Source: an uncultured Bacteroidales bacterium (GTDB lineage Bacteria; Bacteroidota; Bacteroidia; Bacteroidales; Paludibacteraceae). Taken from it: a DNA stretch of 64,000 bases. The notes under the pieces are model-generated. The model made no database searches, was not told the origin of the DNA, and saw only the letters and a list, made by a program, of their open reading frames with translations. The stretch spans positions 71,935 to 135,934 of the forward strand of contig CACYHE010000005.1 of the NCBI GenBank assembly GCA_902774185.1, given 5' to 3'. Shown here in pieces: positions 1 to 64,000 of this stretch. Position 1 is the stretch's first letter; every line of letters begins with the position of its first letter. A program made the position numbers and the translations under genes.

Positions 1-767
1 GACTGTGCGATCTCCGCTTCGTGGTGCGGGAAGATGAGGTCCAATCCGCCACCGTGAATATCGAACCGCTCACCGAGGTATTTGGTTCCCATTGTAGAAC
101 ACTCCATATGCCAACCTGGGAATCCTTCCGACCAAGGCGAAGGCCAATGCATGATATGTTCCGGTGCGGCTTTCTTCCACAGGGCGAAGTCATAACTGTG
201 TTTCTTCTCCTCCTGACCGTCCAGTTCGCGTGTCTCGGTGACGATATCGTTGAGGTTACGACCGGACAGTTTACCGTACGGATAGTCTTTGGCGTATTTC
301 TCCACGTCCATATAGACGGAACCGTTGGAGACGTAGGCATAACCCTTATCGAGGATGCGTTGCACGAAGGCGATCTGCTCGATGATATGTCCCGATGCAT
401 GGGGTTCGATAGACGGCGGTAATACGTTGAGCGCTGCCATGTCACGATGGTAACGGTTGGTGTAGTACTGCACGACCTCCATCGGTTCGAGTTGTTCGAG
501 CCGGGCTTTCTTAGCGATCTTGTCCTCGCCCTCGTCCGCATCGTGCTCCAAGTGTCCCACATCGGTGATATTACGCACATAGCGCACCTTATAACCCAAG
601 TACTGCAGGTAGCGGTACAGTAAGTCAAACGTGATCGCCGGACGCGCATGACCCAGATGGGCATCGCCGTACACGGTAGGACCGCATACATACATGCCTA
701 CGTGTCCTTCGTGCAGCGGTTTGAACGTCTCTTTAAAACGAGTTAATGAATTATAAATTTCTAACAT
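1..767 (-). CDS. cysS: Cysteinyl-tRNA synthetase, N-terminal half (cut by window edge)
   Basis: Charges tRNA-Cys with cysteine in the cytoplasm (class I synthetase). It reads leftwards from an ATG at 767 and is cut by the window edge near residue 255, so about half of a usual 460-490-residue enzyme is present and the KMSKS half is outside. Seen: HLGH (HIGH-class motif) at residues 37-40 inside [11 protein letters not shown]; Cys28 in VCGPT, the first zinc ligand of the family; WHMECS; and [15 protein letters not shown], which carries the later zinc/cysteine-binding residues, right at the edge. No frame break is visible. nagB lies 65 bp upstream on the same strand, so co-transcription is possible; the gap is filled by degenerate short repeats. 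Identity is secure. Confidence 0.95.
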
Positions 768-772
768 CTAAT

Positions 773-836
773 TATTTACCATTTTGTCATTTACCATATA
801 CCATTTATTTAGTCATTTGGTAAATTAGTCATTTAG
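773..836. repeat. Degenerate 7-nt repeat stretch (ATTTACC / ATTAGTC)
   Basis: The gap between nagB and cysS consists of imperfect heptamer-like units (ATTTACC, ATTTTGTC, ATTTACC, ATATACC, ATTTGGTAA, ATTAGTC, ATTTAGA). It reaches into the nagB stop codon. It is the most degraded member of the short-repeat families in this window. Confidence 0.5.
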
Positions 837-1642
837 AGAAGCGTAGCGGGATCCAGATTATTGCGTTCGATGTCTTTGAAGTAGTTGAAGGTACCCACTT
901 TGAGTTCTTCGCAAGCAGCTTCATCGCAAACGATGATACCGTGTTGGTGCATCTGGAGCATGGAGACGGTCCACATATGCGAGATAGGTTCCTCGATAGC
1001 GTGTTGGAGGGCACGGGCTTTGTTATGACCGTTCACCATGATCAGCACCTCTTTGGCATCCATGACGGTGCCGACACCCACGGTGAGGGCTGTCTTGGGC
1101 ACTTTGTTCACGTCGTTGTCGAAGAAACGGCTGTTAGCGATGATGGTGTCGGTAGTCAGCTCTTTCTTACGGGTACGGCTGGTGAGCGATGAACCCGGTT
1201 CGTTGAAGGCGATATGACCGTCCGGACCGATACCGCCGAGGAACAGATGGATACCGCCGATATTCTTGATTTTCTCTTCGTAACGGGCACACTCGGCTAC
1301 GAGGTCGGGTGCGTTGCCGTTCAGAATATTGACATTCTCTTTGCGGATGTCGATATGACTGAAGAAGTTATTCCACATGAAGCTGTGGTAGCTCTCGGGA
1401 TGGTCTTCCGGCAGGTTGACATACTCGTCCATGTTAAAGGTTACCACATTGCGGAAGGATACTTTTCCGGCTTTATTCAGTTCAATGAGGGCACGGTACA
1501 TGCCGAGCGGGGACGAGCCGGTAGGAAGACCGAGCACGAAAGGTTTGCTCTCTTTGGGGTCAAACTCATTGATACGTTTTGCTACATAGTTCGCAGCCCA
1601 CTGACTGAGCAGGTCATACGAAGGTTCGATAATAACTCTCAT
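833..1642 (-). CDS. nagB: Glucosamine-6-phosphate deaminase
   Basis: Converts glucosamine-6-phosphate to fructose-6-phosphate and ammonia in amino-sugar catabolism (cytoplasmic). At 269 residues it is close to the family norm of about 266. Seen: FNMDEYVNL, holding the aspartate that acts in ring opening, and [17 protein letters not shown], the loop with the catalytic Asp, His and Glu of the NagB family; [15 protein letters not shown] near the N-terminus is the phosphate-binding loop. The ATG at 1642 begins [10 protein letters not shown], the usual start. A 144-bp gap with inverted heptamer arrays separates it from the upstream thioredoxin-like lipoprotein gene, so it may have its own transcript, but I found no clean -33/-7 pair there. 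Confidence 0.95.
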
Positions 1643-1649
1643 ATTTTCA

Positions 1650-1793
1650 ATTTAGAATTTAGAATTTACAATGAAGAATTAAGAAAGGACTATTGGAGTT
1701 TGATACGAACTTTCAAGATACATATGGCTCTTATAGTTTTGTACAAAAATCACCAGAACGCTTTCTTAATTGTTAATTCTTAATTTTTAATTC
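1650..1793. repeat. Two inverted heptamer arrays flanking an 81-bp spacer
   Basis: Five units related to ATTTAGA (1650-1684) face four TTAATTn units (1766-1793). AATTAAGAAAG at 1677-1687 is perfectly complementary to CTTTCTTAATT at 1761-1771. The spacer holds no convincing gene. The layout resembles a tiny element with terminal inverted repeats, but no target duplication was recognised. Confidence 0.5.
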
Positions 1794-2581
1794 AATAGGA
1801 TCTCTTCTATCTCGGGTTCTTCGAGGTTGACGCCGACGATGATACCGTTACGGTCAATGAGGACGGTATGCGGGATGTATTGCACGCCGTATTTCTCGGA
1901 ACACGGATAGTATTCTGTTTCCCGGATCTGCAACCATGGCATCTGTTCTTCCTCCATGGCTTTGATCCAATCGGCTTCACGTTGATCGACCGAACAACTG
2001 AGTATCTGCAGTCGACCTTTGGGTTGCCCGGCGTATATCTCTTTGAGAACCGGAATAAGACGACGGCAGGGACCGCACCAACTTGCCCAGAAATCAACCA
2101 ACACATAGTCTGTCTGACCGACGAGCTCACTAAGCGACAGGGCTTCACCTTCCGGTGTCAGACCGGTGAAGTCGATATAGGGGTGACCTTTGGACGTAGC
2201 GGACTGTATCAGAAAATGGTCATAGATCTCTTTGATCTGCTCTTGCTCCAACATGGATTCGGGCATGATGTCGAAGAGTTCCTCTTTCTGCTCGGCGGAG
2301 AAGAAAGGATAGATGTTCAAGAACAGCGTATCGGCGTACTCGGACTTGATGTTCTTTTTGAGGAGCAGGTAAGCGGAGTCGATGAGGTTGGTCAGCACGG
2401 CTTGCTGTTCCTCCATGCTCTGCGCTTCGCTGAATGCCAATTCGGCATTGGCTTCCAGGTTTTCCCACTCGGCTTTCAGGTTCACTTTTTTTCGGCAACC
2501 GACCAAAGCCAGGGTCAATGCCAAAGCGATAAAAATATACTTTTTCTTAGCCATAAAGGCACGATTAACTTCGTTTTTCAT
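1787..2581 (-). CDS. TlpA/ResA-like thioredoxin-fold lipoprotein
   Basis: Probable periplasm-facing thiol-disulfide oxidoreductase anchored by lipid. Seen: a signal peptide with lipobox LVGC (Cys29), a helical linker at about 35-125, and a thioredoxin domain from about 133 with VDFWASWCGPC, active-site CGPC at 169-172, plus the later cis-proline segment IPHTVLID. This matches the AhpC/TSA-Redoxin family of Bacteroidota. The annotated ATG at 2581 starts one base after the glgB stop, which suggests translational coupling; an internal ATG at 2554 (MAKKKYIFIAL) would give a more typical signal peptide and is an equally likely start. The natural substrate is unknown, and nothing links it functionally to glycogen metabolism beyond the shared operon. 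Confidence 0.85.
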   Translation of the reverse strand: MKNEVNRAFMAKKKYIFIALALTLALVGCRKKVNLKAEWENLEANAELAFSEAQSMEEQQAVLTNLIDSAYLLLKKNIKSEYADTLFLNIYPFFSAEQKEELFDIMPESMLEQEQIKEIYDHFLIQSATSKGHPYIDFTGLTPEGEALSLSELVGQTDYVLVDFWASWCGPCRRLIPVLKEIYAGQPKGRLQILSCSVDQREADWIKAMEEEQMPWLQIRETEYYPCSEKYGVQYIPHTVLIDRNGIIVGVNLEEPEIEEILLN

Positions 2582-2582
2582 A

Positions 2583-4742
2583 TCAATCTATTTTTTGTAA
2601 AACAACTGCACTGCGTGCCGGCAGGTACATCTTCAGCCAACCCTTGCCGTCCTTGGCGTAGAGGTTGTCATGCTCGGTGAAATGTGCCACACTGTCGTCG
2701 CTCAGACCGAAACCGGCGAACTCTTTGGCATCGGTATTGAGAACCACTTTGTATTGGCCTTCGGGTACGAGCATACCGTAGTCGGTGAAGGATTTCTGAC
2801 CGTTCCAGTTGAAGATGAACAGCAGGTCATTGCGGGAGTAAGCGACAACCTGGTCACCCTCGTTGTCCCACCATTTCATGACCCACGGCAGGTGTTTGCC
2901 GACATTATATCTCTTCTCGTCTGCCGTCGGGTTCTGGATGAGCAGATGTTTCTTGAGCAGATGCACCATCGCCTCGTCGAAGCGGTTGAGGTCGGCGAAG
3001 AAATAGTTGGGGTTATCCACCAGATCCCATTGACGACGGGCATATTTATGACTCCAACCGTTGCCCTCACGCGGGAAATCGATCCATTCGGGATGTCCGA
3101 ACTCATTGCCCATGAATGTGAGATATCCACCATTAATGGTGGATGCGGTAACCAACCGGATCATCTTATGCAACGCGATACCGCGATCCGCCATATAGGT
3201 CGAATGACCATGCTCGAAATGCCAGTACATGTCGGAATCGACGAGACGGAAGATGATGGTCTTATCGCCTACCAGCGCCTGGTCGTGACTCTCGGCGTAG
3301 GAGATGGTCTTCTCGTCCTCCCGTCGGTTGGTCATCTCAAACAGGATATGGCCGGCTTTCCAGTCCTCGTCCTTGACCTCTTTGATATACTTGATCCAGA
3401 AATCAGGGATACCCATCGCCAGACGGTAGTCGAAGCCTACACCGCCATCTTCGATGGCTGCAGCCAGACCCGGCATGCCGGACATCTCTTCGGCGATGGT
3501 GATGGCTTCGGGTTTGACCTCGTGAATGACCTTATTGGCAAGGGTGAGGTACATGAGGGCGTCGCCGTCTTCGTTGCCGTTGAAATAAGAGGGATAGCCG
3601 TTGAAGTCTTCGCCCAGACCGTGACTGCGGTAGATCATACTGGTCACGCCGTCAAAGCGGAAACCGTCGAAGTCATACTCGTCCAGCCAGAACTTACAGT
3701 TCGAGAGCAGGAAATGGAGCACTTCGTTCTTGCCGTAGTTGAAGCAGAGCGAGTCCCAAGCCGGGTGCTCGCGACGGGCACCGTCATGGAAATACTGATA
3801 GGGGGTACCGTCGAAGTTACCAAGTCCCTCCAGTTCGTTCTTCACGGCGTGACTGTGCACAAGGTCCATGATGACGTGGATACCGCGACCGTGCGCATCG
3901 TCGATGAGGGCTTTGAGTTCATTGGGCGTACCGAAACGACTGCTGGCAGCAAAGAAATTGGATACATGGTAGCCGAACGAACCGTAGTACGGGTGCTCCT
4001 GGATCGCCATGATCTGGATGCAGTTATAACCCAGTGCATCGATACGCGGCAACACATCACGACGGAACTCCTCGTACGAGCTTACCTTCTCCTCTTTGGA
4101 AGACATACCGATATGGCATTCGTAGATATAGAGCGCTTCGCGCGATTTGTTTGATGTCGTTTGACGTCGTTTGACATTGTTTGATGTCGTTTGACGATTT
4201 TTCCATTGGTACTCGGGTTCGTCCCAAACCTGCGCGGAGAAGATCTTGGTCTGCTCGTCCTGTACGACACGGCGTACATAAGACGGGATTCGTTCGCCGT
4301 AACCGCCGTTCCACTCGACAAGCAGTTTGTATAGTTGTCCGTGTTGGAGTGCGTTCTCCGGCATTTTGGCCTCCCATACGCCGTTGCCGATTGGCTGAAG
4401 ACGGTATGCCTCGTCCTTCTGCCAACCGTTCATGTCACCCTTGATATAAATGGCGGTCGCGTTCGGTGCCCACTCACGAAGCACCCATTCGCCTGCTACT
4501 TTCTTTCCTTTAGCATCGGTGTAGGGTTTTTGATGGTGGAGACCAAAATAGAGATAACCGGTAGCCCATTCGCTGAGAGGTTTGCCGCCGGTCAGTTCGG
4601 CTTCTTTGTTCCGTGCGTAGTCTGCGCGCGCCTGCAAGGCACCCTCATAGGGTTGCAGATACGGGTCACGCTCCACAATCTTCAAGTGTTTGGGTGCACT
4701 TTCGACTTTCGACTTTCGACTTTCAACTTTTTTTGTTGCCAT
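2583..4742 (-). CDS. glgB: 1,4-alpha-glucan branching enzyme (GH13)
   Basis: Introduces alpha-1,6 branches into glycogen. The 719-residue protein has an N-terminal CBM48-like domain (about 60-175), a GH13 barrel and an all-beta C-terminus. Catalytic signatures: GFRFDGVTSM with nucleophile Asp364, IAEEMSG with the acid/base Glu at 418-419, and SHDQ with Asp487. Two segments look foreign to the family. Residues 5-15 (KVESRKSKVES) are encoded by a 7-nt repeat array at 4698-4732. Residues about 183-199 (RQTTSNNVKRRQTTSNK) are encoded by five 10-nt repeats at 4149-4198, in a linker between the CBM48-like and catalytic domains where they should be tolerated. A strong promoter at 4783-4814 sits about 40 bp upstream. 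A glycogen synthase gene lies at 20997-22565. Identity is secure. Confidence 0.95.
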   Translation of the reverse strand: MATKKVESRKSKVESAPKHLKIVERDPYLQPYEGALQARADYARNKEAELTGGKPLSEWATGYLYFGLHHQKPYTDAKGKKVAGEWVLREWAPNATAIYIKGDMNGWQKDEAYRLQPIGNGVWEAKMPENALQHGQLYKLLVEWNGGYGERIPSYVRRVVQDEQTKIFSAQVWDEPEYQWKNRQTTSNNVKRRQTTSNKSREALYIYECHIGMSSKEEKVSSYEEFRRDVLPRIDALGYNCIQIMAIQEHPYYGSFGYHVSNFFAASSRFGTPNELKALIDDAHGRGIHVIMDLVHSHAVKNELEGLGNFDGTPYQYFHDGARREHPAWDSLCFNYGKNEVLHFLLSNCKFWLDEYDFDGFRFDGVTSMIYRSHGLGEDFNGYPSYFNGNEDGDALMYLTLANKVIHEVKPEAITIAEEMSGMPGLAAAIEDGGVGFDYRLAMGIPDFWIKYIKEVKDEDWKAGHILFEMTNRREDEKTISYAESHDQALVGDKTIIFRLVDSDMYWHFEHGHSTYMADRGIALHKMIRLVTASTINGGYLTFMGNEFGHPEWIDFPREGNGWSHKYARRQWDLVDNPNYFFADLNRFDEAMVHLLKKHLLIQNPTADEKRYNVGKHLPWVMKWWDNEGDQVVAYSRNDLLFIFNWNGQKSFTDYGMLVPEGQYKVVLNTDAKEFAGFGLSDDSVAHFTEHDNLYAKDGKGWLKMYLPARSAVVLQKID
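4149..4198. repeat. Five 10-nt repeats inside glgB (GTTTGAnnTn)
   Basis: Units GTTTGATGTC, GTTTGACGTC, GTTTGACATT, GTTTGATGTC and GTTTGACGAT lie in frame. On the coding strand they read TCAAAC every 10 nt, so QTTSN recurs every 10 residues in GlgB. Confidence 0.9.
4698..4732. repeat. Heptamer array at the glgB 5' end (ACTTTCG)
   Basis: ACTTTCG x3, ACTTTCA and ACTTTTT encode the KVESRKSKVES stretch at the N-terminus of GlgB. The same unit recurs at 62577-62604 and, rotated, at 62123-62150. Confidence 0.85.
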
Positions 4743-4782
4743 AATCGTATGTGTTTTTCGTTAATGTATTTCAATTTGGCCG

Positions 4783-4814
4783 CAAAGGTACGAAAAAAAA
4801 ATGACATACGCAAG
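4783..4814 (-). promoter_or_regulatory. Promoter of glgB
   Basis: Minus-strand -7 TACCTTTG (4783-4790) and -33 CTTG (4811-4814), 20 bp apart. The -33 box is exactly the four-base loop of a CATACG/CGTATG hairpin, and the spacer contains the T-tract that follows the hairpin. Confidence 0.75.
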
Positions 4815-4832
4815 CGTATGCCATTCTTTTTG
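4791..4832 (-). terminator. Hairpin plus T-tract merged with the glgB promoter
   Basis: On the minus strand a stem CATACG-CTTG-CGTATG (arms 4805-4810 and 4815-4820), extended by imperfect A/T pairing, is followed by nine Ts running into the -7 box. It would end leftward transcripts from the 4.8-5.4 kb region. Other cases: 25129-25169 and 57814-57855. Confidence 0.55.
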
Positions 4833-4854
4833 TTGCTACCTCTCATTTTTTCGG

Positions 4855-4882
4855 ACTAAAACGGGGTTTTAACGGGGTTTTG
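4855..4882 (+). repeat. G-rich 28-bp motif, copy 1
   Basis: ACTAAAACGGGGTTTT followed by AACGGGGTTTTG. Copies lie at 5141-5168 (inverted, identical over 28 bp) and 57866-57893 (direct). Flanking GACTA and TAGTC could pair around it. The region 4833-5170 otherwise shows no gene. Confidence 0.7.
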
Positions 4883-5140
4883 AGGTAGTCTTAAGGTGGT
4901 TTGGAGTACGATTGGACGACATCTATCATCCATCTGTCTGGTCGCGGCTTGGTCCCGTTCTGGTCGCGTTCATATCCCGATCATATCTCGGCTTTGATAC
5001 GAGAATGCCCCTTGATTGATACGATGTTCTATTTTTCTCACACGTAATCATCACGTGGTCATCACGTGGTCATTGCCTATGCAAAACCTATCCGGAAATG
5101 TTCTTTTTTACGAGATATGCAAACCTATACATAAGGAGGA

Positions 5141-5168
5141 CAAAACCCCGTTAAAACCCCGTTTTAGT
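5141..5168 (-). repeat. G-rich 28-bp motif, copy 2 (inverted)
   Basis: The minus strand reads ACTAAAACGGGGTTTT then AACGGGGTTTTG, identical to copy 1 and 258 bp from it, so the two copies form an inverted pair. It lies just beyond the proposed sRNA terminator. Confidence 0.7.
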
Positions 5169-5173
5169 GGCAG

Positions 5174-5325
5174 AAAAAAACAGGACTGGCTGCCTGTCTG
5201 CCCTTGATTAGGAAATCATATGAGCAGTAGAGCAGATGAGCAGTTGTTTTTTAATTTACTTCACACATGGGCGTGTGTGAAATAATTAGAATGAACTGCT
5301 CATCTGCTCTATTAAGATCGCTTAT
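5174..5325 (-). ncRNA. Candidate small RNA with a 17-bp hairpin
   Basis: A perfectly spaced minus-strand promoter (5331-5362) points at a region without a protein gene. The predicted transcript forms a long stem: 17-nt arms at 5229-5245 and 5294-5310 are perfectly complementary, and an inner 8-bp stem (TTCACACA/TGTGTGAA) closes a six-base loop. Downstream, ACAGG/CCTGT (5180-5197) followed by seven Ts resembles an intrinsic terminator, giving about 150 nt. No known RNA family was recognised. It could instead be a processed leader or a cruciform-forming site. Confidence 0.5.
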
Positions 5326-5330
5326 CGTTG

Positions 5331-5362
5331 CAAAGTTATAACTTTTTTTCGAAATATGCAAA
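5331..5362 (-). promoter_or_regulatory. Promoter of the candidate sRNA
   Basis: Minus-strand -7 TAACTTTG (5331-5338) and -33 TTTG (5359-5362) with 20-bp spacing. No protein gene follows for over 500 bp. Confidence 0.7.
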
Positions 5363-5428
5363 TATAAGTTTTGGGGAAAATGTTCGTGTATTACAGCGGA
5401 GGGGGTATAAGTGCTTTTTAAAAACATA

Positions 5429-6013
5429 TTATTCAGTCTTCTTATAAAAACGATACATATCAAAGTTATCCGGGTCTCCTATGAATCCCCAAATCATGCT
5501 TGGTTTGATTGCCCCATCTACTTTTTCATTATGTATATTCATATACACAACACATCCACCTTTATCCCATTGCATTCTTTCTTCCTTAGTCATTAGATGA
5601 GTAGGTATGGCATCTAAGCAAATTTGATAACATATCGTATCTCCGTGTGATACCTCCGGTGTTATTCTCCAGTATCCGCTAAAATTAAAGAAAGAACTCT
5701 TCTCGTCGGTTGTTCCAAAATAATAATAGTAATTATTGATACCTTTTTTATTAACATTATGTAATATGCATGTTCCATCATTATTAATTTCTATGATGGC
5801 ACCATCATCAGCAGTCCAAACTCCAACGATCTCAGTGGAATCAGGGCTATATCTAGAATATTTGTCCCAACGATCAAAATGGCTCCATCCGATGAAACGA
5901 CTTGTCAACATTGTCAGTAACGCGAATCCAATAATGGCCTTCCTTGCAATTAGTTGACATGAGCATAGTACTACGCTCAAAGCTAAACATGTCAAAACAA
6001 TGTACTTTTTCAT
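5429..6013 (-). CDS. Hypothetical lipoprotein, last gene of the RHS block
   Basis: Not recognised as a named family. The 194-residue product starts with a lipoprotein signal peptide (lipobox LCSC, Cys19), followed by a second hydrophobic stretch (about 24-38) and a soluble part. That part begins EIVGVWTADDGAIIEINNDG, which resembles the first strands of lipocalin-like or copper-resistance-type beta barrels, and includes SGYWRI. It lies 25 bp downstream of the small membrane protein gene and ends the AT-rich RHS locus. Position after a polymorphic-toxin-like gene makes an immunity or accessory role possible; that is inference from context only. Start ATG at 6013 is unambiguous. Confidence 0.7.
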   Translation of the reverse strand: MKKYIVLTCLALSVVLCSCQLIARKAIIGFALLTMLTSRFIGWSHFDRWDKYSRYSPDSTEIVGVWTADDGAIIEINNDGTCILHNVNKKGINNYYYYFGTTDEKSSFFNFSGYWRITPEVSHGDTICYQICLDAIPTHLMTKEERMQWDKGGCVVYMNIHNEKVDGAIKPSMIWGFIGDPDNFDMYRFYKKTE

Positions 6014-6038
6014 CGTGTTTCAAAATTATTGGGTAATA

Positions 6039-6557
6039 TTAGGATCTTTTTCTATCTATGGCTTTCATATATCGGATAAGATGTTTGATGCCATAACTTC
6101 TACTCTCTATCGGCAGTCCCAATTCTTTTTTATTTTTACGTAGAAAAAAATTAACATCTCCTATTCCGCTAGGAATGGATATTTTTCTTCCATCATTTAA
6201 GTTTAACTCTATTATTTCTACAAAGTTTGTGGACGCCGGCCCAAAATCATAGTAAACCCATTTTTTTATGTCACTTGACTTAAAAGTAATGTATGTTTCT
6301 TGGCGTTTATATACAAAAACCTTATTTGTAATATCTATTGACAGGCTTGTTTGCTTATTATATTTAAACATTTTTAACCGTACAAACACATAAGGAATCG
6401 GATACATAATCCAGGCTGCCGCAAAGAGGACATATATGATGCTGTTAGTATTAATAAATAAGGCAATAAATAGTCCTCCGATAAACCAGAATATAAATAA
6501 CGATATTATGAATTCTAGTGTTATAAAAGTAATTCCTTTAGAAGTGAAGATTTTCAT
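6039..6557 (-). CDS. Small membrane protein next to the RHS tail (candidate immunity protein)
   Basis: The 172-residue product has two adjacent transmembrane helices in the first 80 residues (LEFIISLFIFWFIGGLFIAL and a second ending PIPYVFV). A cytoplasmic domain of PH/YcxB-like flavour follows, with alternating strands such as KVFVYKRQETYITF and ISIPSGIGDVNFF. I chose the ATG at 6557 (MKIFTSKG): the longer reading starts at a TTG inside the RHS gene. It begins 14 bp after the RHS stop. Two-helix proteins with such a soluble domain often follow toxin genes, so immunity to the RHS C-terminal domain is a reasonable guess but unproven. Confidence 0.7.
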   Translation of the reverse strand: MKIFTSKGITFITLEFIISLFIFWFIGGLFIALFINTNSIIYVLFAAAWIMYPIPYVFVRLKMFKYNKQTSLSIDITNKVFVYKRQETYITFKSSDIKKWVYYDFGPASTNFVEIIELNLNDGRKISIPSGIGDVNFFLRKNKKELGLPIESRSYGIKHLIRYMKAIDRKRS

Positions 6558-6571
6558 AATCCATTTAATTG

Positions 6572-9500
6572 TTAAAATCCATCCATGTACCAATTACCCC
6601 AGAAATTGAGGCTACCAAAGTACATATTCAAATTATTGTATAATTCAATAAATCCTTCTCCAATTATTATAGATCCGTGTACCATAATATCTATCTCCAG
6701 TAGTGCCAAAAGAACTTCGGGATTTTTTGCGGCGAGCGTTGTTAAAGTTAACATTGCTGAATCGTAAATATTTTCTACGGTTACACCCTGGAATTGAAAA
6801 CGCTTGTATAGATTGTACGCTTCTGCTATGGTTAAAGCATTCGAAAACGAATGAAGAAACTTTATATATTCTGGATTAAGATTGAATTTTTCTAAAATAC
6901 GTGTACTTAAAGCAAGATTATATCCAAAAAAATTACTTTGCAATATATCATAAATTAATATCTCATCCGAGTTAAGAATATCTCTAATCAACAAAGGATG
7001 CTCTCTGGGGCGTATTCCATATGGCACAAATCTATTCCATGTATTATTAAAATATCCATTCCCACTAATATCATATTTTGCATAACTACCTTTTTGATAA
7101 CTAAAATCATCATATTGCCGCCCAATAAGTTTGTATCTAAGAAGATCCCAATATGTACCGTCCCATTGATCATCATCAACCAAGTATACTCCCTTGTCTG
7201 GACTTAATAAATCATAGTCAATAATAATATCATTTTCGTCCACAGCAATCCAATGACACGTTGAAGTTGTAAGCCCACTCAATCCCATCCAATCAATGGC
7301 ATTGACAAATCGGTTACCGGCATAGGAGTATGGCGATTGCCATGGGGTTTGTTCAGCAAGAGGATCCATTGAAGTAAATCGCCCGATAGTTGTATAATAA
7401 TTTCGGAAACCATATTCGTATTCGTTTAATTCATGAGCAGTCACTAACTCCTTACTGTTATACAGATATGGCTGCACACTCAGTGTATTTGATTGCATAG
7501 GTACACCGGAAGCATAATACTGAGTTTGCTGCACGACGTCATCTGTCGTGGATCTGACTACGGCACAGATATTGCCAAGATGGTCTTTGAGATAATGGAA
7601 ATATGTGCCGTCAGTATAGTAGCCGATGGTATTGTGAATGCGTTGTATTGTATCGGTTCGAGAAAATTTATTCTCTATGGAACCGGCATACTCAGTAACA
7701 AGAAAATCGATAGTATCCACATCCAATGCATAGTGAACAATCCCATGTATCGGTGTAATGGCTGTAGAAGGAACTGTGTAAATGATTGACCTGTACTTTC
7801 TGCCGGTAGCATCATACAAATTGACAATCTGATTGCCATTTCCAAACTGTATCGTATCCGGCAGATTGAGGTAGTTATATCGAATAGCTACTATATCGCG
7901 GTCGACATCAGATGCCAAATTACCATTCGAATCATATTCCATTGAATTGGGAATATGGGACATATTAGTAATAACATTAACATTATGATATTCAATCACA
8001 TTAAAAAAATCTCCATCCAGCCCGGCATCCGAAACAGATAATAGATGATTGCTGTTAGTACCGTATGTATAATCTAAATCGTCAATAAGAAAGGCCCCAT
8101 TATAATAACGTTTTAAACTGAGGATGTTACCTGCATTGTCGTACCCAAAAGATTCGCTCATCATCCATCTCCTTACAAAAAAATATTTGGATTCCTTCAA
8201 ACGATTTAAAGAATCGTACGTGTAAGCATATGTATTAGAAGAACCACCATATGTGGATGTGACAGCAGCAATATTACCATTATGGCATTGAGAAACCGAC
8301 TGCATGTTATTGAGAAAGTCATCTGCATAGTATAACTTCTCAGAGAAATGCTTGTTGCGGGTGTTTGTCAGCATATTGCGCATGTCATAAGAATACGTAA
8401 TCGTATCTTTATTATGCAACAAATTTTGTGCCAATCGTCCAATAGAATCGTAAGAAAATGCAGATAATGTAATTTCATCTTCATTATTGAGTTGATAATG
8501 GATTTCCTTAGCTCTTCCTGCATGGTCATATGAATAACGATAATGCTCGCGTACAAGTGCAGTATCGGGACCTTGAATGGTCATTTGTTGTGCAACCGAT
8601 CCGTCAAATAGATATTCGGTACTCGTCGTGATGTATCCACCAGCATTACGCGTTCCACGGGATTGTACTAAACGCCCGTGAATGTCGTAGTAATATGCCG
8701 TAATTGTAGCACCTGCTTCAGATAAGTTATACACCTTTGTTCCTGTTATACAACCTTTAGCTGTATCACAAGGACGACCATATCCGGTTTCTTGTACAAA
8801 ACCAAGATGGTTCTGTTCTTCCGAATTCAGTAAACTCATATACTCATAATTATCATAATAGTTGACTGTTAGCATACGAATATTGCTTGCCCCAGGTATT
8901 GAACATGTATATCCGACATCTGGTATTGCTTCGGATTGACTGCCGACATAATGCTCTACTTGCCACCGATCCGCAAAATAGGATAATAAAATTATTGGGT
9001 TGCTTGCTAATACAATTTCTGCCGTATAGAGGTTTTGCCCGATAGAATCATATGCGAACAAAGTCCATTTGTTGGCATCTTGCTGGTTGCCGTCTTGTTT
9101 AAGTATCAATTGCCCTATCTGATCATAAATCAGAATCTGTTCTTTACAACCAGGTAGTTTTTTGGTAATCATATTACCTCGCTCATCATATGAATAATAA
9201 TAAGCTATTCCTTTGATTACCGTATTGTTGGTTGTGTATGAGCCATTGGTCAGTTTAGATGTTGGTAAATTTGGTAGCACATACCGTAAACGCCCCAAAT
9301 CATCATATACATAATAAGTACGGCTACTCCCGCGTTCTTCCATAATTTTACGACCTAACATGTCGGTATAAATAGTAAGAGGAGAATGTCCATCTTCATC
9401 CGATGATGATGTTTTGTATAAGGTGGCTCCTGCGTAATAGGACCCGTCTGTGCAAAGAGCATTATTAAGATGATTAACAGTATATATCCGTACATTGTCG

Positions 9501-10609
9501 CTGCTACTATTTAGGCCATAGGATTGAGATGCCGGATACTCAGAATAAGATGCACCAGGACGCTTCTGAGACGAAGGTCGCATGAGTGCAGAATTCTCAT
9601 AGCGTGTTTCAAAAAAAGGTCGGCTATCATTATAATCCGTTACCGCTTGTGATTGCACATTCGTGATACTGACTTTTTGTCCTTCTGTATCCATAACAAC
9701 AGGAAGCCATTGCCTTGCAGTTTTTGTCGTGCCGTAATAATCTATCAATGATACTACGTCGTCTTTCTCTGGAGTAACGCCTATGTCGATTGTTTCGTCA
9801 GGTCTCCCTAGTCCATCATAGTATTGCAGATTAGTTCGGACGCGCACTCCACTGCTAACAGATGGTTGCCCGTCTATAATACTAATACGTGTGGTCGGAT
9901 CAAGCGGAATAATGGATAATGTATAGTTCTCGCCGGTTGGCAGTGCTTGTGCACCGATGATAGATTCTTCATAATAAGATGTGTGAGAGAGCAGGGATGT
10001 ACCAAACGATACACGGTCTGTCCTCCACAGACTGCTTTCAGGAACAGCCATCCCATCTGCATCGAACTCTACCCATGTGCGGTGCAGACTAACACAGGAA
10101 TCTCCTTGTGTTAAATCTGGATTTGACGCATGAAGCAAATACGGACTATTCACAAAATCATTCCCGTCATAATGAATTAGATCAACTGTGTCATTTAGGT
10201 TATTTGATAGCGTTATCGTTTCTCCTTCGTTGGCTAAAGAGATGGAGTTCTGATAGATAATAGTGTCTATTGAATTATTGTTGAAGGTATATACATTGTT
10301 CATTTGAAACGTGCTATTTGCTCTGCGATAAGCAACTATAAGATATTTTCCCGACGGAAGAATAAGATTCTGAAATGTATATACCTCATTAGTTCCCCCA
10401 CCTCTTAGTTTCCATCCTTGTAAGGATACGGATGCAGTGCCGGCATTATACAACTCAACAAATTCCCCTTCATTGGTCTGCTGACTTTCAGGTAACTCGT
10501 CATAGGAAGAGTCATATAGAACTTGATTAATAATCACATAATTATTTGCATTGGATGCAATAGGGTATAAAAATGCTAACAATATATAATAAAGAACATA
10601 CTTTTTCAT
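6572..10609 (-). CDS. Giant secreted RHS/YD-repeat protein with N-terminal lamin-tail domain
   Basis: The 1345-residue protein has a signal peptide (1-21), a lamin-tail domain (about 23-155: FVELYNAGTASVSLQGWKL, LPSGKYLIVAY), then many YD/RHS repeats (YSYDERGNM, YDIHGRLVQ, YDSLNRLKE) from about 260. It ends in the RHS-associated core RNYYTTIGRFTSMDPLAEQ and NAIDWMGL near 1110. After the core comes a unique tail, residues 1111-1345 (6572-7279), of no family I recognise; it is partly hydrophobic around 1290-1320. RHS shells usually encapsulate and release such tails as toxins or effectors. It lies 2 bp after the 990-residue partner gene, with a membrane protein gene just downstream. Base composition is distinctly AT-rich against the flanking genes, which suggests transfer. 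Confidence 0.85.
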   Translation of the reverse strand: MKKYVLYYILLAFLYPIASNANNYVIINQVLYDSSYDELPESQQTNEGEFVELYNAGTASVSLQGWKLRGGGTNEVYTFQNLILPSGKYLIVAYRRANSTFQMNNVYTFNNNSIDTIIYQNSISLANEGETITLSNNLNDTVDLIHYDGNDFVNSPYLLHASNPDLTQGDSCVSLHRTWVEFDADGMAVPESSLWRTDRVSFGTSLLSHTSYYEESIIGAQALPTGENYTLSIIPLDPTTRISIIDGQPSVSSGVRVRTNLQYYDGLGRPDETIDIGVTPEKDDVVSLIDYYGTTKTARQWLPVVMDTEGQKVSITNVQSQAVTDYNDSRPFFETRYENSALMRPSSQKRPGASYSEYPASQSYGLNSSSDNVRIYTVNHLNNALCTDGSYYAGATLYKTSSSDEDGHSPLTIYTDMLGRKIMEERGSSRTYYVYDDLGRLRYVLPNLPTSKLTNGSYTTNNTVIKGIAYYYSYDERGNMITKKLPGCKEQILIYDQIGQLILKQDGNQQDANKWTLFAYDSIGQNLYTAEIVLASNPIILLSYFADRWQVEHYVGSQSEAIPDVGYTCSIPGASNIRMLTVNYYDNYEYMSLLNSEEQNHLGFVQETGYGRPCDTAKGCITGTKVYNLSEAGATITAYYYDIHGRLVQSRGTRNAGGYITTSTEYLFDGSVAQQMTIQGPDTALVREHYRYSYDHAGRAKEIHYQLNNEDEITLSAFSYDSIGRLAQNLLHNKDTITYSYDMRNMLTNTRNKHFSEKLYYADDFLNNMQSVSQCHNGNIAAVTSTYGGSSNTYAYTYDSLNRLKESKYFFVRRWMMSESFGYDNAGNILSLKRYYNGAFLIDDLDYTYGTNSNHLLSVSDAGLDGDFFNVIEYHNVNVITNMSHIPNSMEYDSNGNLASDVDRDIVAIRYNYLNLPDTIQFGNGNQIVNLYDATGRKYRSIIYTVPSTAITPIHGIVHYALDVDTIDFLVTEYAGSIENKFSRTDTIQRIHNTIGYYTDGTYFHYLKDHLGNICAVVRSTTDDVVQQTQYYASGVPMQSNTLSVQPYLYNSKELVTAHELNEYEYGFRNYYTTIGRFTSMDPLAEQTPWQSPYSYAGNRFVNAIDWMGLSGLTTSTCHWIAVDENDIIIDYDLLSPDKGVYLVDDDQWDGTYWDLLRYKLIGRQYDDFSYQKGSYAKYDISGNGYFNNTWNRFVPYGIRPREHPLLIRDILNSDEILIYDILQSNFFGYNLALSTRILEKFNLNPEYIKFLHSFSNALTIAEAYNLYKRFQFQGVTVENIYDSAMLTLTTLAAKNPEVLLALLEIDIMVHGSIIIGEGFIELYNNLNMYFGSLNFWGNWYMDGF

Positions 10610-10611
10610 GA

Positions 10612-13584
10612 TTATTCAGTTTTTATGTGATGCCAGTACTCCTTAAGAACTTCTTTTTTTCCATTGATGATTTGATATTCTTCAATGAGACGCCCAACCT
10701 TATCATAAGCATAGTATGTGGTCAAACCTTGGGGATTAGTCTGACTATTCATTCCTACGTATGGGATATAAGTATATGTCCATGTCTGGTTCCCGATTGT
10801 CTTGGATACTGGATAGATTCCGTTCCAGGTATATCGGGTTTCTATTTTTCCATAAGGCTTAACAGAAAGCATTCTGTTATGTATATTATAAAAATACTCG
10901 CATGTCAATTTATAATGGGAATCTACTATCATATTCCAGTTCTGATACCTTATAGGGTCAAAACTTCGGTCTAGAATAGGTGCTGCTAGCGCCAAGCTTT
11001 TTACTTGATACAAATAGGGATAATAACTATCAATTTCTCCTAACACTACGGAATCTCCCTGCCAAGACGGAAGACTATCCCCCAATGGTGTTATACCCGG
11101 ATTTTGCAATAGATTCATATGATTTTGGACTTGGTTATTGGGATTAACCGTAGTTGTCGCTCCAATAGAATAGATATATGCGGTTCCTGAGGTAATGTAC
11201 TCTGCGTCTCCATTAATAAAGCCGGATATTCTTTCAATCGGATGGTTGATTCTATGCGATTGAATTAATAGCTTTAAAGCAGAACCATTAGCGGAGGAAA
11301 TATCATCAGGATAGGTGTAGCGTGTAAAATGTAGTACACCGCGGCTGTCTCTATGTGCTATTTGCTTTTTACGCAATTTGGAGTCATAAGTATAGGATAC
11401 AGAGGATATTAGAGGAGCATCACCCGGATTATTGCCGAATTCATATGTGATAACTTGTTCTAACATATTAGGAGCAACCACTAATTTCCTGGCAATGTGA
11501 CCAGAGTAGGAAGATAAACATACGATTGTGTCTATTAAACCCAAAGAAACTCCTTCGTAATTCGGCAGATTACTTATTGTATCAGTTATACCATTGTAGC
11601 GATAATAGGTTACTTGTTGGAGAGAACCATTTCCGTTGTATTGTTTTGTCGCCAATAATTTGCCCGTTCGTATCAGTTGAGGTTGATAGGTAAGGGATCC
11701 TGATCGTAATTCTGCTGAGTCAGTATATCCCGGAATGTCATAGTTGTGATTAATCATAGAACCCAAATTACTTGAAGAGTAAGCACTATGTCCGGTATGA
11801 AATAGATAGTTAGTTTTATAGGATATATTTTCTATTGTAGTTGTCCGTTGTACAGAAGAGTATCCTATGTGCGAATCAATCATGCTATAATTATTTGGAT
11901 GAACTATAGCCAAACTTTCGTTCGATGAATAAAATAAATCATAGATGTTATAGTAAATGCCGGAAGACAAAGTTGTTTCCGGTTTGCAGTAGGAAAATGT
12001 TTGTGTTTTAACAAGTGTGGTATCATCAGAGAAAATTTCTATTTTTTCAATACGAGCACCACCAATTGTATTCTCAGATGTATTAAGAGCATACAACTCA
12101 ACATCGCTCGATCCTACTTTTTGAAATCTTCTCTCTTCCCTATAATCGTGATTACCATAAGTGAAACGGATATTTCCACCTGTAGGTAATGTTACATTGG
12201 AAAGCATCCCTTGTAAGGAAGTCACATTCCAAAAACCGCTTCGATCCACCAGTGATATGTATGCAGCATCTGTTGTGGTGTACAAACTTGGATATGTATA
12301 CTCTTGAAGAATAGGTGGGGCTGATTCGGGATTAGGATTAATATGATTATAGGATAAGTTATAAGATCCTTTTCCAGATATCCAAATAGAAGATAAATAG
12401 CGCCAATAATAATTATTGGCTCCATATACAGGACTAAATCTTCTATAAAGATATGATAAATGGGCTGAAGTCAATGTTCTATTGTCGCAGGAAATGCTGA
12501 TTGAATCTAATTGGAAATTTTTGTGGCACATGGTATAGGTCGGATGCTCATACATTTTGTGCTGTTCTTCAGACGAGAAGAATGAGACATTGAGGGGTAC
12601 AGAATCCAAAGTGGTTATGGTTGCAGGTATACTGGACTTGTTTAATATATATATCACATTTGTAGTATCATTACCGTTTTGTATATTATTTCCGCTCCAA
12701 TCATAATCAGTGGAAAAGAAATGACATTGGAAAGGATGTCCTGACTCTGTTTGCTTGTATTGAAAGGATATCGCCCTATTATTGGGAGCTATAACAGCGG
12801 TTATATTCCACTTATTAATAACAGGCACTTCTTGGACAAGACTACCATCCGGTTTTACGCGAACGGAATATTCTAAAGATTCTTTATTGCCGCCAAAAAC
12901 ATATGTGTAACCATCTGTAGTTTTGATTGTTATCTTGGAATATGTTGACGGAACATAATAACTATCTTCATAATAATTAGAATCGTGCGTTTCTGTCCAT
13001 TGAGAAAAATCAACATCTATGTAGTCACCACTTATGATCATCACTTCTCCTTGATTGTTTATAATAAAGCTTCCTATATGCCCCATAAAATTATAACTGA
13101 AGATGTCAGGCATATAATCAATATCCCACCAATTTGCGCCATGCTGATCTACCTGACATGCCAATCCGTCTACTCCTGCGTAAACAGACGATGACATATA
13201 AAAAACAGAATCTTTATTAAATATACATCCTTCGTCTAATGCATGATGCATACCCATAAAAGCATCTTTCACTCGTCCTTCTCCTGTCAAATACTCAATT
13301 TTTTGTTCATCGGGAAATCCTTGTACAACGCGCGATATAGAGCCTCCTGCAAGTAATGACCAGTCTTGTCCATAAAAACCGGATGGGTGAAATGGTTTGA
13401 AGCCACATCCATTGTAAGACAACGAAATGTCTAAATGAAAATCCGCATCTTCAAGGGTGTAAATAGGGATGGTATAATATATACTGCCTGTGAATAGAGA
13501 TGTCTCAATGCCGGATTTAGCTTTAATGCTTAATGGAATCAAGCAAAAGAGAATTATTAGAATGTTTATCTTTCGCATTTTCAT
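10612..13584 (-). CDS. Secreted YD/RHS-repeat partner protein
   Basis: The 990-residue protein starts with a signal peptide (MKMRKINILIILFCLIPLSI, cleavage near KAKSG). A SpvB/RHS-like N-terminal shell follows: SGIETSLFTGSIYYTIPIYT, DISLSYNGCGF, GQDWSLLAGGSISR. The C-terminus is YD-repeat-like (NRMLSVKPYGKIETRYTWNG, TTYYAYDKVGRLIEEYQ). It ends just short of an RHS core, which the next gene supplies; this two-gene layout (N-shell protein, then core-bearing protein) recurs in Bacteroidota. It is spaced 6 bp from the upstream secreted-protein gene. Function is inferred as a cell-surface or secreted shell; no enzymatic domain seen. Confidence 0.8.
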   Translation of the reverse strand: MKMRKINILIILFCLIPLSIKAKSGIETSLFTGSIYYTIPIYTLEDADFHLDISLSYNGCGFKPFHPSGFYGQDWSLLAGGSISRVVQGFPDEQKIEYLTGEGRVKDAFMGMHHALDEGCIFNKDSVFYMSSSVYAGVDGLACQVDQHGANWWDIDYMPDIFSYNFMGHIGSFIINNQGEVMIISGDYIDVDFSQWTETHDSNYYEDSYYVPSTYSKITIKTTDGYTYVFGGNKESLEYSVRVKPDGSLVQEVPVINKWNITAVIAPNNRAISFQYKQTESGHPFQCHFFSTDYDWSGNNIQNGNDTTNVIYILNKSSIPATITTLDSVPLNVSFFSSEEQHKMYEHPTYTMCHKNFQLDSISISCDNRTLTSAHLSYLYRRFSPVYGANNYYWRYLSSIWISGKGSYNLSYNHINPNPESAPPILQEYTYPSLYTTTDAAYISLVDRSGFWNVTSLQGMLSNVTLPTGGNIRFTYGNHDYREERRFQKVGSSDVELYALNTSENTIGGARIEKIEIFSDDTTLVKTQTFSYCKPETTLSSGIYYNIYDLFYSSNESLAIVHPNNYSMIDSHIGYSSVQRTTTIENISYKTNYLFHTGHSAYSSSNLGSMINHNYDIPGYTDSAELRSGSLTYQPQLIRTGKLLATKQYNGNGSLQQVTYYRYNGITDTISNLPNYEGVSLGLIDTIVCLSSYSGHIARKLVVAPNMLEQVITYEFGNNPGDAPLISSVSYTYDSKLRKKQIAHRDSRGVLHFTRYTYPDDISSANGSALKLLIQSHRINHPIERISGFINGDAEYITSGTAYIYSIGATTTVNPNNQVQNHMNLLQNPGITPLGDSLPSWQGDSVVLGEIDSYYPYLYQVKSLALAAPILDRSFDPIRYQNWNMIVDSHYKLTCEYFYNIHNRMLSVKPYGKIETRYTWNGIYPVSKTIGNQTWTYTYIPYVGMNSQTNPQGLTTYYAYDKVGRLIEEYQIINGKKEVLKEYWHHIKTE

Positions 13585-13590
13585 TACTTC

Positions 13591-14625
13591 TTATAATTTA
13601 ATAATATTTCCAGACACAACCGAATCATCTGCATATATGTATATGGTATATGAACCTACTTGCATCCCAGCCATATTCACTAATACGGTGTGTTCTCCTT
13701 CTTCTTCATGGCAGATGGGTGTATGAAAGATAGTTGTTCCACCGTTATGATGAACGGAAATAAAAACTTGCGCTGGACGGACAAGCGAGTATTGTATCTG
13801 CAAATCCGCATATACAGGATTAGGGACATAACGAACATTAGTTATCAGGCTATCCATTGCATTCTCCGGTTTTTCATCCAAATCTTCACGCTTGGGCATA
13901 TCTTTCTGTTCTTGCGGAATATAATATGCCGAAGCAACGGAGATAGTATCCGTTTTAGTAACTGTATGAACAAGAATAGTTTCAAATACAGGATACCGAC
14001 AATAGGGAGAATACCACAAATGCCGCTCTTCACTAATGTTGTTTTGAACATGCTTTTTCTCGTGATAATTAATTATTGAACGCACATGAAGAACCGTATC
14101 TATTTGGATGTCTGGCAACTTTAATTGGCCGATTGCAGTTGCCATTGTGGAAAAGAACCCCTCTATAGAAAAGGGTAAAATATGACAGTACTGTCCATTA
14201 CCGTCAAAAAATCCACTAAGAGAATCACCATAGACAAAGGGATACCTCATAACAGGAAGGGGGAATGAATAGAGCACATGTGTACGAGAGGTCTCATATC
14301 CAATCTGCCATAGTGTGTCTTGAGCTAATTGGTAATAGTAATGAGCATGTTCACGATGAAGCCCAATATTACAGGTATCAGTATCGGACGAATTGTAATA
14401 ATGGATGTCCACTATATCTGCTGTGTCTGTAGAGATGTTAGAGAAGTCCCATATACAATTTCTTCCAGTATCCGTTACATGAATATAGGGTAATTTATAT
14501 GCCCATAAACTATCTGTGCATAGCGGCTTGTGATGCTCTGCGGTGAGTACTTGGGCTGACAGGAATGTCGGAAAAGACAGAACGATCAACCATGGTATCA
14601 TTGGAATATAATGTCTCGTACGCAT
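13591..14625 (-). CDS. Secreted protein with T9SS-type C-terminal sorting domain
   Basis: The 344-residue product has an N-terminal signal peptide (1-24, ending FLSAQ) and a beta-rich body with no family I can name. The last 80 residues fit a type A T9SS sorting domain: VPNPVYADLQIQYSL, a central strand, GSYTIYIYADD and the terminal basic motif GNIIKL. Such proteins are exported by SecYEG and then by the type IX system to the surface. It lies 18 bp downstream of the DUF3244-like gene and 6 bp upstream of the RHS partner, so it belongs to the same transcript. It may help deliver or anchor the RHS proteins; that is inference. Confidence 0.75.
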   Translation of the reverse strand: MRTRHYIPMIPWLIVLSFPTFLSAQVLTAEHHKPLCTDSLWAYKLPYIHVTDTGRNCIWDFSNISTDTADIVDIHYYNSSDTDTCNIGLHREHAHYYYQLAQDTLWQIGYETSRTHVLYSFPLPVMRYPFVYGDSLSGFFDGNGQYCHILPFSIEGFFSTMATAIGQLKLPDIQIDTVLHVRSIINYHEKKHVQNNISEERHLWYSPYCRYPVFETILVHTVTKTDTISVASAYYIPQEQKDMPKREDLDEKPENAMDSLITNVRYVPNPVYADLQIQYSLVRPAQVFISVHHNGGTTIFHTPICHEEEGEHTVLVNMAGMQVGSYTIYIYADDSVVSGNIIKL

Positions 14626-14643
14626 GCGCGTTTCCGTTTTTTA

Positions 14644-15051
14644 TTATTGAACAATAAATTGTCCTACTAATGCACCCGTTGCGGTTTCGATGTGGAGAAC
14701 ATAGACACCGGAAGAGGTGATTTGTTCTGACATAGAAGTCGTGAACTGCTCATTAACAACGATACCTCCAGTAGATGCATTCACAACAGTAGCTTGTGCA
14801 GACGGGATGCCACTTTCCCGTTTGACAATGGATAATGTGTTACCGTTAATCGTTGCGCGGAAATCATTAGGACGAGTCGGAACATCCGGATAGGAAATAG
14901 GGTCATCTAACGGTTCATCTCCTCCAATAGGTTGCATACTGATTACTTCCATCAATTGGATTTCTACTTCTTCTGCGTGTAGCATGCATGGCATTACAAA
15001 TAACGCGCCTAACAAAAGAGTAAAGATTTTTCTTCTCATAACTTTAATCAT
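14644..15051 (-). CDS. DUF3244-like small secreted protein
   Basis: The 135-residue product has a signal peptide (ending LHAEE) and a C-terminal Ig-like/T9SS-like fold: RPNDFRATINGNTLSI and GVYVLHIETATGALVGQFIV. These are hallmarks of the DUF3244 family of Bacteroidales, often encoded next to TPR/LuxR-type membrane regulators, as here. I chose the ATG at 15051; a second ATG at 15039 (MRRKIFTLLLG) is as plausible, while the TTG at 15066 is not needed. It has its own promoter (15109-15140). The first nucleotides of the mRNA can form an 11-bp hairpin, so this gene is likely strongly expressed and leads the operon running to 5429. Confidence 0.8.
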   Translation of the reverse strand: MIKVMRRKIFTLLLGALFVMPCMLHAEEVEIQLMEVISMQPIGGDEPLDDPISYPDVPTRPNDFRATINGNTLSIVKRESGIPSAQATVVNASTGGIVVNEQFTTSMSEQITSSGVYVLHIETATGALVGQFIVQ

Positions 15052-15076
15052 TTTGAGGTTAAACAAAAAATATAAT

Positions 15077-15109
15077 ACACCGCCAAACTTTTATTTCGTT
15101 TGACGGTGC
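15077..15109 (-). promoter_or_regulatory. 5' UTR hairpin of the RHS operon transcript
   Basis: CACCGTCAAAC and GTTTGGCGGTG pair over 11 bp (one G-U) around a short A-rich loop, directly after the -7 box, so the hairpin would form the very 5' end of the mRNA. 5' hairpins can protect transcripts; other roles are possible. Confidence 0.6.
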
Positions 15110-15140
15110 AAAATTACTATTATTTGGCGAAATGACCAAA
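15109..15140 (-). promoter_or_regulatory. Promoter of the DUF3244-RHS operon
   Basis: Minus-strand -7 TAATTTTG (15109-15116) and -33 TTTG (15137-15140) with 20-bp spacing, between the regulator gene and its probable target operon. Confidence 0.75.
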
Positions 15141-15226
15141 TTTTTTGATAGACAATTTAAATCACATAATCTGCTGATTTACATATGAATATGATTTTTT
15201 GCGATAGACATTTTATTCTGTATTTA

Positions 15227-16681
15227 TTAATTAAGACACACATAATCAATAAGATAGGATCGTAATTCTCCGGATGTTGTTCCGAGTTTAATTGCGACAC
15301 GTCTTTTCAGCGTTCCGATACTTGTGCGTGATTTATACAACAATTCCGCCATTTGTTCATTTCCACATTTTAACAGTGTAAGTATACAGATACGAACTTC
15401 TGTTTCATTTAGAGAATAATTATCGCGTAACTTGGATGCTAATAGATAAAACTGTTTGTCCACTATATTACACATTTTGCGATAATTCTTCCATGCTAAT
15501 GTTTTGATTATACTCTCTTTGGTCTGCAATATGGAGCATCGGCTATTTATTTCTTCCTCAATGTGCTTATGATTAGCCAAATAACGTTCGGTTATTTCAT
15601 CATGTTTTACTTGCACTGCAGAAGTCTCTTGCTTCAAATAGTTTAATTTTTGCGCTAACAATAGATTCTTCTTTCGTTTGTTTCTTACGTACACCCCGAT
15701 AGAAGCACCTACAATCACTAATGTCGCAATAATGGCATATAACCATGTTAGGTCTGGTTTTCTAAGAAGGTCTTGTTCTAATAATTGTACTGCTTGAGCA
15801 CATCTGCTTCGTCTGTGTTCTATCAATTTTTGCGTATCTGCTCTATCTGCCGCATAGACTCTAACTTCGGAAATATTTTGGGTGGTATCTTCTTGGGTTA
15901 GAATATACAATGCATTGCATTGATCATATATGTCTGCATGGACGGATAGAAGAATATTAGCGTAATGTACAGCCGAATCCTTCATTCCCATTAATGAGAA
16001 TGCTTGAGCTCTATTTAAAAGAATAGTAGAAGAACTAAAACCAAGTGCTAATGATTGCGATGTATAATAAAGTGTAGAGTCATATTGCTCTGCCATTTTG
16101 CAGGCAATGGCTTTTGTTTCGATAGTTTTGGCGAAAACATATATATCTTTACAGTGTTTATAAATAATATCCATCATACCGTACGCCTCTTTCTTTTTTT
16201 TCTGCCATGCTAATTCAAACGCCATGTCATTTAAGGCATAATAATAATTGAGAGTGTCGCCATTTTGTAGGAATATGTCGGATGATTTGGAATACATGTC
16301 ATAGGAAAGTGAAAATTCATTCGCAAGATGACATATAGACCCCATATTGCTGTACACGCGCCCTAGAATATGGTAATCGCGTGTACGGGCGTGAGTGGCG
16401 TTGATAAAACACTCCATTGCAGCCGCCGGATCTTCTTTGGCGCGTAGCAGTTTGCCATAATGATAGCATGCATGGGCATACTCATCGGCATGGAAATATT
16501 GCCCATGTTTCAAAGTCTTGTATGCTTGCGCCAAACCGGCACTGTCCGTGTATGCCTTGCCAGCCAGCCACAAGCTATCTGCCTGCGCCACCGTCTCCTG
16601 CGCCTCACGCAGCGCAGGAGAGGTGCATGCCATCAAGCAGCATACCGCCAGACAGAAGACTATGTGGTGTTTTCGGAGCAT
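15227..16681 (-). CDS. TPR lipoprotein / transmembrane / HTH regulator
   Basis: A one-protein sensor-regulator. The 484-residue chain has a lipoprotein-type signal (LMAC, Cys19), periplasmic TPR-like helical pairs (about 40-300), a transmembrane helix (311-332, WLYAIIATLVIVGASIGVYV), a cytoplasmic coiled coil (about 335-400) and a C-terminal LuxR/GerE-like helix-turn-helix (424-475, LNETEVRICILTLL and YKSRTSIGTLKRRVAIKLG). This architecture is common in Bacteroidales next to DUF3244 genes. It starts 3 bp after pepD, so is probably co-transcribed with it, and is followed by a promoter driving the DUF3244-RHS operon, its likely target. The signal it senses is unknown. Confidence 0.85.
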   Translation of the reverse strand: MLRKHHIVFCLAVCCLMACTSPALREAQETVAQADSLWLAGKAYTDSAGLAQAYKTLKHGQYFHADEYAHACYHYGKLLRAKEDPAAAMECFINATHARTRDYHILGRVYSNMGSICHLANEFSLSYDMYSKSSDIFLQNGDTLNYYYALNDMAFELAWQKKKKEAYGMMDIIYKHCKDIYVFAKTIETKAIACKMAEQYDSTLYYTSQSLALGFSSSTILLNRAQAFSLMGMKDSAVHYANILLSVHADIYDQCNALYILTQEDTTQNISEVRVYAADRADTQKLIEHRRSRCAQAVQLLEQDLLRKPDLTWLYAIIATLVIVGASIGVYVRNKRKKNLLLAQKLNYLKQETSAVQVKHDEITERYLANHKHIEEEINSRCSILQTKESIIKTLAWKNYRKMCNIVDKQFYLLASKLRDNYSLNETEVRICILTLLKCGNEQMAELLYKSRTSIGTLKRRVAIKLGTTSGELRSYLIDYVCLN

Positions 16682-16684
16682 GTG

Positions 16685-18160
16685 TTATAACATCTTCAGT
16701 GTTTGGCAGAGCCAAGCGAAGCAGCGTTCGGTGGAGGAGATGGACAGACGTTCCTGCGGGGAGTGAACGCCGTACATCTGCGGACCGACGGAGACCATAT
16801 CCAAGTAAGGATATTTCTCGAGGAACAGACCGCATTCCAGTCCGGCATGGATAGCCAGCACTTGCGGTTCGGACTTGAACAGGTCCGTATAGGCCTGTTT
16901 GACCACTTCCAGCAATGCGGAGTGGGGGTTAGGCGCCCATCCCGGATAACCGTCCCCGTGTGTCACTTCGTCGCAAGCCATCGAGAGCGCTTGTTCCACC
17001 GCCCATTTGAGATGATGTTTGGACGCTTCGATAGAGGAGCGCTGGGAGGTGTTTATTTCTATGAAATATTTGTCATTTGTCATTTGTGATTTGTCATTTT
17101 CCTTCATCTTGATGGATGCCAAATTGGTAGAGGTCTCGACGAGTCCGGGCATCTCTTTGCTCATCGCTACCATGCCGTGCGGACATTCGCAGAGCGCCAT
17201 GATGAGGCGGTAGGCTTTGTCGGCAGGCACGAAGGAATCCGGCATGTCGGTTGTCTCCAGTTCCATGCGCATGTCTTTCTCCACTTCGCCGAAGACGCCT
17301 TCCATCTGCGCCACGAAATGATTCCACTCGATACGGATCTGCTCTTTGTATGCCATCGGGATAGCGATGACGGCTTGTGCTTCGCGTGCGATGGCGTTGC
17401 GCAGGTTACCGCCGTTGATGGACGCCAGTTGCACTTCGGTCTGCGGCCAGATACGTGCCAAGAACCAGACGATGAGTTGGTTGGCGTTCGCACGACCTTT
17501 GTTGATGTCATCGCCGGAATGACCGCCGAGCAATCCGCTGATGCGGAGTTTGATTGCTAACGCGTTTGAAGTTGTTTGAAGGTTTGATATTGTTTGAGGT
17601 TCATAGTGCATCTTGGCGAGGGTGTCGATACCACCGGCACAACCGATGAAGATCTGTCCGTCATCTTCGGAGTCGATGTTAATGAGTCGTTTATGGCGCA
17701 GCATGCCGTCTTGCAGTTTCATAGCACCGGTAAGCCCCGTCTCTTCGTCCACCGTGAAGAGACATTCGATAGCCGGGTGGGGCAGTTCGGGGTCGGTGAT
17801 GATAGCCAGTGCCATCGCGATACCGATACCGTCATCGGCACCCAGGGTAGTGCCTTTGGCTTTGAGAAAATCACCGTCGATAAAGGTCTCGATCGGATCG
17901 CTCATGAAATCATGCTGCACATCGCCGTTCTTCTCACAAACCATATCCATATGCGCCTGGAGGATGACTCCTTCATGGTCCTCGTAACCCGCTGTAGCCG
18001 GTACGCGCATGATGACGTTCATCGCTTCATCTGTCACATATTCGATACCATGTGCTGCCGCGAAGTCACACAACCACTTGCTGATTTGCTCCTCGTGTTT
18101 GGACGGACGAGGTACTTGACAGATCTGTCCAAAGATGTCAAAAACTGCTTTTGTCTTCAT
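16685..18160 (-). CDS. pepD: Aminoacyl-histidine dipeptidase (M20 family)
   Basis: Cytoplasmic metallodipeptidase (carnosinase-like, PepD) that splits X-His and other dipeptides. The 491-residue length fits. Motifs: ILQAHMDMVCEKN with the first zinc His/Asp, GTTLGADDGIGIAM with the bridging Asp, VDEETGLTGAM with the catalytic Glu pair, and GGHSGDDI. The start is the ATG at 18160 (MKTKAVFDIFGQICQVPRPS); the frame stays open upstream, but that part is the tandem-repeat DNA at 18216-18361 and is not part of the protein. Two repeat-derived inserts are in frame: QTISNLQTTSNAL (from 17564-17601) and NDKSQMTNDK (from 17068-17095). The overlap of both with surface loops is inferred. Confidence 0.9.
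   Translation of the reverse strand: MKTKAVFDIFGQICQVPRPSKHEEQISKWLCDFAAAHGIEYVTDEAMNVIMRVPATAGYEDHEGVILQAHMDMVCEKNGDVQHDFMSDPIETFIDGDFLKAKGTTLGADDGIGIAMALAIITDPELPHPAIECLFTVDEETGLTGAMKLQDGMLRHKRLINIDSEDDGQIFIGCAGGIDTLAKMHYEPQTISNLQTTSNALAIKLRISGLLGGHSGDDINKGRANANQLIVWFLARIWPQTEVQLASINGGNLRNAIAREAQAVIAIPMAYKEQIRIEWNHFVAQMEGVFGEVEKDMRMELETTDMPDSFVPADKAYRLIMALCECPHGMVAMSKEMPGLVETSTNLASIKMKENDKSQMTNDKYFIEINTSQRSSIEASKHHLKWAVEQALSMACDEVTHGDGYPGWAPNPHSALLEVVKQAYTDLFKSEPQVLAIHAGLECGLFLEKYPYLDMVSVGPQMYGVHSPQERLSISSTERCFAWLCQTLKML
17068..17095. repeat. Heptamer array inside pepD (ATTTGTC x4)
   Basis: ATTTGTC, ATTTGTC, ATTTGTG, ATTTGTC; encodes NDKSQMTNDK in PepD. Same family as arrays at 19847, 20050, 24435 and 25789. 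Confidence 0.85.
17564..17601. repeat. 10-nt repeats inside pepD (GTTTGAnnTn)
   Basis: GTTTGAAGTT, a shortened GTTTGAAG, GTTTGATATT and GTTTGAGGTT; encodes the QTISN and QTTSN segments of PepD. Confidence 0.8.
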
Positions 18161-18179
18161 TTTTATAGGAATTTTTGAT

Positions 18180-18418
18180 ATAAATTTGTTTTTTATCGTT
18201 AAATTCAAATATTTACAAATATTGCTGTAATTTCGGTCCTCCCTACTAAACAGCAGGGTCCCCCCGAAATTCCATTCGCACAGTTGTGCAAATATTGCTG
18301 TAATTTCGGTCCTCCCTACTAAACAGCAGGGTCCCCCCGAAATTCCATTCGCACAGTTGTGCAAATAACAAGTATTTCTCGCTAAAAAATTAAATAAATT
18401 TGTTTTTTATCGTTAAAT
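18180..18418. repeat. 25-bp direct repeats flanking a 73-bp tandem duplication
   Basis: The pepD / outer-membrane-protein intergenic region (18161-18460). A 25-bp A/T-rich sequence occurs identically at 18180-18204 and 18394-18418. Between them a 73-bp unit is repeated exactly twice (18216-18288, 18289-18361). Each unit starts with CAAATATTGCTGTAATTTCG, which resembles a mutated copy of the real promoter at 18420-18451, and contains an AATTTCGG/CCGAAATT hairpin with an inner CCCT/AGGG pairing. Confidence 0.85.
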
Positions 18419-18419
18419 C

Positions 18420-18451
18420 CTTGTGTATTTCAAATATTTGTAGTAATTTTG
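18420..18451 (+). promoter_or_regulatory. Promoter of the outer-membrane barrel gene
   Basis: -33 CTTG (18420-18423) and -7 TAATTTTG (18444-18451), 20 bp apart. The ATG at 18461 lies only 9 bp after the -7 box, so the mRNA would be leaderless or nearly so. Confidence 0.7.
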
Positions 18452-18460
18452 CAGCCGCTT

Positions 18461-19225
18461 ATGAAACGAATTGCATCCATACTCCTATTGGCTTGCCTGA
18501 GCGCCCTCGTTGCTTGGGCAGATGATAAACCGCAGCCTGCTTTCCAGATAGCGGATAACACGTTCTTTGATCCCAACCGTAAGGAGGAGAAGGAACCCTA
18601 TGTCTTCCATGTCGATTATCGCGTGGAGGCGGGATACGTGCAGCATTGGCAAAAAACGCGCGCTATCAGTTATCCGGATATGTACTTGCACGGTGTCCGT
18701 CTGGGTGCCACTTTCGCCTTTGCGATGCCGTACCATTTCTCCTTGCAGACCGGTGTGCTCTATACGCTGGTTTACGGTAAGACGGAGCAGCACTGGCGTT
18801 CGGTGGATGCCCCTTCGGTGCAGGTGGAGTATCTGAAGCACCGTGTGCTGGAGCATAACCTGACGATTCCCCTCCGCACCTATTATACCATTCCATTGTG
18901 GAAACAGCTCAACCTCTTCTTCTATACCGGTCCGCAGCTGCATATCGGTATGGCGGAGACGGATTATATCCAGGACCACCTCAGTGCCGGAACCCGGACA
19001 TGGTTGGAGAGTCAGGCTATCCCCGTCTCTACCTACGACCGCATGGCGGATGAGATCTGGCGCGCCAATATCCAATGGGGCTTGGGTGGCGGTTTCGAAT
19101 GGGACTGTTACCGTCTGGAGTCCGGTTATGACTTCGGTCTGAACAACCTCGTTCGCCATCCTCAGTTGGATGGTCAGCACCTATCCGAATGGGGTTGGTT
19201 CGTCAGCTTCAGTTATCGGTTCTAA
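18461..19225 (+). CDS. Outer-membrane beta-barrel protein (PorT-family-like)
   Basis: The 254-residue product has a signal peptide (MKRIASILLLACLSALVAWA) and then an amphipathic beta-strand pattern typical of small barrels (FHVDYRVEAGYVQHW, ATFAFAMPYHFSLQTGVLYT, NIQWGLGGGFEWDCYRLESG). It ends with an aromatic residue (SFSYRF), the usual C-terminal signal for barrel assembly. It matches the general shape of the PorT/outer-membrane protein beta-barrel family of Bacteroidota; no specific substrate can be read. It is transcribed alone, divergent from pepD and convergent with the C69 peptidase, 14 bp apart. Confidence 0.75.
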   Translation: MKRIASILLLACLSALVAWADDKPQPAFQIADNTFFDPNRKEEKEPYVFHVDYRVEAGYVQHWQKTRAISYPDMYLHGVRLGATFAFAMPYHFSLQTGVLYTLVYGKTEQHWRSVDAPSVQVEYLKHRVLEHNLTIPLRTYYTIPLWKQLNLFFYTGPQLHIGMAETDYIQDHLSAGTRTWLESQAIPVSTYDRMADEIWRANIQWGLGGGFEWDCYRLESGYDFGLNNLVRHPQLDGQHLSEWGWFVSFSYRF

Positions 19226-19239
19226 TCACACGTTACCTA

Positions 19240-21000
19240 TCACTCATGCATGATCTCCGGCGCCACCATCTTCAGGAAGGGTTCCGGTAAAGCCAAGCGG
19301 TTCGGTCCGCAGCTGTTGCCGTAGGGGTTACGCTTGAAATGACCGTTCTCTTCTTTGCGCTCCTGTCCGTCAATAAACTTGGTAATCAGATAGATATAGA
19401 GCCGTTGCCAGTCCGCCACCAGGTTCTCTGCCTGTGAGCAGGAATAGGAGGTGAGGAAAGCACGTGCGTCTTCTTCATTCATCGCCGCTGCTTGTTCATC
19501 GACACCGGCTATCTGGGTATTGAACTTATCATCCCAAGCCTGTTGTTGTTCGCGAATATGCGGATACATGCGGCTGTACTTGGTGTACGCCCAGTTAGCC
19601 ACCATGTTAAACGTCCACCATGCGCTGGTGGGAGAGAAGGTATAGCTGTCGCCGTTTCCTTGTTCAAAACACTCCGGCACATGGTTCAGACAACTGTACA
19701 TCGGTACGTAGCAACTGCATGCTGCATCGTCCACAGCGAACCAGAAGATACCGTATTTGTTATATCCGCGCATCTGGGATACGAAGGACCATGCGGTCTG
19801 TTGGGTTGCCGTCGGACGCTCGTACCAGTATTGGAGCGTGTCTGTTATTTGTGATTGGTCATTTGTCATTGGTAATTTGAAGCCCAGACCGCCGTAACGC
19901 AGTTTGCTGTTCCATGGACCGGCATCGGTGCCTTGGGTGATATCCAGCGGCGTGCCTTTGTACTCATCCCGCATGCACTCTTTGACATCCTGCACGCTCA
20001 CTTTCTTGTTCGGCACGATCCACAAGGGCATGTGCTCCCCTTCGGGGAGATTTGTGATTTGAGATTGGACATTTGACATTTTATTTTCTTTGAACGTCTT
20101 ACCGGTGGCATAATCGAAATAGCGGTCCATGTCATCGGAGAAATGACGGAAGAAAGACCACACGCGTGCTTCGCAAACATACAGTCCGCTGAAATCAAAC
20201 GGGTTATAGGCGGCTTGGAAAGAGAAGTCTTTGTCGGCTCCGGAGAAATATCCCTTCTCACGCGCGAAGTTAATAAGGTCTTTATCCCACATCCAGTCGC
20301 CATTGCATACGCAGTTCAGTTTCTTCTCCAAACGTTTCTGCTCTTTAGTCTTTTGTCTTTCGACTTTCGACTTGCCGATAGGCAGCGTGGTGATACGAGC
20401 CTGGTTGGCGTGACCGCAGATGGCGTTGTCGGGAACACGTACGGCTACCCAGTTGGCGCCTTTGCGTCCGGGACCTTTGCCGATGAAATCCATGATCCAT
20501 ATCTCGTTCGGGTCACCGAAAGAGAAAGACTCTCCTTCGGAGGCATATCCGTATTCGTTGACCAGCGTGATGAACCATTCGATGGCTTCGCGTGCCGTCT
20601 TACTGCGTTCCAAAGCGACATAGATGAGCGAACCGTAATCCACGCCGACGGTATCCCATAACTCTTCCCGTCCTCCCCAGGTGGTCTCACCGATCGTCAC
20701 TTGATGCTCGTTGGTGTTGCCCACTACGGTATAGGTGTGACGTACCTGCGGAATCTGACCCAACGGACGACCCGTGTCCCAGTCTTGTATCTCACGCATC
20801 GCTCCTTCCGGATAATCGGCAGCCGGTGCAAAATGCAGGTAACCGTACATGCCGTACGAGTCCGCAGCATACGAGATAATCGTACTGCCGTCCAAGGATG
20901 CATCCTTGCCTACCAGGAAATTCGTGCAGGCGTGTAAAGGTGAAAGGTGAAAGGTGAAAGGTGAAAGGAGCAGCATAGCTGCTATAATCATTTTTTTCAT
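19240..21000 (-). CDS. C69-family dipeptidase, secreted
   Basis: Cysteine N-terminal-nucleophile peptidase (family C69, dipeptidase A-like), probably periplasmic. The 586-residue chain has the hallmark HACTNFLVGKDASLDGSTII, with the catalytic Cys25 directly after a predicted signal peptide; further family segments are ETTWGGREE and NEYGYASEGESFSFGDPNEI. Three inserts come from short repeats: the signal-peptide core SPFTFHLSP (20940-20967), SKVERQKTKEQKR (20348-20374) and two QSQIT segments (20050-20077, 19847-19881). This is the most repeat-loaded gene of the window. Its start overlaps the glycogen synthase stop by 4 bp (ATGA), so both are translated from one mRNA. Confidence 0.88.
   Translation of the reverse strand: MKKMIIAAMLLLSPFTFHLSPLHACTNFLVGKDASLDGSTIISYAADSYGMYGYLHFAPAADYPEGAMREIQDWDTGRPLGQIPQVRHTYTVVGNTNEHQVTIGETTWGGREELWDTVGVDYGSLIYVALERSKTAREAIEWFITLVNEYGYASEGESFSFGDPNEIWIMDFIGKGPGRKGANWVAVRVPDNAICGHANQARITTLPIGKSKVERQKTKEQKRLEKKLNCVCNGDWMWDKDLINFAREKGYFSGADKDFSFQAAYNPFDFSGLYVCEARVWSFFRHFSDDMDRYFDYATGKTFKENKMSNVQSQITNLPEGEHMPLWIVPNKKVSVQDVKECMRDEYKGTPLDITQGTDAGPWNSKLRYGGLGFKLPMTNDQSQITDTLQYWYERPTATQQTAWSFVSQMRGYNKYGIFWFAVDDAACSCYVPMYSCLNHVPECFEQGNGDSYTFSPTSAWWTFNMVANWAYTKYSRMYPHIREQQQAWDDKFNTQIAGVDEQAAAMNEEDARAFLTSYSCSQAENLVADWQRLYIYLITKFIDGQERKEENGHFKRNPYGNSCGPNRLALPEPFLKMVAPEIMHE
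19847..19881. repeat. Heptamer array in the C69 peptidase gene
   Basis: ATTTGTG, ATTGGTC, ATTTGTC, ATTGGTA, ATTTGAA; encodes MTNDQSQIT. Confidence 0.85.
20050..20077. repeat. Heptamer array in the C69 peptidase gene
   Basis: ATTTGTG, ATTTGAG, ATTGGAC, ATTTGAC; encodes MSNVQSQIT. Confidence 0.8.
20348..20374. repeat. Heptamer array in the C69 peptidase gene
   Basis: GTCTTTT, GTCTTTC, GACTTTC, GACTTG; encodes a lysine-rich stretch (SKVERQKTK). Confidence 0.75.
20940..20967. repeat. Four perfect heptamers (GTGAAAG) forming a signal peptide
   Basis: GTGAAAG x4 without variation. Read on the coding strand it gives the hydrophobic heptapeptide SPFTFHL, which forms part of the export signal of the C69 peptidase. 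Confidence 0.9.
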
Positions 21001-22565
21001 AATAATCGGGGGTTTTGAAGTTCGTCTAATCGGTTATCTCTTTTCTTCAGGGCGATGTCGTACGCCTGTCGGTAATATTTGAAGAAATGTTTCCAGTCCG
21101 CTTTCTTGGCTACAGCCGCTGCGGCTTTGCGTGCCACCTCTTTCTCTTCTCCGGTCAGCCGGTCGTAGCGTAACAGCGCTTCGGCGATATTCTCCGTCAC
21201 CAGTTCGAAGTTCGAATCGGTCCGTTCTACCACCACCACACCGAAGGAGTCTTTCTGTTGCGCCGCCCATACGCCGAAGCCGGCCAAGGACGTGGTGATG
21301 GTCGGTACATGGAACGCGCAACTCTCCAGCGGCGTGTATCCCCAGGGTTCGTAGTACGAAGGGAAGACGGTCACATCCATACCGATGAGCAGGTCGTAAT
21401 AGGTCTTGCCGAACAAGGGGTCATGACCGTCCAGGTAATACGGCACAAAGACCGCACTCACCTTGCCTTTGCGTGCCGGAGCACGGTCCAGATAGGGGAT
21501 CATGACGAAGGCAATCACTTCGCGTTCAGGTTGGTCACTATGGTAGATCTTCTGCGCCAACTTATCCAGAGCGGATGCGAAGGCATCGATACCTTTGTTC
21601 TTCCATTCCTGTCTGCCGGAGATACATACGAAGAGCGCATTCTTGGGAACCACGCCGCCTAACATCCGTCCGGCTACTTCGCGTAAAGCCTCCCGTGCCT
21701 CCGCCCGTTTCTCATCAAAAGCCTTGCCTTTCGGTACGTAGGTCGGTTCGAAACCGTTGGGCGTAACGATGTCAACGGGTTTATCCAGCAGTTGTTTGCA
21801 TTCGCGTGCCGTGATGTCACTCACCGTTGTGAAACAGTCCGCCCAATGGGCAGCTTGTTTCTCCACCGAATGTTTGGAAACCATATTCAGTTCGTATGCC
21901 ATCTGGTCTCCGTTATACGCTTCGAAATAGTCGTACAACGGTTTGCCGTTTCCGGCGATGGAACGACCGATACATGTAGCGTGGGTGGTGAACAAAGTGG
22001 CAATCTGCGGACAATGGTCCTGCAGGTAGAAGACGGAGAAAGCGGTCTGCCACTCGTTAGCGTGGGCGCAGAAAGAGATCGCTTCGCTGTTAGACCGGCT
22101 TCGCCTGTTAGACCGCTTCGCTGTGAGACCGGCTTCGCCTGTTATATGACGATATAGACTCTCCATCATCATGCCTGCGGCGTAACCGAACAGACAGGAC
22201 TCGTCGTAGTCTCCGTATGCCGCATGGCTCTGCACTTGGAATTTATTCCAAGCCCAAGCGTAGATCTCATCTTTCTTCGGCCACAAGGCATCGAACTTCA
22301 GCAAGATCGCGATCGGTTCTCCCGGAACCATCCAGCGTCCGATGCGGACGGGGATGTTCGCTATTTGTGATTTCCACTCTTTAAGAAGGGCCTTGTCCTC
22401 CTTAAAGTAGATATCGCTGTGGTCACCGAAGTCGGGACCGAAGAAAAATACTTTGTCGGGATGCTCCGCCTGCATCGAAGCGGCACGTGTACTCAATACG
22501 GCATAGATACCGCCTACACGGTTACATACCTCCCAACTGGTTTCAAAAATATAATCCGGTTGCAT
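20997..22565 (-). CDS. Glycogen synthase, GT3-like
   Basis: Elongates the alpha-1,4-glucan chain of glycogen; pairs functionally with glgB. The 522-residue chain starts FETSWEVCNRVGGIYAVLST, the GT3 N-terminal motif, and has HANEWQTAFSVFYL, TTHATCIGRSIAG, the acceptor/UDP region TPNGFEPTYVPKG, and PSYYEPWGYTPLES with the two conserved glutamates. It is shorter than eukaryotic GT3 enzymes but similar to Bacteroidota versions. Residues about 142-163 (GEAGLTAKRSNRRSRS) are an arginine-rich insert encoded by 16/18-bp repeats at 22080-22145. The ATG at 22565 overlaps the upstream lipoprotein stop by one base; the stop overlaps the C69 start. Confidence 0.88.
   Translation of the reverse strand: MQPDYIFETSWEVCNRVGGIYAVLSTRAASMQAEHPDKVFFFGPDFGDHSDIYFKEDKALLKEWKSQIANIPVRIGRWMVPGEPIAILLKFDALWPKKDEIYAWAWNKFQVQSHAAYGDYDESCLFGYAAGMMMESLYRHITGEAGLTAKRSNRRSRSNSEAISFCAHANEWQTAFSVFYLQDHCPQIATLFTTHATCIGRSIAGNGKPLYDYFEAYNGDQMAYELNMVSKHSVEKQAAHWADCFTTVSDITARECKQLLDKPVDIVTPNGFEPTYVPKGKAFDEKRAEAREALREVAGRMLGGVVPKNALFVCISGRQEWKNKGIDAFASALDKLAQKIYHSDQPEREVIAFVMIPYLDRAPARKGKVSAVFVPYYLDGHDPLFGKTYYDLLIGMDVTVFPSYYEPWGYTPLESCAFHVPTITTSLAGFGVWAAQQKDSFGVVVVERTDSNFELVTENIAEALLRYDRLTGEEKEVARKAAAAVAKKADWKHFFKYYRQAYDIALKKRDNRLDELQNPRLL
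22080..22145. repeat. Composite 34-bp tandem repeat inside glycogen synthase
   Basis: Alternating units CGCTTCGCTGTTAGAC and CGGCTTCGCCTGTTAGAC, two rounds. GACCGCTTCGCTG also occurs twice in lpxB (53271-53316), so this is a dispersed family. Confidence 0.8.
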
Positions 22566-23581
22566 TATTGATGTTCGCCATCTGCGGCGATTTTAGTTAC
22601 ATTGGTTAGTGTATTCAGTTGTGTGGGAACGGTGACGAACTTATTGTTGTCGGACCCTACGAAGGGCATGTACCATACGCCTTGTGCGTTCGCCCAATAG
22701 ATACGGTTGTCGTGCGTATCCAAGGTCATCGCGGCGCATGGCGAAGCATCGATCTGTACGGCATTTGTGCCGTCGATATTTGCTACCCAAAGACCGTTCT
22801 GACGGTAGTAGATCTTACGGTTGGCGATATGAAAACCTTGCAAGTCCGGGAAGACCGTTTGCAGTTCGCTCAAGCGGAACTCATAGCCGTTATAGACCTG
22901 TACGGTATCTGTTTCGGTATTTAACAATGCTGCGGCTGTCCCGTCTATCTGCGCCTGTTCTGCCTGGGCACCGAAGATACGCTGGCGGTAGTCCCCTTCT
23001 GCGGTACGGAAAAGAACGGAATTGGTAGCAAGATCGTGGATAAAGAAAGACTTACGGATCGTGAGCGCCTCGTTATTCATTGTCAGGTCCAGACGCACTT
23101 CCGCTTCGGCATCCGGTTTTACGAAATAACAGGTGAACGAACTGCCTTTATCGCTTACCACCGAGTCCGTGATGAACCAACTATACTCCAAGGGGTAGTT
23201 GTACGGGTTATAGACATTGGCGTTGAAGGTGTAATCCTTGTAGATATAAAAAACCGTGTCCTCGCAAACGAACGTAGGGATGGTGTCATACACCGTGATC
23301 TCTTTGGTCGCCGTACGGGATGATTTGTTATCCACTTTCAAGGTCACCACATATGTACCCGGTTTCTTATAGACATGCGACGGGTATTTGAGGGTCGATG
23401 TGGCACCGTCTCCGAAGGACCAAGCCCACTCTTCTCCCGAAGAGGACAAGTTCGAGAACGTGACCGTCTCGCCGGCTTTCGGTTTCTCCGGTGAATACGT
23501 AAATTGTACCTCTACTTTCTTACAAGCAATCACTGCGAAGCAGAGCATCAATAAGATCCAAATTTTTCTCATAATCATCAT
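22565..23581 (-). CDS. PKD-domain lipoprotein
   Basis: Surface- or periplasm-exposed lipoprotein of unknown role. Seen: lipobox VIAC (Cys20) and one PKD domain (about 24-95) with the signature WSFGDGATSTLKYPSHVYKK and GTYVVTLKV. A second beta-domain follows, with a C-terminal part (NRKIYYRQNGLWVANIDGTN, NRIYWANAQGVWYMP) that resembles NHL/YWTD-type propeller strands. The start overlaps miaA by 62 bp; no later start keeps the lipobox, so the overlap is real. It is part of the miaA - PKD - glycogen synthase - C69 operon, each junction overlapping. Confidence 0.8.
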   Translation of the reverse strand: MMIMRKIWILLMLCFAVIACKKVEVQFTYSPEKPKAGETVTFSNLSSSGEEWAWSFGDGATSTLKYPSHVYKKPGTYVVTLKVDNKSSRTATKEITVYDTIPTFVCEDTVFYIYKDYTFNANVYNPYNYPLEYSWFITDSVVSDKGSSFTCYFVKPDAEAEVRLDLTMNNEALTIRKSFFIHDLATNSVLFRTAEGDYRQRIFGAQAEQAQIDGTAAALLNTETDTVQVYNGYEFRLSELQTVFPDLQGFHIANRKIYYRQNGLWVANIDGTNAVQIDASPCAAMTLDTHDNRIYWANAQGVWYMPFVGSDNNKFVTVPTQLNTLTNVTKIAADGEHQ

Positions 23582-24464
23582 TGGCGTTCAGCCAGTGTAT
23601 TTGTTCATCGCGCCGGAACCAAGTCATCTGTCGCTTGGCATAATGGCGTGTGTTTTGTTGTATCAATTCGATGGCTCTTGTCAAGTCATAGTCGCCGTCA
23701 AAATGGGCGAATAGTTCCCGATACCCTACGGTCTGCAGACTATTCAGTTGTCGTTTGGGATAAGCGGCTCTTGCTTCCTCGACCAACCCGTCTTCCACCA
23801 TCTGTTCGACGCGTCGGTTGATGCGCGCGTACAATTGTTCCCGTTCCCGCTCCAGACCGATCTTGATGATACGGAAAGGACGTTGCTTGAGCGTGTGCGT
23901 GCGTTGGGACGAGTAGGGTTGACCGGTTGCCAGACAGATCTCGATACAATGGGTCAGACGGGCAGGGTTTTGTTGGTCCACTTCTTCCCAATATGCAGGA
24001 TCCAGTCGTTGTACTTCCTCCTGTAACCACCCGATACCGTGTTGCCTGTATTGCGTCTGAACCTGCTCCCGAATCTCCGATGAAATCGAAGGAAAATCAT
24101 CCAAACCATGGCATACGGCATCGGCGTATAACATCGAACCACCGGTCATCACCACCACCGGATGGGTCTGAAAGAGTTCATCCAACAGAGCCAACGCATC
24201 CCGTTCGTACTGCCCGGCATTATAGTCCTGCTCCAAGTCCTTGGTAGCCACGAAATAATGCTGCACTCGTGCTTGTTCTTCCGCCGTCGGAGCAGCCGTT
24301 CCTATCGGAATACCCCGATAGATCTGCCGACTGTCACAATTGAGGATCGGACATCCGTAACGCTCCGCTACACGCAGCGACAACTCGGTTTTGCCCACTC
24401 CTGTCGGTCCAAGGATCAAAAACAAGGTTTTGATATTGGTTATTTGTAATTGGTCATTGGTCAT
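23520..24464 (-). CDS. miaA: tRNA dimethylallyltransferase
   Basis: Adds the dimethylallyl group to A37 of UNN-decoding tRNAs. The 314-residue enzyme shows the P-loop GPTGVGKT (19-26), NCDSRQIYRGIPIGTAAPT, and the DDFPSISS and GGSMLYADAV segments of the family. The first 11 residues (MTNDQLQITNI) are encoded by an ATTGGTC-type heptamer array and are not family sequence, so the array has supplied a new start. The heptamers continue upstream of the ATG in the opposite orientation. Identity secure; start less so, as the family normally begins just before the P-loop strand. Confidence 0.93.
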   Translation of the reverse strand: MTNDQLQITNIKTLFLILGPTGVGKTELSLRVAERYGCPILNCDSRQIYRGIPIGTAAPTAEEQARVQHYFVATKDLEQDYNAGQYERDALALLDELFQTHPVVVMTGGSMLYADAVCHGLDDFPSISSEIREQVQTQYRQHGIGWLQEEVQRLDPAYWEEVDQQNPARLTHCIEICLATGQPYSSQRTHTLKQRPFRIIKIGLEREREQLYARINRRVEQMVEDGLVEEARAAYPKRQLNSLQTVGYRELFAHFDGDYDLTRAIELIQQNTRHYAKRQMTWFRRDEQIHWLNANDDYEKNLDLIDALLRSDCL

Positions 24465-24499
24465 TTAAATATAAAATCACAAATCACAAATCACCAATT
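24435..24499. repeat. Opposed heptamer arrays over the miaA start
   Basis: ATTGGTT, ATTTGTA, ATTGGTC, ATTGGTC, ATTTAAA (24435-24469) followed by inverted units of AAATCAC type (24474-24499). The first part is translated as the miaA N-terminus. Confidence 0.8.
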
Positions 24500-24511
24500 G
24501 TTTTGAATTTG

Positions 24512-25060
24512 TCAAAACATGGTTCCATCGTCGAAGCTCAGGTCTTGGAAACCTTCGTAGTCGATGTCGTTAAGGTCGTACTCGTCTTTGAACTCGTCAT
24601 CGAACATGAAGTCATTGTCAGCCTTGCCGCCTACGCCTGCCAAAGGATCTTCGCTCTTCAGTTGTTTCGGCGCCTTACCGGTACTCTCTACGCACTCAAC
24701 ACCGTTCATACTGCCGGCTTTGATCTCCTTGAGGGAACCGAAGAAATAACGCTCGAACATCGGATCGAAGATATAGATCAGACGTTGACCCTGTTCCTCA
24801 ATCAAATCACTCAGACGGGTCTCGTTCATGACCATGTTGTCATACTCGAAGTTCGAATCCATCTCAACGAGCGTTACCTCTTGACCCTTCTCCCATTCGT
24901 CGTTGCACAGGAAGAACGATGTCATCTGGTCATCGGGGTACCCCACACTCTTCAAGATAGCTTCATGTAACTGCAGAAACGTAGCGTCTGCGTCTGCTTC
25001 AAACACGCGGCGGAAGTTCGGATCGCCTTCCTCACACGAAAAAGTAAATTTGTATATCAT
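24512..25060 (-). CDS. PRiA4 ORF3-like protein
   Basis: The 182-residue protein matches the plasmid pRiA4b ORF-3-like fold: MIYKFTFSC, FRRVFEADADATFLQLHEAI, LKSVGYPDDQMTSFFLCNDEW and the C-terminal LIYIFDPMFERYFFGSLKEI. The family is widespread in Bacteroidota and its biochemical role is unknown; despite the plasmid-derived name nothing here suggests mobility. An acidic C-terminal tail (DDEFKDEYDLNDIDYEG) follows. It has its own promoter (25121-25152), which is fused to the terminator of cca. Confidence 0.8.
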   Translation of the reverse strand: MIYKFTFSCEEGDPNFRRVFEADADATFLQLHEAILKSVGYPDDQMTSFFLCNDEWEKGQEVTLVEMDSNFEYDNMVMNETRLSDLIEEQGQRLIYIFDPMFERYFFGSLKEIKAGSMNGVECVESTGKAPKQLKSEDPLAGVGGKADNDFMFDDEFKDEYDLNDIDYEGFQDLSFDDGTMF

Positions 25061-25072
25061 ATTCAGTACACT

Positions 25073-25100
25073 TTAGCCATTAGCCATTAGCCTTTGGCCA
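25073..25100. repeat. Heptamer array in a 5' UTR (TTAGCCA)
   Basis: TTAGCCA, TTAGCCA, TTAGCCT, TTGGCCA between the promoter at 25121 and the start codon at 25060, so it lies in the transcribed leader. A related TTAGCTn array lies at 53872-53899. Confidence 0.85.
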
Positions 25101-25120
25101 TTCTTTGTCAAAATCGGCTG

Positions 25121-25152
25121 CAAAAGTACAAAAAAAAAATGACATACACAAG
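25121..25152 (-). promoter_or_regulatory. Promoter fused to the cca terminator
   Basis: Minus-strand -7 TACTTTTG (25121-25128) and -33 CTTG (25149-25152), spaced 20 bp. The -33 box lies in the loop of the cca terminator hairpin; the spacer is its 3' arm plus the T-tract. Confidence 0.75.
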
Positions 25153-25169
25153 CGCGCGCGTCATTTTTT
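25129..25169 (-). terminator. Terminator of cca
   Basis: AAAAAATGAC (25134-25143) pairs with GTCATTTTTT (25160-25169) around a GC-alternating loop; on the minus strand it ends in ten Ts. Directly after the cca stop. Confidence 0.75.
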
Positions 25170-25190
25170 CTTATTTTATAGGAAGAATCC

Positions 25191-26639
25191 TTAGCACAAG
25201 CCTCTCTCGTGAGCCAATTGAAGCATGTATGCTTTCGCCGCTTCGTACTCATTGGGGATCAGTCCGTCTAAGATTGCATCCTTGATAGCCATCTTTAGTT
25301 CGCCTACCGTCGAACAGGGTTCCAAATGCAATATTTCCATGATTTCATCGCCTTTTACGGGCGGTTGGAAGTTACGGATACGATCCCGTTCTTCCAATTC
25401 CACCATCTTCTGCCGAACCAACTGATAGTTCCGATGAAATCGGGCTTTTTTCTCTTCATTGCGGCTGGTGATGTCGGCATCGCAGAGCAACATCAGGTCA
25501 TCGATGTCATCTCCTGCTTCGAAGAGCAAACGCCGTACTGCACTATCCGTGACGGTGTCTTCGATAAGGTTAATCGGCCGCATATGCAGATCCACCATCT
25601 TCTTGACATACTCCATCTTCTCGTTCAACGGGAGTTTCATCTTCGCAAAGATCTTAGGAACCATCTTGGCTCCGATATAGTTGTGATTCCGGAAAGTCCA
25701 TCCCGCCTGCGGGTCCCATGCTTTGCTTTTGGGTTTACCGATATCGTGCAACAGGGCCGCCCAACGAAGCCAGAGACCCGTCGGGTCTATTGGTGATTTG
25801 TCATTGGTGATTTGTGATTGTTGCAGCGCTGCCACATTATCCAGCACTTTGAGCGTGTGCAGGAAGACGTCTTTATGTCCCCGACCTTCTTTTACATCAA
25901 TACCTTTGAGGGCTGCCAGTTCCGGGAAGATAAGCGGTAAAAGTCCGGTTTTATCGAGCAAAAGCCAACCCTCCGAAGGACGTCGGCTCAGCATGATCTT
26001 ATTGATCTCTTCCGTAATGCGTTCGCGCGTGATAATCTCCATACGTTCCTTATTACGCGTAATCGCATCGAAGGTCTCGCCGTCCAAGTTAAACCCTAAC
26101 TGCGTAGCAAAACGAATCGCCCGCATCATACGTAGCGGATCATCGGAAAAAGTGATATCCGGATCCAGCGGCGTACGAATGATACAACGCTCCAAATCGC
26201 CGATTCCATCGAACGGATCCAGCAATTCGCCGTAGCGTGCTGCATTGAGACATATCGCCATAGCATTGATGGTGAAGTCCCGTCGGTTCTGGTCTTCCTG
26301 CAGCGTACCGTCTTCCACAATAGGGTTGCGACTGTCCCGGGTGTAACTCTCCCGTCGGGCACCGACAAACTCGAGCTCCAAGTCCCCGCGTTTGACTTGC
26401 GCCGTTCCATAAGTCTTGAAGACGGACAGATGGGCACCTTTGCCCAGACGTTTAGCAACCGCTTCGGCTAAAGAGATACCCGAACCGACAACAACGACAT
26501 CAATATCATTGGAGGGTCGGTGCAGAAACAAGTCCCGTACCCAACCGCCGATGACGTAACACTCAAGTCCCATTTGATCGGCTGTCTCGCCTACCAAATG
26601 CAGAATAGGATTCGCTATTTTCGGATCGTTAATTACCAT
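25191..26639 (-). CDS. cca: CCA-adding tRNA nucleotidyltransferase with HD domain
   Basis: Builds or repairs the 3' CCA end of tRNA. The 482-residue chain has the nucleotidyltransferase signature GGWVRDLFLHRPSNDIDVVV (catalytic aspartates in DID), RRDFTINAMAI, DPDITFSDDPLRMMRAIRFA, then an HD phosphohydrolase domain with LLHDIGKPKSK. A repeat-derived insert (QQSQITNDKSPIDPTG, from 25789-25823) lies just before the HD motif. Poly(A) polymerases share this fold, but the motif set fits CCA-adding enzymes. It is divergent from rpsP with face-to-face promoters. Confidence 0.9.
   Translation of the reverse strand: MVINDPKIANPILHLVGETADQMGLECYVIGGWVRDLFLHRPSNDIDVVVVGSGISLAEAVAKRLGKGAHLSVFKTYGTAQVKRGDLELEFVGARRESYTRDSRNPIVEDGTLQEDQNRRDFTINAMAICLNAARYGELLDPFDGIGDLERCIIRTPLDPDITFSDDPLRMMRAIRFATQLGFNLDGETFDAITRNKERMEIITRERITEEINKIMLSRRPSEGWLLLDKTGLLPLIFPELAALKGIDVKEGRGHKDVFLHTLKVLDNVAALQQSQITNDKSPIDPTGLWLRWAALLHDIGKPKSKAWDPQAGWTFRNHNYIGAKMVPKIFAKMKLPLNEKMEYVKKMVDLHMRPINLIEDTVTDSAVRRLLFEAGDDIDDLMLLCDADITSRNEEKKARFHRNYQLVRQKMVELEERDRIRNFQPPVKGDEIMEILHLEPCSTVGELKMAIKDAILDGLIPNEYEAAKAYMLQLAHERGLC
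25789..25823. repeat. Heptamer array inside cca
   Basis: ATTGGTG, ATTTGTC, ATTGGTG, ATTTGTG, ATTGTTG; encodes QQSQITNDKSP before the HD domain. Confidence 0.85.
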
Positions 26640-26658
26640 AAATTGTCAAATTCGGCTG

Positions 26659-26690
26659 CAAAATTACAAAAAAATCACGAATTATGCAAG
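26659..26690 (-). promoter_or_regulatory. Promoter of cca
   Basis: Minus-strand -7 TAATTTTG (26659-26666) and -33 CTTG (26687-26690). Its -33 box lies 5 bp from the -33 box of the rpsP promoter. Confidence 0.75.
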
Positions 26691-26695
26691 AAAAA

Positions 26696-26727
26696 TTTGC
26701 ACAATTCAGAAAAATGTCGTACCTTTG
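26696..26727 (+). promoter_or_regulatory. Promoter of rpsP
   Basis: -33 TTTG (26696-26699) and -7 TACCTTTG (26720-26727), spacing 20 bp; leader of about 80 nt before the ATG at 26814. Confidence 0.8.
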
Positions 26728-26813
26728 CACGCTTTTTCGTGTAAAAAGCACGTCATTATTATTAACCCGGGCATGGATTCGCGTAATCCGGCGCCCACAA
26801 AACAAAAAATCAA

Positions 26814-27377
26814 ATGGCAACAAAAATTCGTTTGGCTCGTCATGGTCACAAAGACTACGCTTTCTACCACATCGTAGTAGCAGACAGCCGCTCGCCGCGT
26901 GACGGCAAAATCATCGAGCGTCTCGGTTCTTTCAATCCGAACACCAACCCCGCAGCTGTGATCCTTAACTTCGATCGCGCTTTGTATTGGGTAGGCGTAG
27001 GAGCACAACCGACCGATACCGTTCGTACCATCCTTTCTAACGAAGGTGTACTGCTGATGAAGCATCTCAACGGTGGTGTAGCCAAGGGTGCATTCAGCGC
27101 AGAAGAGGCTCAAAAGCGTTTCGACGCTTGGAAGGCACAGAAAGATGCGAAGGCTGGTAAGATCAGCCAAGCTGAGGCTGACAAGAAAGCTGCTGCTGCG
27201 AAGGCTCTCCTCGCTCAAGAGGTTGAGACCAACAAGGCTAAAGCTGCTGCTATCGCTCAGAAACGTGCTGAGGCTGCTGCTGAACTCGCTGCTGCCGCTC
27301 AAGAGGCTGCGCAGGAAGCTGCTGCTGCAGAGGCAGAGGCTAACGGTGAAGCTCCTGCAGAAGAGGCTGAGGCATAA
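26814..27377 (+). CDS. rpsP: 30S ribosomal protein S16 with long Ala-rich tail
   Basis: Small-subunit ribosomal protein. Residues 1-85 are standard S16 ([54 protein letters not shown]). The remaining 100 residues are a charged, alanine-rich tail ([17 protein letters not shown], then [20 protein letters not shown]) likely to be helical or disordered. Such extensions are usual for Bacteroidales S16 and roughly double the protein. It is a single-gene transcript with promoter and terminator. Confidence 0.95.
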
Positions 27378-27403
27378 AAAGCCGCCGTTACAAGCAAAAA
27401 AGA

Positions 27404-27435
27404 AGTCCGAAACAATTGTTTTGGGCTTTTTTTTG
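27404..27435 (+). terminator. Terminator of rpsP
   Basis: Hairpin with arms AGTCCGAAACA and GTTTTGGGCT followed by eight Ts. Confidence 0.8.
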
Positions 27436-27453
27436 TTGCAAAAATGAGATTTT

Positions 27454-27485
27454 TTTGCATATCTGCAAAATTTATTGTATCTTTG
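27454..27485 (+). promoter_or_regulatory. Promoter of the polysaccharide cluster
   Basis: -33 TTTG (27454-27457) and -7 TATCTTTG (27478-27485), 20 bp apart; drives the EpsG/glycosyltransferase genes to 32236. Confidence 0.75.
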
Positions 27486-27507
27486 CGCACTTTTTGGGTG
27501 TATTGAC

Positions 27508-28728
27508 TTGAATTTGATAACGCTCATATTATCGATTGCCATATTGTTCGGTCTGACGGATTTCCTGACCGAACGTTATCCCCGTCTGCAAAGGGATATC
27601 TACTATATCGCTTTCGGTGTGATTGCGTTTTTGTTCATTATCAAGTACTATTATGGTCCGGATATCTGGAACTATGCCCGTTTTTATGCCTGGGTGGGTT
27701 CGCCAGCAGAGGTTTTGGCGCATCCGGAGAATATCCCTTTCCATTACGAGAGCGGTTTTGCCCTTTTCTGCAGTGTACTTAAACAATGGGGCTTGTCTTT
27801 CTATTGGATGACGGTTGTGCAGACGCTATTATATCTTGGTGTCATCGGATTTGTGTTCAGTAAGATTGCACGAAAACGTTCTTTTGCCTTGGCGTTATTG
27901 GTTGTATTGGATTTTAACCTCATCTATATTGAGTACCGTCAATGTCTGGCAGTGGCTGCTTTCCTTATGATGGTACTTTGCATGGATAGTAAGAAATATC
28001 TATGGACTTTGCTCTTTGCGTTTCTTGCTATCAGCTTCCATAAGTCGGGAGTGATCGCCGTTGTTCCGACGGTATTGTATTATCAGATAAGCAACCGTCA
28101 TACGAAAGCTTCGCTGTTCCAGGTGATCCTGATTTTGTTGGTACTGATGTTCGTACTTCCTGTCGCGAAGGTGTCCACGGCGTTCCTGCAACATTTACCC
28201 ATTCCGGAGAGTGTCCTGGCTTCGGTGGAGCATCACGTATTGTTAGGAAAACAGGTGCAGATCATTTTTGTGCTTTATGTGACGTTGCTGCTTTGTCTGG
28301 TTCACTATGTGCAATACAGCAAATCAAAGGTACAGACCATCGCGGCAGCTGCAATCATCGGTTTGTTGCTGATCGCTGTTTTCTACCAGTATTACTACCT
28401 GCTTAACCGCCTTCGTTCGTATTTCACTCCGCTGATCATTGTGTTCCTTTTCCGCCAAGTGCAAGAGGCGGAAGACAAACAAGTACATGTTCCTTACGGA
28501 GCGTTTGCCAAACAATTGGCATGCGTCATCGGTTTGGTTTACATGCTCCATACTACGTATGCTTTGCACCGCTCTACGCAAAGTATGAAGCATAAAGTAT
28601 GCGAAACTTGTACCGTCTTTGATCTGATTGACCATCGACCGGTTGACGTTCAGAAATCACAGATGCGAAAGGCTGAGTTATGGTGGATAGAGGACTTTAT
28701 GAAAGACGAAACGAACCGAATTCATTAG
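27508..28728 (+). CDS. EpsG-family polysaccharide polymerase-like membrane protein
   Basis: Inner-membrane protein with about ten hydrophobic helices (ITLILSIAILFGLTDF, DIYYIAFGVIAFLFIIKY, SFALALLVVLDFNLIYIEY and others), fitting EpsG/Wzy-type polymerases that join oligosaccharide repeat units. YYGPDIWNYARFY and LIYIEYRQCLAVA (YRQxLA) are EpsG-like signatures. There is no early ATG: the frame opens after the promoter with TTG at 27508 or 27514, so initiation is probably at a TTG; an upstream sequencing or real frame change cannot be excluded. Length 406 from 27508. The four glycosyltransferase genes follow with 0-9 bp spacing or overlaps, so the cluster assembles a surface polysaccharide. Confidence 0.75.
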   Translation: MNLITLILSIAILFGLTDFLTERYPRLQRDIYYIAFGVIAFLFIIKYYYGPDIWNYARFYAWVGSPAEVLAHPENIPFHYESGFALFCSVLKQWGLSFYWMTVVQTLLYLGVIGFVFSKIARKRSFALALLVVLDFNLIYIEYRQCLAVAAFLMMVLCMDSKKYLWTLLFAFLAISFHKSGVIAVVPTVLYYQISNRHTKASLFQVILILLVLMFVLPVAKVSTAFLQHLPIPESVLASVEHHVLLGKQVQIIFVLYVTLLLCLVHYVQYSKSKVQTIAAAAIIGLLLIAVFYQYYYLLNRLRSYFTPLIIVFLFRQVQEAEDKQVHVPYGAFAKQLACVIGLVYMLHTTYALHRSTQSMKHKVCETCTVFDLIDHRPVDVQKSQMRKAELWWIEDFMKDETNRIH

Positions 28729-28730
28729 GT

Positions 28731-29564
28731 ATGATAGCTTTGTTGATGTCCACATATAACGGCGAACGGTATCTGGCGGAGCAGCTGGATTCGATCATTG
28801 CGCAGTCGTACACCGATTGGAGGTTGTTTGTTCGTGACGACGGATCAAAGGACAGAACGTTAAAAATACTCGATGAATACGTGCAAAAAGACACCCGTAT
28901 CACGATTCTTCGGGATACGGAAAATCGGGGAGCCTGCCAATCCTTCGAGCGTTTGTTGGAGCAATGTGGCGAAGCGGACTATTATGCTTTTGCGGATCAG
29001 GATGATGTATGGATGCCGGATAAACTGGCGGTAAGTCTTGAGGCTATCCGAAAGGCAGAAAAGGATTTTCCTAACCAAGCGGTCGTGGTACATACGGACC
29101 TGCAGGTGGTGGATGAGCAGTTGAACGAGATAGCTCCTTCCTTCTGGCATTACGGAGGCATAGTGCCGGAAATCTTGGATGCCAACATCCATTATCTCGC
29201 TATCTGCAACAGTGTGACGGGTTGCGCGATGTTGATGAATCGGGCTGCACGCAAAGCGGCAATACCGTTCTTGCCCGGTATCTTCATGCATGACGCATGG
29301 GTGGCATTGGCGGTACTGAAAGCCGGAGGAAGGGTGGTTCCTATTGTGCAAAAGACCATCTTGTATCGCCAGCATACGCAGAACGTGTGCGGAGCGCAGC
29401 GGTATCGGTTCCGGGTGTCTAACATACGGGAGAAATACCGTTTGGCACAACGCAGTTACCGGACGGGACATCCCTTGGTGTTTAGGAACAAAATGCATTT
29501 TATTTGGTGGAAGACGGTTTATTTCATTGTGTTGCATTCCTATAGGATACGTCATAAGGCATGA
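28731..29564 (+). CDS. Family 2 glycosyltransferase
   Basis: The 277-residue GT-A enzyme shows ALLMSTYNGERYLAEQLDSI at the N-terminus, VRDDGSKDRT, and the metal/nucleotide motif FADQDDVWMPDK, then HDAWVALAVLKAG. This is close to rhamnosyl- or dTDP-sugar-using GT2 enzymes, but donor and acceptor cannot be read. The start is the ATG at 28731, two bases after the EpsG-like stop; the longer open frame runs into that gene and lacks family sequence. It ends with a 4-bp ATGA overlap with the next gene. Confidence 0.85.
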   Translation: MIALLMSTYNGERYLAEQLDSIIAQSYTDWRLFVRDDGSKDRTLKILDEYVQKDTRITILRDTENRGACQSFERLLEQCGEADYYAFADQDDVWMPDKLAVSLEAIRKAEKDFPNQAVVVHTDLQVVDEQLNEIAPSFWHYGGIVPEILDANIHYLAICNSVTGCAMLMNRAARKAAIPFLPGIFMHDAWVALAVLKAGGRVVPIVQKTILYRQHTQNVCGAQRYRFRVSNIREKYRLAQRSYRTGHPLVFRNKMHFIWWKTVYFIVLHSYRIRHKA

Positions 29565-30640
29565 AGATCGCATTTCTCATACAGGATATCACAACGCAAG
29601 GCGGAACGGAACGAACCACTTGCTGCGTGGCTGCCGAACTGCGCAGGCGGGGGCATGACGTATCGATCGTGTCTGTCTTCCACAATGAGCAACAACCGCA
29701 TTATACGGCGGAAGAAGTGCCGATTTATTACTTGACGAATGCCACCTATACGGCGAAGAAAAGTGCTTTGTATCGCTTGATGCAGGTGATAATGACAATA
29801 GGCAAAGCGCGTAAATGTCCGGTGTTAGAGGAGGCAGATGCCATCATTTGTCAGAAAGTTCTGGCTTCCACTGTGGCGTATTTAGCCGGATATAAGAATA
29901 AGAGTATCGCTGCCGAACATTTTGCGTACGGCATGTACACGCCATGGTTACGAAAGATGCGTCATCGTTTGTACCGACGCATGCGGGCGGTGGTGACGTT
30001 GACGGACAAGGACAAGCAATGTTATCTGCAGGAGCACTTGAACGAAGTATATACGATTCCGAATATGGTGTCTGTATCTCCCTTACCGTATCAGGGAGAG
30101 AACAGTCATCGCATCGTGTCGGTAGGACGGTTAAGCCGTCAAAAAGGCTATGACTTATTATTGCAGGCTGTTATGGATATTGCCGATGAAATGGGCGATT
30201 TTTATATCAATATATACGGAGAAGGGGAAGAACGAGAGGCGTTGGAGAAACAATGCGAACAGTTGGGATTAACGGACAAAGTGCATTTCTGCGGATACAC
30301 CTGTGCGATAGAGCAAGTGTATGCGGATAGTGCTTTTTACGTCATGTCTTCCCGTTTTGAAGGATTCCCAATGGTTCTGCTGGAGGCGGCCGCCTGCGGA
30401 CTTCCCATCCTTAGTTTTGACTGCCCTCAGGGACCGGCTATATTGCTCAAAGACGGTGGAGGTATTGTTGTCGAAGCAGATGACACTCATGCCTTGGGTC
30501 AAGCGATCTTACAGATGATACAGGATCCGGCTTTACGGGCGCAGTACCGAAACCAACTGGAGCACGTGGTAGCACCGTATCGTCCGTCCGTCATCGGTGA
30601 ACAGTGGGAAGTATTATTACAGCGATTAAAAAGGAAATAA
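29561..30640 (+). CDS. Family 4 glycosyltransferase
   Basis: The 359-residue GT-B enzyme opens FLIQDITTQGGTERTTCCVA (N-terminal Rossmann glycine loop). The C-terminal donor domain holds VSVGRLSRQKGYDLLLQAV, INIYGEGEEREALE and SRFEGFPMVLLEAAACGLP, the GT4 EX7E region. It overlaps the preceding GT2 by 4 bp. Cytoplasmic face of the membrane, donor unknown. Confidence 0.88.
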   Translation: MKIAFLIQDITTQGGTERTTCCVAAELRRRGHDVSIVSVFHNEQQPHYTAEEVPIYYLTNATYTAKKSALYRLMQVIMTIGKARKCPVLEEADAIICQKVLASTVAYLAGYKNKSIAAEHFAYGMYTPWLRKMRHRLYRRMRAVVTLTDKDKQCYLQEHLNEVYTIPNMVSVSPLPYQGENSHRIVSVGRLSRQKGYDLLLQAVMDIADEMGDFYINIYGEGEEREALEKQCEQLGLTDKVHFCGYTCAIEQVYADSAFYVMSSRFEGFPMVLLEAAACGLPILSFDCPQGPAILLKDGGGIVVEADDTHALGQAILQMIQDPALRAQYRNQLEHVVAPYRPSVIGEQWEVLLQRLKRK

Positions 30641-30649
30641 TTGAAAACA

Positions 30650-31408
30650 ATGAACGATAAATTAGTATCTATCATCACCCCGCTCTATAACAGTGAGCGA
30701 TTTGTGGGGCAGACCATCGAGAGCGTCCTGGCGCAGACTTACCCCCATTGGGAGATGATCATTATCAACGACGGCAGTACGGACCACGGCGCGGATATCG
30801 TGCGTAAGTATGCGGAGAAAGATGAGCGTATCCGTCTTCTGGAGCAAGCCAACGGCGGTTGTGCGTCGGCTCGTAACCACGGTTTGAAGGAAGCAAAGGG
30901 ACGGTATTACTGTTTCTTGGACTCCGATGACTACTGGGATCCGGCGTTCTTGGAGGAGCAGTTGGCGTTCATGGCAGAGAAGAGAGCGGCCATTGTCACA
31001 TGTTCGGTGCGGCGTGTTGATGAGAACGGGGTAGCGATACTCAGTCCGCAGATCGTGCCGGAACGAATGACGTATTACGATATCTTGAAGAGTTGTAACC
31101 TGCCTTGTCTGGCAACGGTCATCGATGCCAGTCGGTTACATGGCATCCGTTTTCGGGAAGAGTTACGTAACCTTCGGGATGATTATGCCTTATGGTTGTC
31201 GCTGATGAAGCAGACCGATTATGCCTACGGAAACCAACAGGTGTTGGCGAATTACCGCATCTCGTCCAATCAGGTGACGGGCAACAAACGCAAAGTGATC
31301 ATTCCGCAGTTCATGGTAAACTACAAAGTAGAGAAATTAGGCTTCTTCCGAAGTCTCTATTACTTGGGGCATTGGGCTTGGAACGGCTATAAAAAATACC
31401 GTAAGTAA
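30650..31408 (+). CDS. Family 2 glycosyltransferase
   Basis: The 252-residue GT2 has SIITPLYNSERFVGQTIESV, INDGSTDHGADIV and FLDSDDYWDPAFLEEQLAFM (DXD-type motif). It is similar in layout to teichuronic/capsular GT2 enzymes. I use ATG 30650 (MNDKLVSIITP); the reading from the TTG at 30641 adds three residues of no value. It is nine bases after the GT4 stop and abuts the next gene directly. Confidence 0.88.
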   Translation: MNDKLVSIITPLYNSERFVGQTIESVLAQTYPHWEMIIINDGSTDHGADIVRKYAEKDERIRLLEQANGGCASARNHGLKEAKGRYYCFLDSDDYWDPAFLEEQLAFMAEKRAAIVTCSVRRVDENGVAILSPQIVPERMTYYDILKSCNLPCLATVIDASRLHGIRFREELRNLRDDYALWLSLMKQTDYAYGNQQVLANYRISSNQVTGNKRKVIIPQFMVNYKVEKLGFFRSLYYLGHWAWNGYKKYRK

Positions 31409-32236
31409 ATGCTCAATATTTCCATCGTCTTATATCATCCGAAATGGGAGCAGGAGGTAATTCCTCTTGTTCGGGAACTCTTGCGCGTGAAATGTTTGCG
31501 GAAGATATATCTGCTCGATAACACCGCGCCGGAGAACCGCAAGGCGGAGATAGCGTCCCAGAAAGAGACCCTCGCCTCGCAGTTCGGGACGGATAAACTG
31601 CGATATATGGCGATGCCCGAAAACCTCGGTTACGGCAGGGCGCATAACATCGCCTTGCGCGAGAGTGCGTACTACAAAACCGACCTGCATCTGGTCATGA
31701 ATAGTGACATCCGCGTCAAGGCGGAAGATATAGATGCCATGCACGATTGGATGCTTGCCAACCCGCAAGTAGGACAACTGATGCCGAAAGTGGTGAACCC
31801 AGACGGCTCGCAGCAGTTCCTCGCCAAGCGCCTTCCGGCACCGATAGACGTCTTCGGTCGCCGCTTCCTGCCGGCATGGATGACAGCGAAGCGCAACAGA
31901 CGCTATGAGTTGCGTGACCTTGATCTCACCCGTCCTGTCAATGCACCCTATCTCAGTGGCTGTTTCATGCTCCTCCGTACCAAAGCCGCCGTGGAGGCGG
32001 GACTCTTCGACGAGCGCTATTTTATGTACCCCGAGGACATTGACCTCACCCGTACCATCCATCGCAACTGGCTCACGCTCTATTATCCCGAATGGACCAT
32101 CGTCCATGACCATGCGCGCGGGTCGTACAAGGACAAGCGCCTGCTCCGGATCCATATCCGAAACATGTGCCTCTATTTCAACAAATGGGGCTGGTTCTTT
32201 GACCCCGAACGCCGATTGTTTAATCGTTCACTTTGA
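31409..32236 (+). CDS. Family 2 glycosyltransferase (rhamnosyltransferase-like)
   Basis: The 275-residue protein has SIVLYHPKWEQEVIPLV, LLDNTAPEN, AMPENLGYGRAHNIALRES, VMNSDIRVKAEDID and FMYPEDIDLTRTIHRN, the pattern of WsaF/RfbF-like rhamnosyl- or galactosyl-transferring GT2 enzymes. It starts immediately after the upstream stop. The 3' end overlaps the convergent C10 protease gene by 17 bp. No terminator between the two is visible, so transcripts may collide. Confidence 0.85.
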   Translation: MLNISIVLYHPKWEQEVIPLVRELLRVKCLRKIYLLDNTAPENRKAEIASQKETLASQFGTDKLRYMAMPENLGYGRAHNIALRESAYYKTDLHLVMNSDIRVKAEDIDAMHDWMLANPQVGQLMPKVVNPDGSQQFLAKRLPAPIDVFGRRFLPAWMTAKRNRRYELRDLDLTRPVNAPYLSGCFMLLRTKAAVEAGLFDERYFMYPEDIDLTRTIHRNWLTLYYPEWTIVHDHARGSYKDKRLLRIHIRNMCLYFNKWGWFFDPERRLFNRSL

Positions 32237-34703
32237 TACCGTCTGCCGTATAGGTGACGCCGTTTCGGATGATGAAGAGTTGCCCGTCCCGCAGCACTTT
32301 TTGTACGATTTCATCGGACTTTTCGTGTACAGATTCGAACCCCAAACCACCTTCTTCGTATAGGCAGAAATATCCGCTTTGCATCTCTTTGACGGAAGTA
32401 GAGAAGTAATTGAGCGAACCTACTATAGTCGCTTTTCCTCCCACTTGGATCTCTCTGCCGGTTGAGAAACCGGTGTTATCCAGCCATCGGCTGTTATAAA
32501 CGTAGAGCGGCGTGGTTCCGTCCGTGATATAGAGCCGGCAGTTTTTATTCAACCGCATCTGTGAGGGGGTCGATTCAATCGAGCTGATCGTTCCTCTTAC
32601 CACATAAGGAATCGATGAGGTCCATCCCACCGGATGCGAGGTGATCATGTTTGTGGCTTGGGTGGTTGTGAGCGTATTATAGCGCGTATTGTCCAACGGG
32701 ATATTTTCGTACTGCGCATGCGTACCGTACTCCACACCGTAGTATCCCCAAACTTGCTCTGCCGGGATTCCTGCGTTTCCTGTATAAGTCCTACTTGAGA
32801 AGCGCATGCGATATTGTATCCAATAATAATTGCTCGTAGCATCATACGTCAAGGTCATCTCCGCTTCATCCGCCTGATAGTACTTATAGGAATCGATGTT
32901 TCCCACAAAAATTGTTGCGTAATAACACGGAAAATGTGCGGTTTCATCGGACAAATATGAGCCGATGAAAGAGTTGGCGGACGAACTGTTGATACCGAAA
33001 AGAAGGATCATCTGGTTGGTAGCCTCGCCGTCAAAGAAATCCTCCGTCTCCAGTTGAATCTCCCAACGATGATCCCCTTCTGTGTATTCCGGATGGTAGT
33101 ACGCGGCAATATTGGAGAAGGTAAAGGTGGTCGGGTCAGCAGCCGGTATCTCCGGTTCCGGCAGGGTAAGGAAGACGGAGTCGTTCGTTACCGTCAACGG
33201 GCATCGGAATTCGCCGGAGTATTTGACTAAGATAGGGGAGGGAGTAGGATCCACGCCCGAGTTGGTAGCCCTTGCCACCGGTACCAGTTCATACTCGCCG
33301 ACCGGCAGGTCGTCAAAGACCTGGGAGATCCATCCGTCAAAATAATACGTACCCGGGTACATGTAGAAGGTGTAATCAAAGGAATAGGTCTTGTACAGGT
33401 TACTGTTTTTGTACACCTGCAGTCCCATGGAGCCTTCCCAATACGAGATACCCATGTTCTGGAGAATCTCCGCCGTGAAACGGATACCCTCATTCCGTCC
33501 GACGCGTGTGTCCTCCACTCGGATAACGTCGGCAGTGATGGTAGAGCGGTACTGTCCGCCTTCGGAAGGGATGATATGCGTATAAGCCGTCACCTGTTCA
33601 GTATAGGCTTCGTCACTGGCGGAACCGCCTGTTCCCTGATCTTCCGGATCCAATGCGGACACATGGAAATAGTTATCGCAGTAGCCGTCCCACCCCCAGT
33701 TGATATGTACCAGACCGTCTGCATCCAGACCGTCACAGACGAAGGCATGTCCTTCGTCACTCTTGGTACGCCCGTTGAACCAGACAGGTCGTCCGGCTTG
33801 CAGGTCGGCTATCACGGCGTTCAAGAAATCCGCCTCTTTCATATAGTCCTTCGGCACCGCCCGGATGGCGGCGTTGTAGCGGAAGTTTTCCACCAAGGCC
33901 TGCATCATGTAAGGCGTGTAGGCACCGCTTCCGCCTGTTCCGTAGTCCATGTAGCAAGCGATACCGCAGTCGGACATCAGTTTGGCGACAGCGTTCTTTT
34001 GAACGTTTGTAGCACTGCTGGTATAGTAATTGAGCATCTGCGACCAGTTATAGGTTGTGTTTCCGAAGTTAGCGGACAGCAGGACCGAGTCTTTAGGCGA
34101 CCGGAACCAGTAGTAACTGTTGGATCCTTTTCCTTTGGTGGGGTAGTTATGATGTTTCATGATCTGTGCGGCAGCTGTTGCCACGCATCCTGTCACGCAG
34201 CGTACGCCGTTATCATCGGGGCACTGCAGGTTATACGGTTCGTTTTGTCCCCATTGGGTTTTACAGATCGGTGCGATAGGGGTGTAGGCTTTCGGGGCAT
34301 GTTGTGGTCGCTGTTGTGCCGGTCGTTCCGGTAAAGAAGCGGCATACTGAATGGCTTCGGTATAGCCTTCCAGCCAAGCACGCATGTTATCGGGTATTGT
34401 GGCGGCATCGAAATGGCCATTGGTGGAGTAACCCAAGACCGTACGAGTACGGGTCTCGGCAGAGACGATGACAAAACCGCCGTCTTCACCCCGGTTGAAG
34501 ACATAGAAAGCAGGTTGACAGTTCTTCTGCGGAGCGGTATGACAATGCGTAAGCTTTGCTTTGACAGCGGGTGCTTTGGCATAGGCAGCCTGTGAACGGA
34601 CATGCTCCGTTGCCAGCTCTTGGGCTTGTTCAATACTGCGGGGACTTGCCCATAGGAACGTGCAGAAACATGCACTGAGAGTAAGTATCAAAAATCGTTT
34701 CAT
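32220..34703 (-). CDS. Secreted C10-family cysteine protease with OB-like C-terminus
   Basis: Streptopain/interpain-like protease. The 827-residue chain has a signal peptide (1-20), an inhibitory propeptide (about 20-140, with GFVIVSAETRTRTVLGYS), then the C10 catalytic domain: TGCVATAAAQIMKHH (Cys173), SDEGHAFVCDG (His319) and VHINWGWDGYCDNYFHV (Asn/Trp). Beta-sandwich regions follow, then an OB-like domain (about 690-790, YVVRGTISSIES, IQVGGKATIVGSL). The end (KVLRDGQLFIIRNGVTYTAD) fits C-terminal segments of T9SS or surface-attached Bacteroidales proteins. Upstream, seven heptamers fill the whole gap to the antiporter gene. Likely cell-surface or secreted, processing host or food protein. 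Confidence 0.9.
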   Translation of the reverse strand: MKRFLILTLSACFCTFLWASPRSIEQAQELATEHVRSQAAYAKAPAVKAKLTHCHTAPQKNCQPAFYVFNRGEDGGFVIVSAETRTRTVLGYSTNGHFDAATIPDNMRAWLEGYTEAIQYAASLPERPAQQRPQHAPKAYTPIAPICKTQWGQNEPYNLQCPDDNGVRCVTGCVATAAAQIMKHHNYPTKGKGSNSYYWFRSPKDSVLLSANFGNTTYNWSQMLNYYTSSATNVQKNAVAKLMSDCGIACYMDYGTGGSGAYTPYMMQALVENFRYNAAIRAVPKDYMKEADFLNAVIADLQAGRPVWFNGRTKSDEGHAFVCDGLDADGLVHINWGWDGYCDNYFHVSALDPEDQGTGGSASDEAYTEQVTAYTHIIPSEGGQYRSTITADVIRVEDTRVGRNEGIRFTAEILQNMGISYWEGSMGLQVYKNSNLYKTYSFDYTFYMYPGTYYFDGWISQVFDDLPVGEYELVPVARATNSGVDPTPSPILVKYSGEFRCPLTVTNDSVFLTLPEPEIPAADPTTFTFSNIAAYYHPEYTEGDHRWEIQLETEDFFDGEATNQMILLFGINSSSANSFIGSYLSDETAHFPCYYATIFVGNIDSYKYYQADEAEMTLTYDATSNYYWIQYRMRFSSRTYTGNAGIPAEQVWGYYGVEYGTHAQYENIPLDNTRYNTLTTTQATNMITSHPVGWTSSIPYVVRGTISSIESTPSQMRLNKNCRLYITDGTTPLYVYNSRWLDNTGFSTGREIQVGGKATIVGSLNYFSTSVKEMQSGYFCLYEEGGLGFESVHEKSDEIVQKVLRDGQLFIIRNGVTYTADGIKVND

Positions 34704-34752
34704 TGTCTTTTGTCTTTTATCTTTTCTCTTTCGACTTTTCTCTTTTGTCTTT
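34704..34752. repeat. Seven heptamers exactly filling an intergenic gap
   Basis: TGTCTTT, TGTCTTT, TATCTTT, TCTCTTT, CGACTTT, TCTCTTT, TGTCTTT. The 49 bp run from the base after the C10 protease start to the base before the antiporter stop. Confidence 0.95.
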
Positions 34753-35751
34753 TTACACCTTCATCAACCGGTAGGTCAGATAACCGATATAGATAAGCAG
34801 TAACAACGCGCCTGCCCATCGTTGGATCTTGCGTTCTTTGTTCGTTTTGACCGCCAACCAGACGACGATACTGCCGGCAGCGGCTATCCATGCGTCCAAT
34901 TCGATCCCGTCGTAGGCAGGTAAGGGACGGATGGTGGCACTGGTACCCAAGACGAAGAACACGTTGAAGATATTGGAACCGATGACATTACCCAAGGCGA
35001 TGTCGCTGTTATGCTTGGTGGCGGCGATGACGGAGGTAGCAAGTTCGGGAAGGGAGGTACCCAAAGCGACGACGGTCAGACCGATGATAGCTTCGGACAC
35101 GCCGCAACGCGTAGCGATATCGACGGCACTCTTCACGATCAACTCACCCCCCACCACAAGTCCGATGAAACCGAGCAAAATGAAGAGAATTGCTTTGCCC
35201 ATCGTTAACTCTTTCACGCCATCCTTCGTTACCTCGTCCGCATCCTCTGGATGATCTTTGGCGTGACGGAAGGTGTTATAGAGGAAGTAGCAGAAGAGAA
35301 CCAACAGGATGATACCGCCCATGCGACCGATGCCGCGTCCTTCTTCGCCAAAAGGCGAATGGATCGCCACGGCGGCAAAGACCAGTACGCCGGCAATGAT
35401 GGACATCGGGATATCAAAATCCCTACTGCGTTTCTGCGAAGCGATCGGATAGACGAGTGCGGTGAGACCGAGGATCACGAGGGTATTGATGATATTGGAA
35501 CCTAAGATATTGGTGATCGCCAGTTCGGTAGAACCCTCGGCAACCGAGACCATGTTCACCACAAACTCCGGCATCGATGTGCCGAAGGCTACGACGGTCA
35601 GACCGATCACCAGATCCGAAATGCCGAACCGTTTGGCGATGGATGAAGCGCCGTCCACCAGGCAGTCGGCACCTTTGACAAGCGCGATGAAACCGACGAT
35701 AATAAACACTATTGCGACCCAAATGCCGTATGCAAGCAAGCTTTCAATCAT
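34753..35751 (-). CDS. Calcium/sodium antiporter (CaCA, YrbG-like)
   Basis: Inner-membrane cation exchanger, 332 residues, about ten helices in two inverted repeats. The two alpha-repeat motifs are plain: GLTVVAFGTSMPEFVVN in the first half and GLTVVALGTSLPELATS in the second, each with the ion-binding Glu. Each repeat starts with a KGAD/GGEL-type segment (ALVKGADCLVDGASSIAKR, GLVVGGELIVKSAVDIATR). It lies between ychF and the protease gene; heptamer arrays fill both gaps (34704-34752 and 35756-35790). Confidence 0.92.
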   Translation of the reverse strand: MIESLLAYGIWVAIVFIIVGFIALVKGADCLVDGASSIAKRFGISDLVIGLTVVAFGTSMPEFVVNMVSVAEGSTELAITNILGSNIINTLVILGLTALVYPIASQKRSRDFDIPMSIIAGVLVFAAVAIHSPFGEEGRGIGRMGGIILLVLFCYFLYNTFRHAKDHPEDADEVTKDGVKELTMGKAILFILLGFIGLVVGGELIVKSAVDIATRCGVSEAIIGLTVVALGTSLPELATSVIAATKHNSDIALGNVIGSNIFNVFFVLGTSATIRPLPAYDGIELDAWIAAAGSIVVWLAVKTNKERKIQRWAGALLLLIYIGYLTYRLMKV

Positions 35752-35755
35752 TTAT

Positions 35756-35790
35756 GATTTCAAATTTCAAATTTCAAATTGCAAATTGCA
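35756..35790. repeat. Heptamer array between ychF and the antiporter gene
   Basis: ATTTCAA x3, ATTGCAA, ATTGCAT; fills most of the 47-bp gap. Confidence 0.9.
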
Positions 35791-35798
35791 TTTCGTTT

Positions 35799-36938
35799 TC
35801 AGACATTGAAAAGGAAATGCATGATATCTCCGTCTTGTACGACGTAGTCTTTTCCTTCGATGCCGAGTTTGCCGGCAGCCCGGCATTGTGCTTCGCCTCC
35901 AAGCTCGATGAAATCGGCATATTTGATCACTTCGGCACGAATGAAACCGCGTTCGAAGTCGGTGTGTATCACCCCGGCACACTGCGGAGCTTTTGCGCCC
36001 GCTTTGAAGGTCCATGCCCTCACTTCGTCCGATCCGGCGGTGAGGAAGGTACGGAGGTTGAGTAGGGCATAGGCTGCTTTGATGAGCCGGTTGACACCGG
36101 ACTCCTGCAGGCCGATCTCTTCGAGGAACATCTGCCGCTCGTCGTAGGTCTCCAGTTCGGCTATTTCGCTTTCTATCTTGGCAGCCAGCACAAGCACCTG
36201 CGGTTCCTGCATGGTTTTTCCGTCTGCGGAGACTCTCCGCTCGTCCTTGACGGCTTCGCGTACCTGCTCGACATAGGCGTTGCCGGATACGGCGGCACTC
36301 TCATCGACGTTGCAGACGTACATAACGGGTTTGTTGGTGAGCAAGAAGAGGTCCCGTGCTGCGGCTTCCTGCTCTTTGTTCTCCAGTTCGACGGTCCGTG
36401 CGTTCTTGCCTTGGGACAGTGCTTCTCGGTATTTGACGAGCACTTCGAGTTGCAGTTTGGCATTTTTGTCCCCTCCTGCTTTGGCTGCTTTCTCGCATTT
36501 CTGGATACGGCTCTCTACGGTCTCGAGGTCTTTGAGTTGCAGTTCGGCATCGATGATCTCTTTGTCACGCACAGGGTTGACGGATCCATCGACATGCACG
36601 ACGTTCTCGTCGTCGAAGCAGCGGAGCACATGGATGATAGCGTCTGTCTCACGGATGTTGGCAAGGAACTTGTTTCCGAGTCCTTCACCCTTGCTGGCGC
36701 CCTTGACCAATCCGGCGATATCGACGATTTCAACGGTAGTGGGTATGACTCCCCGTTCGGGATGGCATATCTCGCCGAGTTTGATAAGCCGTTCATCGGG
36801 AACGGTGATGACGCCCACGTTAGGTTCGATGGTACAGAAGGGGAAGTTGGCGCTTTGCGCCTTGGCGTTACTCAGACAATTAAAGAGGGTACTTTTGCCC
36901 ACATTCGGCAGGCCCACTATTCCACATTGCAATGACAT
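35799..36938 (-). CDS. ychF: Ribosome-binding ATPase YchF
   Basis: Obg-family P-loop ATPase that associates with ribosomes. The 379-residue chain has GIVGLPNVGKSTLFN (G1), NFPFCTIEPNVGVI, DIAGLVKGASKGEGLG (G3), VCNVDES in place of the GTP-specific NKxD motif (which explains ATP use), and a C-terminal TGS domain (TFLTAGSDEVRAWTF, IHTDFERGFIRAEVI). It is slightly longer than the usual 363-367. Promoter 36965-36996 is divergent from that of the next gene. Identity secure. Confidence 0.96.
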   Translation of the reverse strand: MSLQCGIVGLPNVGKSTLFNCLSNAKAQSANFPFCTIEPNVGVITVPDERLIKLGEICHPERGVIPTTVEIVDIAGLVKGASKGEGLGNKFLANIRETDAIIHVLRCFDDENVVHVDGSVNPVRDKEIIDAELQLKDLETVESRIQKCEKAAKAGGDKNAKLQLEVLVKYREALSQGKNARTVELENKEQEAAARDLFLLTNKPVMYVCNVDESAAVSGNAYVEQVREAVKDERRVSADGKTMQEPQVLVLAAKIESEIAELETYDERQMFLEEIGLQESGVNRLIKAAYALLNLRTFLTAGSDEVRAWTFKAGAKAPQCAGVIHTDFERGFIRAEVIKYADFIELGGEAQCRAAGKLGIEGKDYVVQDGDIMHFLFNV

Positions 36939-36964
36939 GATTATTGACGATTAAAAAACGGCTG

Positions 36965-36996
36965 CAAAGGTACAAAAAATATCCGAATTGTGCAAA
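36965..36996 (-). promoter_or_regulatory. Promoter of ychF
   Basis: Minus-strand -7 TACCTTTG (36965-36972) and -33 TTTG (36993-36996); its -33 is 4 bp from the opposing -33 at 37001. Confidence 0.8.
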
Positions 36997-37000
36997 TAAA

Positions 37001-37032
37001 TTTGCATATATCATTTGTTTTTTGTAATTTTG
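37001..37032 (+). promoter_or_regulatory. Promoter of the 37041 gene
   Basis: -33 TTTG (37001-37004) and -7 TAATTTTG (37025-37032). The ATG at 37041 is only 8 bp beyond, suggesting a leaderless or near-leaderless mRNA. Confidence 0.75.
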
Positions 37033-37040
37033 CAGCGAAA

Positions 37041-37640
37041 ATGAAAAGTCAGAAGGGACAAATATTGTATCGGGTTGACCGGTTTGCCGCTCGTGTGTTG
37101 CGCATAGTGGTAGTACTTTTCGTTGTCCTGCTTGTGCTTGCATGTTTTGGCATAGAGAGCCGCTACGCATGGTATATCAGCGGAGGACTCTTCGCACTCA
37201 GCGTCCTCTGCCGTATTATTTTGTCTCCTTTCGTTAAGAGTGAAGAGGAGGAAGAATTTGAGCAGCAAGTAGAATATATCCTGTCCAGGAAATCTTGCGA
37301 AGAAAGCAAACCTTCCGTCACCAACACGGACTATACCCCTCTTCGAAACCTGAACCATTCGCAGGAAGGTTTTGTCAAACAACATTTATTCCGTTTGCCG
37401 GAAAATCCCAATAAACCCGGATTCATCAACTTGGCGCTTGTATCGCACTATTTGACAGCTTTGGAGAAGATGGGGAATGCGGACTTGATAGACAAACACA
37501 ACTTACGCTTGTGGGTGGCTCAAGTCACGCAAAAACAAGTGCCCTCTTCCAGCCAATTTAATGAAGCGATTCCAAGCAAGGCTAATACGAAAATAGCCAA
37601 TGCCCGCAGAGATATTGAGCGCCTTTTTCAGGCTAAGTAA
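37041..37640 (+). CDS. Hypothetical membrane protein with conserved C-terminal domain
   Basis: Not recognised by name. The 199-residue protein has two transmembrane helices (about 20-42 and 48-66: IVVVLFVVLLVLACFG, WYISGGLFALSVLCRIIL). A short acidic linker (SEEEEEFEQQV) and a cytoplasmic C-terminal domain follow, with RLPENPNKPGFINLALVSHY and KANTKIANARRDIERLF. I chose the ATG at 37041, right after the promoter; the longer frame would start inside the -33 box. It overlaps the convergent downstream gene by 13 bp. No role can be assigned. Confidence 0.75.
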   Translation: MKSQKGQILYRVDRFAARVLRIVVVLFVVLLVLACFGIESRYAWYISGGLFALSVLCRIILSPFVKSEEEEEFEQQVEYILSRKSCEESKPSVTNTDYTPLRNLNHSQEGFVKQHLFRLPENPNKPGFINLALVSHYLTALEKMGNADLIDKHNLRLWVAQVTQKQVPSSSQFNEAIPSKANTKIANARRDIERLFQAK

Positions 37641-38053
37641 TCCAATATTGGTCGATTCAAATATCGCGAATATAGTTCTTCCTCTTCGGAGTTCCGCCAA
37701 AGATCATTATGGGAATCATAGGCGTATAAAATCTCCGCTTCATAATCGTATACAAAATACTCCGATTTCGGGAAACGTACTATTAGCTCATAACACTTTT
37801 TTATAATTGGCAGGCACTCCTTATGCGTTGTAATCTCAAAGATTACCAGTGGGTTGTGATCCTCATCGAAGATAACGATATCAGGAGCCAAATCATTCCA
37901 ATTGTCCGTTACCGTGGCCTCGGAAAGAGGCTCAAATCCTTTCGGCATCAACTCATTAAACATTCGTGCGTGCAGATGAGACATAACTTGCTGGTGTCTC
38001 CATTTCGGGCGAGGACTCATCCCAACGCCTGTGTAATTGTCTAATAATCCCAT
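37628..38053 (-). CDS. Uma2/PD-(D/E)XK nuclease-like protein
   Basis: The 141-residue protein has APDIVIFDEDHNPLVIFEI, which looks like the Uma2 / PD-(D/E)XK core in which Asp and Glu bind metal, though the last lysine of the motif is replaced (EITTHKE has Lys five residues on). The C-terminal part (PKSEYFVYDYEAEILYAYD) fits the Uma2 habit of listing a sequence of beta strands. Nuclease activity is unproven. Its promoter is weaker (38073-38104, -33 box ATTG). Confidence 0.6.
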   Translation of the reverse strand: MGLLDNYTGVGMSPRPKWRHQQVMSHLHARMFNELMPKGFEPLSEATVTDNWNDLAPDIVIFDEDHNPLVIFEITTHKECLPIIKKCYELIVRFPKSEYFVYDYEAEILYAYDSHNDLWRNSEEEELYSRYLNRPILDYLA

Positions 38054-38072
38054 AATCTTTTAATTTTTTTTG

Positions 38073-38104
38073 CAAAGGTACATTATTATTTTCACATGCG
38101 CAAT
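38073..38104 (-). promoter_or_regulatory. Weak promoter of the Uma2-like gene
   Basis: Minus-strand -7 TACCTTTG (38073-38080); the -33 position carries ATTG instead of TTTG/CTTG. Confidence 0.5.
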
Positions 38105-38162
38105 AATTACCATCTCTTTTAGCTATCCATTTATTCGATTTCTTCGATATCGGCATCGAACT

Positions 38163-38246
38163 TTTGCTTATTCCCTCAAAATGCAGTAATTTTGCACGAA
38201 AAATCAACTAAACTCTTGCGTATATGCGAAAAATATTGTACCTTTG
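38163..38246 (+). promoter_or_regulatory. Tandem promoters P1 and P2 before a structured leader
   Basis: P1: -33 TTTG 38163-38166, -7 TAATTTTG 38187-38194. P2: -33 CTTG 38215-38218, -7 TACCTTTG 38239-38246. Both spaced 20 bp, and 52 bp from each other. Confidence 0.75.
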
Positions 38247-38249
38247 CAC

Positions 38250-38470
38250 CCGAAAAGAAATATTGGGCACAGGTGTGTGCCTATCAGTAGCGTTATAAGC
38301 TAAACTTGTGTTTTTGAAACTTCGACAACTTCAAAACTAATTATCTATGCAAGCAAAGCCTATGCGCTCGCGCCATCGGCGTGGGCTTTTGCGTAGAATT
38401 TGAATAGATAAGGTAGTCGAAGACCTCAAAAACTCAAATGAAGCGAACAAAAGTTCACGTTTTTAATTGT
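38250..38470 (+). ncRNA. Candidate structured RNA or long leader, rod-shaped
   Basis: This fills most of the 447-bp gap 38054-38501. A 6-bp hairpin GGCACA/TGTGCC (38266-38281) is followed by a long nested rod: GTTTTTGA 38310-38317 with TCAAAAAC 38426-38433, CTTCGAC 38320-38326 with GTCGAAG 38416-38422, TTATCTAT 38341-38348 with ATAGATAA 38404-38411, and AAAGCC with GGCTTT around CGCC/GGCG. A rod with internal bubbles recalls 6S RNA, but I cannot confirm the family. A GAAC/GTTC hairpin plus TTTTT near 38449-38465 may terminate it. Alternatively it is a 250-nt leader of the 38502 gene. Confidence 0.55.
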
Positions 38471-38501
38471 AGTGTGCGTTAAATATCAAACATAAATAAT
38501 A

Positions 38502-39143
38502 ATGAAACACAATCTTTTAAAATCCATTGCTTGCATAGCAATGTTATTAACTACAACTATTGCATTAGCAGAAGATAATTCTCTGGCACGAGTAGAAAAT
38601 TATAGTGGTGTATACGTATTTACAGATTGCACCCCTATCGCTTCCTATGAGATATTAGGCGATGTGTATTTCGACAAAGAGGGGAAGCAGAACGCAATGG
38701 TTTTGCCCCTTTATAACGCTTCAACCGGAACAATGAATACAACGGCCATAACTTATAATGAGACACCTCAATATACCGACATTCGCGATGGTTTAATCGC
38801 TCAGGCCGTTATGGCTAACAGACAGGTTGAAGGGTTATTACTTACTATGACAAAAGAAGGAGAAGGACGCGCGACTCTAATTAAATTCAAAGAAGGAGAA
38901 GAAGATAAAGCTTTAGCTCGTGTAAAACCTCACCTTGGAGTTTTTGTGTTTACCGATTGTACTCCCGTTAATACATTCTCGTTCGTTGGTAAAATTAATA
39001 AGGCAGGTGGAATGAGCTCTGATTATAATGATTTGCGTGACCGCCTTATCAAAAAGGCACTAAAGAAATACCCCTCCGCACAAGGAATCATTACACGTTT
39101 TGTGTCTGGCGGATATGATTCAGCTGAAGCTATTAGATTTTAA
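38502..39143 (+). CDS. Hypothetical secreted protein made of two tandem domain copies
   Basis: Not a named family to me. The 213-residue product has a signal peptide (cleavage near IALAED) and an internal duplication: SLARVENYSGVYVFTDCTP (about 26-44) is repeated as ALARVKPHLGVFVFTDCTP (about 140-158). Each copy is followed by a strand (EILGDVYF, SFVGKINK) and a helix-rich part (DIRDGLIAQAV, DLRDRLIKKAL), each copy about 80-110 residues. The shared Cys in TDCTP could form a disulfide in the periplasm. AT-rich relative to housekeeping genes. Next gene 18 bp on is a PKD lipoprotein; both likely share a transcript from 38.2 kb. Confidence 0.7.
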   Translation: MKHNLLKSIACIAMLLTTTIALAEDNSLARVENYSGVYVFTDCTPIASYEILGDVYFDKEGKQNAMVLPLYNASTGTMNTTAITYNETPQYTDIRDGLIAQAVMANRQVEGLLLTMTKEGEGRATLIKFKEGEEDKALARVKPHLGVFVFTDCTPVNTFSFVGKINKAGGMSSDYNDLRDRLIKKALKKYPSAQGIITRFVSGGYDSAEAIRF

Positions 39144-39161
39144 TTAAAATACATAAATGAT

Positions 39162-39881
39162 ATGAAGAAATTATTACTATTCGCATTTGTATTGATGGCC
39201 GTTATTGGCTGTAAAGACAGTAATCCGCCCACGCAAGGGACTAATTCGAGACCAGGGGACAACAATGGTGCATCCCAAAGTGTGACGGTTGATTTTTCCT
39301 ATCAGTTAACAGGTCCATTCATGTATTCTTTTACTAACACCTCACAAGGTGCAGATAGTTATAAATGGGACTTCGGCGATGGCACTTGGTCGAATGATAG
39401 AGATGCTATACACCAATATGCTTCCGAAGGAACTTATACGGTCACGTTAACGGGTACCGCTGGAAATCAAAAATATGACTGTCGTAAGAAAATTACGGTC
39501 AAAAAACCTGCCATCTATATTGCGGGTTACAAGTTATATAAAATTCCGTATGAAAATAAATATTATAAGGTGGCTTGCGAAGACGATGATTGGTTCTCAA
39601 CCGAATGGGGTTTTACAACCGCATATACACCGTTGCTTGATAATTCGGATATTCCGTACATAAAGTATTTCAATACTCCATTGATAATGGACAAACTGGA
39701 TGGCGACAATTATTACACATTCTATGTGTACCACACCTCAAATACCAGTTCTACAAGTGGAGATACGCAATGTCTTAAACAAAAATTGCAAAAGACGGAA
39801 ATACTGAAATACAAAGAGGAACATGTCCTCACAAGTGATAACGGACAAACCAAAATAGGCATTCTAATGGAATACCGTTAG
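39162..39881 (+). CDS. PKD-domain lipoprotein
   Basis: The 239-residue product has a lipoprotein signal (lipobox VIGC, Cys17), a Ser/Asn-rich linker and one PKD domain (about 40-115) with YKWDFGDGTWSNDRDAIHQY and GTYTVTLTG. The C-terminal 120 residues are of unknown fold (IYIAGYKLYKIPYENKYYKV). PKD domains mediate protein or glycan contacts at the surface. The terminator hairpin at 39916-39940 follows the stop by 35 bp. Confidence 0.8.
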   Translation: MKKLLLFAFVLMAVIGCKDSNPPTQGTNSRPGDNNGASQSVTVDFSYQLTGPFMYSFTNTSQGADSYKWDFGDGTWSNDRDAIHQYASEGTYTVTLTGTAGNQKYDCRKKITVKKPAIYIAGYKLYKIPYENKYYKVACEDDDWFSTEWGFTTAYTPLLDNSDIPYIKYFNTPLIMDKLDGDNYYTFYVYHTSNTSSTSGDTQCLKQKLQKTEILKYKEEHVLTSDNGQTKIGILMEYR

Positions 39882-39914
39882 ATTTGTCTGCCGAAATACA
39901 TTCCTCTACACTCA

Positions 39915-39980
39915 TGAACGCGCGTACCCAACGCGCGTTCTATGATTAAATGCGCAAAAATTTGCACATTTATTTGCATA
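39915..39980 (+). repeat. 65-bp terminator-promoter module, copy 1
   Basis: GAACGCGCGT-accca-ACGCGCGTTC hairpin, then ATTAAATGCGCAAAAAT and CACATTTATTTGCAT carrying the -33 box. Nearly identical to 41132-41195; the two copies bracket the ATPase/STAS operon. Confidence 0.85.
39916..39940 (+). terminator. Terminator of the PKD lipoprotein gene
   Basis: Perfect 10-bp GC-rich stem GAACGCGCGT/ACGCGCGTTC with a 5-base loop. Only a weak T-run follows, so it may act as a processing or roadblock hairpin. Confidence 0.6.
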
Positions 39981-40004
39981 TTCCAAAAATTTGTTGTAAT
40001 TTTG
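39973..40004 (+). promoter_or_regulatory. Promoter of the ATPase/STAS pair
   Basis: -33 TTTG (39973-39976) and -7 TAATTTTG (39997-40004), 20 bp apart. Confidence 0.75.
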
Positions 40005-40013
40005 CAGCGCAAA

Positions 40014-40040
40014 ATGAAAAAATCGTGCCCTCGTGACTAA
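40014..40040 (+). CDS. Possible 8-codon leader peptide (MKKSCPRD)
   Basis: ATG AAA AAA TCG TGC CCT CGT GAC TAA lies at the start of the predicted mRNA, ten bases before the ATPase start codon at 40050. Translation could couple to the downstream gene. It may be chance; no comparative evidence. Confidence 0.25.
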   Translation: MKKSCPRD

Positions 40041-40049
40041 GAAAAAGAT

Positions 40050-40769
40050 ATGATTAATAGCACGGACATATTCTCTTTGGAAAGTACCTTATCCGCATTC
40101 TTTGATTGCATCACCAAGAGCAGTCAAACGGAGTCGGTATCTCCTTTCCTCCAAGCTATGACGTCTATTTTTCATGGTCAAACAGCTCCATTAGTCATTC
40201 CTTTTGACTTAGACGACGAATCTACGGCAAAGGTGATAGACCAGCTAAAAGAGCACCTCACACCTTATTGCCCGGACACGCTGAAATTACTCAACATGCC
40301 GTTGACGTACTTATTGGATGAGTTGATCTGCAATATCCAACAGCACGCACAAGCGGACAAAGGTTATGCGTATCTCATGTATAACAAGGTCGCCAAGACG
40401 ATAGAAATCCTGATTGCAGATTTTGGCATTACGATTTACGGTAGTTATGTGGCTGCGCAGAAACACCTTGACAAGTTGGGTGATAGCGATGCTGAGGCTC
40501 TTAATCTTGCGCAAAACGGCTATTCTGTCAAGAACTTGCCGGATACGGAAAATCGAGGTTATGGCATCTCGTCGAACATGAAGATGGTAGTGGACGGTTT
40601 GCATGGTGAGTTTGCTGTACTTTCCGGTAATGCATTGATGTTGCAAGTGCCGAACAAACGGGCTATCCTAGCCTTGCCTCCGGAAATAGATTTCAAAGGT
40701 ACAATGATTATGGTTCGTATCCCGGCACAAGTACCTGATGGTTTTAACCTTTATAATTATATGAGTTAG
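40050..40769 (+). CDS. GHKL-type ATPase (RsbW/SpoIIAB-like)
   Basis: The 239-residue protein carries a histidine-kinase-like ATPase fold without a kinase core: N-box LLDELICNIQQHAQ, G1-like IADFGITIYG and a G2-like NRGYGISS. The N-terminal 70 residues are not recognised. Such proteins bind ATP and act as anti-sigma or partner-switch kinases. It is separated by one base from a STAS-like gene, the classic layout for an antagonist pair. No sigma factor is nearby, so the target is open; it is a candidate signalling or stress module. Confidence 0.75.
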   Translation: MINSTDIFSLESTLSAFFDCITKSSQTESVSPFLQAMTSIFHGQTAPLVIPFDLDDESTAKVIDQLKEHLTPYCPDTLKLLNMPLTYLLDELICNIQQHAQADKGYAYLMYNKVAKTIEILIADFGITIYGSYVAAQKHLDKLGDSDAEALNLAQNGYSVKNLPDTENRGYGISSNMKMVVDGLHGEFAVLSGNALMLQVPNKRAILALPPEIDFKGTMIMVRIPAQVPDGFNLYNYMS

Positions 40770-40770
40770 T

Positions 40771-41106
40771 ATGAAGCAGATTATCAATATACAAGAGCAA
40801 TATGGCGCAGAGTTACATACGCGTCAAATGATGGAACGTTTAACCGCTTCTTTGGATCCGTCCAACGAATACTTGTTGGATATGAGTGGTGTAGAGCAGA
40901 TCTCCCGTTCTGCGGCAGACGAACTCTATAACCTTACGCATAGCGATATGCATGTGGATTTGATCAATCTCGAACCTTTTGTTGAAAAAATGCTTTCTGC
41001 AGTTACCAAAGGTCGTTTTTTGCCGCGTCAACATTCCGCTGGAGACATGCCTATTATTCAATGTTCCACAATAGGCAGTGTGCAACGCCAATTGATGGCT
41101 AAATAA
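40771..41106 (+). CDS. STAS-like DUF4325-type protein
   Basis: The 111-residue product fits the STAS-like DUF4325 fold: EYLLDMSGVEQISRSAADEL has the buried strand and the Ser/Ala-rich helix turn where anti-anti-sigma factors carry the regulatory serine, and DLINLEPFVEKMLSAVTKG forms a second unit. It is translated with the upstream ATPase (one-base gap), so the two probably form a complex or a partner switch. Its terminator hairpin is 41133-41157. Regulation of, or by, the ATPase is inferred. Confidence 0.7.
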   Translation: MKQIINIQEQYGAELHTRQMMERLTASLDPSNEYLLDMSGVEQISRSAADELYNLTHSDMHVDLINLEPFVEKMLSAVTKGRFLPRQHSAGDMPIIQCSTIGSVQRQLMAK

Positions 41107-41131
41107 ACCCTCATTGTTTTTTCTATCCTCT

Positions 41132-41195
41132 AGAACGCGCGTACCCAACGCGCGTTCTTTTATTAAATGCGCAAAAATTCACACATTTATTTGCA
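41132..41195 (+). repeat. 65-bp terminator-promoter module, copy 2
   Basis: Same hairpin and same ATTAAATGCGCAAAAAT / CACATTTATTTGCAT sequence as 39915-39980, with only a few substitutions. Ends at the -33 box of the next promoter. Confidence 0.85.
41133..41165 (+). terminator. Terminator of the STAS gene
   Basis: GAACGCGCGT/ACGCGCGTTC hairpin (41133-41157) followed by TTTTATT. Confidence 0.7.
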
Positions 41196-41221
41196 TGTGT
41201 TGGAAAAAAGCTATATCTTTG
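41190..41221 (+). promoter_or_regulatory. Promoter of a candidate small RNA
   Basis: -33 TTTG (41190-41193) and -7 TATCTTTG (41214-41221), 20 bp apart; no protein gene of usual size follows on this strand. Confidence 0.75.
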
Positions 41222-41297
41222 CACTCGATTTGACTCAACTGTATCGGCTTCGGAGGTAAAGATTTAAAAGAACTGAATTTATTAAAACTATAGAACT

Positions 41298-41330
41298 ATG
41301 TCACAAGAGACTACTCAACTTCTTTCATAG
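41298..41330 (+). CDS. Possible 10-codon peptide (MSQETTQLLS)
   Basis: Complete ATG-to-TAG frame inside the candidate sRNA, preceded by an A-rich stretch. Length is within chance expectation; reported because promoter and terminator frame it. Confidence 0.2.
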   Translation: MSQETTQLLS

Positions 41331-41407
41331 GCGGTTACCATTTACAAAAAGACGATATAATATCGTCTGAAAAAGTATGATCTATTTGTATTTAAGTGCA
41401 CAAGAGA

Positions 41408-41436
41408 ACTCTCACCGAAAAAGACGAGAGTTTTTT
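41408..41436 (+). terminator. Terminator of the candidate sRNA
   Basis: ACTCTC (41408-41413) pairs with GAGAGT (41426-41431), followed by six Ts in all. Confidence 0.75.
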
Positions 41437-41459
41437 GTATCTATCTGCGACGGAAAAGG

Positions 41460-42227
41460 CTAATATGGAGGGGAAGGGGTGTATTGGCGGAGCCATTTGT
41501 GGGCGGAATCGTTGGCGGTGCGATGTCGGAAGGCGGGAGTAAAATGGCGGGAGGGACGGAGGTCTATGGGAGAGAAGGAAATATCGTTTGAGGTAGTTTG
41601 ATGTTGTTTGAGATCGTTTGAGGTGGTTTGAGATGCGGATACAGACGCAGAACTTTCATTCTGCGCAGCCAACGGAGTATTTCGTGAGGCGGATTGAGCG
41701 GATTGGAGACGGGAGTGATCTTCGGATTGGAGGCGGGATTGTTGCTCGGCTTTGAGGTCGCGGTAGATACAGACGTAGGCGTATTGATAGAAACGGGAGT
41801 AGGCTTTGAGACCGGGTTCGGGGGCGTGACCGCCTTTGACGACACGGTAGTAATGACGGAAGAAACGCATTCTCCATTCAAGGGCTGCGTAGGAGTGGTC
41901 GTGCTCCAGGGCATGGGCGTAGCGCTGGGCTTGTTTGATGAGTTCGCGGTTAGCTACACAGGCTGCCGACCAGTGTGTCGGGAAGTGGTAGGTATAGCAT
42001 TGGAGGTAGCCGTAACGGTACTTACAATGCCGGAGGATAATATGTTTGCGGTAGTGTTGGCCTTCTTTGGCAGTATTCATGGCACCCCAGAGGGCGTTGA
42101 TGCATGTTACGGGTTCAAAATAGCGCACGCCTCGAGCGAGAGGAACGGAAAACTTTGAGCGAGGGACAAAAGTGCCGCAAGTGGCGCTCAAACGATTTAT
42201 AATGCTTGTTTTTAAATGCCGTGACAT
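41460..42227 (-). CDS. Hypothetical protein with repeat-derived linker
   Basis: I do not recognise this 255-residue protein. It is basic and aromatic-rich in residues 20-165 (VRYFEPVTCINALWGAMNTA, THWSAACVANRELIKQAQRY, YAALEWRMRFFRHYYRVVKG), which reads like a real folded helical domain. A low-complexity part follows (LQSEDHSRLQSAQSASRN) with the QTTSNDLKQHQTTSND segment encoded by five 10-nt repeats (41586-41635). No signal peptide or membrane helix. It has a strong promoter and a long structured leader. Translation of the C-terminal 80 residues may be unstructured. Existence is supported by promoter and composition, not homology. Confidence 0.55.
   Translation of the reverse strand: MSRHLKTSIINRLSATCGTFVPRSKFSVPLARGVRYFEPVTCINALWGAMNTAKEGQHYRKHIILRHCKYRYGYLQCYTYHFPTHWSAACVANRELIKQAQRYAHALEHDHSYAALEWRMRFFRHYYRVVKGGHAPEPGLKAYSRFYQYAYVCIYRDLKAEQQSRLQSEDHSRLQSAQSASRNTPLAAQNESSASVSASQTTSNDLKQHQTTSNDISFSPIDLRPSRHFTPAFRHRTANDSAHKWLRQYTPSPPY
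41586..41635. repeat. Five 10-nt repeats in the hypothetical gene
   Basis: GTTTGAGGTA, GTTTGATGTT, GTTTGAGATC, GTTTGAGGTG, GTTTGAGATG; encodes two QTTSND copies ten residues apart. Confidence 0.85.
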
Positions 42228-42417
42228 GTATTGTAATGTATTGTACTTATGTGTGTTATGCGTTTCTAAAATAAGTATGGTCTAGGATGAGTAGGTAACG
42301 CCTCCGAGAAGACCACGGTTTGAGCCCGTTTTGGGACCGAGGGGACTATGAAGAGGGTCATCCTTCGCGTTCTCACGCGAAGCACCCAACGAAAGACTAT
42401 GCTTGTTGGAAATCGGG
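42228..42417 (-). ncRNA. Structured leader (or independent RNA) with GNRA hairpin
   Basis: About 190 nt between the promoter at 42420-42451 and the ATG at 42227. It contains a perfect 8-bp hairpin closed by a GAGA (GNRA) tetraloop: CTTCGCGT/ACGCGAAG (42363-42382). C/G-rich segments follow, with CATAGTC occurring twice. It is much more GC-rich than normal Bacteroidota leaders. Could be a cis-regulatory element or a stand-alone RNA; no family recognised. Confidence 0.5.
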
Positions 42418-42419
42418 TG

Positions 42420-42451
42420 CAAAGGTACGAAAAATTTTTGAACTATGCAAA
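42420..42451 (-). promoter_or_regulatory. Promoter of the structured leader and the 41460 gene
   Basis: Minus-strand -7 TACCTTTG (42420-42427) and -33 TTTG (42448-42451) with 20-bp spacing. Confidence 0.75.
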
Positions 42452-42498
42452 TTTTTGGGGCTGAAAAATGGAAAAAATTGGACTGAGGTAGGACATCG

Positions 42499-43107
42499 TT
42501 ACAGTTCTTCTATGGCTTCCACCAGTTCATGGAAGACCAGCAGAATCCGGAAACGTTCCGTAATATGCCCCGATCCTCTTACATGGTTCAGGTTAAACCG
42601 TGTCAGACATTTGCCGGTGGAGCGTTCTGTCAGATCGGCATGTCCGACGATGATAGCTCCGGTATTTCCCCAATCGAACGCTTCCTCCATACTTCCGAAA
42701 TAGATACCCTCTATCACAATCTCCAAATGATATTGCGCTTCCGAGTCATCGTTGGTCAAACGAAGTCCGTTCTTAGCGAAGGTATCATTCCACTCTTCTT
42801 TGAAATAGCGGCTTACCTCATTGCATGTTTCCGGCCATCTCTTCACATGGTTTGCCTCGTCCTTCTTACCCTCCGAAATCATCTTCTTGTCTTCTGCCGC
42901 CAACCATTGTTTGAGAGGGGTGCTCCCATGAACGAAACGACCGTCCTCTATCTCACCGCATCGGGTGTTATCCCAGTTGATGCAATATGTAGCGACAGCT
43001 CCTTTGTTTTTCTTCACGCTAAAAGAACCTTCCCACGTAATGGGTTCGATGGCATACATGCCGGTTGCTAGGATAGCAACCATGAGAACTAAAAAATACT
43101 TTTTCAT
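42499..43107 (-). CDS. Hypothetical secreted protein downstream of the triple-AAA+ gene
   Basis: The 202-residue product has a clear signal peptide (MKKYFLVLMVAILATGMYA) and a soluble domain of unknown family: ITWEGSFSVKKNKGAVATYC, FKEEWNDTFAKNGLRL, EAQYHLEIVIEGIYFG, TGAIIVGHADLTERSTGKCL. The latter part has the look of proteins that describe cell-envelope lipoprotein-like or pilus-assembly-linked periplasmic domains. It lies 24 bp after the AAA+ gene, so is co-transcribed with it. No function is assigned. Confidence 0.7.
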   Translation of the reverse strand: MKKYFLVLMVAILATGMYAIEPITWEGSFSVKKNKGAVATYCINWDNTRCGEIEDGRFVHGSTPLKQWLAAEDKKMISEGKKDEANHVKRWPETCNEVSRYFKEEWNDTFAKNGLRLTNDDSEAQYHLEIVIEGIYFGSMEEAFDWGNTGAIIVGHADLTERSTGKCLTRFNLNHVRGSGHITERFRILLVFHELVEAIEEL

Positions 43108-43131
43108 ATGACGGATGTTTTAATGATTTCT

Positions 43132-46100
43132 TTACGCGCCGAAGCCGATACGGTTGGAGGGGAGGGGTTGCCAGGTGAAGGAGCGGATATCTTGTGCTTC
43201 GATGACAACGGGTGAATCGGTAATGGCGGTGTCGGCACGTCGGAGGTCCGCCGCGCAGGTGATGGCGGTGAAGATATGCCGGATGGTACGCGCATTCGCA
43301 AAGCCGGAACGGCGTTTGGCAGCTATATCCCGGATATGCGCGGAGACCTCCTCTTTGGCCTCGTCGGACAGGCAGTAGGCTTGTTTTTGCAGTTTCTGCG
43401 ATAAGATATCCATGAGTTGTTCCGCCGTGTAATCCTCGAAATGTATGACGGACGTGCTGAGCGGCATGTCAATGGGCTGTATTTGATGACTGCGGTCATC
43501 GACGGCAATGACGAAGGCGTAGGAACCCGGCATTTCGGCGGTGAGAGATGTCAGTTTGCAGCGTAACCACTGTACGTCAATCGGGTTATTAGCTACATCG
43601 TCTAAGTCGATGAAGAGCAGTCCTTGTCCGGACTGTCTCATGGTATCCCGGAGTATCTTGTCTATGTCGTAGGGTGTCCAAGCGCCGGATGGTGACTGCG
43701 TGAGTCGGAGTTGGGTCATCTTATCGGAGCTGATCAGATGGAAGGCGTGTAGCAGTTGTGCCAACAGCCGGGCGACGGAACTCTTGCCGGTTCCGGTACT
43801 GCCGGTGAAGGTCCATTGGAGCGGGATCGCTTCGACGATATCCTCGCCGCTCAGCGCACGCGAACGGGCGATAGTGACGAGGTCATGCAGCGCCTGTTTG
43901 ACGGGTTGCAAGCCGACCATCTCGTCCAGTTGACGGAGCGTGCGTGCGATGAGTGTTTCGTCCGGTGCATAGTCTGTCTGCAGTTGTGCGGGTATATCTT
44001 CGGCTTCTATCAGAGAGAGGAACCGGGTGGTTGTATCGGTGTTGGTGGCCGCCAGCACACGGCGACTCATGTTCGGGATGATACGAGTGGATATGAGTCG
44101 GGTGATAAACCGGGCGTTACCGAAATGTTTCTGCTCTTTGACGGCATTACGGGTAAGCTCTTTATGAATGAGTGTCTTGAGCCGTTCCGCCGCTTGATCG
44201 GAAAAAGAATACCCGCTGTTGGCAGCTGTGCGAATGGCTATCTCGAGCAGTTCGGCTTCGGAGTAGTCTTCGAAATGGAAGGTATAAGGGAACCGGGACT
44301 GCAGCCCTTTGTTGGACTTGAGCATTCGATCCATCTCATCGGGATAGCCTGCCAGGATGATGATCATGTCCGTTTGCTCTTTGCTCAGTTCTTCAAGAAG
44401 GCAGTCCAGCACTTTGGGTCCGAAGTCTTTCTTATCATCCGGATCCCCGACGAGGTTATAGGCTTCGTCGATAAAGAGGATATTCCCATGTGCCTGTTGA
44501 AGGACCCGCTTCGTGTTATCTTCGGTATCGCCGATATAACGTCCCACCAGTTTCTTACGATCCGCCACGATGACTTTGCCTGTCTTGAGGATACCGAGCG
44601 AAGCGTATATCTCGCCCAACAAACCGGCGACGGTGGTCTTACCTGTTCCTGGATTACCGGTGAAGATCATATGGAGGGGTGGCATGGCGGCTTGTAGTCC
44701 GTTTCGGCTGCGCAGTTGAGCAAAGCGAACGAGATTCAGGTGGGATTCGATATTGTATTTCAGTTTGTTCAGCCCGACCAGCGCATTGAGTTTTTCGATC
44801 GATTGGTCGTATTTCTCTATCTGTGCCTGCGGCACATCTTCTGCTTGAATCAGGCTGAGTGCAGAAGGATTGCCGATATTGTCCGGCGTCTGGTTAACGA
44901 CCCGAACGGACATATTCATAATGATCGTATCCACGGTACGCAACACGTCGGAGGTGGTAGCGTTGGGTTGGGAACGGAGCAAGGATTTTAGAGCCGCTTT
45001 TGCTTCGGGACTCAAGGTAAAACCTCTTGACGTACACTCCCGTTCCGCCACTTCTACCATCTGGTCGGTGGTCAGTTCCGGCAGGTGGTAAGTCTGTCCG
45101 ATAAAATCCTGTAGGTTGGAGATTGCCAGCAGTTCCGTCATGTTCTCAGGTGTGTCTGCCAGGATGACGGTGGTGTTATGGGTGTTTTCCGCCAATTCAC
45201 GAACCAATGCTTGTACGGCATATTCCCTGTTTCCCCGTGTGTCGGCAGAAGGTAACATCGAAGCGGCATTCTCAATATAGAGTACGCCGTTTCTGGCTTT
45301 GGTCATGTCTTCGCTTATCTTATCCGTACTCTCGGAGAGATTCAACCACCGTGTGGCATCGATGATGAGCAGTTTGCCGTCGGAGATTAGTCCGTTGTTC
45401 CGATAGAAATCATAGATGATCTGCGCGAAGGAGGTCTTGCCAGAGCCTTTGCCACCCATGACGGCGGCGTGCAGTACGATGGGAGAAGGCGGGAGGTAGA
45501 GGAAGTTACGCCGGTCGTTGAAGCGTTTCTGTTGTGCCAAGGAAGCCATCTGTCGATAGACGGAGTCCATTCCGACCAATCGGGTGCTATCCACTTTCGT
45601 GAAGGCGTTGGGAGAGGTGATATTGATACTAACGGCAACCGGCATGTCGATATACCGTCCGCCTAATTGCTTAAGCATGAACACCGCATAGTACCTTCCG
45701 CAATCCAAAGGATTGACGTTCGCACTGTGGATATGTACGGAGAGTTTGGTGTCCGGTCCCGGATGTTTGAGCGTGAGTTCAATACTCTTCTCCATCGAGT
45801 GCAGTTTATGCAGGTTTCCGGAGGCATCTCTGCGGAAGACATACAGTTCTACTTCGCAAGGGAATGGACGGTGCATCGAACTGAGCATGATCGTCCATTG
45901 GAGCTGTTTGTCTTTGGCTTGCGGGTAGGATTTGACTTCTTCGTCGGGTTCATTTTCTCCGGGTAAACCGTAAAACAAGCCGCCTGCCACGATGACACCT
46001 GAATCTTCCATTTCCCGGGAGTCGTTGCAGGACAAGGCGTTGGAATACTCTTGGCGGGACAGGTAGGAAACGACGTCCAGTTCGTCATCCGAACCGCCGA

Positions 46101-46212
46101 GAAAATCATCCAGCAAGATATCCATCTCGCTTTTATTCGGATCGTCGTTGATGAGTAAGTCGATGTCGTACGTGGTATCGTCAATGCGATTGGTTACAAA
46201 GTGATCTCCCAT
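43132..46212 (-). CDS. Protein with three CbbX/SpoVK-like AAA+ modules
   Basis: The 1026-residue cytoplasmic protein has an acidic N-terminal region (about 1-200), then three AAA+ modules. The first has a variant Walker A GGKGSGKTS and LYIENAAS instead of a Walker B acidic pair, so it is probably not catalytic. The second is canonical (FTGNPGTGKTTVAGLLGEIY, ILFIDEAYNLVG, arginine-finger region NKGLQSRFPYTF), like CbbX/EccA/SpoVK. The third has FTGSTGTGKSSVARLLA with LLFIDLDD. Such proteins remodel complexes; the substrate is unknown. Start ATG 46212 has a promoter (46239-46270) facing that of rsfS. Confidence 0.85.
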   Translation of the reverse strand: MGDHFVTNRIDDTTYDIDLLINDDPNKSEMDILLDDFLGGSDDELDVVSYLSRQEYSNALSCNDSREMEDSGVIVAGGLFYGLPGENEPDEEVKSYPQAKDKQLQWTIMLSSMHRPFPCEVELYVFRRDASGNLHKLHSMEKSIELTLKHPGPDTKLSVHIHSANVNPLDCGRYYAVFMLKQLGGRYIDMPVAVSINITSPNAFTKVDSTRLVGMDSVYRQMASLAQQKRFNDRRNFLYLPPSPIVLHAAVMGGKGSGKTSFAQIIYDFYRNNGLISDGKLLIIDATRWLNLSESTDKISEDMTKARNGVLYIENAASMLPSADTRGNREYAVQALVRELAENTHNTTVILADTPENMTELLAISNLQDFIGQTYHLPELTTDQMVEVAERECTSRGFTLSPEAKAALKSLLRSQPNATTSDVLRTVDTIIMNMSVRVVNQTPDNIGNPSALSLIQAEDVPQAQIEKYDQSIEKLNALVGLNKLKYNIESHLNLVRFAQLRSRNGLQAAMPPLHMIFTGNPGTGKTTVAGLLGEIYASLGILKTGKVIVADRKKLVGRYIGDTEDNTKRVLQQAHGNILFIDEAYNLVGDPDDKKDFGPKVLDCLLEELSKEQTDMIIILAGYPDEMDRMLKSNKGLQSRFPYTFHFEDYSEAELLEIAIRTAANSGYSFSDQAAERLKTLIHKELTRNAVKEQKHFGNARFITRLISTRIIPNMSRRVLAATNTDTTTRFLSLIEAEDIPAQLQTDYAPDETLIARTLRQLDEMVGLQPVKQALHDLVTIARSRALSGEDIVEAIPLQWTFTGSTGTGKSSVARLLAQLLHAFHLISSDKMTQLRLTQSPSGAWTPYDIDKILRDTMRQSGQGLLFIDLDDVANNPIDVQWLRCKLTSLTAEMPGSYAFVIAVDDRSHQIQPIDMPLSTSVIHFEDYTAEQLMDILSQKLQKQAYCLSDEAKEEVSAHIRDIAAKRRSGFANARTIRHIFTAITCAADLRRADTAITDSPVVIEAQDIRSFTWQPLPSNRIGFGA

Positions 46213-46238
46213 GGCGGTGTAATTTCAAAAAACGGCTA

Positions 46239-46270
46239 CAAAGGTACTGCTTTTTTTACAAATATGCAAA
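46239..46270 (-). promoter_or_regulatory. Promoter of the triple-AAA+ gene
   Basis: Minus-strand -7 TACCTTTG (46239-46246) and -33 TTTG (46267-46270); 4 bp from the opposing -33 box. Confidence 0.8.
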
Positions 46271-46274
46271 TTTA

Positions 46275-46306
46275 TTTGCACAATTCAAATATTTTTTGTA
46301 ATTTTG
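46275..46306 (+). promoter_or_regulatory. Promoter of rsfS
   Basis: -33 TTTG (46275-46278) and -7 TAATTTTG (46299-46306), spacing 20 bp; ATG at 46329. Confidence 0.8.
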
Positions 46307-46328
46307 CACCCGCATTTTGTATTGTATT

Positions 46329-46694
46329 ATGAAAGAGATAACAACTAAGAAACTTTTGGACACGATTATCGAGGGAATTCGTAATCGTAAAGGTCAGCGC
46401 ATAGTGACCATCGACTTGCGCAAGATCAAAGAGGCACCGGTAGAGATGATGGTGATCTGTGAGGGTCAGAGTAACACGCAGGTAGCGGCGATAGCCGACG
46501 AGGTGGATGATTTCGTTCGTACGACGACGCATGTTCACCCGTTGAGCGTAGCGGGTGTGGAGAATGCCGAGTGGGTAGCGATGGACTATGGTACGATCTT
46601 TGTACATATCATGCAACGTGAGCCCCGTGCATTCTATGACATCGAGCATTTATGGGCAGACGGCAAAATTTCCGAGTTGCCGGAAATGTTATAG
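46329..46694 (+). CDS. rsfS: Ribosome silencing factor RsfS (Iojap)
   Basis: Binds uL14 and blocks subunit joining under starvation. The 121-residue length is normal. Family motifs: RKGQRIVTIDLRKIKEAPVE, MVICEGQSNTQVAAIADEV and EWVAMDYGTIFVHIMQREPR, with FYDIEHLWAD at the C-terminus. The stop codon TAG coincides with the first unit of a 10-nt repeat array. Located upstream of ftsH, a common pairing in Bacteroidota. Confidence 0.95.
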   Translation: MKEITTKKLLDTIIEGIRNRKGQRIVTIDLRKIKEAPVEMMVICEGQSNTQVAAIADEVDDFVRTTTHVHPLSVAGVENAEWVAMDYGTIFVHIMQREPRAFYDIEHLWADGKISELPEML

Positions 46695-46773
46695 TTTGAC
46701 ATCGTTTGACATTGTTTGAAATAGTTTGAGGTCGTTTGAAATAGTTTGACATCGTTTGAGGTCGTTTGAAGAT
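46694..46773. repeat. Eight 10-nt repeats between rsfS and ftsH
   Basis: GTTTGACATC, GTTTGACATT, GTTTGAAATA, GTTTGAGGTC, GTTTGAAATA, GTTTGACATC, GTTTGAGGTC, GTTTGAAGAT. The longest array in the window; starts on the G of the rsfS stop codon. A related inverted TCAAACCT run lies at about 46779-46803. Confidence 0.95.
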
Positions 46774-46831
46774 TAAACTTTCAAACCTTCAAACCTTCAA
46801 ACACGAAGTATCAAACAAAAATTGTTTTTAT

Positions 46832-48910
46832 ATGGCAGAGAAGAATAACAACAGGCGGCAAGAGCCGCAGATGCCGCAGGGTCAGCAGCCCGGAAAGGGA
46901 CGACGCTGGCTGAGCATTTTCTTTTATATCGTAGCCTTCACGCTTTTGGGGATGTGGCTGTTCGGTGACAAGGAAGGCGGTTCGGCAAAAGATTTGACCT
47001 TCACGAAGATCCAGACGTATATCGAGGATGATGCCATCGACCGGATCACGGTCTATGACGACAATAACTTGAAGGCGACGGTCAAGCCGCAGAAATACCA
47101 TGCGGTGTTTGGAGAACGGGCAGAGGACGAGAAGAACGCACGTTCGTTGAAGTCCCGTGTCTCGTCCGTTGAGGAGTTTTCCAAATATATCGAGTCGGTC
47201 AACACGACCCGGAAGGCGAACGGTCAAGCCGCTATCGATGTGAAGTATGAGAAGTCGCATGACTACTGGTATCTTATTCTGGTCAATGTGCTGCCTTTTG
47301 CGTTACTCATCCTCTTCTTCGTTTATATGAGCCGAGGTATCGGTAACTTAGGCAGCGGAGGTATCTTCGGTGTGGGCAAGGCGCGTGCGCAGTTGTTCGA
47401 TAAGGATAAGAAGGACAAGGTGACCTTCAAGGATGTGGCCGGTTTGTACGGAGCCAAGCAAGAGGTGCAAGAGATCGTGGAGTTCTTGAAGAATCCTAAG
47501 AAATACACGGAGATAGGTGCGAAGATCCCCAAAGGCGCATTGCTCGTAGGCCCTCCGGGAACGGGTAAGACATTGTTGGCAAAAGCGGTAGCCGGAGAAG
47601 CGGACGTACCGTTCTTCTCGATGTCGGGTTCGGACTTCGTGGAGATGTTCGTGGGTGTCGGAGCGAGTCGTGTACGGGATCTGTTCCGTCAAGCCAAAGA
47701 GAAATCGCCGGCTATCATCTTCATCGATGAAATCGATGCTATCGGGCGTGCACGTGGAAAGAGCGTCATGACGGGTGGTAACGACGAACGCGAGAGTACG
47801 CTGAACCAGTTGTTGACGGAGATGGACGGTTTCGGTACCAATTCGGGTGTGATCATCCTGGCAGCTACCAACCGTGCCGATGTCCTCGATGCCGCTTTGT
47901 TGCGTGCCGGACGTTTTGACCGTCAGATCCATGTCGAGTTACCGGACTTACAGGAACGTAAGGAGATCTTCCAAGTGCATCTGCGTCCGATCAAGTTGGA
48001 CGACACGGTGGATCTGGATTTCTTGAGCAAACAGACTCCGGGATTCTCCGGCGCCGATATAGCGAATGTATGTAACGAAGCTGCGCTCATCGCTGCACGT
48101 GGCGGTAGGAAGAAAGTGGGCAAACAGGACTTCATGGACGCAGTAGATCGTATCGTAGGCGGTCTGGAACGTAAGAACAAGATCATGACGGACGATGAGA
48201 AGAAGTCGATTGCTTTCCACGAAGCGGGTCACGCTACTATCAGTTGGATGTTACGTTGGGCAAACCCGTTGGTGAAAGTGACCATCGTGCCACGTGGCAT
48301 GGCGTTAGGGGCTGCCTGGTACCTGCCCGAAGAGCGTCAGTTGACGAACGAAGAGCATATCAACGACGAGCTCTGTTCGTTATTAGGCGGTCGGGCTGCC
48401 GAGCAGTTGTTCCTTAACCAGACCTCGACCGGTGCCCTGAACGACCTGGAGCGCGCAACCAAACAGGCGTACGCGATGGTGGCTTACTACGGTATGAGCG
48501 ACAAACTCAAAGATATCAGTTTCTATGATTCTACGGGTCGTTATGACTACGGTCTGGTTAAACCTTATTCGGACAAGACAGCCGAACTGATCGACTTGGA
48601 GACCAAGCGTATCATCGCTGACCAGATGGCACGTGCCAAGCAGATCTTAACCGACCATGCAGAGGGTCATCACCAGTTGGCACAACTGCTCATCGAGCGA
48701 GAGGTGATCACTTCGGAAGATGTAGAGCGGATCCTTGGACCTCGTCCTTGGAAGAGCCGTGGAGACCAGTTGTTGGAAGCGAATGCGGCCATCGCTGAGG
48801 CTGAGAAACCGAAGAAACGCGCGCCACGAAAGAAGAAATCGGAAACTACGTCAAACGATATCAAACAAGATCAAACAACATCAAACAATAATGAAGAAAC
48901 TATTGCTTAA
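46832..48910 (+). CDS. ftsH: ATP-dependent zinc metalloprotease FtsH
   Basis: Membrane-bound AAA+ protease that removes misfolded membrane proteins. The 692-residue chain has two transmembrane helices (about 26-44 and 155-176), a periplasmic loop between them, Walker [19 protein letters not shown], Walker [12 protein letters not shown], the [23 protein letters not shown], and the zinc motif HEAGH. The C-terminal tail ends in a repeat-encoded segment ([16 protein letters not shown], from 48851-48890), a linker that should not touch the catalytic core. Start ATG 46832 ([10 protein letters not shown]). It overlaps the next gene by 20 bp. Confidence 0.96.
48851..48890. repeat. Four 10-nt repeats at the ftsH 3' end
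   Basis: TCAAACGATA, TCAAACAAGA, TCAAACAACA, TCAAACAATA; the reverse complement of the GTTTGA family. Ends exactly at the M16 start codon. Confidence 0.9.
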
Positions 48911-51695
48911 CATTGTGCTGCTGTGTGCAGCGATGACCCTTTGGGCGCAAGACGCGCCGGAGAAACTGCCGATGGACCCGGATGTGCGTTACGGCAAGTT
49001 GGACAACGGATTGACCTATTATATCCGTCATAACGAGCAACCCAAGCAGCGTTGTGAGTTCCACATCGCGCAAGCGGTAGGAGCTATCCTGGAAGAGGAT
49101 CACCAGAACGGTCTGGCGCATTTCTTAGAGCACATGGCGTTCAACGGGACCCAACATTTCCCCGGCAAGGGCATCATCAACTATTTCGAATCGGTGGGTG
49201 TCAACTTCGGTGGAAACATCAATGCCTATACCTCGATTGACGAGACGGTCTATCGTCTGAGTGACGTGCCTACGTATCGGGAAGGGATCGTGGACAGTGC
49301 CTTGTTAGTAATGCACGACTGGAGTTGCGGACTGTTGCTCTTGCCCGAAGAGATCGATGCCGAGCGTGGTGTGATCCTCGAAGAATGGCGAACGGGTCGA
49401 ACGGCACGTCGTCGTATCTGGAAAGAGTTGAACGCGAAGATGTACCCGGGAACGCAGTACGCCAAACGGGACGTGATCGGTGACACGGCAGTCATTAATA
49501 ACTTCGAGTATCAAGCCCTGCGTGACTACTACCATAAATGGTACGGTCCGGATAACCAGGCGATCATCGTAGTGGGTGATATCGATGTCGATGCTATCGA
49601 AGCGAAGATCAAAGCGCTTTGGGCCGATGTGCCTCGTCGTGCCAATTACGGCGAACGTCCCATCTATACGGTTAATCATAACAACAAACCGCTGGTGGTT
49701 ATCGTGACGGATCCGGAGGCGGAAGGAAGCCGTATCACCATGGAGTATAAGTTCGACCAGACCCCGGAACCGCTGCAAGGTACGGCGCAGGAATATATGT
49801 TCAACATGGCGCGTGACCTTGTTTGCGACATGCTCAATAACCGTTTCGAAGAACTGGCTTTGGATCCCAAGGCGTCCTTCACGGGAGCGGGTTGCCAGTA
49901 CGGTGAGGCGGCGAAGAAGATGGATGCGTTCTACGGGGTAGCGATTCCCAAAGAGGGACGTGAGACCGAGGCGTTCAACGACCTGCTTTTCCAGTTGGAG
50001 AAGATGCATCGTTACGGTTTCACCCAGAGCGAGTTGGATCGTGTCAAGAGTGAGAAACTCAACGCGATGGAGAAATACTACAACGAGCGTAACACCCGTA
50101 AGAACATCAACCTGGCGCGGGAGTGTATCCGCCATTTCGAGAACGGCGAACCGATGCCGGGTGCCCAATGGGAATATGAGTGTACGCAAGCCTTTTTGCC
50201 GATGATTAGTCTAGCAACGGTCAATAAGATTGCCAATGATCTGATTCATGCCAACCCGACCATAGCTATCTCCGGTCCGGAGAAAGAAGGCGTTAACATC
50301 CCGTCGGAAGAAACGATCCTCGCAACGCTGGCAGGTTTGAGCAATCTCGCCATAGAGGAACCGAAGGAGGAGGCTTTCGACAACGAACTGGTGAAGAAAG
50401 CACCGAAGAAAGGTAAGATCAAATCGATCCGTTATAACGAAGATGTGCAATCGACCGAATGGACGTTGTCCAACGGTATCAAGGTGGTGTTCCATCCGAC
50501 GGAGTTCAAGGCGGATGAGATCCTCATGCAAGCATTCTCCAAAGGCGGTTACAGTCAAGTGAAGACGGAAGATCTGCCTTCGGCTCAAGTAGCTACGTAC
50601 GTCATCGGAATGTCCGGTATCGGTCGTTTCAATGCCACCCAGTTACAGAAAGCCTTAACGGGCAAGACCGTTTCGGTAGAGCCGGAGATATCGGAGAATA
50701 TAGAGCGTTTGCGTGGCGCTTCGTCCGTCAAGGATCTGGAGACCATGCTCCAACTGACCTATCTCCATTTCACCGCACCCCGTCGGGACGAACAGGCGTT
50801 CGAGACCTTGATGGGATTGCTCCAGAACCAATTGGTGAACCGGGATAAGAACCCCAAGAATGCTTTTGGTGACTCGGTACAGGTGATGGCGAATAACCAC
50901 TCCGAGCGTGCGCCGCTTTATAACATGGAGCTGCTCAGCAAGGTGACCTTGGATAAGGCGCTGGAGGTCTATAAGGCACGTTTCGCCAACCCGGCTGACT
51001 TCACCTTTGTCTTCGTGGGTAACATCAACCCCCAAGATCCGCAAGTGCAAGCCCTCGTTTGTCAATGGATAGGCGGTTTGAAGACCAAGAAGAACTGCCG
51101 TGAGTCCGTTATCGACCACCATGTGACGGTGACGATGGGTCAGCAGAAGAACTATTTCAGCCGTTCCATGGAGACCACAACGGCATCCAACCGTATCCAG
51201 TACACTTCGTACGACATGCCGTACACCATGGCGAATGACCTCAATATGGAGATGATCGGACGTATCCTTTCAACCCGTTATCTGGAGTCCATCCGTGAAC
51301 GCGAAGGTGGTTCGTACGGGGTAGGAACTTACGGCTATATGACCATTCTGCCCACTCCCCGTGCCGGTTTGATCATGCAGTTCGATACCGATCCTGCCAA
51401 ACAGACTCGACTCATGGAGATCATCCATGAAGAGGTGAATACGATCATTGAGAACGGACCTTTAGCTTCGGATCTGCAGAAAGAGAAAGAGTCGATGCTT
51501 AAAGACTTCCAGGAAGATCTGGAGAAGAATACCTACTGGCGTCAATCGCTTTACATGTACTACATGTACGGACAGAATAATATCCGTGATTACAAAGCGG
51601 CAGTCGAGGCCATCACCGCCGAGACCGTTCAGGCTACGCTCAAGGAACTGGTGAAAGCCGGAAATGTGTTTGAAGTAGTCATGTTCCCGGAATAA
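48891..51695 (+). CDS. M16-family zinc metallopeptidase, secreted
   Basis: Insulinase-type protease, probably periplasmic or outer-membrane-associated. The 934-residue chain has a signal peptide (ending TLWAQ), then two M16 halves. The first half carries the inverted zinc motif HFLEHMAFNGT (HxxEH) and the downstream Glu segment SIDETVYRL; the second half starts near 540 (EWTLSNGIKVVFHPTEF) and lacks HxxEH, as is usual for the inactive C-terminal half. REGGSYGVGTYGY is the typical R/Y motif. I chose the ATG at 48891; the longer frame reads through ftsH. Overlap with ftsH suggests translational coupling. Confidence 0.92.
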   Translation: MKKLLLNIVLLCAAMTLWAQDAPEKLPMDPDVRYGKLDNGLTYYIRHNEQPKQRCEFHIAQAVGAILEEDHQNGLAHFLEHMAFNGTQHFPGKGIINYFESVGVNFGGNINAYTSIDETVYRLSDVPTYREGIVDSALLVMHDWSCGLLLLPEEIDAERGVILEEWRTGRTARRRIWKELNAKMYPGTQYAKRDVIGDTAVINNFEYQALRDYYHKWYGPDNQAIIVVGDIDVDAIEAKIKALWADVPRRANYGERPIYTVNHNNKPLVVIVTDPEAEGSRITMEYKFDQTPEPLQGTAQEYMFNMARDLVCDMLNNRFEELALDPKASFTGAGCQYGEAAKKMDAFYGVAIPKEGRETEAFNDLLFQLEKMHRYGFTQSELDRVKSEKLNAMEKYYNERNTRKNINLARECIRHFENGEPMPGAQWEYECTQAFLPMISLATVNKIANDLIHANPTIAISGPEKEGVNIPSEETILATLAGLSNLAIEEPKEEAFDNELVKKAPKKGKIKSIRYNEDVQSTEWTLSNGIKVVFHPTEFKADEILMQAFSKGGYSQVKTEDLPSAQVATYVIGMSGIGRFNATQLQKALTGKTVSVEPEISENIERLRGASSVKDLETMLQLTYLHFTAPRRDEQAFETLMGLLQNQLVNRDKNPKNAFGDSVQVMANNHSERAPLYNMELLSKVTLDKALEVYKARFANPADFTFVFVGNINPQDPQVQALVCQWIGGLKTKKNCRESVIDHHVTVTMGQQKNYFSRSMETTTASNRIQYTSYDMPYTMANDLNMEMIGRILSTRYLESIREREGGSYGVGTYGYMTILPTPRAGLIMQFDTDPAKQTRLMEIIHEEVNTIIENGPLASDLQKEKESMLKDFQEDLEKNTYWRQSLYMYYMYGQNNIRDYKAAVEAITAETVQATLKELVKAGNVFEVVMFPE

Positions 51696-51696
51696 G

Positions 51697-51724
51697 GTTG
51701 AACGTTTAAGGTTTAACGTTTAAT
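51697..51724. repeat. Heptamer array before surE (GTTTAAG)
   Basis: GTTGAAC, GTTTAAG, GTTTAAC, GTTTAAT; fills the gap from the M16 stop to the surE start and overlaps the surE ATG. Confidence 0.85.
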
Positions 51725-52466
51725 GAATATCGTAGTTGTAAACGACGACGGTTGGGGAACGGCGGGAATACGTCTGTTAGCCAATGAGATGACGAAGTTA
51801 GGGAAGGTGACCGTGATCTGTCCCGACGGACCGCGTAGCGGTAAAGGGGCCTGTATCAGTGTAGAGACACCGATGTACCTTAGGCGCATTGAGGAACATG
51901 ACCTCAACGGCGCCGAGGTCTATGTGACCAACGGAACCCCTGCTGACTGCGTCAAGATCGCGCGTGAGTATCTCTTTCCCGATACCCCTATCGACCTGTT
52001 GGTGTCCGGTATCAACCATGGTTCGAATGCCGCGGTTAACGCCATGTATTCGGGTACTATCGGTGCTTGTCTGGTGGCTGCGGAGAAAGGCATTCCTGCT
52101 GTCGGATGGTCCATCAATAGTCACGCCATGGACGTTGATCTGCATTGGTTGCAACCCTATCTGGCAGAAGTGACGCAACATCTGTATGAAGAAGGGATTG
52201 TGCCACGCACCTGTTTTAATATCAACGCCCCGGTCGGGGAGATAGAAGGGATCCGTTGGACGCGGCAGTGTGTGGGACATTGGGCACATGAGTTAGGAGC
52301 GCTCAATGAACCGCTACCGGAAGGGGTGCTGCAAGGATGGAAACTGGCGGGAGAATTCATCAACGACGAACCCTCCGCTACCGATACGGATATCTGGGCG
52401 ATGGAGCATCAACTGCTCTCTATCACGCCGCTGAAGATTGATTGGACCGATTATGGATCGCTTTGA
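51723..52466 (+). CDS. surE: 5'/3'-nucleotidase SurE
   Basis: Metal-dependent nucleotidase acting on NMPs in stress survival. The 247-residue chain starts NIVVVNDDGWGTAGIRLLAN with the metal-binding Asp pair, then CPDGPRSGKGACISV, VTNGTPADCVKIA, LLVSGINHGSNAAVNAMYSG (the conserved Asn/Ser ligands) and AAEKGIPAVGWS. Typical length. The 3' end overlaps the next small membrane protein by 14 bp. Confidence 0.96.
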   Translation: MNIVVVNDDGWGTAGIRLLANEMTKLGKVTVICPDGPRSGKGACISVETPMYLRRIEEHDLNGAEVYVTNGTPADCVKIAREYLFPDTPIDLLVSGINHGSNAAVNAMYSGTIGACLVAAEKGIPAVGWSINSHAMDVDLHWLQPYLAEVTQHLYEEGIVPRTCFNINAPVGEIEGIRWTRQCVGHWAHELGALNEPLPEGVLQGWKLAGEFINDEPSATDTDIWAMEHQLLSITPLKIDWTDYGSL

Positions 52467-52731
52467 CCGATATTGGATAGGCATACTCATCGGACTCATC
52501 ATCCCTGCCGCATTCGGGTTTACCTATATCGAGGTAATGCACCTGTGGTACGCGCTGAAGACGTTTCAGTTCGAGGCAGGAGGCGTATTGAGCAAACTGC
52601 TGTTAGTGTCCGTCTTTCCGGACTTGGCTCTGCTCTTCGTCTTCTACACCACCGACACGTGGCGCTTGGCAAAAGGAGTACTGATAGGGGCGATGCCGTA
52701 TATCCTGGCAACCCTTATGGTCTCGTTGTGA
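52453..52731 (+). CDS. Small membrane protein between surE and lpxB
   Basis: The 92-residue product has three hydrophobic helices (YWIGILIGLIIPAAFGFTYI, LSKLLLVSVFPDLALLFVFY, LIGAMPYILATLMVSL). A small surE-linked membrane protein at this locus is common in Bacteroidota, but its function is unknown. The start is the ATG at 52453 within the surE end; the frame opening at 52438 begins at a non-ATG codon. It overlaps convergent lpxB by 17 bp. Confidence 0.75.
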   Translation: MDRFDRYWIGILIGLIIPAAFGFTYIEVMHLWYALKTFQFEAGGVLSKLLLVSVFPDLALLFVFYTTDTWRLAKGVLIGAMPYILATLMVSL

Positions 52732-53872
52732 TGATCCGGGCAGCTTGTTCTGCCGCCGGTTGGGAACCTAAGATAGAAACGAGGTGTTCGTAGGAAGCGA
52801 GCATCTCTTTTTTGTATGCTTCGTCGTGTAAGAGGCGGTCTAATTCAGACGCTACTTTGTCCACCGTGAACGTGTTTGCCACGCATTCTTGGATCACCTC
52901 TTTGCCGCTGATGATATTGACCAAGGTGAAATAAGGGATGGAGAAGAACAGAGGTTGCGCCCAGCGTACCAGACCGATGAGACGGGAACAAGCGATATGA
53001 TACACCGCTACCTGCGGGCAACCCAATAGGGCGGTCTCCAAGGTGGCGGTACCCGAATTGACGATGGCCGCACATGCCTCTTGAACGGTCGCGTACGTGT
53101 CACGCGTGAGCGTGTCGTGCGCGTTTAGATAAGGAGTGTAGAAAGCGTCCTCTATTCCAGGAGCTGCACAAACAACCACTTGGTATCCCGCAAAACGATG
53201 TGCCGCCTCTAACATCTTCGGCAGACAATGACTGATCTCAGATGGCCGTGAGCCGGGTAAGATAGCGAGCACAGACCGCTTCGCTGACAGAGTACAGACC
53301 GCTTCGCTGACAGACCGAGTTTGTAAATCAGTCTGTGCTCTGTGTTCTGTGTTCTGTGTTCTCCTGATTTCCTCCGCTGTCGGATTACCGACATAGCGGC
53401 ATGTATATCCGTATTGGGCATAAAACGCCGGTTCGAAGGGGAAGATACCCAACACTTCGTCGCATAATCGGGCAATCTTATGTACGCGTCTGCGTTTCCA
53501 TGCCCACACCTTAGGCGGGATATAATAGATGATCTTCGTTTGCGGCAGGTGCCGTTTGCAGAACGCCGCCATGCGCAGGTTAAAAGAGGGGTAATCAATG
53601 AGGATCAGGACGTCCGGTCGCTCTTTGAGCAAGGCTTCATGCGCAATGCGGAAGTTCGTTTTGACATCCTTCCAGTGTTGGATCACCGCCGCAAAACCCA
53701 TAAACGCCATATGGCGGTAATCCTGATAGAGTTGGCACCCGGCGGCTCTCATCTTATCGCCTCCGAGTCCCGCAAATCGAGCGTCCGGGTCACGTAGTCG
53801 GATCTGTTGGATCAGTTCGGCCGCGTGTGTGTCTCCCGACGCCTCTCCTGCTATGAGAAAATAGTTGGACAT
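52715..53872 (-). CDS. lpxB: Lipid-A-disaccharide synthase with repeat insert
   Basis: GT19 enzyme joining UDP-diacylglucosamine and lipid X at the inner membrane. Family motifs: IAGEASGDTHAAELIQQI at the N-terminus, YPSFNLRMAAFCK, YIPPKVWAWKRRRVHKIA, ILPGSRPSEI and YHIACSRLIGLVRW. The 385-residue length includes about 30 residues (171-200: TQNTEHRAQTDLQ then SVSEAVCTLSAKRS) that are foreign, encoded by two repeat families at 53271-53359. They lie in the loop between the acceptor and donor halves. It is followed upstream by glmM with only 20 bp between, filled by heptamers. Confidence 0.94.
   Translation of the reverse strand: MSNYFLIAGEASGDTHAAELIQQIRLRDPDARFAGLGGDKMRAAGCQLYQDYRHMAFMGFAAVIQHWKDVKTNFRIAHEALLKERPDVLILIDYPSFNLRMAAFCKRHLPQTKIIYYIPPKVWAWKRRRVHKIARLCDEVLGIFPFEPAFYAQYGYTCRYVGNPTAEEIRRTQNTEHRAQTDLQTRSVSEAVCTLSAKRSVLAILPGSRPSEISHCLPKMLEAAHRFAGYQVVVCAAPGIEDAFYTPYLNAHDTLTRDTYATVQEACAAIVNSGTATLETALLGCPQVAVYHIACSRLIGLVRWAQPLFFSIPYFTLVNIISGKEVIQECVANTFTVDKVASELDRLLHDEAYKKEMLASYEHLVSILGSQPAAEQAARIITTRP
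53271..53359. repeat. Two repeat families nested inside lpxB
   Basis: Two 23-bp units starting ACAGACCGCTTCGCTGACAG (53271-53316) then TCTGTGC, TCTGTGT x3 heptamers (53332-53359). The first shares GACCGCTTCGCTG with glycogen synthase. Confidence 0.9.
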
Positions 53873-53899
53873 TAGCTATTAGCTCTTAGCTTTTAGCTT
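53872..53899. repeat. Heptamer array between glmM and lpxB
   Basis: TTAGCTA, TTAGCTC, TTAGCTT, TTAGCTT; spans the lpxB start codon side and the glmM stop at 53893. Confidence 0.85.
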
Positions 53900-55266
53900 T
53901 TCACTACTTCAATCACTTTCTGTGCGAGTTCATTCGCCTCATCCATCGTGGCAGCTTCCGAATAAACGCGGATGATGGGCTCGGTATTCGACTTACGCAG
54001 ATGTACCCAGCCGTCCGCAAAATCGATCTTCACACCGTCCCGGTCGTTGACGCGTTCGTCGCGATAAAGCTCTTTGACGCGTGCTAAAATGGCATCGACA
54101 TCGGTGTCCGGCGTCAAGTCAATACGGTTCTTGCTGATACAGTAGTCCGGTAACGTACGACGTAACTCACTCACTTTGCAACCCAGATGGGCGATGTGAC
54201 TGAGGAACAAGGCAATGCCTACCAATGCGTCCCGACCGTAGTGACACTCGGGATAGATGACCCCGCCGTTTCCTTCGCCACCGATGACAGCACCCACACG
54301 TTTCATCTCAGCTACCACGTTCACTTCGCCTACCGCACTCGCACTGTACGAACCGCCAAATTTGGCGGTTACGTCCGCTAACGCACGCGTGCTCGACATG
54401 TTGCTTACCGTGTTACCCGGCGTGTGACGAAGGACGTAATCCGCTACGCTGACCAGGGTGTATTCCTCACCGAACATATCGCCGTTCTCGCAGATGATAG
54501 CCAAACGGTCCACGTCCGGATCGACTACAAAACCGACATCGGCTTTCCCGCTCTTGAGCAGGTCGCTGATCTGAGTCAGGTGTTGAGGCAGGGGTTCGGG
54601 ATTATGGGGAAAATGACCGTCCGGCGTGCAGTTCAGTTCGATGATATTGTCCACACCTACGGCTTTCAAGATAGCCGGGATAGCGAGTCCGCCTACCGAG
54701 TTCACGCAGTCAATGGCTACGGTGAAATTGCGCTTTTTGATCGCCTCGACATCTACCAACGGGAGGTTCAAGACCTGTTGCACATGGTAGGGCAGGTAGT
54801 CCTTATGCGTCATATGACCCAATGCATCCACCTCGGCGAACGTGAAGTCTTCTTGTTCAGCGATTGCCAGCACGCCTTTGCCTTCGGCATCGTTCAGAAA
54901 CTCACCGTGTTCGTTGAGTAACTTGAGTGCGTTCCACTGTTTGGGATTATGGCTGGCGGTTAAGATGATTCCACCTGCGGCTTGTTCACCCGTCACGGCT
55001 AACTCGGTTGTCGGCGTGGTAGCCAGACCGATATTGACGACGTCGTATCCCATCCCCATCAATGTTCCGCACACAATGCTCTCCACCATATGGCCGCTCA
55101 GACGGGCGTCACGACCCACTACGATCTTGTTATTATTCGGTAATGCAGCACGGCGTTGTGTGGCATATGCTGCTGTGAAACGAACGATATCTACGGGATT
55201 CAAGCCCTCACCGACACGACCGCCGATGGTTCCTCGGATACCCGATATACTTTTGACTAAACTCAT
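53893..55266 (-). CDS. glmM: Phosphoglucosamine mutase-type phosphohexomutase
   Basis: Interconverts hexosamine-6- and -1-phosphate for peptidoglycan and LPS precursors. The 457-residue chain shows all four mutase sites: ISGIRGTIGGRVGEG, ILTASHNPKQ with the phospho-Ser105, the metal loop VDPDVDRLA, the sugar loop GGEGNGGVIYPE and the phosphate loop RKSNTEPIIRVYSEA. It lies directly upstream of lpxB, consistent with envelope supply. glmM versus a general phosphomannomutase cannot be settled by motif alone; context favours glmM. Confidence 0.88.
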   Translation of the reverse strand: MSLVKSISGIRGTIGGRVGEGLNPVDIVRFTAAYATQRRAALPNNNKIVVGRDARLSGHMVESIVCGTLMGMGYDVVNIGLATTPTTELAVTGEQAAGGIILTASHNPKQWNALKLLNEHGEFLNDAEGKGVLAIAEQEDFTFAEVDALGHMTHKDYLPYHVQQVLNLPLVDVEAIKKRNFTVAIDCVNSVGGLAIPAILKAVGVDNIIELNCTPDGHFPHNPEPLPQHLTQISDLLKSGKADVGFVVDPDVDRLAIICENGDMFGEEYTLVSVADYVLRHTPGNTVSNMSSTRALADVTAKFGGSYSASAVGEVNVVAEMKRVGAVIGGEGNGGVIYPECHYGRDALVGIALFLSHIAHLGCKVSELRRTLPDYCISKNRIDLTPDTDVDAILARVKELYRDERVNDRDGVKIDFADGWVHLRKSNTEPIIRVYSEAATMDEANELAQKVIEVVKS

Positions 55267-55267
55267 A

Positions 55268-55849
55268 TTATTGTTTTACTTTGATCTTTAAGACATACAT
55301 ATACGGCGTCACGGTCGATTGGTCGTTAGATGAACCTAACTTGCTGGGAACCAATACTTCGCATTGCGAGTCAGGGTACTTCATCAGAAGGATCGCCAAG
55401 TGCCAACCGATGATATCGCATTCGCTGGTATTCATATAGTGGAACTGTACCGGGTTCGCTTGATCCAGAGTTGTCCAGTAACTGATCGTGTCGGCATTCT
55501 CCGTCAACTCGAACTTCTTATACCGCGCCACGATGATATCCCCCTCAAGGATCTGCAGGTCAATCGTGTCCACTTTTGAGTCGCTGATGGTATCGTACCG
55601 TACGCTGTCCCCTCTGCTGATCAAGTGAAAATAGAGGTCATCGTACCCCTTTACTTTGTAGAACTCTTTCTCGCCCCACACATGATCCGCTGCAGGTTCA
55701 TCTTCCAGGATCACCAGTTCGTTGCGACTGATATAGTTCTTGATCAGTTTGTTCTCTTTCTTGCGTAAGTCGTTATAGGTGTTGTTACCACACCCGACGA
55801 ACACCAACGCGATGCCAACCAGTAAGATGGCAAAAACATTTTTTTTCAT
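55268..55849 (-). CDS. DUF4827-like lipoprotein (FKBP-fold)
   Basis: The 193-residue product has a lipobox VGCG (Cys20) and a soluble domain that includes RNELVILEDEPAADHVWGE, YDDLYFHLISRGDSV, GDIIVARYKKFELTENADTI and GWHLAILLMKYPDSQCEVLV. The last part is the FKBP-like core (pattern I.GW..AL..M..G..). It lacks obvious rotamase active-site residues, so may be a chaperone-like or gliding/export accessory protein. The ATG at 55849 directly follows the stop of the neighbouring FKBP-like gene; stop is two bases before glmM. Confidence 0.75.
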   Translation of the reverse strand: MKKNVFAILLVGIALVFVGCGNNTYNDLRKKENKLIKNYISRNELVILEDEPAADHVWGEKEFYKVKGYDDLYFHLISRGDSVRYDTISDSKVDTIDLQILEGDIIVARYKKFELTENADTISYWTTLDQANPVQFHYMNTSECDIIGWHLAILLMKYPDSQCEVLVPSKLGSSNDQSTVTPYMYVLKIKVKQ

Positions 55850-56374
55850 CTATAGCAATTCGATTTCAATAATAACATTCTCATAAGGCGGCACTTCGTT
55901 TGTACCGCTCGGACCGTAGGCTGTGTACCAAGGTACGATCATCCGGACATGACCATGGCGGTGCATCTCGCCAATGTTGGCTTCTACGGCTTCGGGTAAC
56001 TCCTGTCGGCCGATAGGATAACTGCCTTGCGTGTCCAATAACAGTCTGCCGTTCAAGTTATACGTGCGCAGGTGTATCAACCACTCCTCTTCCGCTTTGG
56101 GAGACGGACTGTCCGTGTCCCCTTTGTCGAGGACCGTCATCCAAGCACCCGCTTCATACAAGGCGTACGGAACCTCTTGCGTCATGGCAAACTGCCGTAT
56201 CTGCTCGTCTGCCGAGATAGCCAAGCGTTGGTTCATTGCCAGCAAGGCTAATGCCGCCGTGTCCGTCTGAGGTGCTGCACTCTTACGCTGACTCGGTATC
56301 TGCGGTGCTTGCTTGCTGCATCCAATGAGCAGCATCAACACGATTAATCCTATAAACTTTAAACCTTTCACCAT
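55850..56374 (-). CDS. FKBP-type peptidyl-prolyl isomerase-like lipoprotein
   Basis: The 174-residue product has a lipobox LIGC (Cys19), a linker, and an FKBP-like domain (about 85-174): HLRTYNLNGRLLLDTQGSYP, PEAVEANIGEMHRHGHVRMI, VPWYTAYGPSGTNEVPPYEN and VIIEIELL, which is the usual FKBP end. It probably folds or escorts envelope proteins. It is encoded directly upstream of the DUF4827 relative without a gap; the pair looks like a duplication. Start ATG 56374 lies in an octamer repeat (CACCATTC-type, 56369-56392). Confidence 0.8.
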   Translation of the reverse strand: MVKGLKFIGLIVLMLLIGCSKQAPQIPSQRKSAAPQTDTAALALLAMNQRLAISADEQIRQFAMTQEVPYALYEAGAWMTVLDKGDTDSPSPKAEEEWLIHLRTYNLNGRLLLDTQGSYPIGRQELPEAVEANIGEMHRHGHVRMIVPWYTAYGPSGTNEVPPYENVIIEIELL

Positions 56375-56392
56375 TCCACCATTTCACCATTA
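56369..56392. repeat. Octamer array over a start codon (CACCATTn)
   Basis: CACCATTC, CACCATTT, CACCATTA around the FKBP-like start codon at 56374. Confidence 0.6.
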
Positions 56393-56393
56393 A

Positions 56394-56879
56394 CTACCCT
56401 CTCTTCCATTCGGTCGGTGTGACGCCGTATGTGTGTTTGAAACATTTGGCGAAATAACGGCTGTCGTTCATGCCAACCATCGAACTCACTTCGGAGATGG
56501 TAAGCCCCGGTTCTTTGAGCAGTTGTGCGGCACGGCGGATTCGGGTCTCACGGATGAATTCCACCGGACTGATTCCTAAGGTGCTCTTCAGACGGGTAAA
56601 GAAAGCCGTTCGCCCCATTCCCATCTCTTCCACCAACTGCTCCACTGTCAGGTTCTTATTGCTCATGTTCTTCTCCATGGCTGCTTCCAGCCGTGTGCGA
56701 AAAACCTCCTCTGCCGAAGGAGCAGAAGGTTCTTCTACCGGTTCTTTTGAAACCGGCACGGTCTCTTTCTTCTCCTCTTTCGGGGTGTGAATCTGTCGGC
56801 GTAACTGACGGTTACGTACCAGTAAACCGACAATGATGCTGATGAGCAGCGCAATGAGCATATAGAACCAAATCATCAT
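56394..56879 (-). CDS. Membrane-tethered AraC-type DNA-binding protein
   Basis: The 161-residue protein has one N-terminal transmembrane helix (WFYMLIALLISIIVGLLV), a charged Pro/Glu linker (about 25-60) and a C-terminal AraC helix-turn-helix pair (about 65-160: NLTVEQLVEEMGMGRTAFFT and GLTISEVSSMVGMNDSRYFA, ending KHTYGVTPTEWKRG). The DNA-binding part matches hybrid two-component regulators of Bacteroidota, but the periplasmic sensor, kinase and receiver are all absent. Either a relic of such a regulator or a compact membrane regulator. It overlaps rfbA by 4 bp, so they are co-translated. Confidence 0.8.
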   Translation of the reverse strand: MMIWFYMLIALLISIIVGLLVRNRQLRRQIHTPKEEKKETVPVSKEPVEEPSAPSAEEVFRTRLEAAMEKNMSNKNLTVEQLVEEMGMGRTAFFTRLKSTLGISPVEFIRETRIRRAAQLLKEPGLTISEVSSMVGMNDSRYFAKCFKHTYGVTPTEWKRG

Positions 56880-57751
56880 AAACCTTTTGCAGCCAAACGC
56901 TCCAAGTAACGACCGTACGCGGTCTTCATCTCTTTACCTAACGCCGCCATCTGTTCGGTGCTGATCCAACCGTTACGCCAAGCGATCTCTTCGATACAAC
57001 TGACGTAGAAACCTTGGCGGTTCTGGATGGTAGCAATGAAATTGCCGGCATCTAACAGACTGTCACAGTTACCGGTGTCGAGCCATGCAAAACCACGACT
57101 GAACAGTTTCACTTTCAATGTCCCTTCGTTCAGGTACAGTTTATTCAGATCGGTGATCTCATATTCGCCACGTGCACTCGGCTTTAGGTTAGCGGCTTTC
57201 TCACAAACCGTCTCGTCGTAGAAATACAAACCAGGAACGGCGTAGTTGCTCTTCGGTTCTGCCGGTTTCTCTACCAGACTCAGTACCTTACCCTCCGCGT
57301 CAAACTCCACCACGCCGTACGCACGGGGATCTGCCACTTCGTATCCGAAGATGACCGCTCCGCCTTTCTCTGCCTCCGTCACCGCTTCGCGTAACATCGT
57401 CTTGAAATGTTGACCGTAGAACATGTTATCGCCTAAGATCAAACAACCCGGTTCGCCGTTCAAGAACTCACGACCTAACACAAACGCTTGCGCCAAACCG
57501 TTCGGAACCAACTGCACTTTGTAACTCAGTTGCATGCCGATACGACTACCGTCACCCAGCAACTCTTCGAACATCGGCAGGTCACGCGGCGTACTGATAA
57601 TCAGCACCTCCCGGATACCGGCTAACATGAGTGTGCTCAAGGGATAATAGATCATCGGCTTGTCATAAACTGGCATGATCTGCTTACTGATGGCTTTGCT
57701 TAATGGGTACAGGCGCGTTGCGCTTCCTCCCGCTAAAATAATTCCTTTCAT
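56876..57751 (-). CDS. rfbA: Glucose-1-phosphate thymidylyltransferase
   Basis: Makes dTDP-glucose, the first step of dTDP-rhamnose synthesis. The 291-residue chain is typical: GIILAGGSATRLYPLSKAIS, MPVYDKPMIYYPLSTLMLAG, QLSYKVQLVPNGLAQAF, GEPGCLILGDNMFYG (Mg-binding Asp), EVADPRAYGVVEFD, VEKPAEPKSNYAVPGLYFYD and GFAWLDTGNCDSLLDAG. No other rfb genes are adjacent here, but dTDP-sugars could feed the rhamnosyltransferase-like genes at 28.7-32.2 kb. The promoter at 57806-57837 is fused to the menA terminator. Confidence 0.95.
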   Translation of the reverse strand: MKGIILAGGSATRLYPLSKAISKQIMPVYDKPMIYYPLSTLMLAGIREVLIISTPRDLPMFEELLGDGSRIGMQLSYKVQLVPNGLAQAFVLGREFLNGEPGCLILGDNMFYGQHFKTMLREAVTEAEKGGAVIFGYEVADPRAYGVVEFDAEGKVLSLVEKPAEPKSNYAVPGLYFYDETVCEKAANLKPSARGEYEITDLNKLYLNEGTLKVKLFSRGFAWLDTGNCDSLLDAGNFIATIQNRQGFYVSCIEEIAWRNGWISTEQMAALGKEMKTAYGRYLERLAAKGL

Positions 57752-57805
57752 ATGGAGTAATCATTAAATGCTATTTTGCTCCGGTTCTAAACCGGTTTTG
57801 CGGTG

Positions 57806-57837
57806 CAAAATTACAAAAAAAAAACGACACTTGCAAA
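57806..57837 (-). promoter_or_regulatory. Promoter of rfbA, fused to the menA terminator
   Basis: Minus-strand -7 TAATTTTG (57806-57813) and -33 TTTG (57834-57837), the latter in the loop of the terminator hairpin. Confidence 0.75.
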
Positions 57838-57855
57838 TAAAGCGTCATTTTTTCC
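57814..57855 (-). terminator. Terminator of menA merged with the rfbA promoter
   Basis: On the minus strand GACGC/GTGTC (one G-U) plus A/T extension, then ten Ts; no gene lies in 57752-57911. Confidence 0.65.
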
Positions 57856-57865
57856 ACATTTTCGG

Positions 57866-57893
57866 ACTAAAACGGGGTTTTATTGGGGTTTTA
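57866..57893 (+). repeat. G-rich 28-bp motif, copy 3
   Basis: ACTAAAACGGGGTTTT then ATTGGGGTTTTA; same flank TTTTTCGGACTAAAAC-like as copy 1, and again directly before a terminator-promoter hybrid. Confidence 0.65.
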
Positions 57894-57911
57894 AGGTCCT
57901 TTTTCAGTGGT

Positions 57912-58763
57912 TTAGAAGATGGCGGCAACAGCTACAACTAATGTGCTGAACATCAAAACCGGCATCTGTTTGTCCAATCGGTCTTTATGCGTCCACACGT
58001 ACCATAGATGCCAAATCCAGATGGGGAGTACGCACAGCGTCCAATAATGTTCGTAGGTCGTAAAAATGGCCAAACATCCCAACAATAACATCGTGTGGTA
58101 TTGTCGCGCGCCGTGTTGACCCAGGCAACTGGCGAACGTGCGCTTGCCATGGGCGATATCGTTCTGCATGTCCCGGATATTATTGAGGTTCAGTACCCCT
58201 ACGCAGGGAAAACCGATCGCCGCACCGCACGCTAACACTTCCATACTTATCGTCTGCGTCTGTAAGTAATACGCACCCATCGTACTCAGTAACCCGAAGA
58301 ACAGGAACACGCCTAAGTCCCCCAAACCGATGTAACCGTAACTGTGTTTACCTAACGTATAGGTCATCGCACCCACGATAGCCAGACCGCCTAAACCGAA
58401 GAATACGAAGAACGGTACGCTCCAGAGCGGTAAAGCAACGCAGACCAACGCCGTACCGAACGCTACACTCAGCCCGATGAACAGACCGATCATCGTTTTG
58501 ATCTGTTTTTCAGTGATCTTACCGCTTTGCAAACCGTAGGCATCCCGTCCGTGTTGGTCAGCGTCCGTCCCTTTCTGCGCATCCCCTAACTCATTGCTCA
58601 GGTTACTCAATATCTGCAGACACAACGTGGTTGCCATCGCCAACACGAACACGGACCACTGAATACTGCATACTGTTTGATACACCAAACCGGTGCCGAG
58701 GATGATACCCGACACCGATAGAGGTAATGTCCGTAAACGCAGCGATTGAAGATACGGATTCAT
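57912..58763 (-). CDS. menA: 1,4-dihydroxy-2-naphthoate polyprenyltransferase
   Basis: UbiA-family membrane enzyme of menaquinone synthesis. The 283-residue protein has about eight helices, the first prenyl-diphosphate site SNELGDAQKGTDADQHGRDA and the second NNIRDMQNDIAHGKRTFA (Asp-rich, metal-binding). Start ATG 58763 (MNPYLQSLRLRTLPLSVSGI) is one base after the LRR stop; the TTG start at 58775 is not supported. Its downstream end has the merged terminator-promoter. Menaquinone is the usual Bacteroidales quinone. Other men genes are not in the window. Confidence 0.9.
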   Translation of the reverse strand: MNPYLQSLRLRTLPLSVSGIILGTGLVYQTVCSIQWSVFVLAMATTLCLQILSNLSNELGDAQKGTDADQHGRDAYGLQSGKITEKQIKTMIGLFIGLSVAFGTALVCVALPLWSVPFFVFFGLGGLAIVGAMTYTLGKHSYGYIGLGDLGVFLFFGLLSTMGAYYLQTQTISMEVLACGAAIGFPCVGVLNLNNIRDMQNDIAHGKRTFASCLGQHGARQYHTMLLLGCLAIFTTYEHYWTLCVLPIWIWHLWYVWTHKDRLDKQMPVLMFSTLVVAVAAIF

Positions 58764-58764
58764 C

Positions 58765-60204
58765 TTATTGCTCAATCGGGAAGAAGACTTCCCCCTCTTT
58801 GGGTTGCAAGCCTTTCCAACCTGCGGCTAACTTATACGGTTCTACCGATACGGCGGGCACCTCAATCTTCAGATCGGTCTTTGCGATACCGGAGAACGCA
58901 TTGTTGGCGGTGGTAGGAACCTGCACCGCCAAGCAGCGGATGTTATGCAGCGCGGCACATCCGGAGAAAGCACCCGAACCGATCTGCTCCATAGTAGAAG
59001 GCAGAACGATCGACTCGATACCCTTGCAGCCATGGAAAGCGTTTCCTTCAATGATCGTGATACCTTCCGGCAACTCCATACTCGTCAACGCCGTACAACC
59101 GTTGAACGCATTCTTCGGAATACGGAACGGAACCGTTTGGAACGTGACGGACTGCAGACTGCTGCAGTTCTGGAACTCACCCTCACTGATACAAGCATTG
59201 TCCAATACTACACTCTGGAGACGTTTGCAACCCTGGAAAGTGGACTCGCCGAACGTGCGGATCGAGTTAGGGATCACCAACTGCTCCACTGTACTGCAGT
59301 TAGCGAACGCTTTCTTGCCGATATGCGTCAGACTATTGCCTAACTCCACCGTAACCAGACTGCTACAATTCAGGAACGCCTCGTCACGAATGACCTGCAG
59401 ACGCTCAGGTGTCACAAACGAAGTTAAACCCACGCAGTTTGCGAAGGCCTGGCGGTCTATCAGCGACAGTGTGTCGGACAGAAGTACTGTCTGAAGACGC
59501 TTACAACCGGCGAACTGCTTCTCCGCAACGGTCGTGTTACGGATATCTGCCAACTCCAACTGCTCACAACCGGAGAAGATCTCCGCCTCGATCTTCGATA
59601 CCGATGCAGGAATCATGATCTTATGCAAACCGGAGCAACGTGCAAACGCTTTCTTCTTGATGGTCGTCACGTTCTCAGAGATAACTACCGAGTCCAAACG
59701 GATACAGTTAACGAACTGATTTTCACCGATTAGCTTATTCTCAATAACGGCACTGAACAAGGCTTTGCAACCTTTGAAGACCTCATCGCCGATATTCACT
59801 ACCGATGCAGGGATGGTGATATCTTCCAAACCGATACAACCCTCAAAAGCCGAAGAAGCAATGAAGGTCACGTTCTCCGAGATCTCAAAATGCTTCAGAC
59901 TCTCGCAACCCTCAAAAGCACTCTCACCGATGGTTGTAACGGAGGCAGGGTAGGTGACTGAAGTCAACTTCTTACTACCGCTGAACGCTTTCGCGTCGAT
60001 AGCCACCACGTCAAACTCACCCTCTACTCCTTCGACATGCGCAGGGATAACCACGTCGCCTTCATACAACTCGTCACCCTTCGCCACACAAACCTGTTTC
60101 TTGTCAATGCGGTAATAGATACCGTCCAGACGGAAATCGTACGTCGGCTTAGCTATCATACATACCGACGCCATCAATAGAAGAGGAAAAATAACTTTTC
60201 TCAT
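58765..60204 (-). CDS. BspA-type leucine-rich-repeat protein, secreted
   Basis: The 479-residue product has a signal peptide (MRKVIFPLLLMASVCMIAKP) and about 15 LRR_5 repeats with the family pattern AFxGCxxLxxVxIPxSVxxIG (SAFEGCESLKHFEIS, EVFKGCKALFSAVIE, NAFNGCTALTSMELPEGIT). Such proteins bind host matrix or other cells from the surface. Export may be via the T9SS, but no typical C-terminal domain is seen. Some repeats have lost the SAF core and keep only GC..L. Placed three bases after the upstream lipoprotein gene, so operonic. Confidence 0.88.
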   Translation of the reverse strand: MRKVIFPLLLMASVCMIAKPTYDFRLDGIYYRIDKKQVCVAKGDELYEGDVVIPAHVEGVEGEFDVVAIDAKAFSGSKKLTSVTYPASVTTIGESAFEGCESLKHFEISENVTFIASSAFEGCIGLEDITIPASVVNIGDEVFKGCKALFSAVIENKLIGENQFVNCIRLDSVVISENVTTIKKKAFARCSGLHKIMIPASVSKIEAEIFSGCEQLELADIRNTTVAEKQFAGCKRLQTVLLSDTLSLIDRQAFANCVGLTSFVTPERLQVIRDEAFLNCSSLVTVELGNSLTHIGKKAFANCSTVEQLVIPNSIRTFGESTFQGCKRLQSVVLDNACISEGEFQNCSSLQSVTFQTVPFRIPKNAFNGCTALTSMELPEGITIIEGNAFHGCKGIESIVLPSTMEQIGSGAFSGCAALHNIRCLAVQVPTTANNAFSGIAKTDLKIEVPAVSVEPYKLAAGWKGLQPKEGEVFFPIEQ

Positions 60205-60207
60205 GAT

Positions 60208-60936
60208 TTATTTGGTATAAGTGCTGTAAAAACCTTTGCGGTTGACGGGCAGGGCGCGGTATCCTTTGTCTTTCACCCATTTGCCGTCCTCCAAGATGTC
60301 GTATTTCTCTACATAGCGTTCTTTCATCTTCAGGTAGTCTTTCTCGCTGTAGTTGGTTACGCGATCTACATAGAAGGACATCGGAATAGTGCGTCCTACA
60401 CGACTTGAATTCGAGCAGAAATAGTAAGTCACATGCAACGTGAAGGTCAACGGAGTAGTCTCTTGGGTAAACGTCTTCGACTCCGAATGACGCACTTTCT
60501 CTTTCAAACCTTCGCTTAAGAAGATACTCTTCGTGATAGGAATGTAGGTAGCAGGTGTGTAAGCGTTCAACTGCTCCGTAGGAGACGTGATTAAACGCCA
60601 GGTGTGCGGAGCTACGATACCGCAGTTATCCATCGAACCCTTGGTCCATTCACCTTCCGAATCAGGTAGAGTGGAAGAGAAACAGGAAGAACCATCGGAG
60701 ATATAGAGGTACTCGTCCGTCTTGTTATATACGGAGAAACCACGGTCACCGCGTAAAGCCCACATGTTATACTCAATCTTGATGTTCTCATCTTCGTAAG
60801 AGTAGTTCTCTGACTTCGCGTCAAACAGAGACGGATCTACAGGTTTGGTGGTACATACCTGATAATACGTCTTCGTGCACGATGAACTAATCAGTGCTAC
60901 GGTAAGGATCGTAAGACCCAAAAAGATTTTTTTCAT
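60208..60936 (-). CDS. Hypothetical lipoprotein
   Basis: The 242-residue product has a lipoprotein signal peptide (lipobox SSSC, Cys20) and a soluble beta-rich domain of unknown family: KIEYNMWALRGDRGFSVYNK, LYISDGSSCFSSTLPDSEG, VAPHTWRLITS and TFTLHVTYYFCSNSSRVGRT. The final part is lysine/tyrosine rich (KGYRALPVNRKGFYSTYTK). First gene of the lipoprotein - LRR - menA operon with promoter at 60972-61003. No role can be assigned. Confidence 0.7.
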   Translation of the reverse strand: MKKIFLGLTILTVALISSSCTKTYYQVCTTKPVDPSLFDAKSENYSYEDENIKIEYNMWALRGDRGFSVYNKTDEYLYISDGSSCFSSTLPDSEGEWTKGSMDNCGIVAPHTWRLITSPTEQLNAYTPATYIPITKSIFLSEGLKEKVRHSESKTFTQETTPLTFTLHVTYYFCSNSSRVGRTIPMSFYVDRVTNYSEKDYLKMKERYVEKYDILEDGKWVKDKGYRALPVNRKGFYSTYTK

Positions 60937-60971
60937 TGTCGTAAGTATTTAGTTAATAATTAAAAAGTTTG

Positions 60972-61003
60972 CAAAAATACTGCTTTTTTTCGAAATACGC
61001 AAA
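60972..61003 (-). promoter_or_regulatory. Promoter of the lipoprotein-LRR-menA operon
   Basis: Minus-strand -7 TATTTTTG (60972-60979) and -33 TTTG (61000-61003), spacing 20 bp. Confidence 0.75.
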
Positions 61004-61021
61004 TTTTTACACAAAAATGCT

Positions 61022-61726
61022 TTAATTTCCGAGTTCCTTAATCAATTTATCCACCAATTCCGGTACTCCTTCGGTCGCTTTCTTGCGAATATGCGTGATT
61101 CGGTTCGCCCACATGCCGAACTCCGGTTGACCCGGATCCACAAAATAAATCGGACAGTTATCCGGCGCATAATGGATCAGACTCGCAGCGGGATAGACGT
61201 TCAGACTTGTACCTACCACCACCATGATATCGGCTTGACTTGCTATGCGGCATGCCTCATCGAAATACGGAACACCTTCGCCAAAGAACACGATATACGG
61301 ACGTAGTAACGAACCATCCGGGTGACGGTCTCCGTAGTGTTGCTCCCAACCTTCCAAAGGTACCGTTGCCGTCTCATTCCGTTCGGAACGTAACTTCGTG
61401 ATCTCACCATGCAGGTGAACCACCTCTTTCGCTCCTGCCCGTTCGTGCAGGTCATCGATGTTCTGGGTGATCACACGCGTACCCGGGATCGCTTGCTGTA
61501 ACTTCGCGATCGCTACATGGGCTGCATTGGGCTGAGCAGCCAGGGTGTCCTTACGGCGCGCATTGTAGAAATCGACGCATAACTGCGGGTTGCGCAACCA
61601 GGCTTCGTGCGTACACACATCTTCAATGCGGTACTTCTCCCATAACCCGTCTGAGTCACGAAACGTACCCAAACCACTCTCAGCGCTCACTCCCGCGCCC
61701 GTGAAAACAACAATCTTCTTACTCAT
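61022..61726 (-). CDS. Sirtuin-type NAD-dependent deacylase without zinc cysteines
   Basis: Removes acyl groups from lysine using NAD. The 234-residue chain has FTGAGVSAESGLGTFRDSDG, TQNIDDLHERAG (NAD pocket) and the catalytic His in VVHLHGEI. The small domain that usually holds four zinc-binding cysteines instead reads TKLRSERNETATVPLEGWEQ and has no CxxC. This occurs in other Bacteroidota sirtuins and is not by itself a sign of loss of function. Upstream is a DUF486 gene after a short gap with a heptamer pair. Confidence 0.87.
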   Translation of the reverse strand: MSKKIVVFTGAGVSAESGLGTFRDSDGLWEKYRIEDVCTHEAWLRNPQLCVDFYNARRKDTLAAQPNAAHVAIAKLQQAIPGTRVITQNIDDLHERAGAKEVVHLHGEITKLRSERNETATVPLEGWEQHYGDRHPDGSLLRPYIVFFGEGVPYFDEACRIASQADIMVVVGTSLNVYPAASLIHYAPDNCPIYFVDPGQPEFGMWANRITHIRKKATEGVPELVDKLIKELGN

Positions 61727-61732
61727 TATATA

Positions 61733-61746
61733 TCTGTGTTCTGTGT
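61733..61746. repeat. Two heptamers (TCTGTGT) between DUF486 and the sirtuin gene
   Basis: TCTGTGT x2 then TCTACTT; same unit as in lpxB (53332-53359). Confidence 0.6.
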
Positions 61747-61747
61747 T

Positions 61748-62119
61748 CTACTTAAATCCAAAGACAAAATACACGGCGCCGATCAGTAATACGCACGCAA
61801 CCAGATGGTTCCAACGTATCTGCATATGAAAAGCAATCGCAGAGAAGATCACAAAAACCACTAACGTGATCACCTCTTGAATCACTTTCAACTGCATCAA
61901 ACTGAAACTTCCGCCGTTCCCTTCAAAACCGATTCGGTTTGCCGGAACCTGCAGACAGTATTCGAAAAAAGCGATACCCCAGGACAGCAAGATCACAAAA
62001 ATCAAAGGCGTCGTGTTTCCGATCACATGCAACGATTGTAATTTCAGATGCCCGTACCATGCGAATGTCATAAATACATTTGCTACCAATAATAACAATA
62101 TCGTATAAACTGCATTCAT
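61748..62119 (-). CDS. DMT-like small membrane protein (DUF486)
   Basis: The 123-residue protein has four helices (ILLLLVANVFMTFAWYGHL, FVILLSWGIAFFEYCLQVPA, VITLVVFVIFSAIAFHMQI, HLVACVLLIGAVYFVFGFK) and the DUF486 signature FEYCLQVPANRIGFE. The family resembles small drug/metabolite transporters of the DMT clan; the substrate is unknown. It lies between ttcA and the sirtuin gene on the same strand. Confidence 0.85.
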   Translation of the reverse strand: MNAVYTILLLLVANVFMTFAWYGHLKLQSLHVIGNTTPLIFVILLSWGIAFFEYCLQVPANRIGFEGNGGSFSLMQLKVIQEVITLVVFVIFSAIAFHMQIRWNHLVACVLLIGAVYFVFGFK

Positions 62120-62122
62120 AGC

Positions 62123-62150
62123 CTTTCAACTTTCAACTTTCAATTTTCAA
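62123..62150. repeat. Heptamer array at the ttcA 3' end (CTTTCAA)
   Basis: CTTTCAA x3, TTTTCAA; fills the gap to DUF486 and runs over the ttcA stop (LQLKIES end). Confidence 0.85.
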
Positions 62151-62933
62151 CTGTAACGGCAAATAGTCATATTTGACGTTACTCAGCGCTCCGTACATCG
62201 AGTCCGTTGCTTCGGGATTCAGTTCCTTGATCTGCGCCAGCAGTCCCTTCACTTGTTCCCGCGCACTCACATGCTCGAACGGACATAACTTCTGCTGTTT
62301 CTCATAGCCCCGCATGGCGGCATACTGCACGATATCCGCTTCGTCAATCAGGCACAAGGGACGAATGATCTGTAGCGGCATCTTGTCCATCTGCAGCATC
62401 GGCGGCATGGTGGCAAACGTACCCTGATAAATCAGATTCATCAGCATCGTCTCGATCACATCGTCGCGGTGGTGACCAAACGCAATCTTATTGCATCCCA
62501 ACTCTTGCGCTACATTGAAAAGCATCTTCCGTCGGTACCACGAGCATAAGAAACAAGGATTCGTCTCCCGTTCACCACTTTCAACTTTCAACTTTCCACT
62601 TTCCACTGGTTCGTCGATGGATACATCGCGAACCATAAACGGCACTCCCGCCTCTTGACAGAACGACTCCAGATAACTCAAGTCCGTTCGGTAGTCCCGC
62701 TCTTTGACCCGCACATGCATAGCCGTTACCCGAAAACGCGGTTTGTAGATCTTCGAGCGCCTACCTAACAGTTCCGTCAACAACAAACTGTCTTTTCCTC
62801 CGCTCAGACCAATCAGGATATGATCGCCGTCGGCAATCAATCCGTAGTCCGAGCACGCTTTGTGAAAACGCTTCGTCAGTCGTTCACGCTGCTTCTCTAA
62901 CGCAATCTGTTCAGGCGTTTTCTGTCCACTCAT
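62133..62933 (-). CDS. TtcA-like tRNA 2-thiocytidine synthetase
   Basis: PP-loop ATPase that thiolates cytidine 32 of some tRNAs, cytoplasmic. The 266-residue chain has ILIGLSGGKDSLLLTELLGR (PP-loop), two CxxC-like cysteine pairs (NPCFLCSWYRRK around residue 140 and CPFEHVSAR later) and KIAFGHHRDDVIETMLMNLI. Similar PP-loop proteins exist with other thiolation targets; TtcA-like is the closest by motif. A repeat insert (EPVESGKLKVESGE, from 62577-62604) sits just before the cysteine pair. Overlaps DUF805 by 23 bp. Confidence 0.85.
   Translation of the reverse strand: MSGQKTPEQIALEKQRERLTKRFHKACSDYGLIADGDHILIGLSGGKDSLLLTELLGRRSKIYKPRFRVTAMHVRVKERDYRTDLSYLESFCQEAGVPFMVRDVSIDEPVESGKLKVESGERETNPCFLCSWYRRKMLFNVAQELGCNKIAFGHHRDDVIETMLMNLIYQGTFATMPPMLQMDKMPLQIIRPLCLIDEADIVQYAAMRGYEKQQKLCPFEHVSAREQVKGLLAQIKELNPEATDSMYGALSNVKYDYLPLQLKIES
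62577..62604. repeat. Heptamer array inside ttcA (ACTTTCA)
   Basis: ACTTTCA x2, ACTTTCC x2; encodes KLKVES, the same peptide idea as the glgB N-terminal array. Confidence 0.85.
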
Positions 62934-63318
62934 CGCCGTATTCGTTAGCCCCTTCCTCGGAACGTAAGATACAGAAAATCAGTAATAAGATCCCTCCTAC
63001 GTACGGAATAAACGTAACCAGATACCACCAACCCGATCGGCCCGTGTCATGCAATCGACGGATCGTCACGGTGATAGACGGAATGACTAACGACAGACAT
63101 ACAATCAAGCCGAAGAACAGCAAGGACCAACCGATCATCGGGCTGGTCATGTCCATGCCCAGTAATACGGCACCTAATGCCATCACCATGACGGCAATGA
63201 TTACCACTAAGTTGCTAAACAGATAGAACCACCAGTACTCGGAACGTGGAGCACGACCCGAAATACGAAAATACTTCTCTACCATGCACGTACGCACAGC
63301 TTCAAAAAAGGACATCAT
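62911..63318 (-). CDS. DUF805 membrane protein
   Basis: The 135-residue protein has four helices and the family start YFRISGRAPRSEYWWFYLFS, then ITVTIRRLHDTGRSGWWYLV and PYVGGILLLIFCILRSEEGAN. DUF805 proteins are small inner-membrane proteins of unknown role. Start ATG 63318; the promoter (63345-63376) is 27 bp upstream. First gene of the run leading to ttcA, DUF486 and the sirtuin. Confidence 0.88.
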   Translation of the reverse strand: MMSFFEAVRTCMVEKYFRISGRAPRSEYWWFYLFSNLVVIIAVMVMALGAVLLGMDMTSPMIGWSLLFFGLIVCLSLVIPSITVTIRRLHDTGRSGWWYLVTFIPYVGGILLLIFCILRSEEGANEYGDEWTENA

Positions 63319-63344
63319 AATGTGTTTGTTTCAATTTTGTGATG

Positions 63345-63376
63345 CAAAATTACTACAAATATTTTAAATATACAAG
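63345..63376 (-). promoter_or_regulatory. Promoter of the DUF805-ttcA group
   Basis: Minus-strand -7 TAATTTTG (63345-63352) and -33 CTTG (63373-63376), spacing 20 bp. Confidence 0.7.
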
Positions 63377-63425
63377 ATTTTGGGCATAAAAATCAAAAAA
63401 TGCTGCATTATTTGTTTCATTTCGC

Positions 63426-63467
63426 GTACGCGCGCGTTCCTTATATTATATTTATACGCGTGTGTAC
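63426..63467. repeat. 12-bp GC-alternating hairpin upstream of the rRNA operon
   Basis: GTACGCGCGCGT (63426-63437) pairs with ACGCGTGTGTAC (63456-63467), with two G-U pairs on one strand. Alternating purine-pyrimidine may favour Z-DNA. The 63319-63605 gap shows no gene. Confidence 0.5.
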
Positions 63468-63605
63468 ACGCTATGCGAAGGAGTTCAAATGCCCGCAAAT
63501 AGCCTTGTTCTTGAAAATGACATAAATTATTGCAAAAATCCGACTACTGATAATCAGGCACTTACAAAGAAAATGCATTTTTAGGTGCATTTTTTTTCAA
63601 AAATA

Positions 63606-63637
63606 TTTGGTCATATCAAAAAAAAGCTGTACCTTTG
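63606..63637 (+). promoter_or_regulatory. Promoter of the rRNA operon
   Basis: -33 TTTG (63606-63609) and -7 TACCTTTG (63630-63637), spacing 20 bp, about 270 bp before 16S; the A/T-rich region upstream may act as UP element. Confidence 0.8.
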
Positions 63638-63910
63638 CACTCGCTTTTGAGAAACAAGTGTGTTTCGATTTTCTACCGGAGGCCCGGACATTAAAATTAA
63701 GATTCTTCCTTGAAGGACCTAATTTTTTTGCGCCAAACTGAAGGATAGACGAAGCAAATTGAAAGATTGATACAATTAGTGTAGTACAAGAAACAAATAC
63801 GAAGTGAATGTCCATGATCTTGTGTCATGGAACTTATTCACGAGTGAGTTCCCGAAAAATTTCTACACTTGATAAATCGATTATTCTGAGCTATCTTATA
63901 ATTTCTTTTT
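63638..63910 (+). other. Transcribed rRNA leader
   Basis: The leader between promoter and 16S. It contains a nested hairpin (63804-63841: GTGAAT/ATTCAC outside CCATGA/TCATGG). No gene is present; it is likely removed by rRNA processing. Confidence 0.7.
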
Positions 63911-64000
63911 ACAACGAAGAGTTTGATCCTGGCTCAGGATGAACGCTAGCGACAGGCCTAACACATGCAAGTCGAGGGGCAGCGCGGGAGAAGCTTGCTT
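63911..64000 (+). rRNA. rrs: 16S rRNA, first ~90 nt (cut by window edge)
   Basis: GAAGAGTTTGATCCTGGCTC starts at 63916 and, by comparison with E. coli numbering, mature 16S begins near 63911. GAACGCTAGCGACAGGCCTA and ACACATGCAAGTCGAGGGGC are typical for Bacteroidales. The rest is outside the window. Confidence 0.97.

Follow-up and report, generated by a model that had tools for sequence, protein, structure and literature searches.

Short degenerate tandem arrays with genome-specific words in a rumen Paludibacteraceae genome and its congeners

Short tandem arrays with a period of 7 or 10 nt, degenerate from unit to unit, are scattered over a 64-kb stretch (the window) of a rumen Paludibacteraceae metagenome-assembled genome (MAG) that is 87% complete. 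They lie between genes and also within genes of unrelated housekeeping function. What kind of DNA is this, and how does it come to occupy so many unrelated places?

Arrays in the window and their excess over chance

The sequence-only reading had listed more than 20 short arrays by position, and these were confirmed. TRF (minimum score 30) reported a match no more than a few bases away from each of the 24 listed starts (Table 1), the weakest being those at 61733 (2.4 copies) and 17564 (period 10, 13% indels). A stricter detector, scoring autocorrelation runs at +1 per match and −2 per mismatch with a score of at least 13 required, found 16 period-7 and 4 period-10 arrays in the window. Neither period gave any array in 30 local second-order Markov shuffles of the same DNA. 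Across 446 kb of the source genome (the window and 20 further stretches) the count of period-7 arrays is 100, compared to none in 5 shuffles. Period and copy number are thus far above random expectation, and the source genome carries tandem units of ca. 7 nt beyond chance at many dispersed loci, as LSSR and STRR are defined.

Table 1. Tandem arrays in the window, with observations on individual sites
Feature	Coordinates	Strand	Detection	Site in congeners and other comparisons
ATTTACC/ATTTAGTC arrays, intergenic	774..836	.	TRF	Listed congeners: another array (L047, L057), or mostly ca. 15 bp without array
AATTTAG heptamer array, intergenic	1643..1685	.	TRF	
TTAATTC/TTAATTG heptamer array, intergenic	1763..1793	.	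TRF	26–33 bp matched at 90–97% by 13 other places in source genome
Decamer GTTTGANRTN x4.8, GlgB linker, read as RQTTSNNVKRRQTTSN	4149..4196	-	TRF	Overlaps 10-residue gap relative to 4bzy; reading frame of this variable linker kept in 81/81 sequences (81 genomes compared)
ACTTTCG heptamer array, KVESRKSKVES, GlgB N-terminus	4698..4730	-	TRF	Array absent in 2/2 aligned congeners
ATTTGTC heptamer array, ENDKSQMTNDKY, PepD	17068..17099	-	TRF	Adjoins and partly overlaps 10-residue insert relative to 3mru; no array in 5/5 aligned congeners
Irregular GTTTGA array, PepD	17564..17601	-	TRF	Several other repeat kinds in listed congeners (by eye)
ATTTGTC/ATTGGTC array, C69 dipeptidase	19843..19879	-	TRF	Array absent in 13/13 aligned congeners; 7 distinct places listed, with 22 bp in 6 and 36 bp in 1
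GATTTGT-type array, C69 dipeptidase	20047..20081	-	TRF	No array in 12/13 congeners, another family in 1/13
TCTTTTG/ACTTTCG array, C69 dipeptidase	20342..20373	-	TRF	Array absent in 12/12 congeners
AAAGGTG x4.7, LSPFTFHLSP, C69 dipeptidase hydrophobic N-terminus (putative signal peptide)	20936..20968	-	TRF	11 congeners: 7 none, 2 same family, 2 others (CTGANNA, AAAGTCG)
ATTGGTC + AAATCAC arrays, miaA start	24434..24498	-	TRF	
TTAGCCA array, intergenic	25073..25102	.	TRF	
ATTGGTG/ATTTGTC array, QSQITNDKSPI, CCA nucleotidyltransferase	25789..25820	-	TRF	Outside best alignment to best solved homologue
TCTTTTG heptamer array, fills gap of two co-directional genes	34703..34753	-	TRF	
ATTTCAA array, intergenic	35757..35790	-	TRF	
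Decamer array in ORF 41460-42227	41586..41634	-	TRF	Decamer part letter-identical in an 85% identical paralogous gene on contig C8
Decamer x7.6, upstream of ftsH	46694..46769	.	TRF	
AAACCTTC octamers, after ftsH-upstream decamer array	46775-46802		TRF	
Decamer array, FtsH C-terminal tail	48851..48890	+	TRF	
GTTTAAG/GTTTAAC array, fills intergenic gap	51693..51723	+	TRF	
TCTGTGT array, LpxB	53332..53362	-	TRF	Adjoins gaps relative to 5w8s
TTAGCTT array, lpxB start	53871..53901	-	TRF	
Short TCTGTGT array, between genes	61733..61749	-	TRF	
CTTTCAA array, ttcA 3' end and following gap	62123..62152	-	TRF	
ACTTTCA array, PVESGKLKVES, TtcA	62577..62607	-	TRF	Within stretch of small gaps relative to best solved homologue; TTTTCGA in L112, no array in one other congener

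A larger set of 237 heptamer arrays came from 14 genomes of the genus, sampled as stretches, in collections holding one genome per species. The genomes were mostly picked for having arrays or pattern hits, so their density is not representative of the genus. The statement that one or two positions vary between units holds for most of this set: 110 arrays have one variable column and 60 have two, with none in 32 and three or more in 35. Substitutions occupy 271 columns compared to 363 by random placement (minimum of 500 simulations 345), as expected when variant units get duplicated.

Placement in genes and gaps

That many arrays lie in frame is true of about half – 14 of the 24 are inside ORFs, and 10 are between genes or at gene edges. 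The 14 comprise four in the C69 dipeptidase, two each in glgB and pepD, and one each in the first codons of miaA, in cca, ORF 41460-42227, the ftsH C-terminus, lpxB and ttcA. The miaA start codon is ambiguous, and its array may precede the real one. The proposed location in linkers, termini and gaps is supported where examined, with the arrays of GlgB, PepD and LpxB overlapping or adjoining gaps relative to the best solved homologue. Of the 237 heptamer arrays, 109 are intergenic, 93 coding and 35 at gene edges, according to our own crude gene caller, which misses most of the low-GC island and truncates lpxB.

Coding arrays look filtered at the protein level. The more hydrophilic orientation is found in 62 of 71 internal arrays, and in every one of the 21 for which the opposite strand, too, is open in each of its three frames. 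N-terminal arrays are hydrophobic (positive GRAVY) in 8 of 10 cases. The sequence-only reading did not include hydrophobic N-termini among the sites hit.

Intergenic arrays are found mostly in co-directional gaps (124, compared to 101 expected by space), with 5 rather than 24 in divergent gaps and 5 rather than 9 in convergent ones. Arrays have a sense-strand excess of A over T (87 to 36, compared to 448 to 394 in array-free gaps, p 0.0003), and those wholly inside co-directional gaps are pulled mildly toward the downstream start (KS p 0.009). A translational role could account for both. Of 55 arrays wholly within such a gap, 22% end no more than 5 nt from the start; many others are coding.

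Words and their turnover

There are 91 distinct words among the 237 heptamer arrays, and words are common to arrays beyond what composition gives (word-pair match 0.0247 vs 0.0045; maximum of 200 letter shuffles 0.0061). The words are also genome-specific. In 16 genomes with at least three listed loci, the source genome excluded and ties dropped (4 of 145 loci), 97 of 120 listed loci carry the modal variant of their own genome, with a null mean of 54.9 and a maximum of 67 in 5000 permutations. The exceptions include G387, with three variants at three loci, and G115 and G225, which are mixed. In the 14-genome sample, sharing of heptamer words within a genome is only 1.66 times that between genomes, a value under the largest of 500 permutations. 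The reversed-pattern control is unclean for CTTTCAA- and AATTGAA-like words, because the reversed word is a heptamer of the same kind. Word differences between genomes are absent from the sequence-only reading.

Had the inserts been conserved sequence, orthologues would share them. In 134 comparisons at 25 orthologous sites, congeners had no array in 108, an array of another family in 21 (11 of these from the single glgB linker site), and the same family in only 5. The array calling score here was 9, lower than the 13 used elsewhere, and 111 of 136 arrays considered lacked an aligned orthologous site and were dropped. Three pairs of close loci have an array in only one member: L063/L066 (92.0%) at the GlgB N-terminus, L032/L076 (93.4%) inside glgB, and L086/L089 (87.6%). 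By eye, the empty alleles are often without an obvious seed copy. Array flanks are mostly unduplicated – 224 of 269 had no non-self match in the examined part of the source genome.

The arrays are probably minisatellites of the heptamer (STRR/LSSR) kind, produced by slippage and inter-array copying and kept where tolerated. Replication slippage would account for their origin and turnover. In addition, arrays of one genome probably copy words from one another, through gene conversion or template switching at short homology. Selection would act only as a filter on arrays that presumably have no dedicated function. Arrays would survive in co-directional spacers and be rare in divergent (promoter) gaps; in genes, survival would require a readable frame and a tolerable orientation, so that internal linkers would keep hydrophilic peptides and signal-peptide-like N-termini mostly hydrophobic ones.

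The decamer GTTTGANRTN behaves differently from the heptamers, a contrast that the sequence-only reading does not mention. It is found in 19 of the 101 genomes of the genus, including the source genome with 133 matches, and is absent in 82. The reversed decamer gave 0 matches in all 101 genomes (NNTN), and 3 in the source genome with free spacers. Position 9 is T in all 98 distinct spacers and position 8 is a purine in 91 of them. Neighbouring spacers are unlike in 58 of 68 cases (34 short arrays), yet identical spacers are above chance both in neighbours (10 vs 4.2) and in next-neighbours (9 vs 2.1). The constraint on positions 8 and 9 and the differing neighbours are unlike plain slippage. 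Spread of multi-unit strings was considered and rejected: four shared triples were found vs 0.28 expected, but their sources are a single duplicated gene and adjacent pieces of one array. Since distant arrays have such strings in common only in the duplicated gene, whole-array copying of the decamer is unproven.

Other explanations weighed against minisatellites

The arrays might be candidate binding sites of a genome-specific DNA- or RNA-binding protein, with a fixed core (GTTTGA..T, CTTT, ATT.G) and free spacers. The invariant core and free spacer of the decamer, with a period near one helical turn, fit this, as do the slight closeness to the downstream start of arrays wholly in co-directional gaps and a sense A-richness exceeding the control; binding was already proposed for the TAACTGA repeats of Beggiatoaceae, according to excerpts of PMC4679880. 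It is nevertheless unlikely, given that 93 of the 237 heptamer arrays are coding, that they hold 91 words, that occupied sites usually carry a different word in congeners, and that arrays are rare in divergent gaps, the expected place for transcription factors.

Somewhat less likely still is a trans-acting process in which genome-specific words, each with a fixed core and free spacer positions, are written into numerous unrelated sites and no flanking DNA travels with them. If it operated, the arrays would be a minimal class of dispersed DNA that lacks both inverted repeats and element boundaries. The decamer would then be the plainest product of the process, and every genome of the genus would have its own repeat vocabulary.

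It is similarly doubtful, and slightly more so, that an enzyme acting in trans moves the arrays as minimal mobile DNA, the multi-copy RAYT-like Y1 family of the genus being one example. RAYT-like proteins (alignment A1, E ≤1e-10) are found in 69 of 101 genomes, with 7 matches in the source genome, and bursts are specific to single genomes. CTTTCRA matches average 7.26 in RAYT-positive genomes vs 0.875 (Mann-Whitney p 2.9e-5; p 0.005 in the 43 genomes at least 90% complete), with relatedness uncontrolled in both tests. However, within 200 bp of 41 RAYT ORFs there are no period-7 arrays and one period-14 array, where 13.4 (background all intergenic) or 2.9 (genome-wide rate) would be expected, and three genomes with decamer matches (G029, G082, G101) have no listed RAYT match. 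Heptamer copies thus do not flank RAYT genes as REP sequences do, and mobilisation of heptamers by this family is unsupported by adjacency. Nor did the heptamer arrays that were folded give a clear hairpin, whereas REP/RAYT elements have a palindromic or hairpin unit. Of 8 window arrays folded, not one stood out as more stable than its shuffles (z ranging from −2.3 to 1.8, with one array lacking a z), 4 of the 8 had no RNA structure whatever, and the two decamers, at −8.4 and −9.1 kcal/mol, were roughly like their own shuffles, leaving RNA structure unsupported. Arrays of period 11/22 beside RAYT number 8 vs 3.9 expected (p 0.045, background all intergenic; 0.83 at the genome-wide rate), an adjacency that is suggestive only.

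By Pfam, Y1 transposase was found in 29 of 101 genomes at E 0.001 and not in the source genome, where the divergent Y1 family gives the 7 matches; reverse transcriptase (PF00078) was found in 24 of 101 genomes and not in the incomplete source genome. Two artificial heptamer queries had no match among plasmids, though the BLAST low-complexity filter may mask such queries. Three exact patterns were found in 49, 39 and 6 stretches of 2.9 million viral contigs, so within that collection phages can be no more than a rare carrier. Rfam at the gathering threshold gave only a 16S fragment, at the end of the window.

Phase variation, in which length change at contingency loci toggles genes, is very improbable. 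Because 7 is not divisible by 3, gaining or losing one unit of a coding array would shift the frame, but the named genes of the window are housekeeping (glgB, pepD, miaA, cca, ftsH, lpxB, ttcA), the units are degenerate, 45 of 93 coding arrays have a coding strand that is stop-free in all frames, and the 41586 decamer array is letter-identical in an 85% identical paralogue. An artefact of assembly or binning has almost no probability: the source is an incomplete MAG (87%), but arrays are found in MAGs of several naming series (RUG, RGIG, UBA, SRR bins, Red_deer) and the GlgB linker is in frame in every sequence compared.

Significance and comparison with known repeats

With ca. 2 in 5 sampled heptamer arrays coding, housekeeping proteins are reshaped by repeat DNA on a large scale. 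Depending on its orientation, one kind of DNA can supply a charged linker or a hydrophobic N-terminus. Congeners with common sites but differing words are a natural experiment on the spread of heptamer repeats, for which excerpts of PMC4679880 and PMC4692102 offer no settled answer. Peptides like KVESQKSKVES or SQITNDKS in unrelated proteins of the clade are no sign of homology.

Cyanobacterial STRR heptamers, degenerate tandem heptamers dispersed through the genome, had been named as an analogue, and the analogy holds at the level of form, with a strict 7-nt period and degenerate units at many dispersed loci. The Rickettsia palindromic elements also are repeat DNA tolerated in frame in many unrelated proteins, but they are long palindromes inside protein genes, whereas the arrays here are short tandem units.

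Among long simple sequence repeats of 5–11 nt, those of 7 nt form the most frequent class in the majority of genomes (Mrazek 2007, via excerpts of PMC4679880 and PMC4692102). Coding ones are said there to favour multiples of three, unlike the period-7 arrays here, 93 of 237 of which are coding. The GGGNATC heptamers of Xanthomonas and Nostoc, as excerpts of PMC4692102 describe them, are like these arrays genome-wide, variable between close species and over-represented in non-coding DNA; they are G-rich and quadruplex-forming, while the arrays here are A/T-rich. TAACTGA heptamer direct repeats are reported from Beggiatoaceae, some cyanobacteria and five Bacteroidetes including Paludibacter propionicigenes (MacGregor 2015, excerpts of PMC4679880). 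Both they and the present arrays have a 7-nt period and many loci per genome, mainly intergenic with some in ORFs. The TAACTGA repeats are described as lying mostly a few nt ahead of a start codon. The TAACTGA word itself occurs in 1 of the 237 arrays, as TCAGTTA (L196 near 15386). As described in those excerpts, the TAACTGA system is one word; here there are 91, with word change at shared sites, orientation bias in proteins, and a decamer with free spacers.

Detection and distribution of the arrays

All 24 of the short 7-nt and 10-nt arrays named in a sequence-only reading of the window were recovered by TRF. Our own detector found 16 period-7 and four period-10 arrays in the window, and none of either period in 30 second-order Markov shuffles of it. 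In 446 kb of the host genome G000 (the window and 20 further stretches of a 2.19 Mb MAG that is 87% complete), there were 100 period-7 and nine period-10 arrays; five shuffles gave no period-7 array.

Sampled stretches totalling 1.70 Mb, from 14 genomes of the genus, contained 237 period-7 (heptamer) arrays built on 91 distinct words, with densities ranging from 0 to 380 per Mb. This sample is not representative, because nearly all of its members match the searched patterns: G000 and 12 others do, and G003, a further genome, has no match. A GlgB search of named genomes returned mostly rumen and gut MAGs of the Paludibacteraceae and Bacteroidales, the best segment being 91% identical. Within 754 kb around 80 GlgB genes, not picked for arrays, period 7 was the commonest of periods 4–12 (88 arrays), followed by period 11 (20), and three rounds of shuffling produced no period-7 array. 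Of 120 genomes sampled from the family, spanning 33 genera, 31 genomes in 16 genera matched a broad heptamer pattern; of 198 sampled from the order, spanning 151 genera, 37 genomes in 34 genera did, G000 being included, so that the distribution is patchy. The reversed-pattern control of these searches was unclean for heptamer words. Among the open-access papers listed, judged by title and the opening of the abstract, none dealt with heptamer arrays in rumen Paludibacteraceae or with the decamer.

Genome-specific words and turnover at shared sites

The repeat words are genome-specific, with a weaker effect for the heptamers of the 14-genome sample. Three copies of the decamer GTTTGANNTN were matched 133 times in G000, 1 to 55 times in 18 other genomes, and not at all in 82 of the 101 genomes; the reversed-pattern control had no match in any of the 101. 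Three copies of CTTTCRA were matched in 55 of 101 genomes, with a maximum of 39 matches. Sixteen other genomes have three or more loci among the matches listed, and 97 of their 120 loci carried the modal variant of the genome concerned (label permutation: mean 54.9, maximum 67); some of these genomes are mixed, and one (G387) has three variants at three loci. Heptamer pair sharing in the 14-genome sample was 0.0356 within versus 0.0215 between genomes, and the permutation (mean 0.0248) reached a maximum of 0.0382, above the within-genome value.

The four spacer positions of the decamer follow N-R-T-N (39 arrays on 17 contigs, about 100 of 134 matches). Counting the distinct spacers of each array, T was found in 98 of 98 and a purine in 91 of 98 at their respective positions, and freeing the spacer in the search added one match (134 versus 133). 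In 34 short arrays, adjacent spacers were unlike in 58 of 68 cases, and identical neighbours and next-neighbours were above chance. The GTTTGA spacing was 10 in 38 cases and 8 in 11.

At least one aligned orthologous site in the congeners compared was available for 25 of 136 G000 arrays. The congener had no array in 108 of the 134 resulting comparisons, one of a different family in 21 (11 of them from the glgB linker alone), and one of the same family in five. One different-family case, locus L145, pairs an octamer with a decamer, the GTTTGA core being common to both. Arrays were present in one and missing in the other of close loci 88–93% identical, gaps counted. The decamer array at 41586 speaks against such rapid turnover: a paralogous gene with 85% overall identity carries it letter for letter.

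Across 81 genomes, represented by the window and 80 named loci, the GlgB linker is 54 to 123 bp long. Its tandem-array score is at least 12 in 13 of these, which have no fewer than eight words among them, and other linkers have C-rich palindromic or 17-mer repeats. The C-rich, partly palindromic, repeat-like linkers (loci L050, L059, L060, L064–L067, L069, L070 and L075) translate in frame as KPHPTSPQGRRK, KPTPNPSLKGREK and similar, at a site that elsewhere has heptamer arrays.

Other repeats and features of the window
Feature	Window position	Description
11-bp direct repeat pairs	4860–5163	AACGGGGTTTT, TCATCACGTGG, AAAACCCCGTT; gap upstream of glgB
Low-GC island	about 4750–16700	37–39% versus about 50%
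Tandem duplication	18216–18367	perfect, 73 bp, 2.1 copies, 100% matches
Repeat units around GACCGCTTCGCTGACA	22076–22144 and 53267–53314	17–23 bp
16S rRNA gene, 5' end	63911–64000	cut by window end

Two of the 11-bp repeats are mutual reverse complements. The GACCGCTTCGCTGACA-type repeats, with the core GCGAAGC, known as a very stable DNA mini-hairpin, occupy sites where other congeners have arrays. In a genome of another family (locus L231, 630–672), a TTGAAAA array is directly followed by its reverse complement, giving a naturally occurring inverted pair of heptamer arrays. A large protein encoded in the low-GC island matches DUF6443 and a lamin-tail domain, with an RHS repeat below cut-off, and the island also has a weak beta-propeller match.

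Placement of arrays relative to genes and proteins

With a crude gene caller that placed 79% of the sequence in coding regions, 109 of the 237 heptamer arrays fell between genes, 93 within coding sequence, and 35 at the edges of genes. For periods 7, 14 and 21 in gaps under 600 bp, 124 arrays fell in co-directional gaps (101 expected by space) and five in convergent gaps (9 expected), and arrays were scarce in divergent gaps (5 versus 24 expected). The sense strand in co-directional gaps had more A than T in 87 arrays and more T than A in 36, an A excess stronger than that in windows of array-free gaps (448 versus 394; p 0.0003). In 22% of the 55 arrays wholly inside a co-directional gap, the distance from the array's end to the downstream start was at most 5 nt.

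Periods 7, 14 and 21 together accounted for 108 coding arrays, of which 98 were internal. The more hydrophilic of the two orientations was used in all 21 internal arrays with the opposite strand also open in all three frames, and in 62 of the 71 where the opposite strand had one or more open frames. GRAVY was positive in eight of the ten arrays beginning within the first 26 residues; LSPFTFHLSP and SIFNFQFSI are examples of such hydrophobic N-terminal peptides. In the 14-genome sample, coding period-10 arrays number five; every one is in G000 and is read as the TCAAAC strand, while the opposite strand contains TGA. Several coding arrays just precede a C-terminal stretch that we presume to resemble a secretion sorting domain. 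Five proteins were aligned with their best solved homologue: in GlgB, PepD and LpxB the arrays are next to or overlap gaps, that of TtcA is among small gaps, and that of CCA is beyond the best alignment.

Origin of the arrays

Neither a reverse transcriptase nor a Y1 transposase turned up in a Pfam search of the incomplete G000 genome. G000 nevertheless has seven matches to a divergent, RAYT-like Y1 family, which is present on its contigs C25, C17, C32, C4 and C16. Members of the family are ca. 370 aa long and have a long extension at the C-terminus; genomes of the genus have at most eight matches each. Heptamer matches average 7.26 in genomes with the family and 0.875 in those without it, in a comparison uncorrected for kinship, but the heptamer arrays are not beside its genes. 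Arrays of period 11 or 22 lie within 200 bp of RAYT-like ORFs in eight cases for 41 ORFs, where 3.9 are expected if the background is all intergenic and 0.83 at the genome-wide rate.

The observations fit minisatellites that are generated by slippage and retained where they are tolerated, together with some putative further process raising the frequency of one word within a genome.
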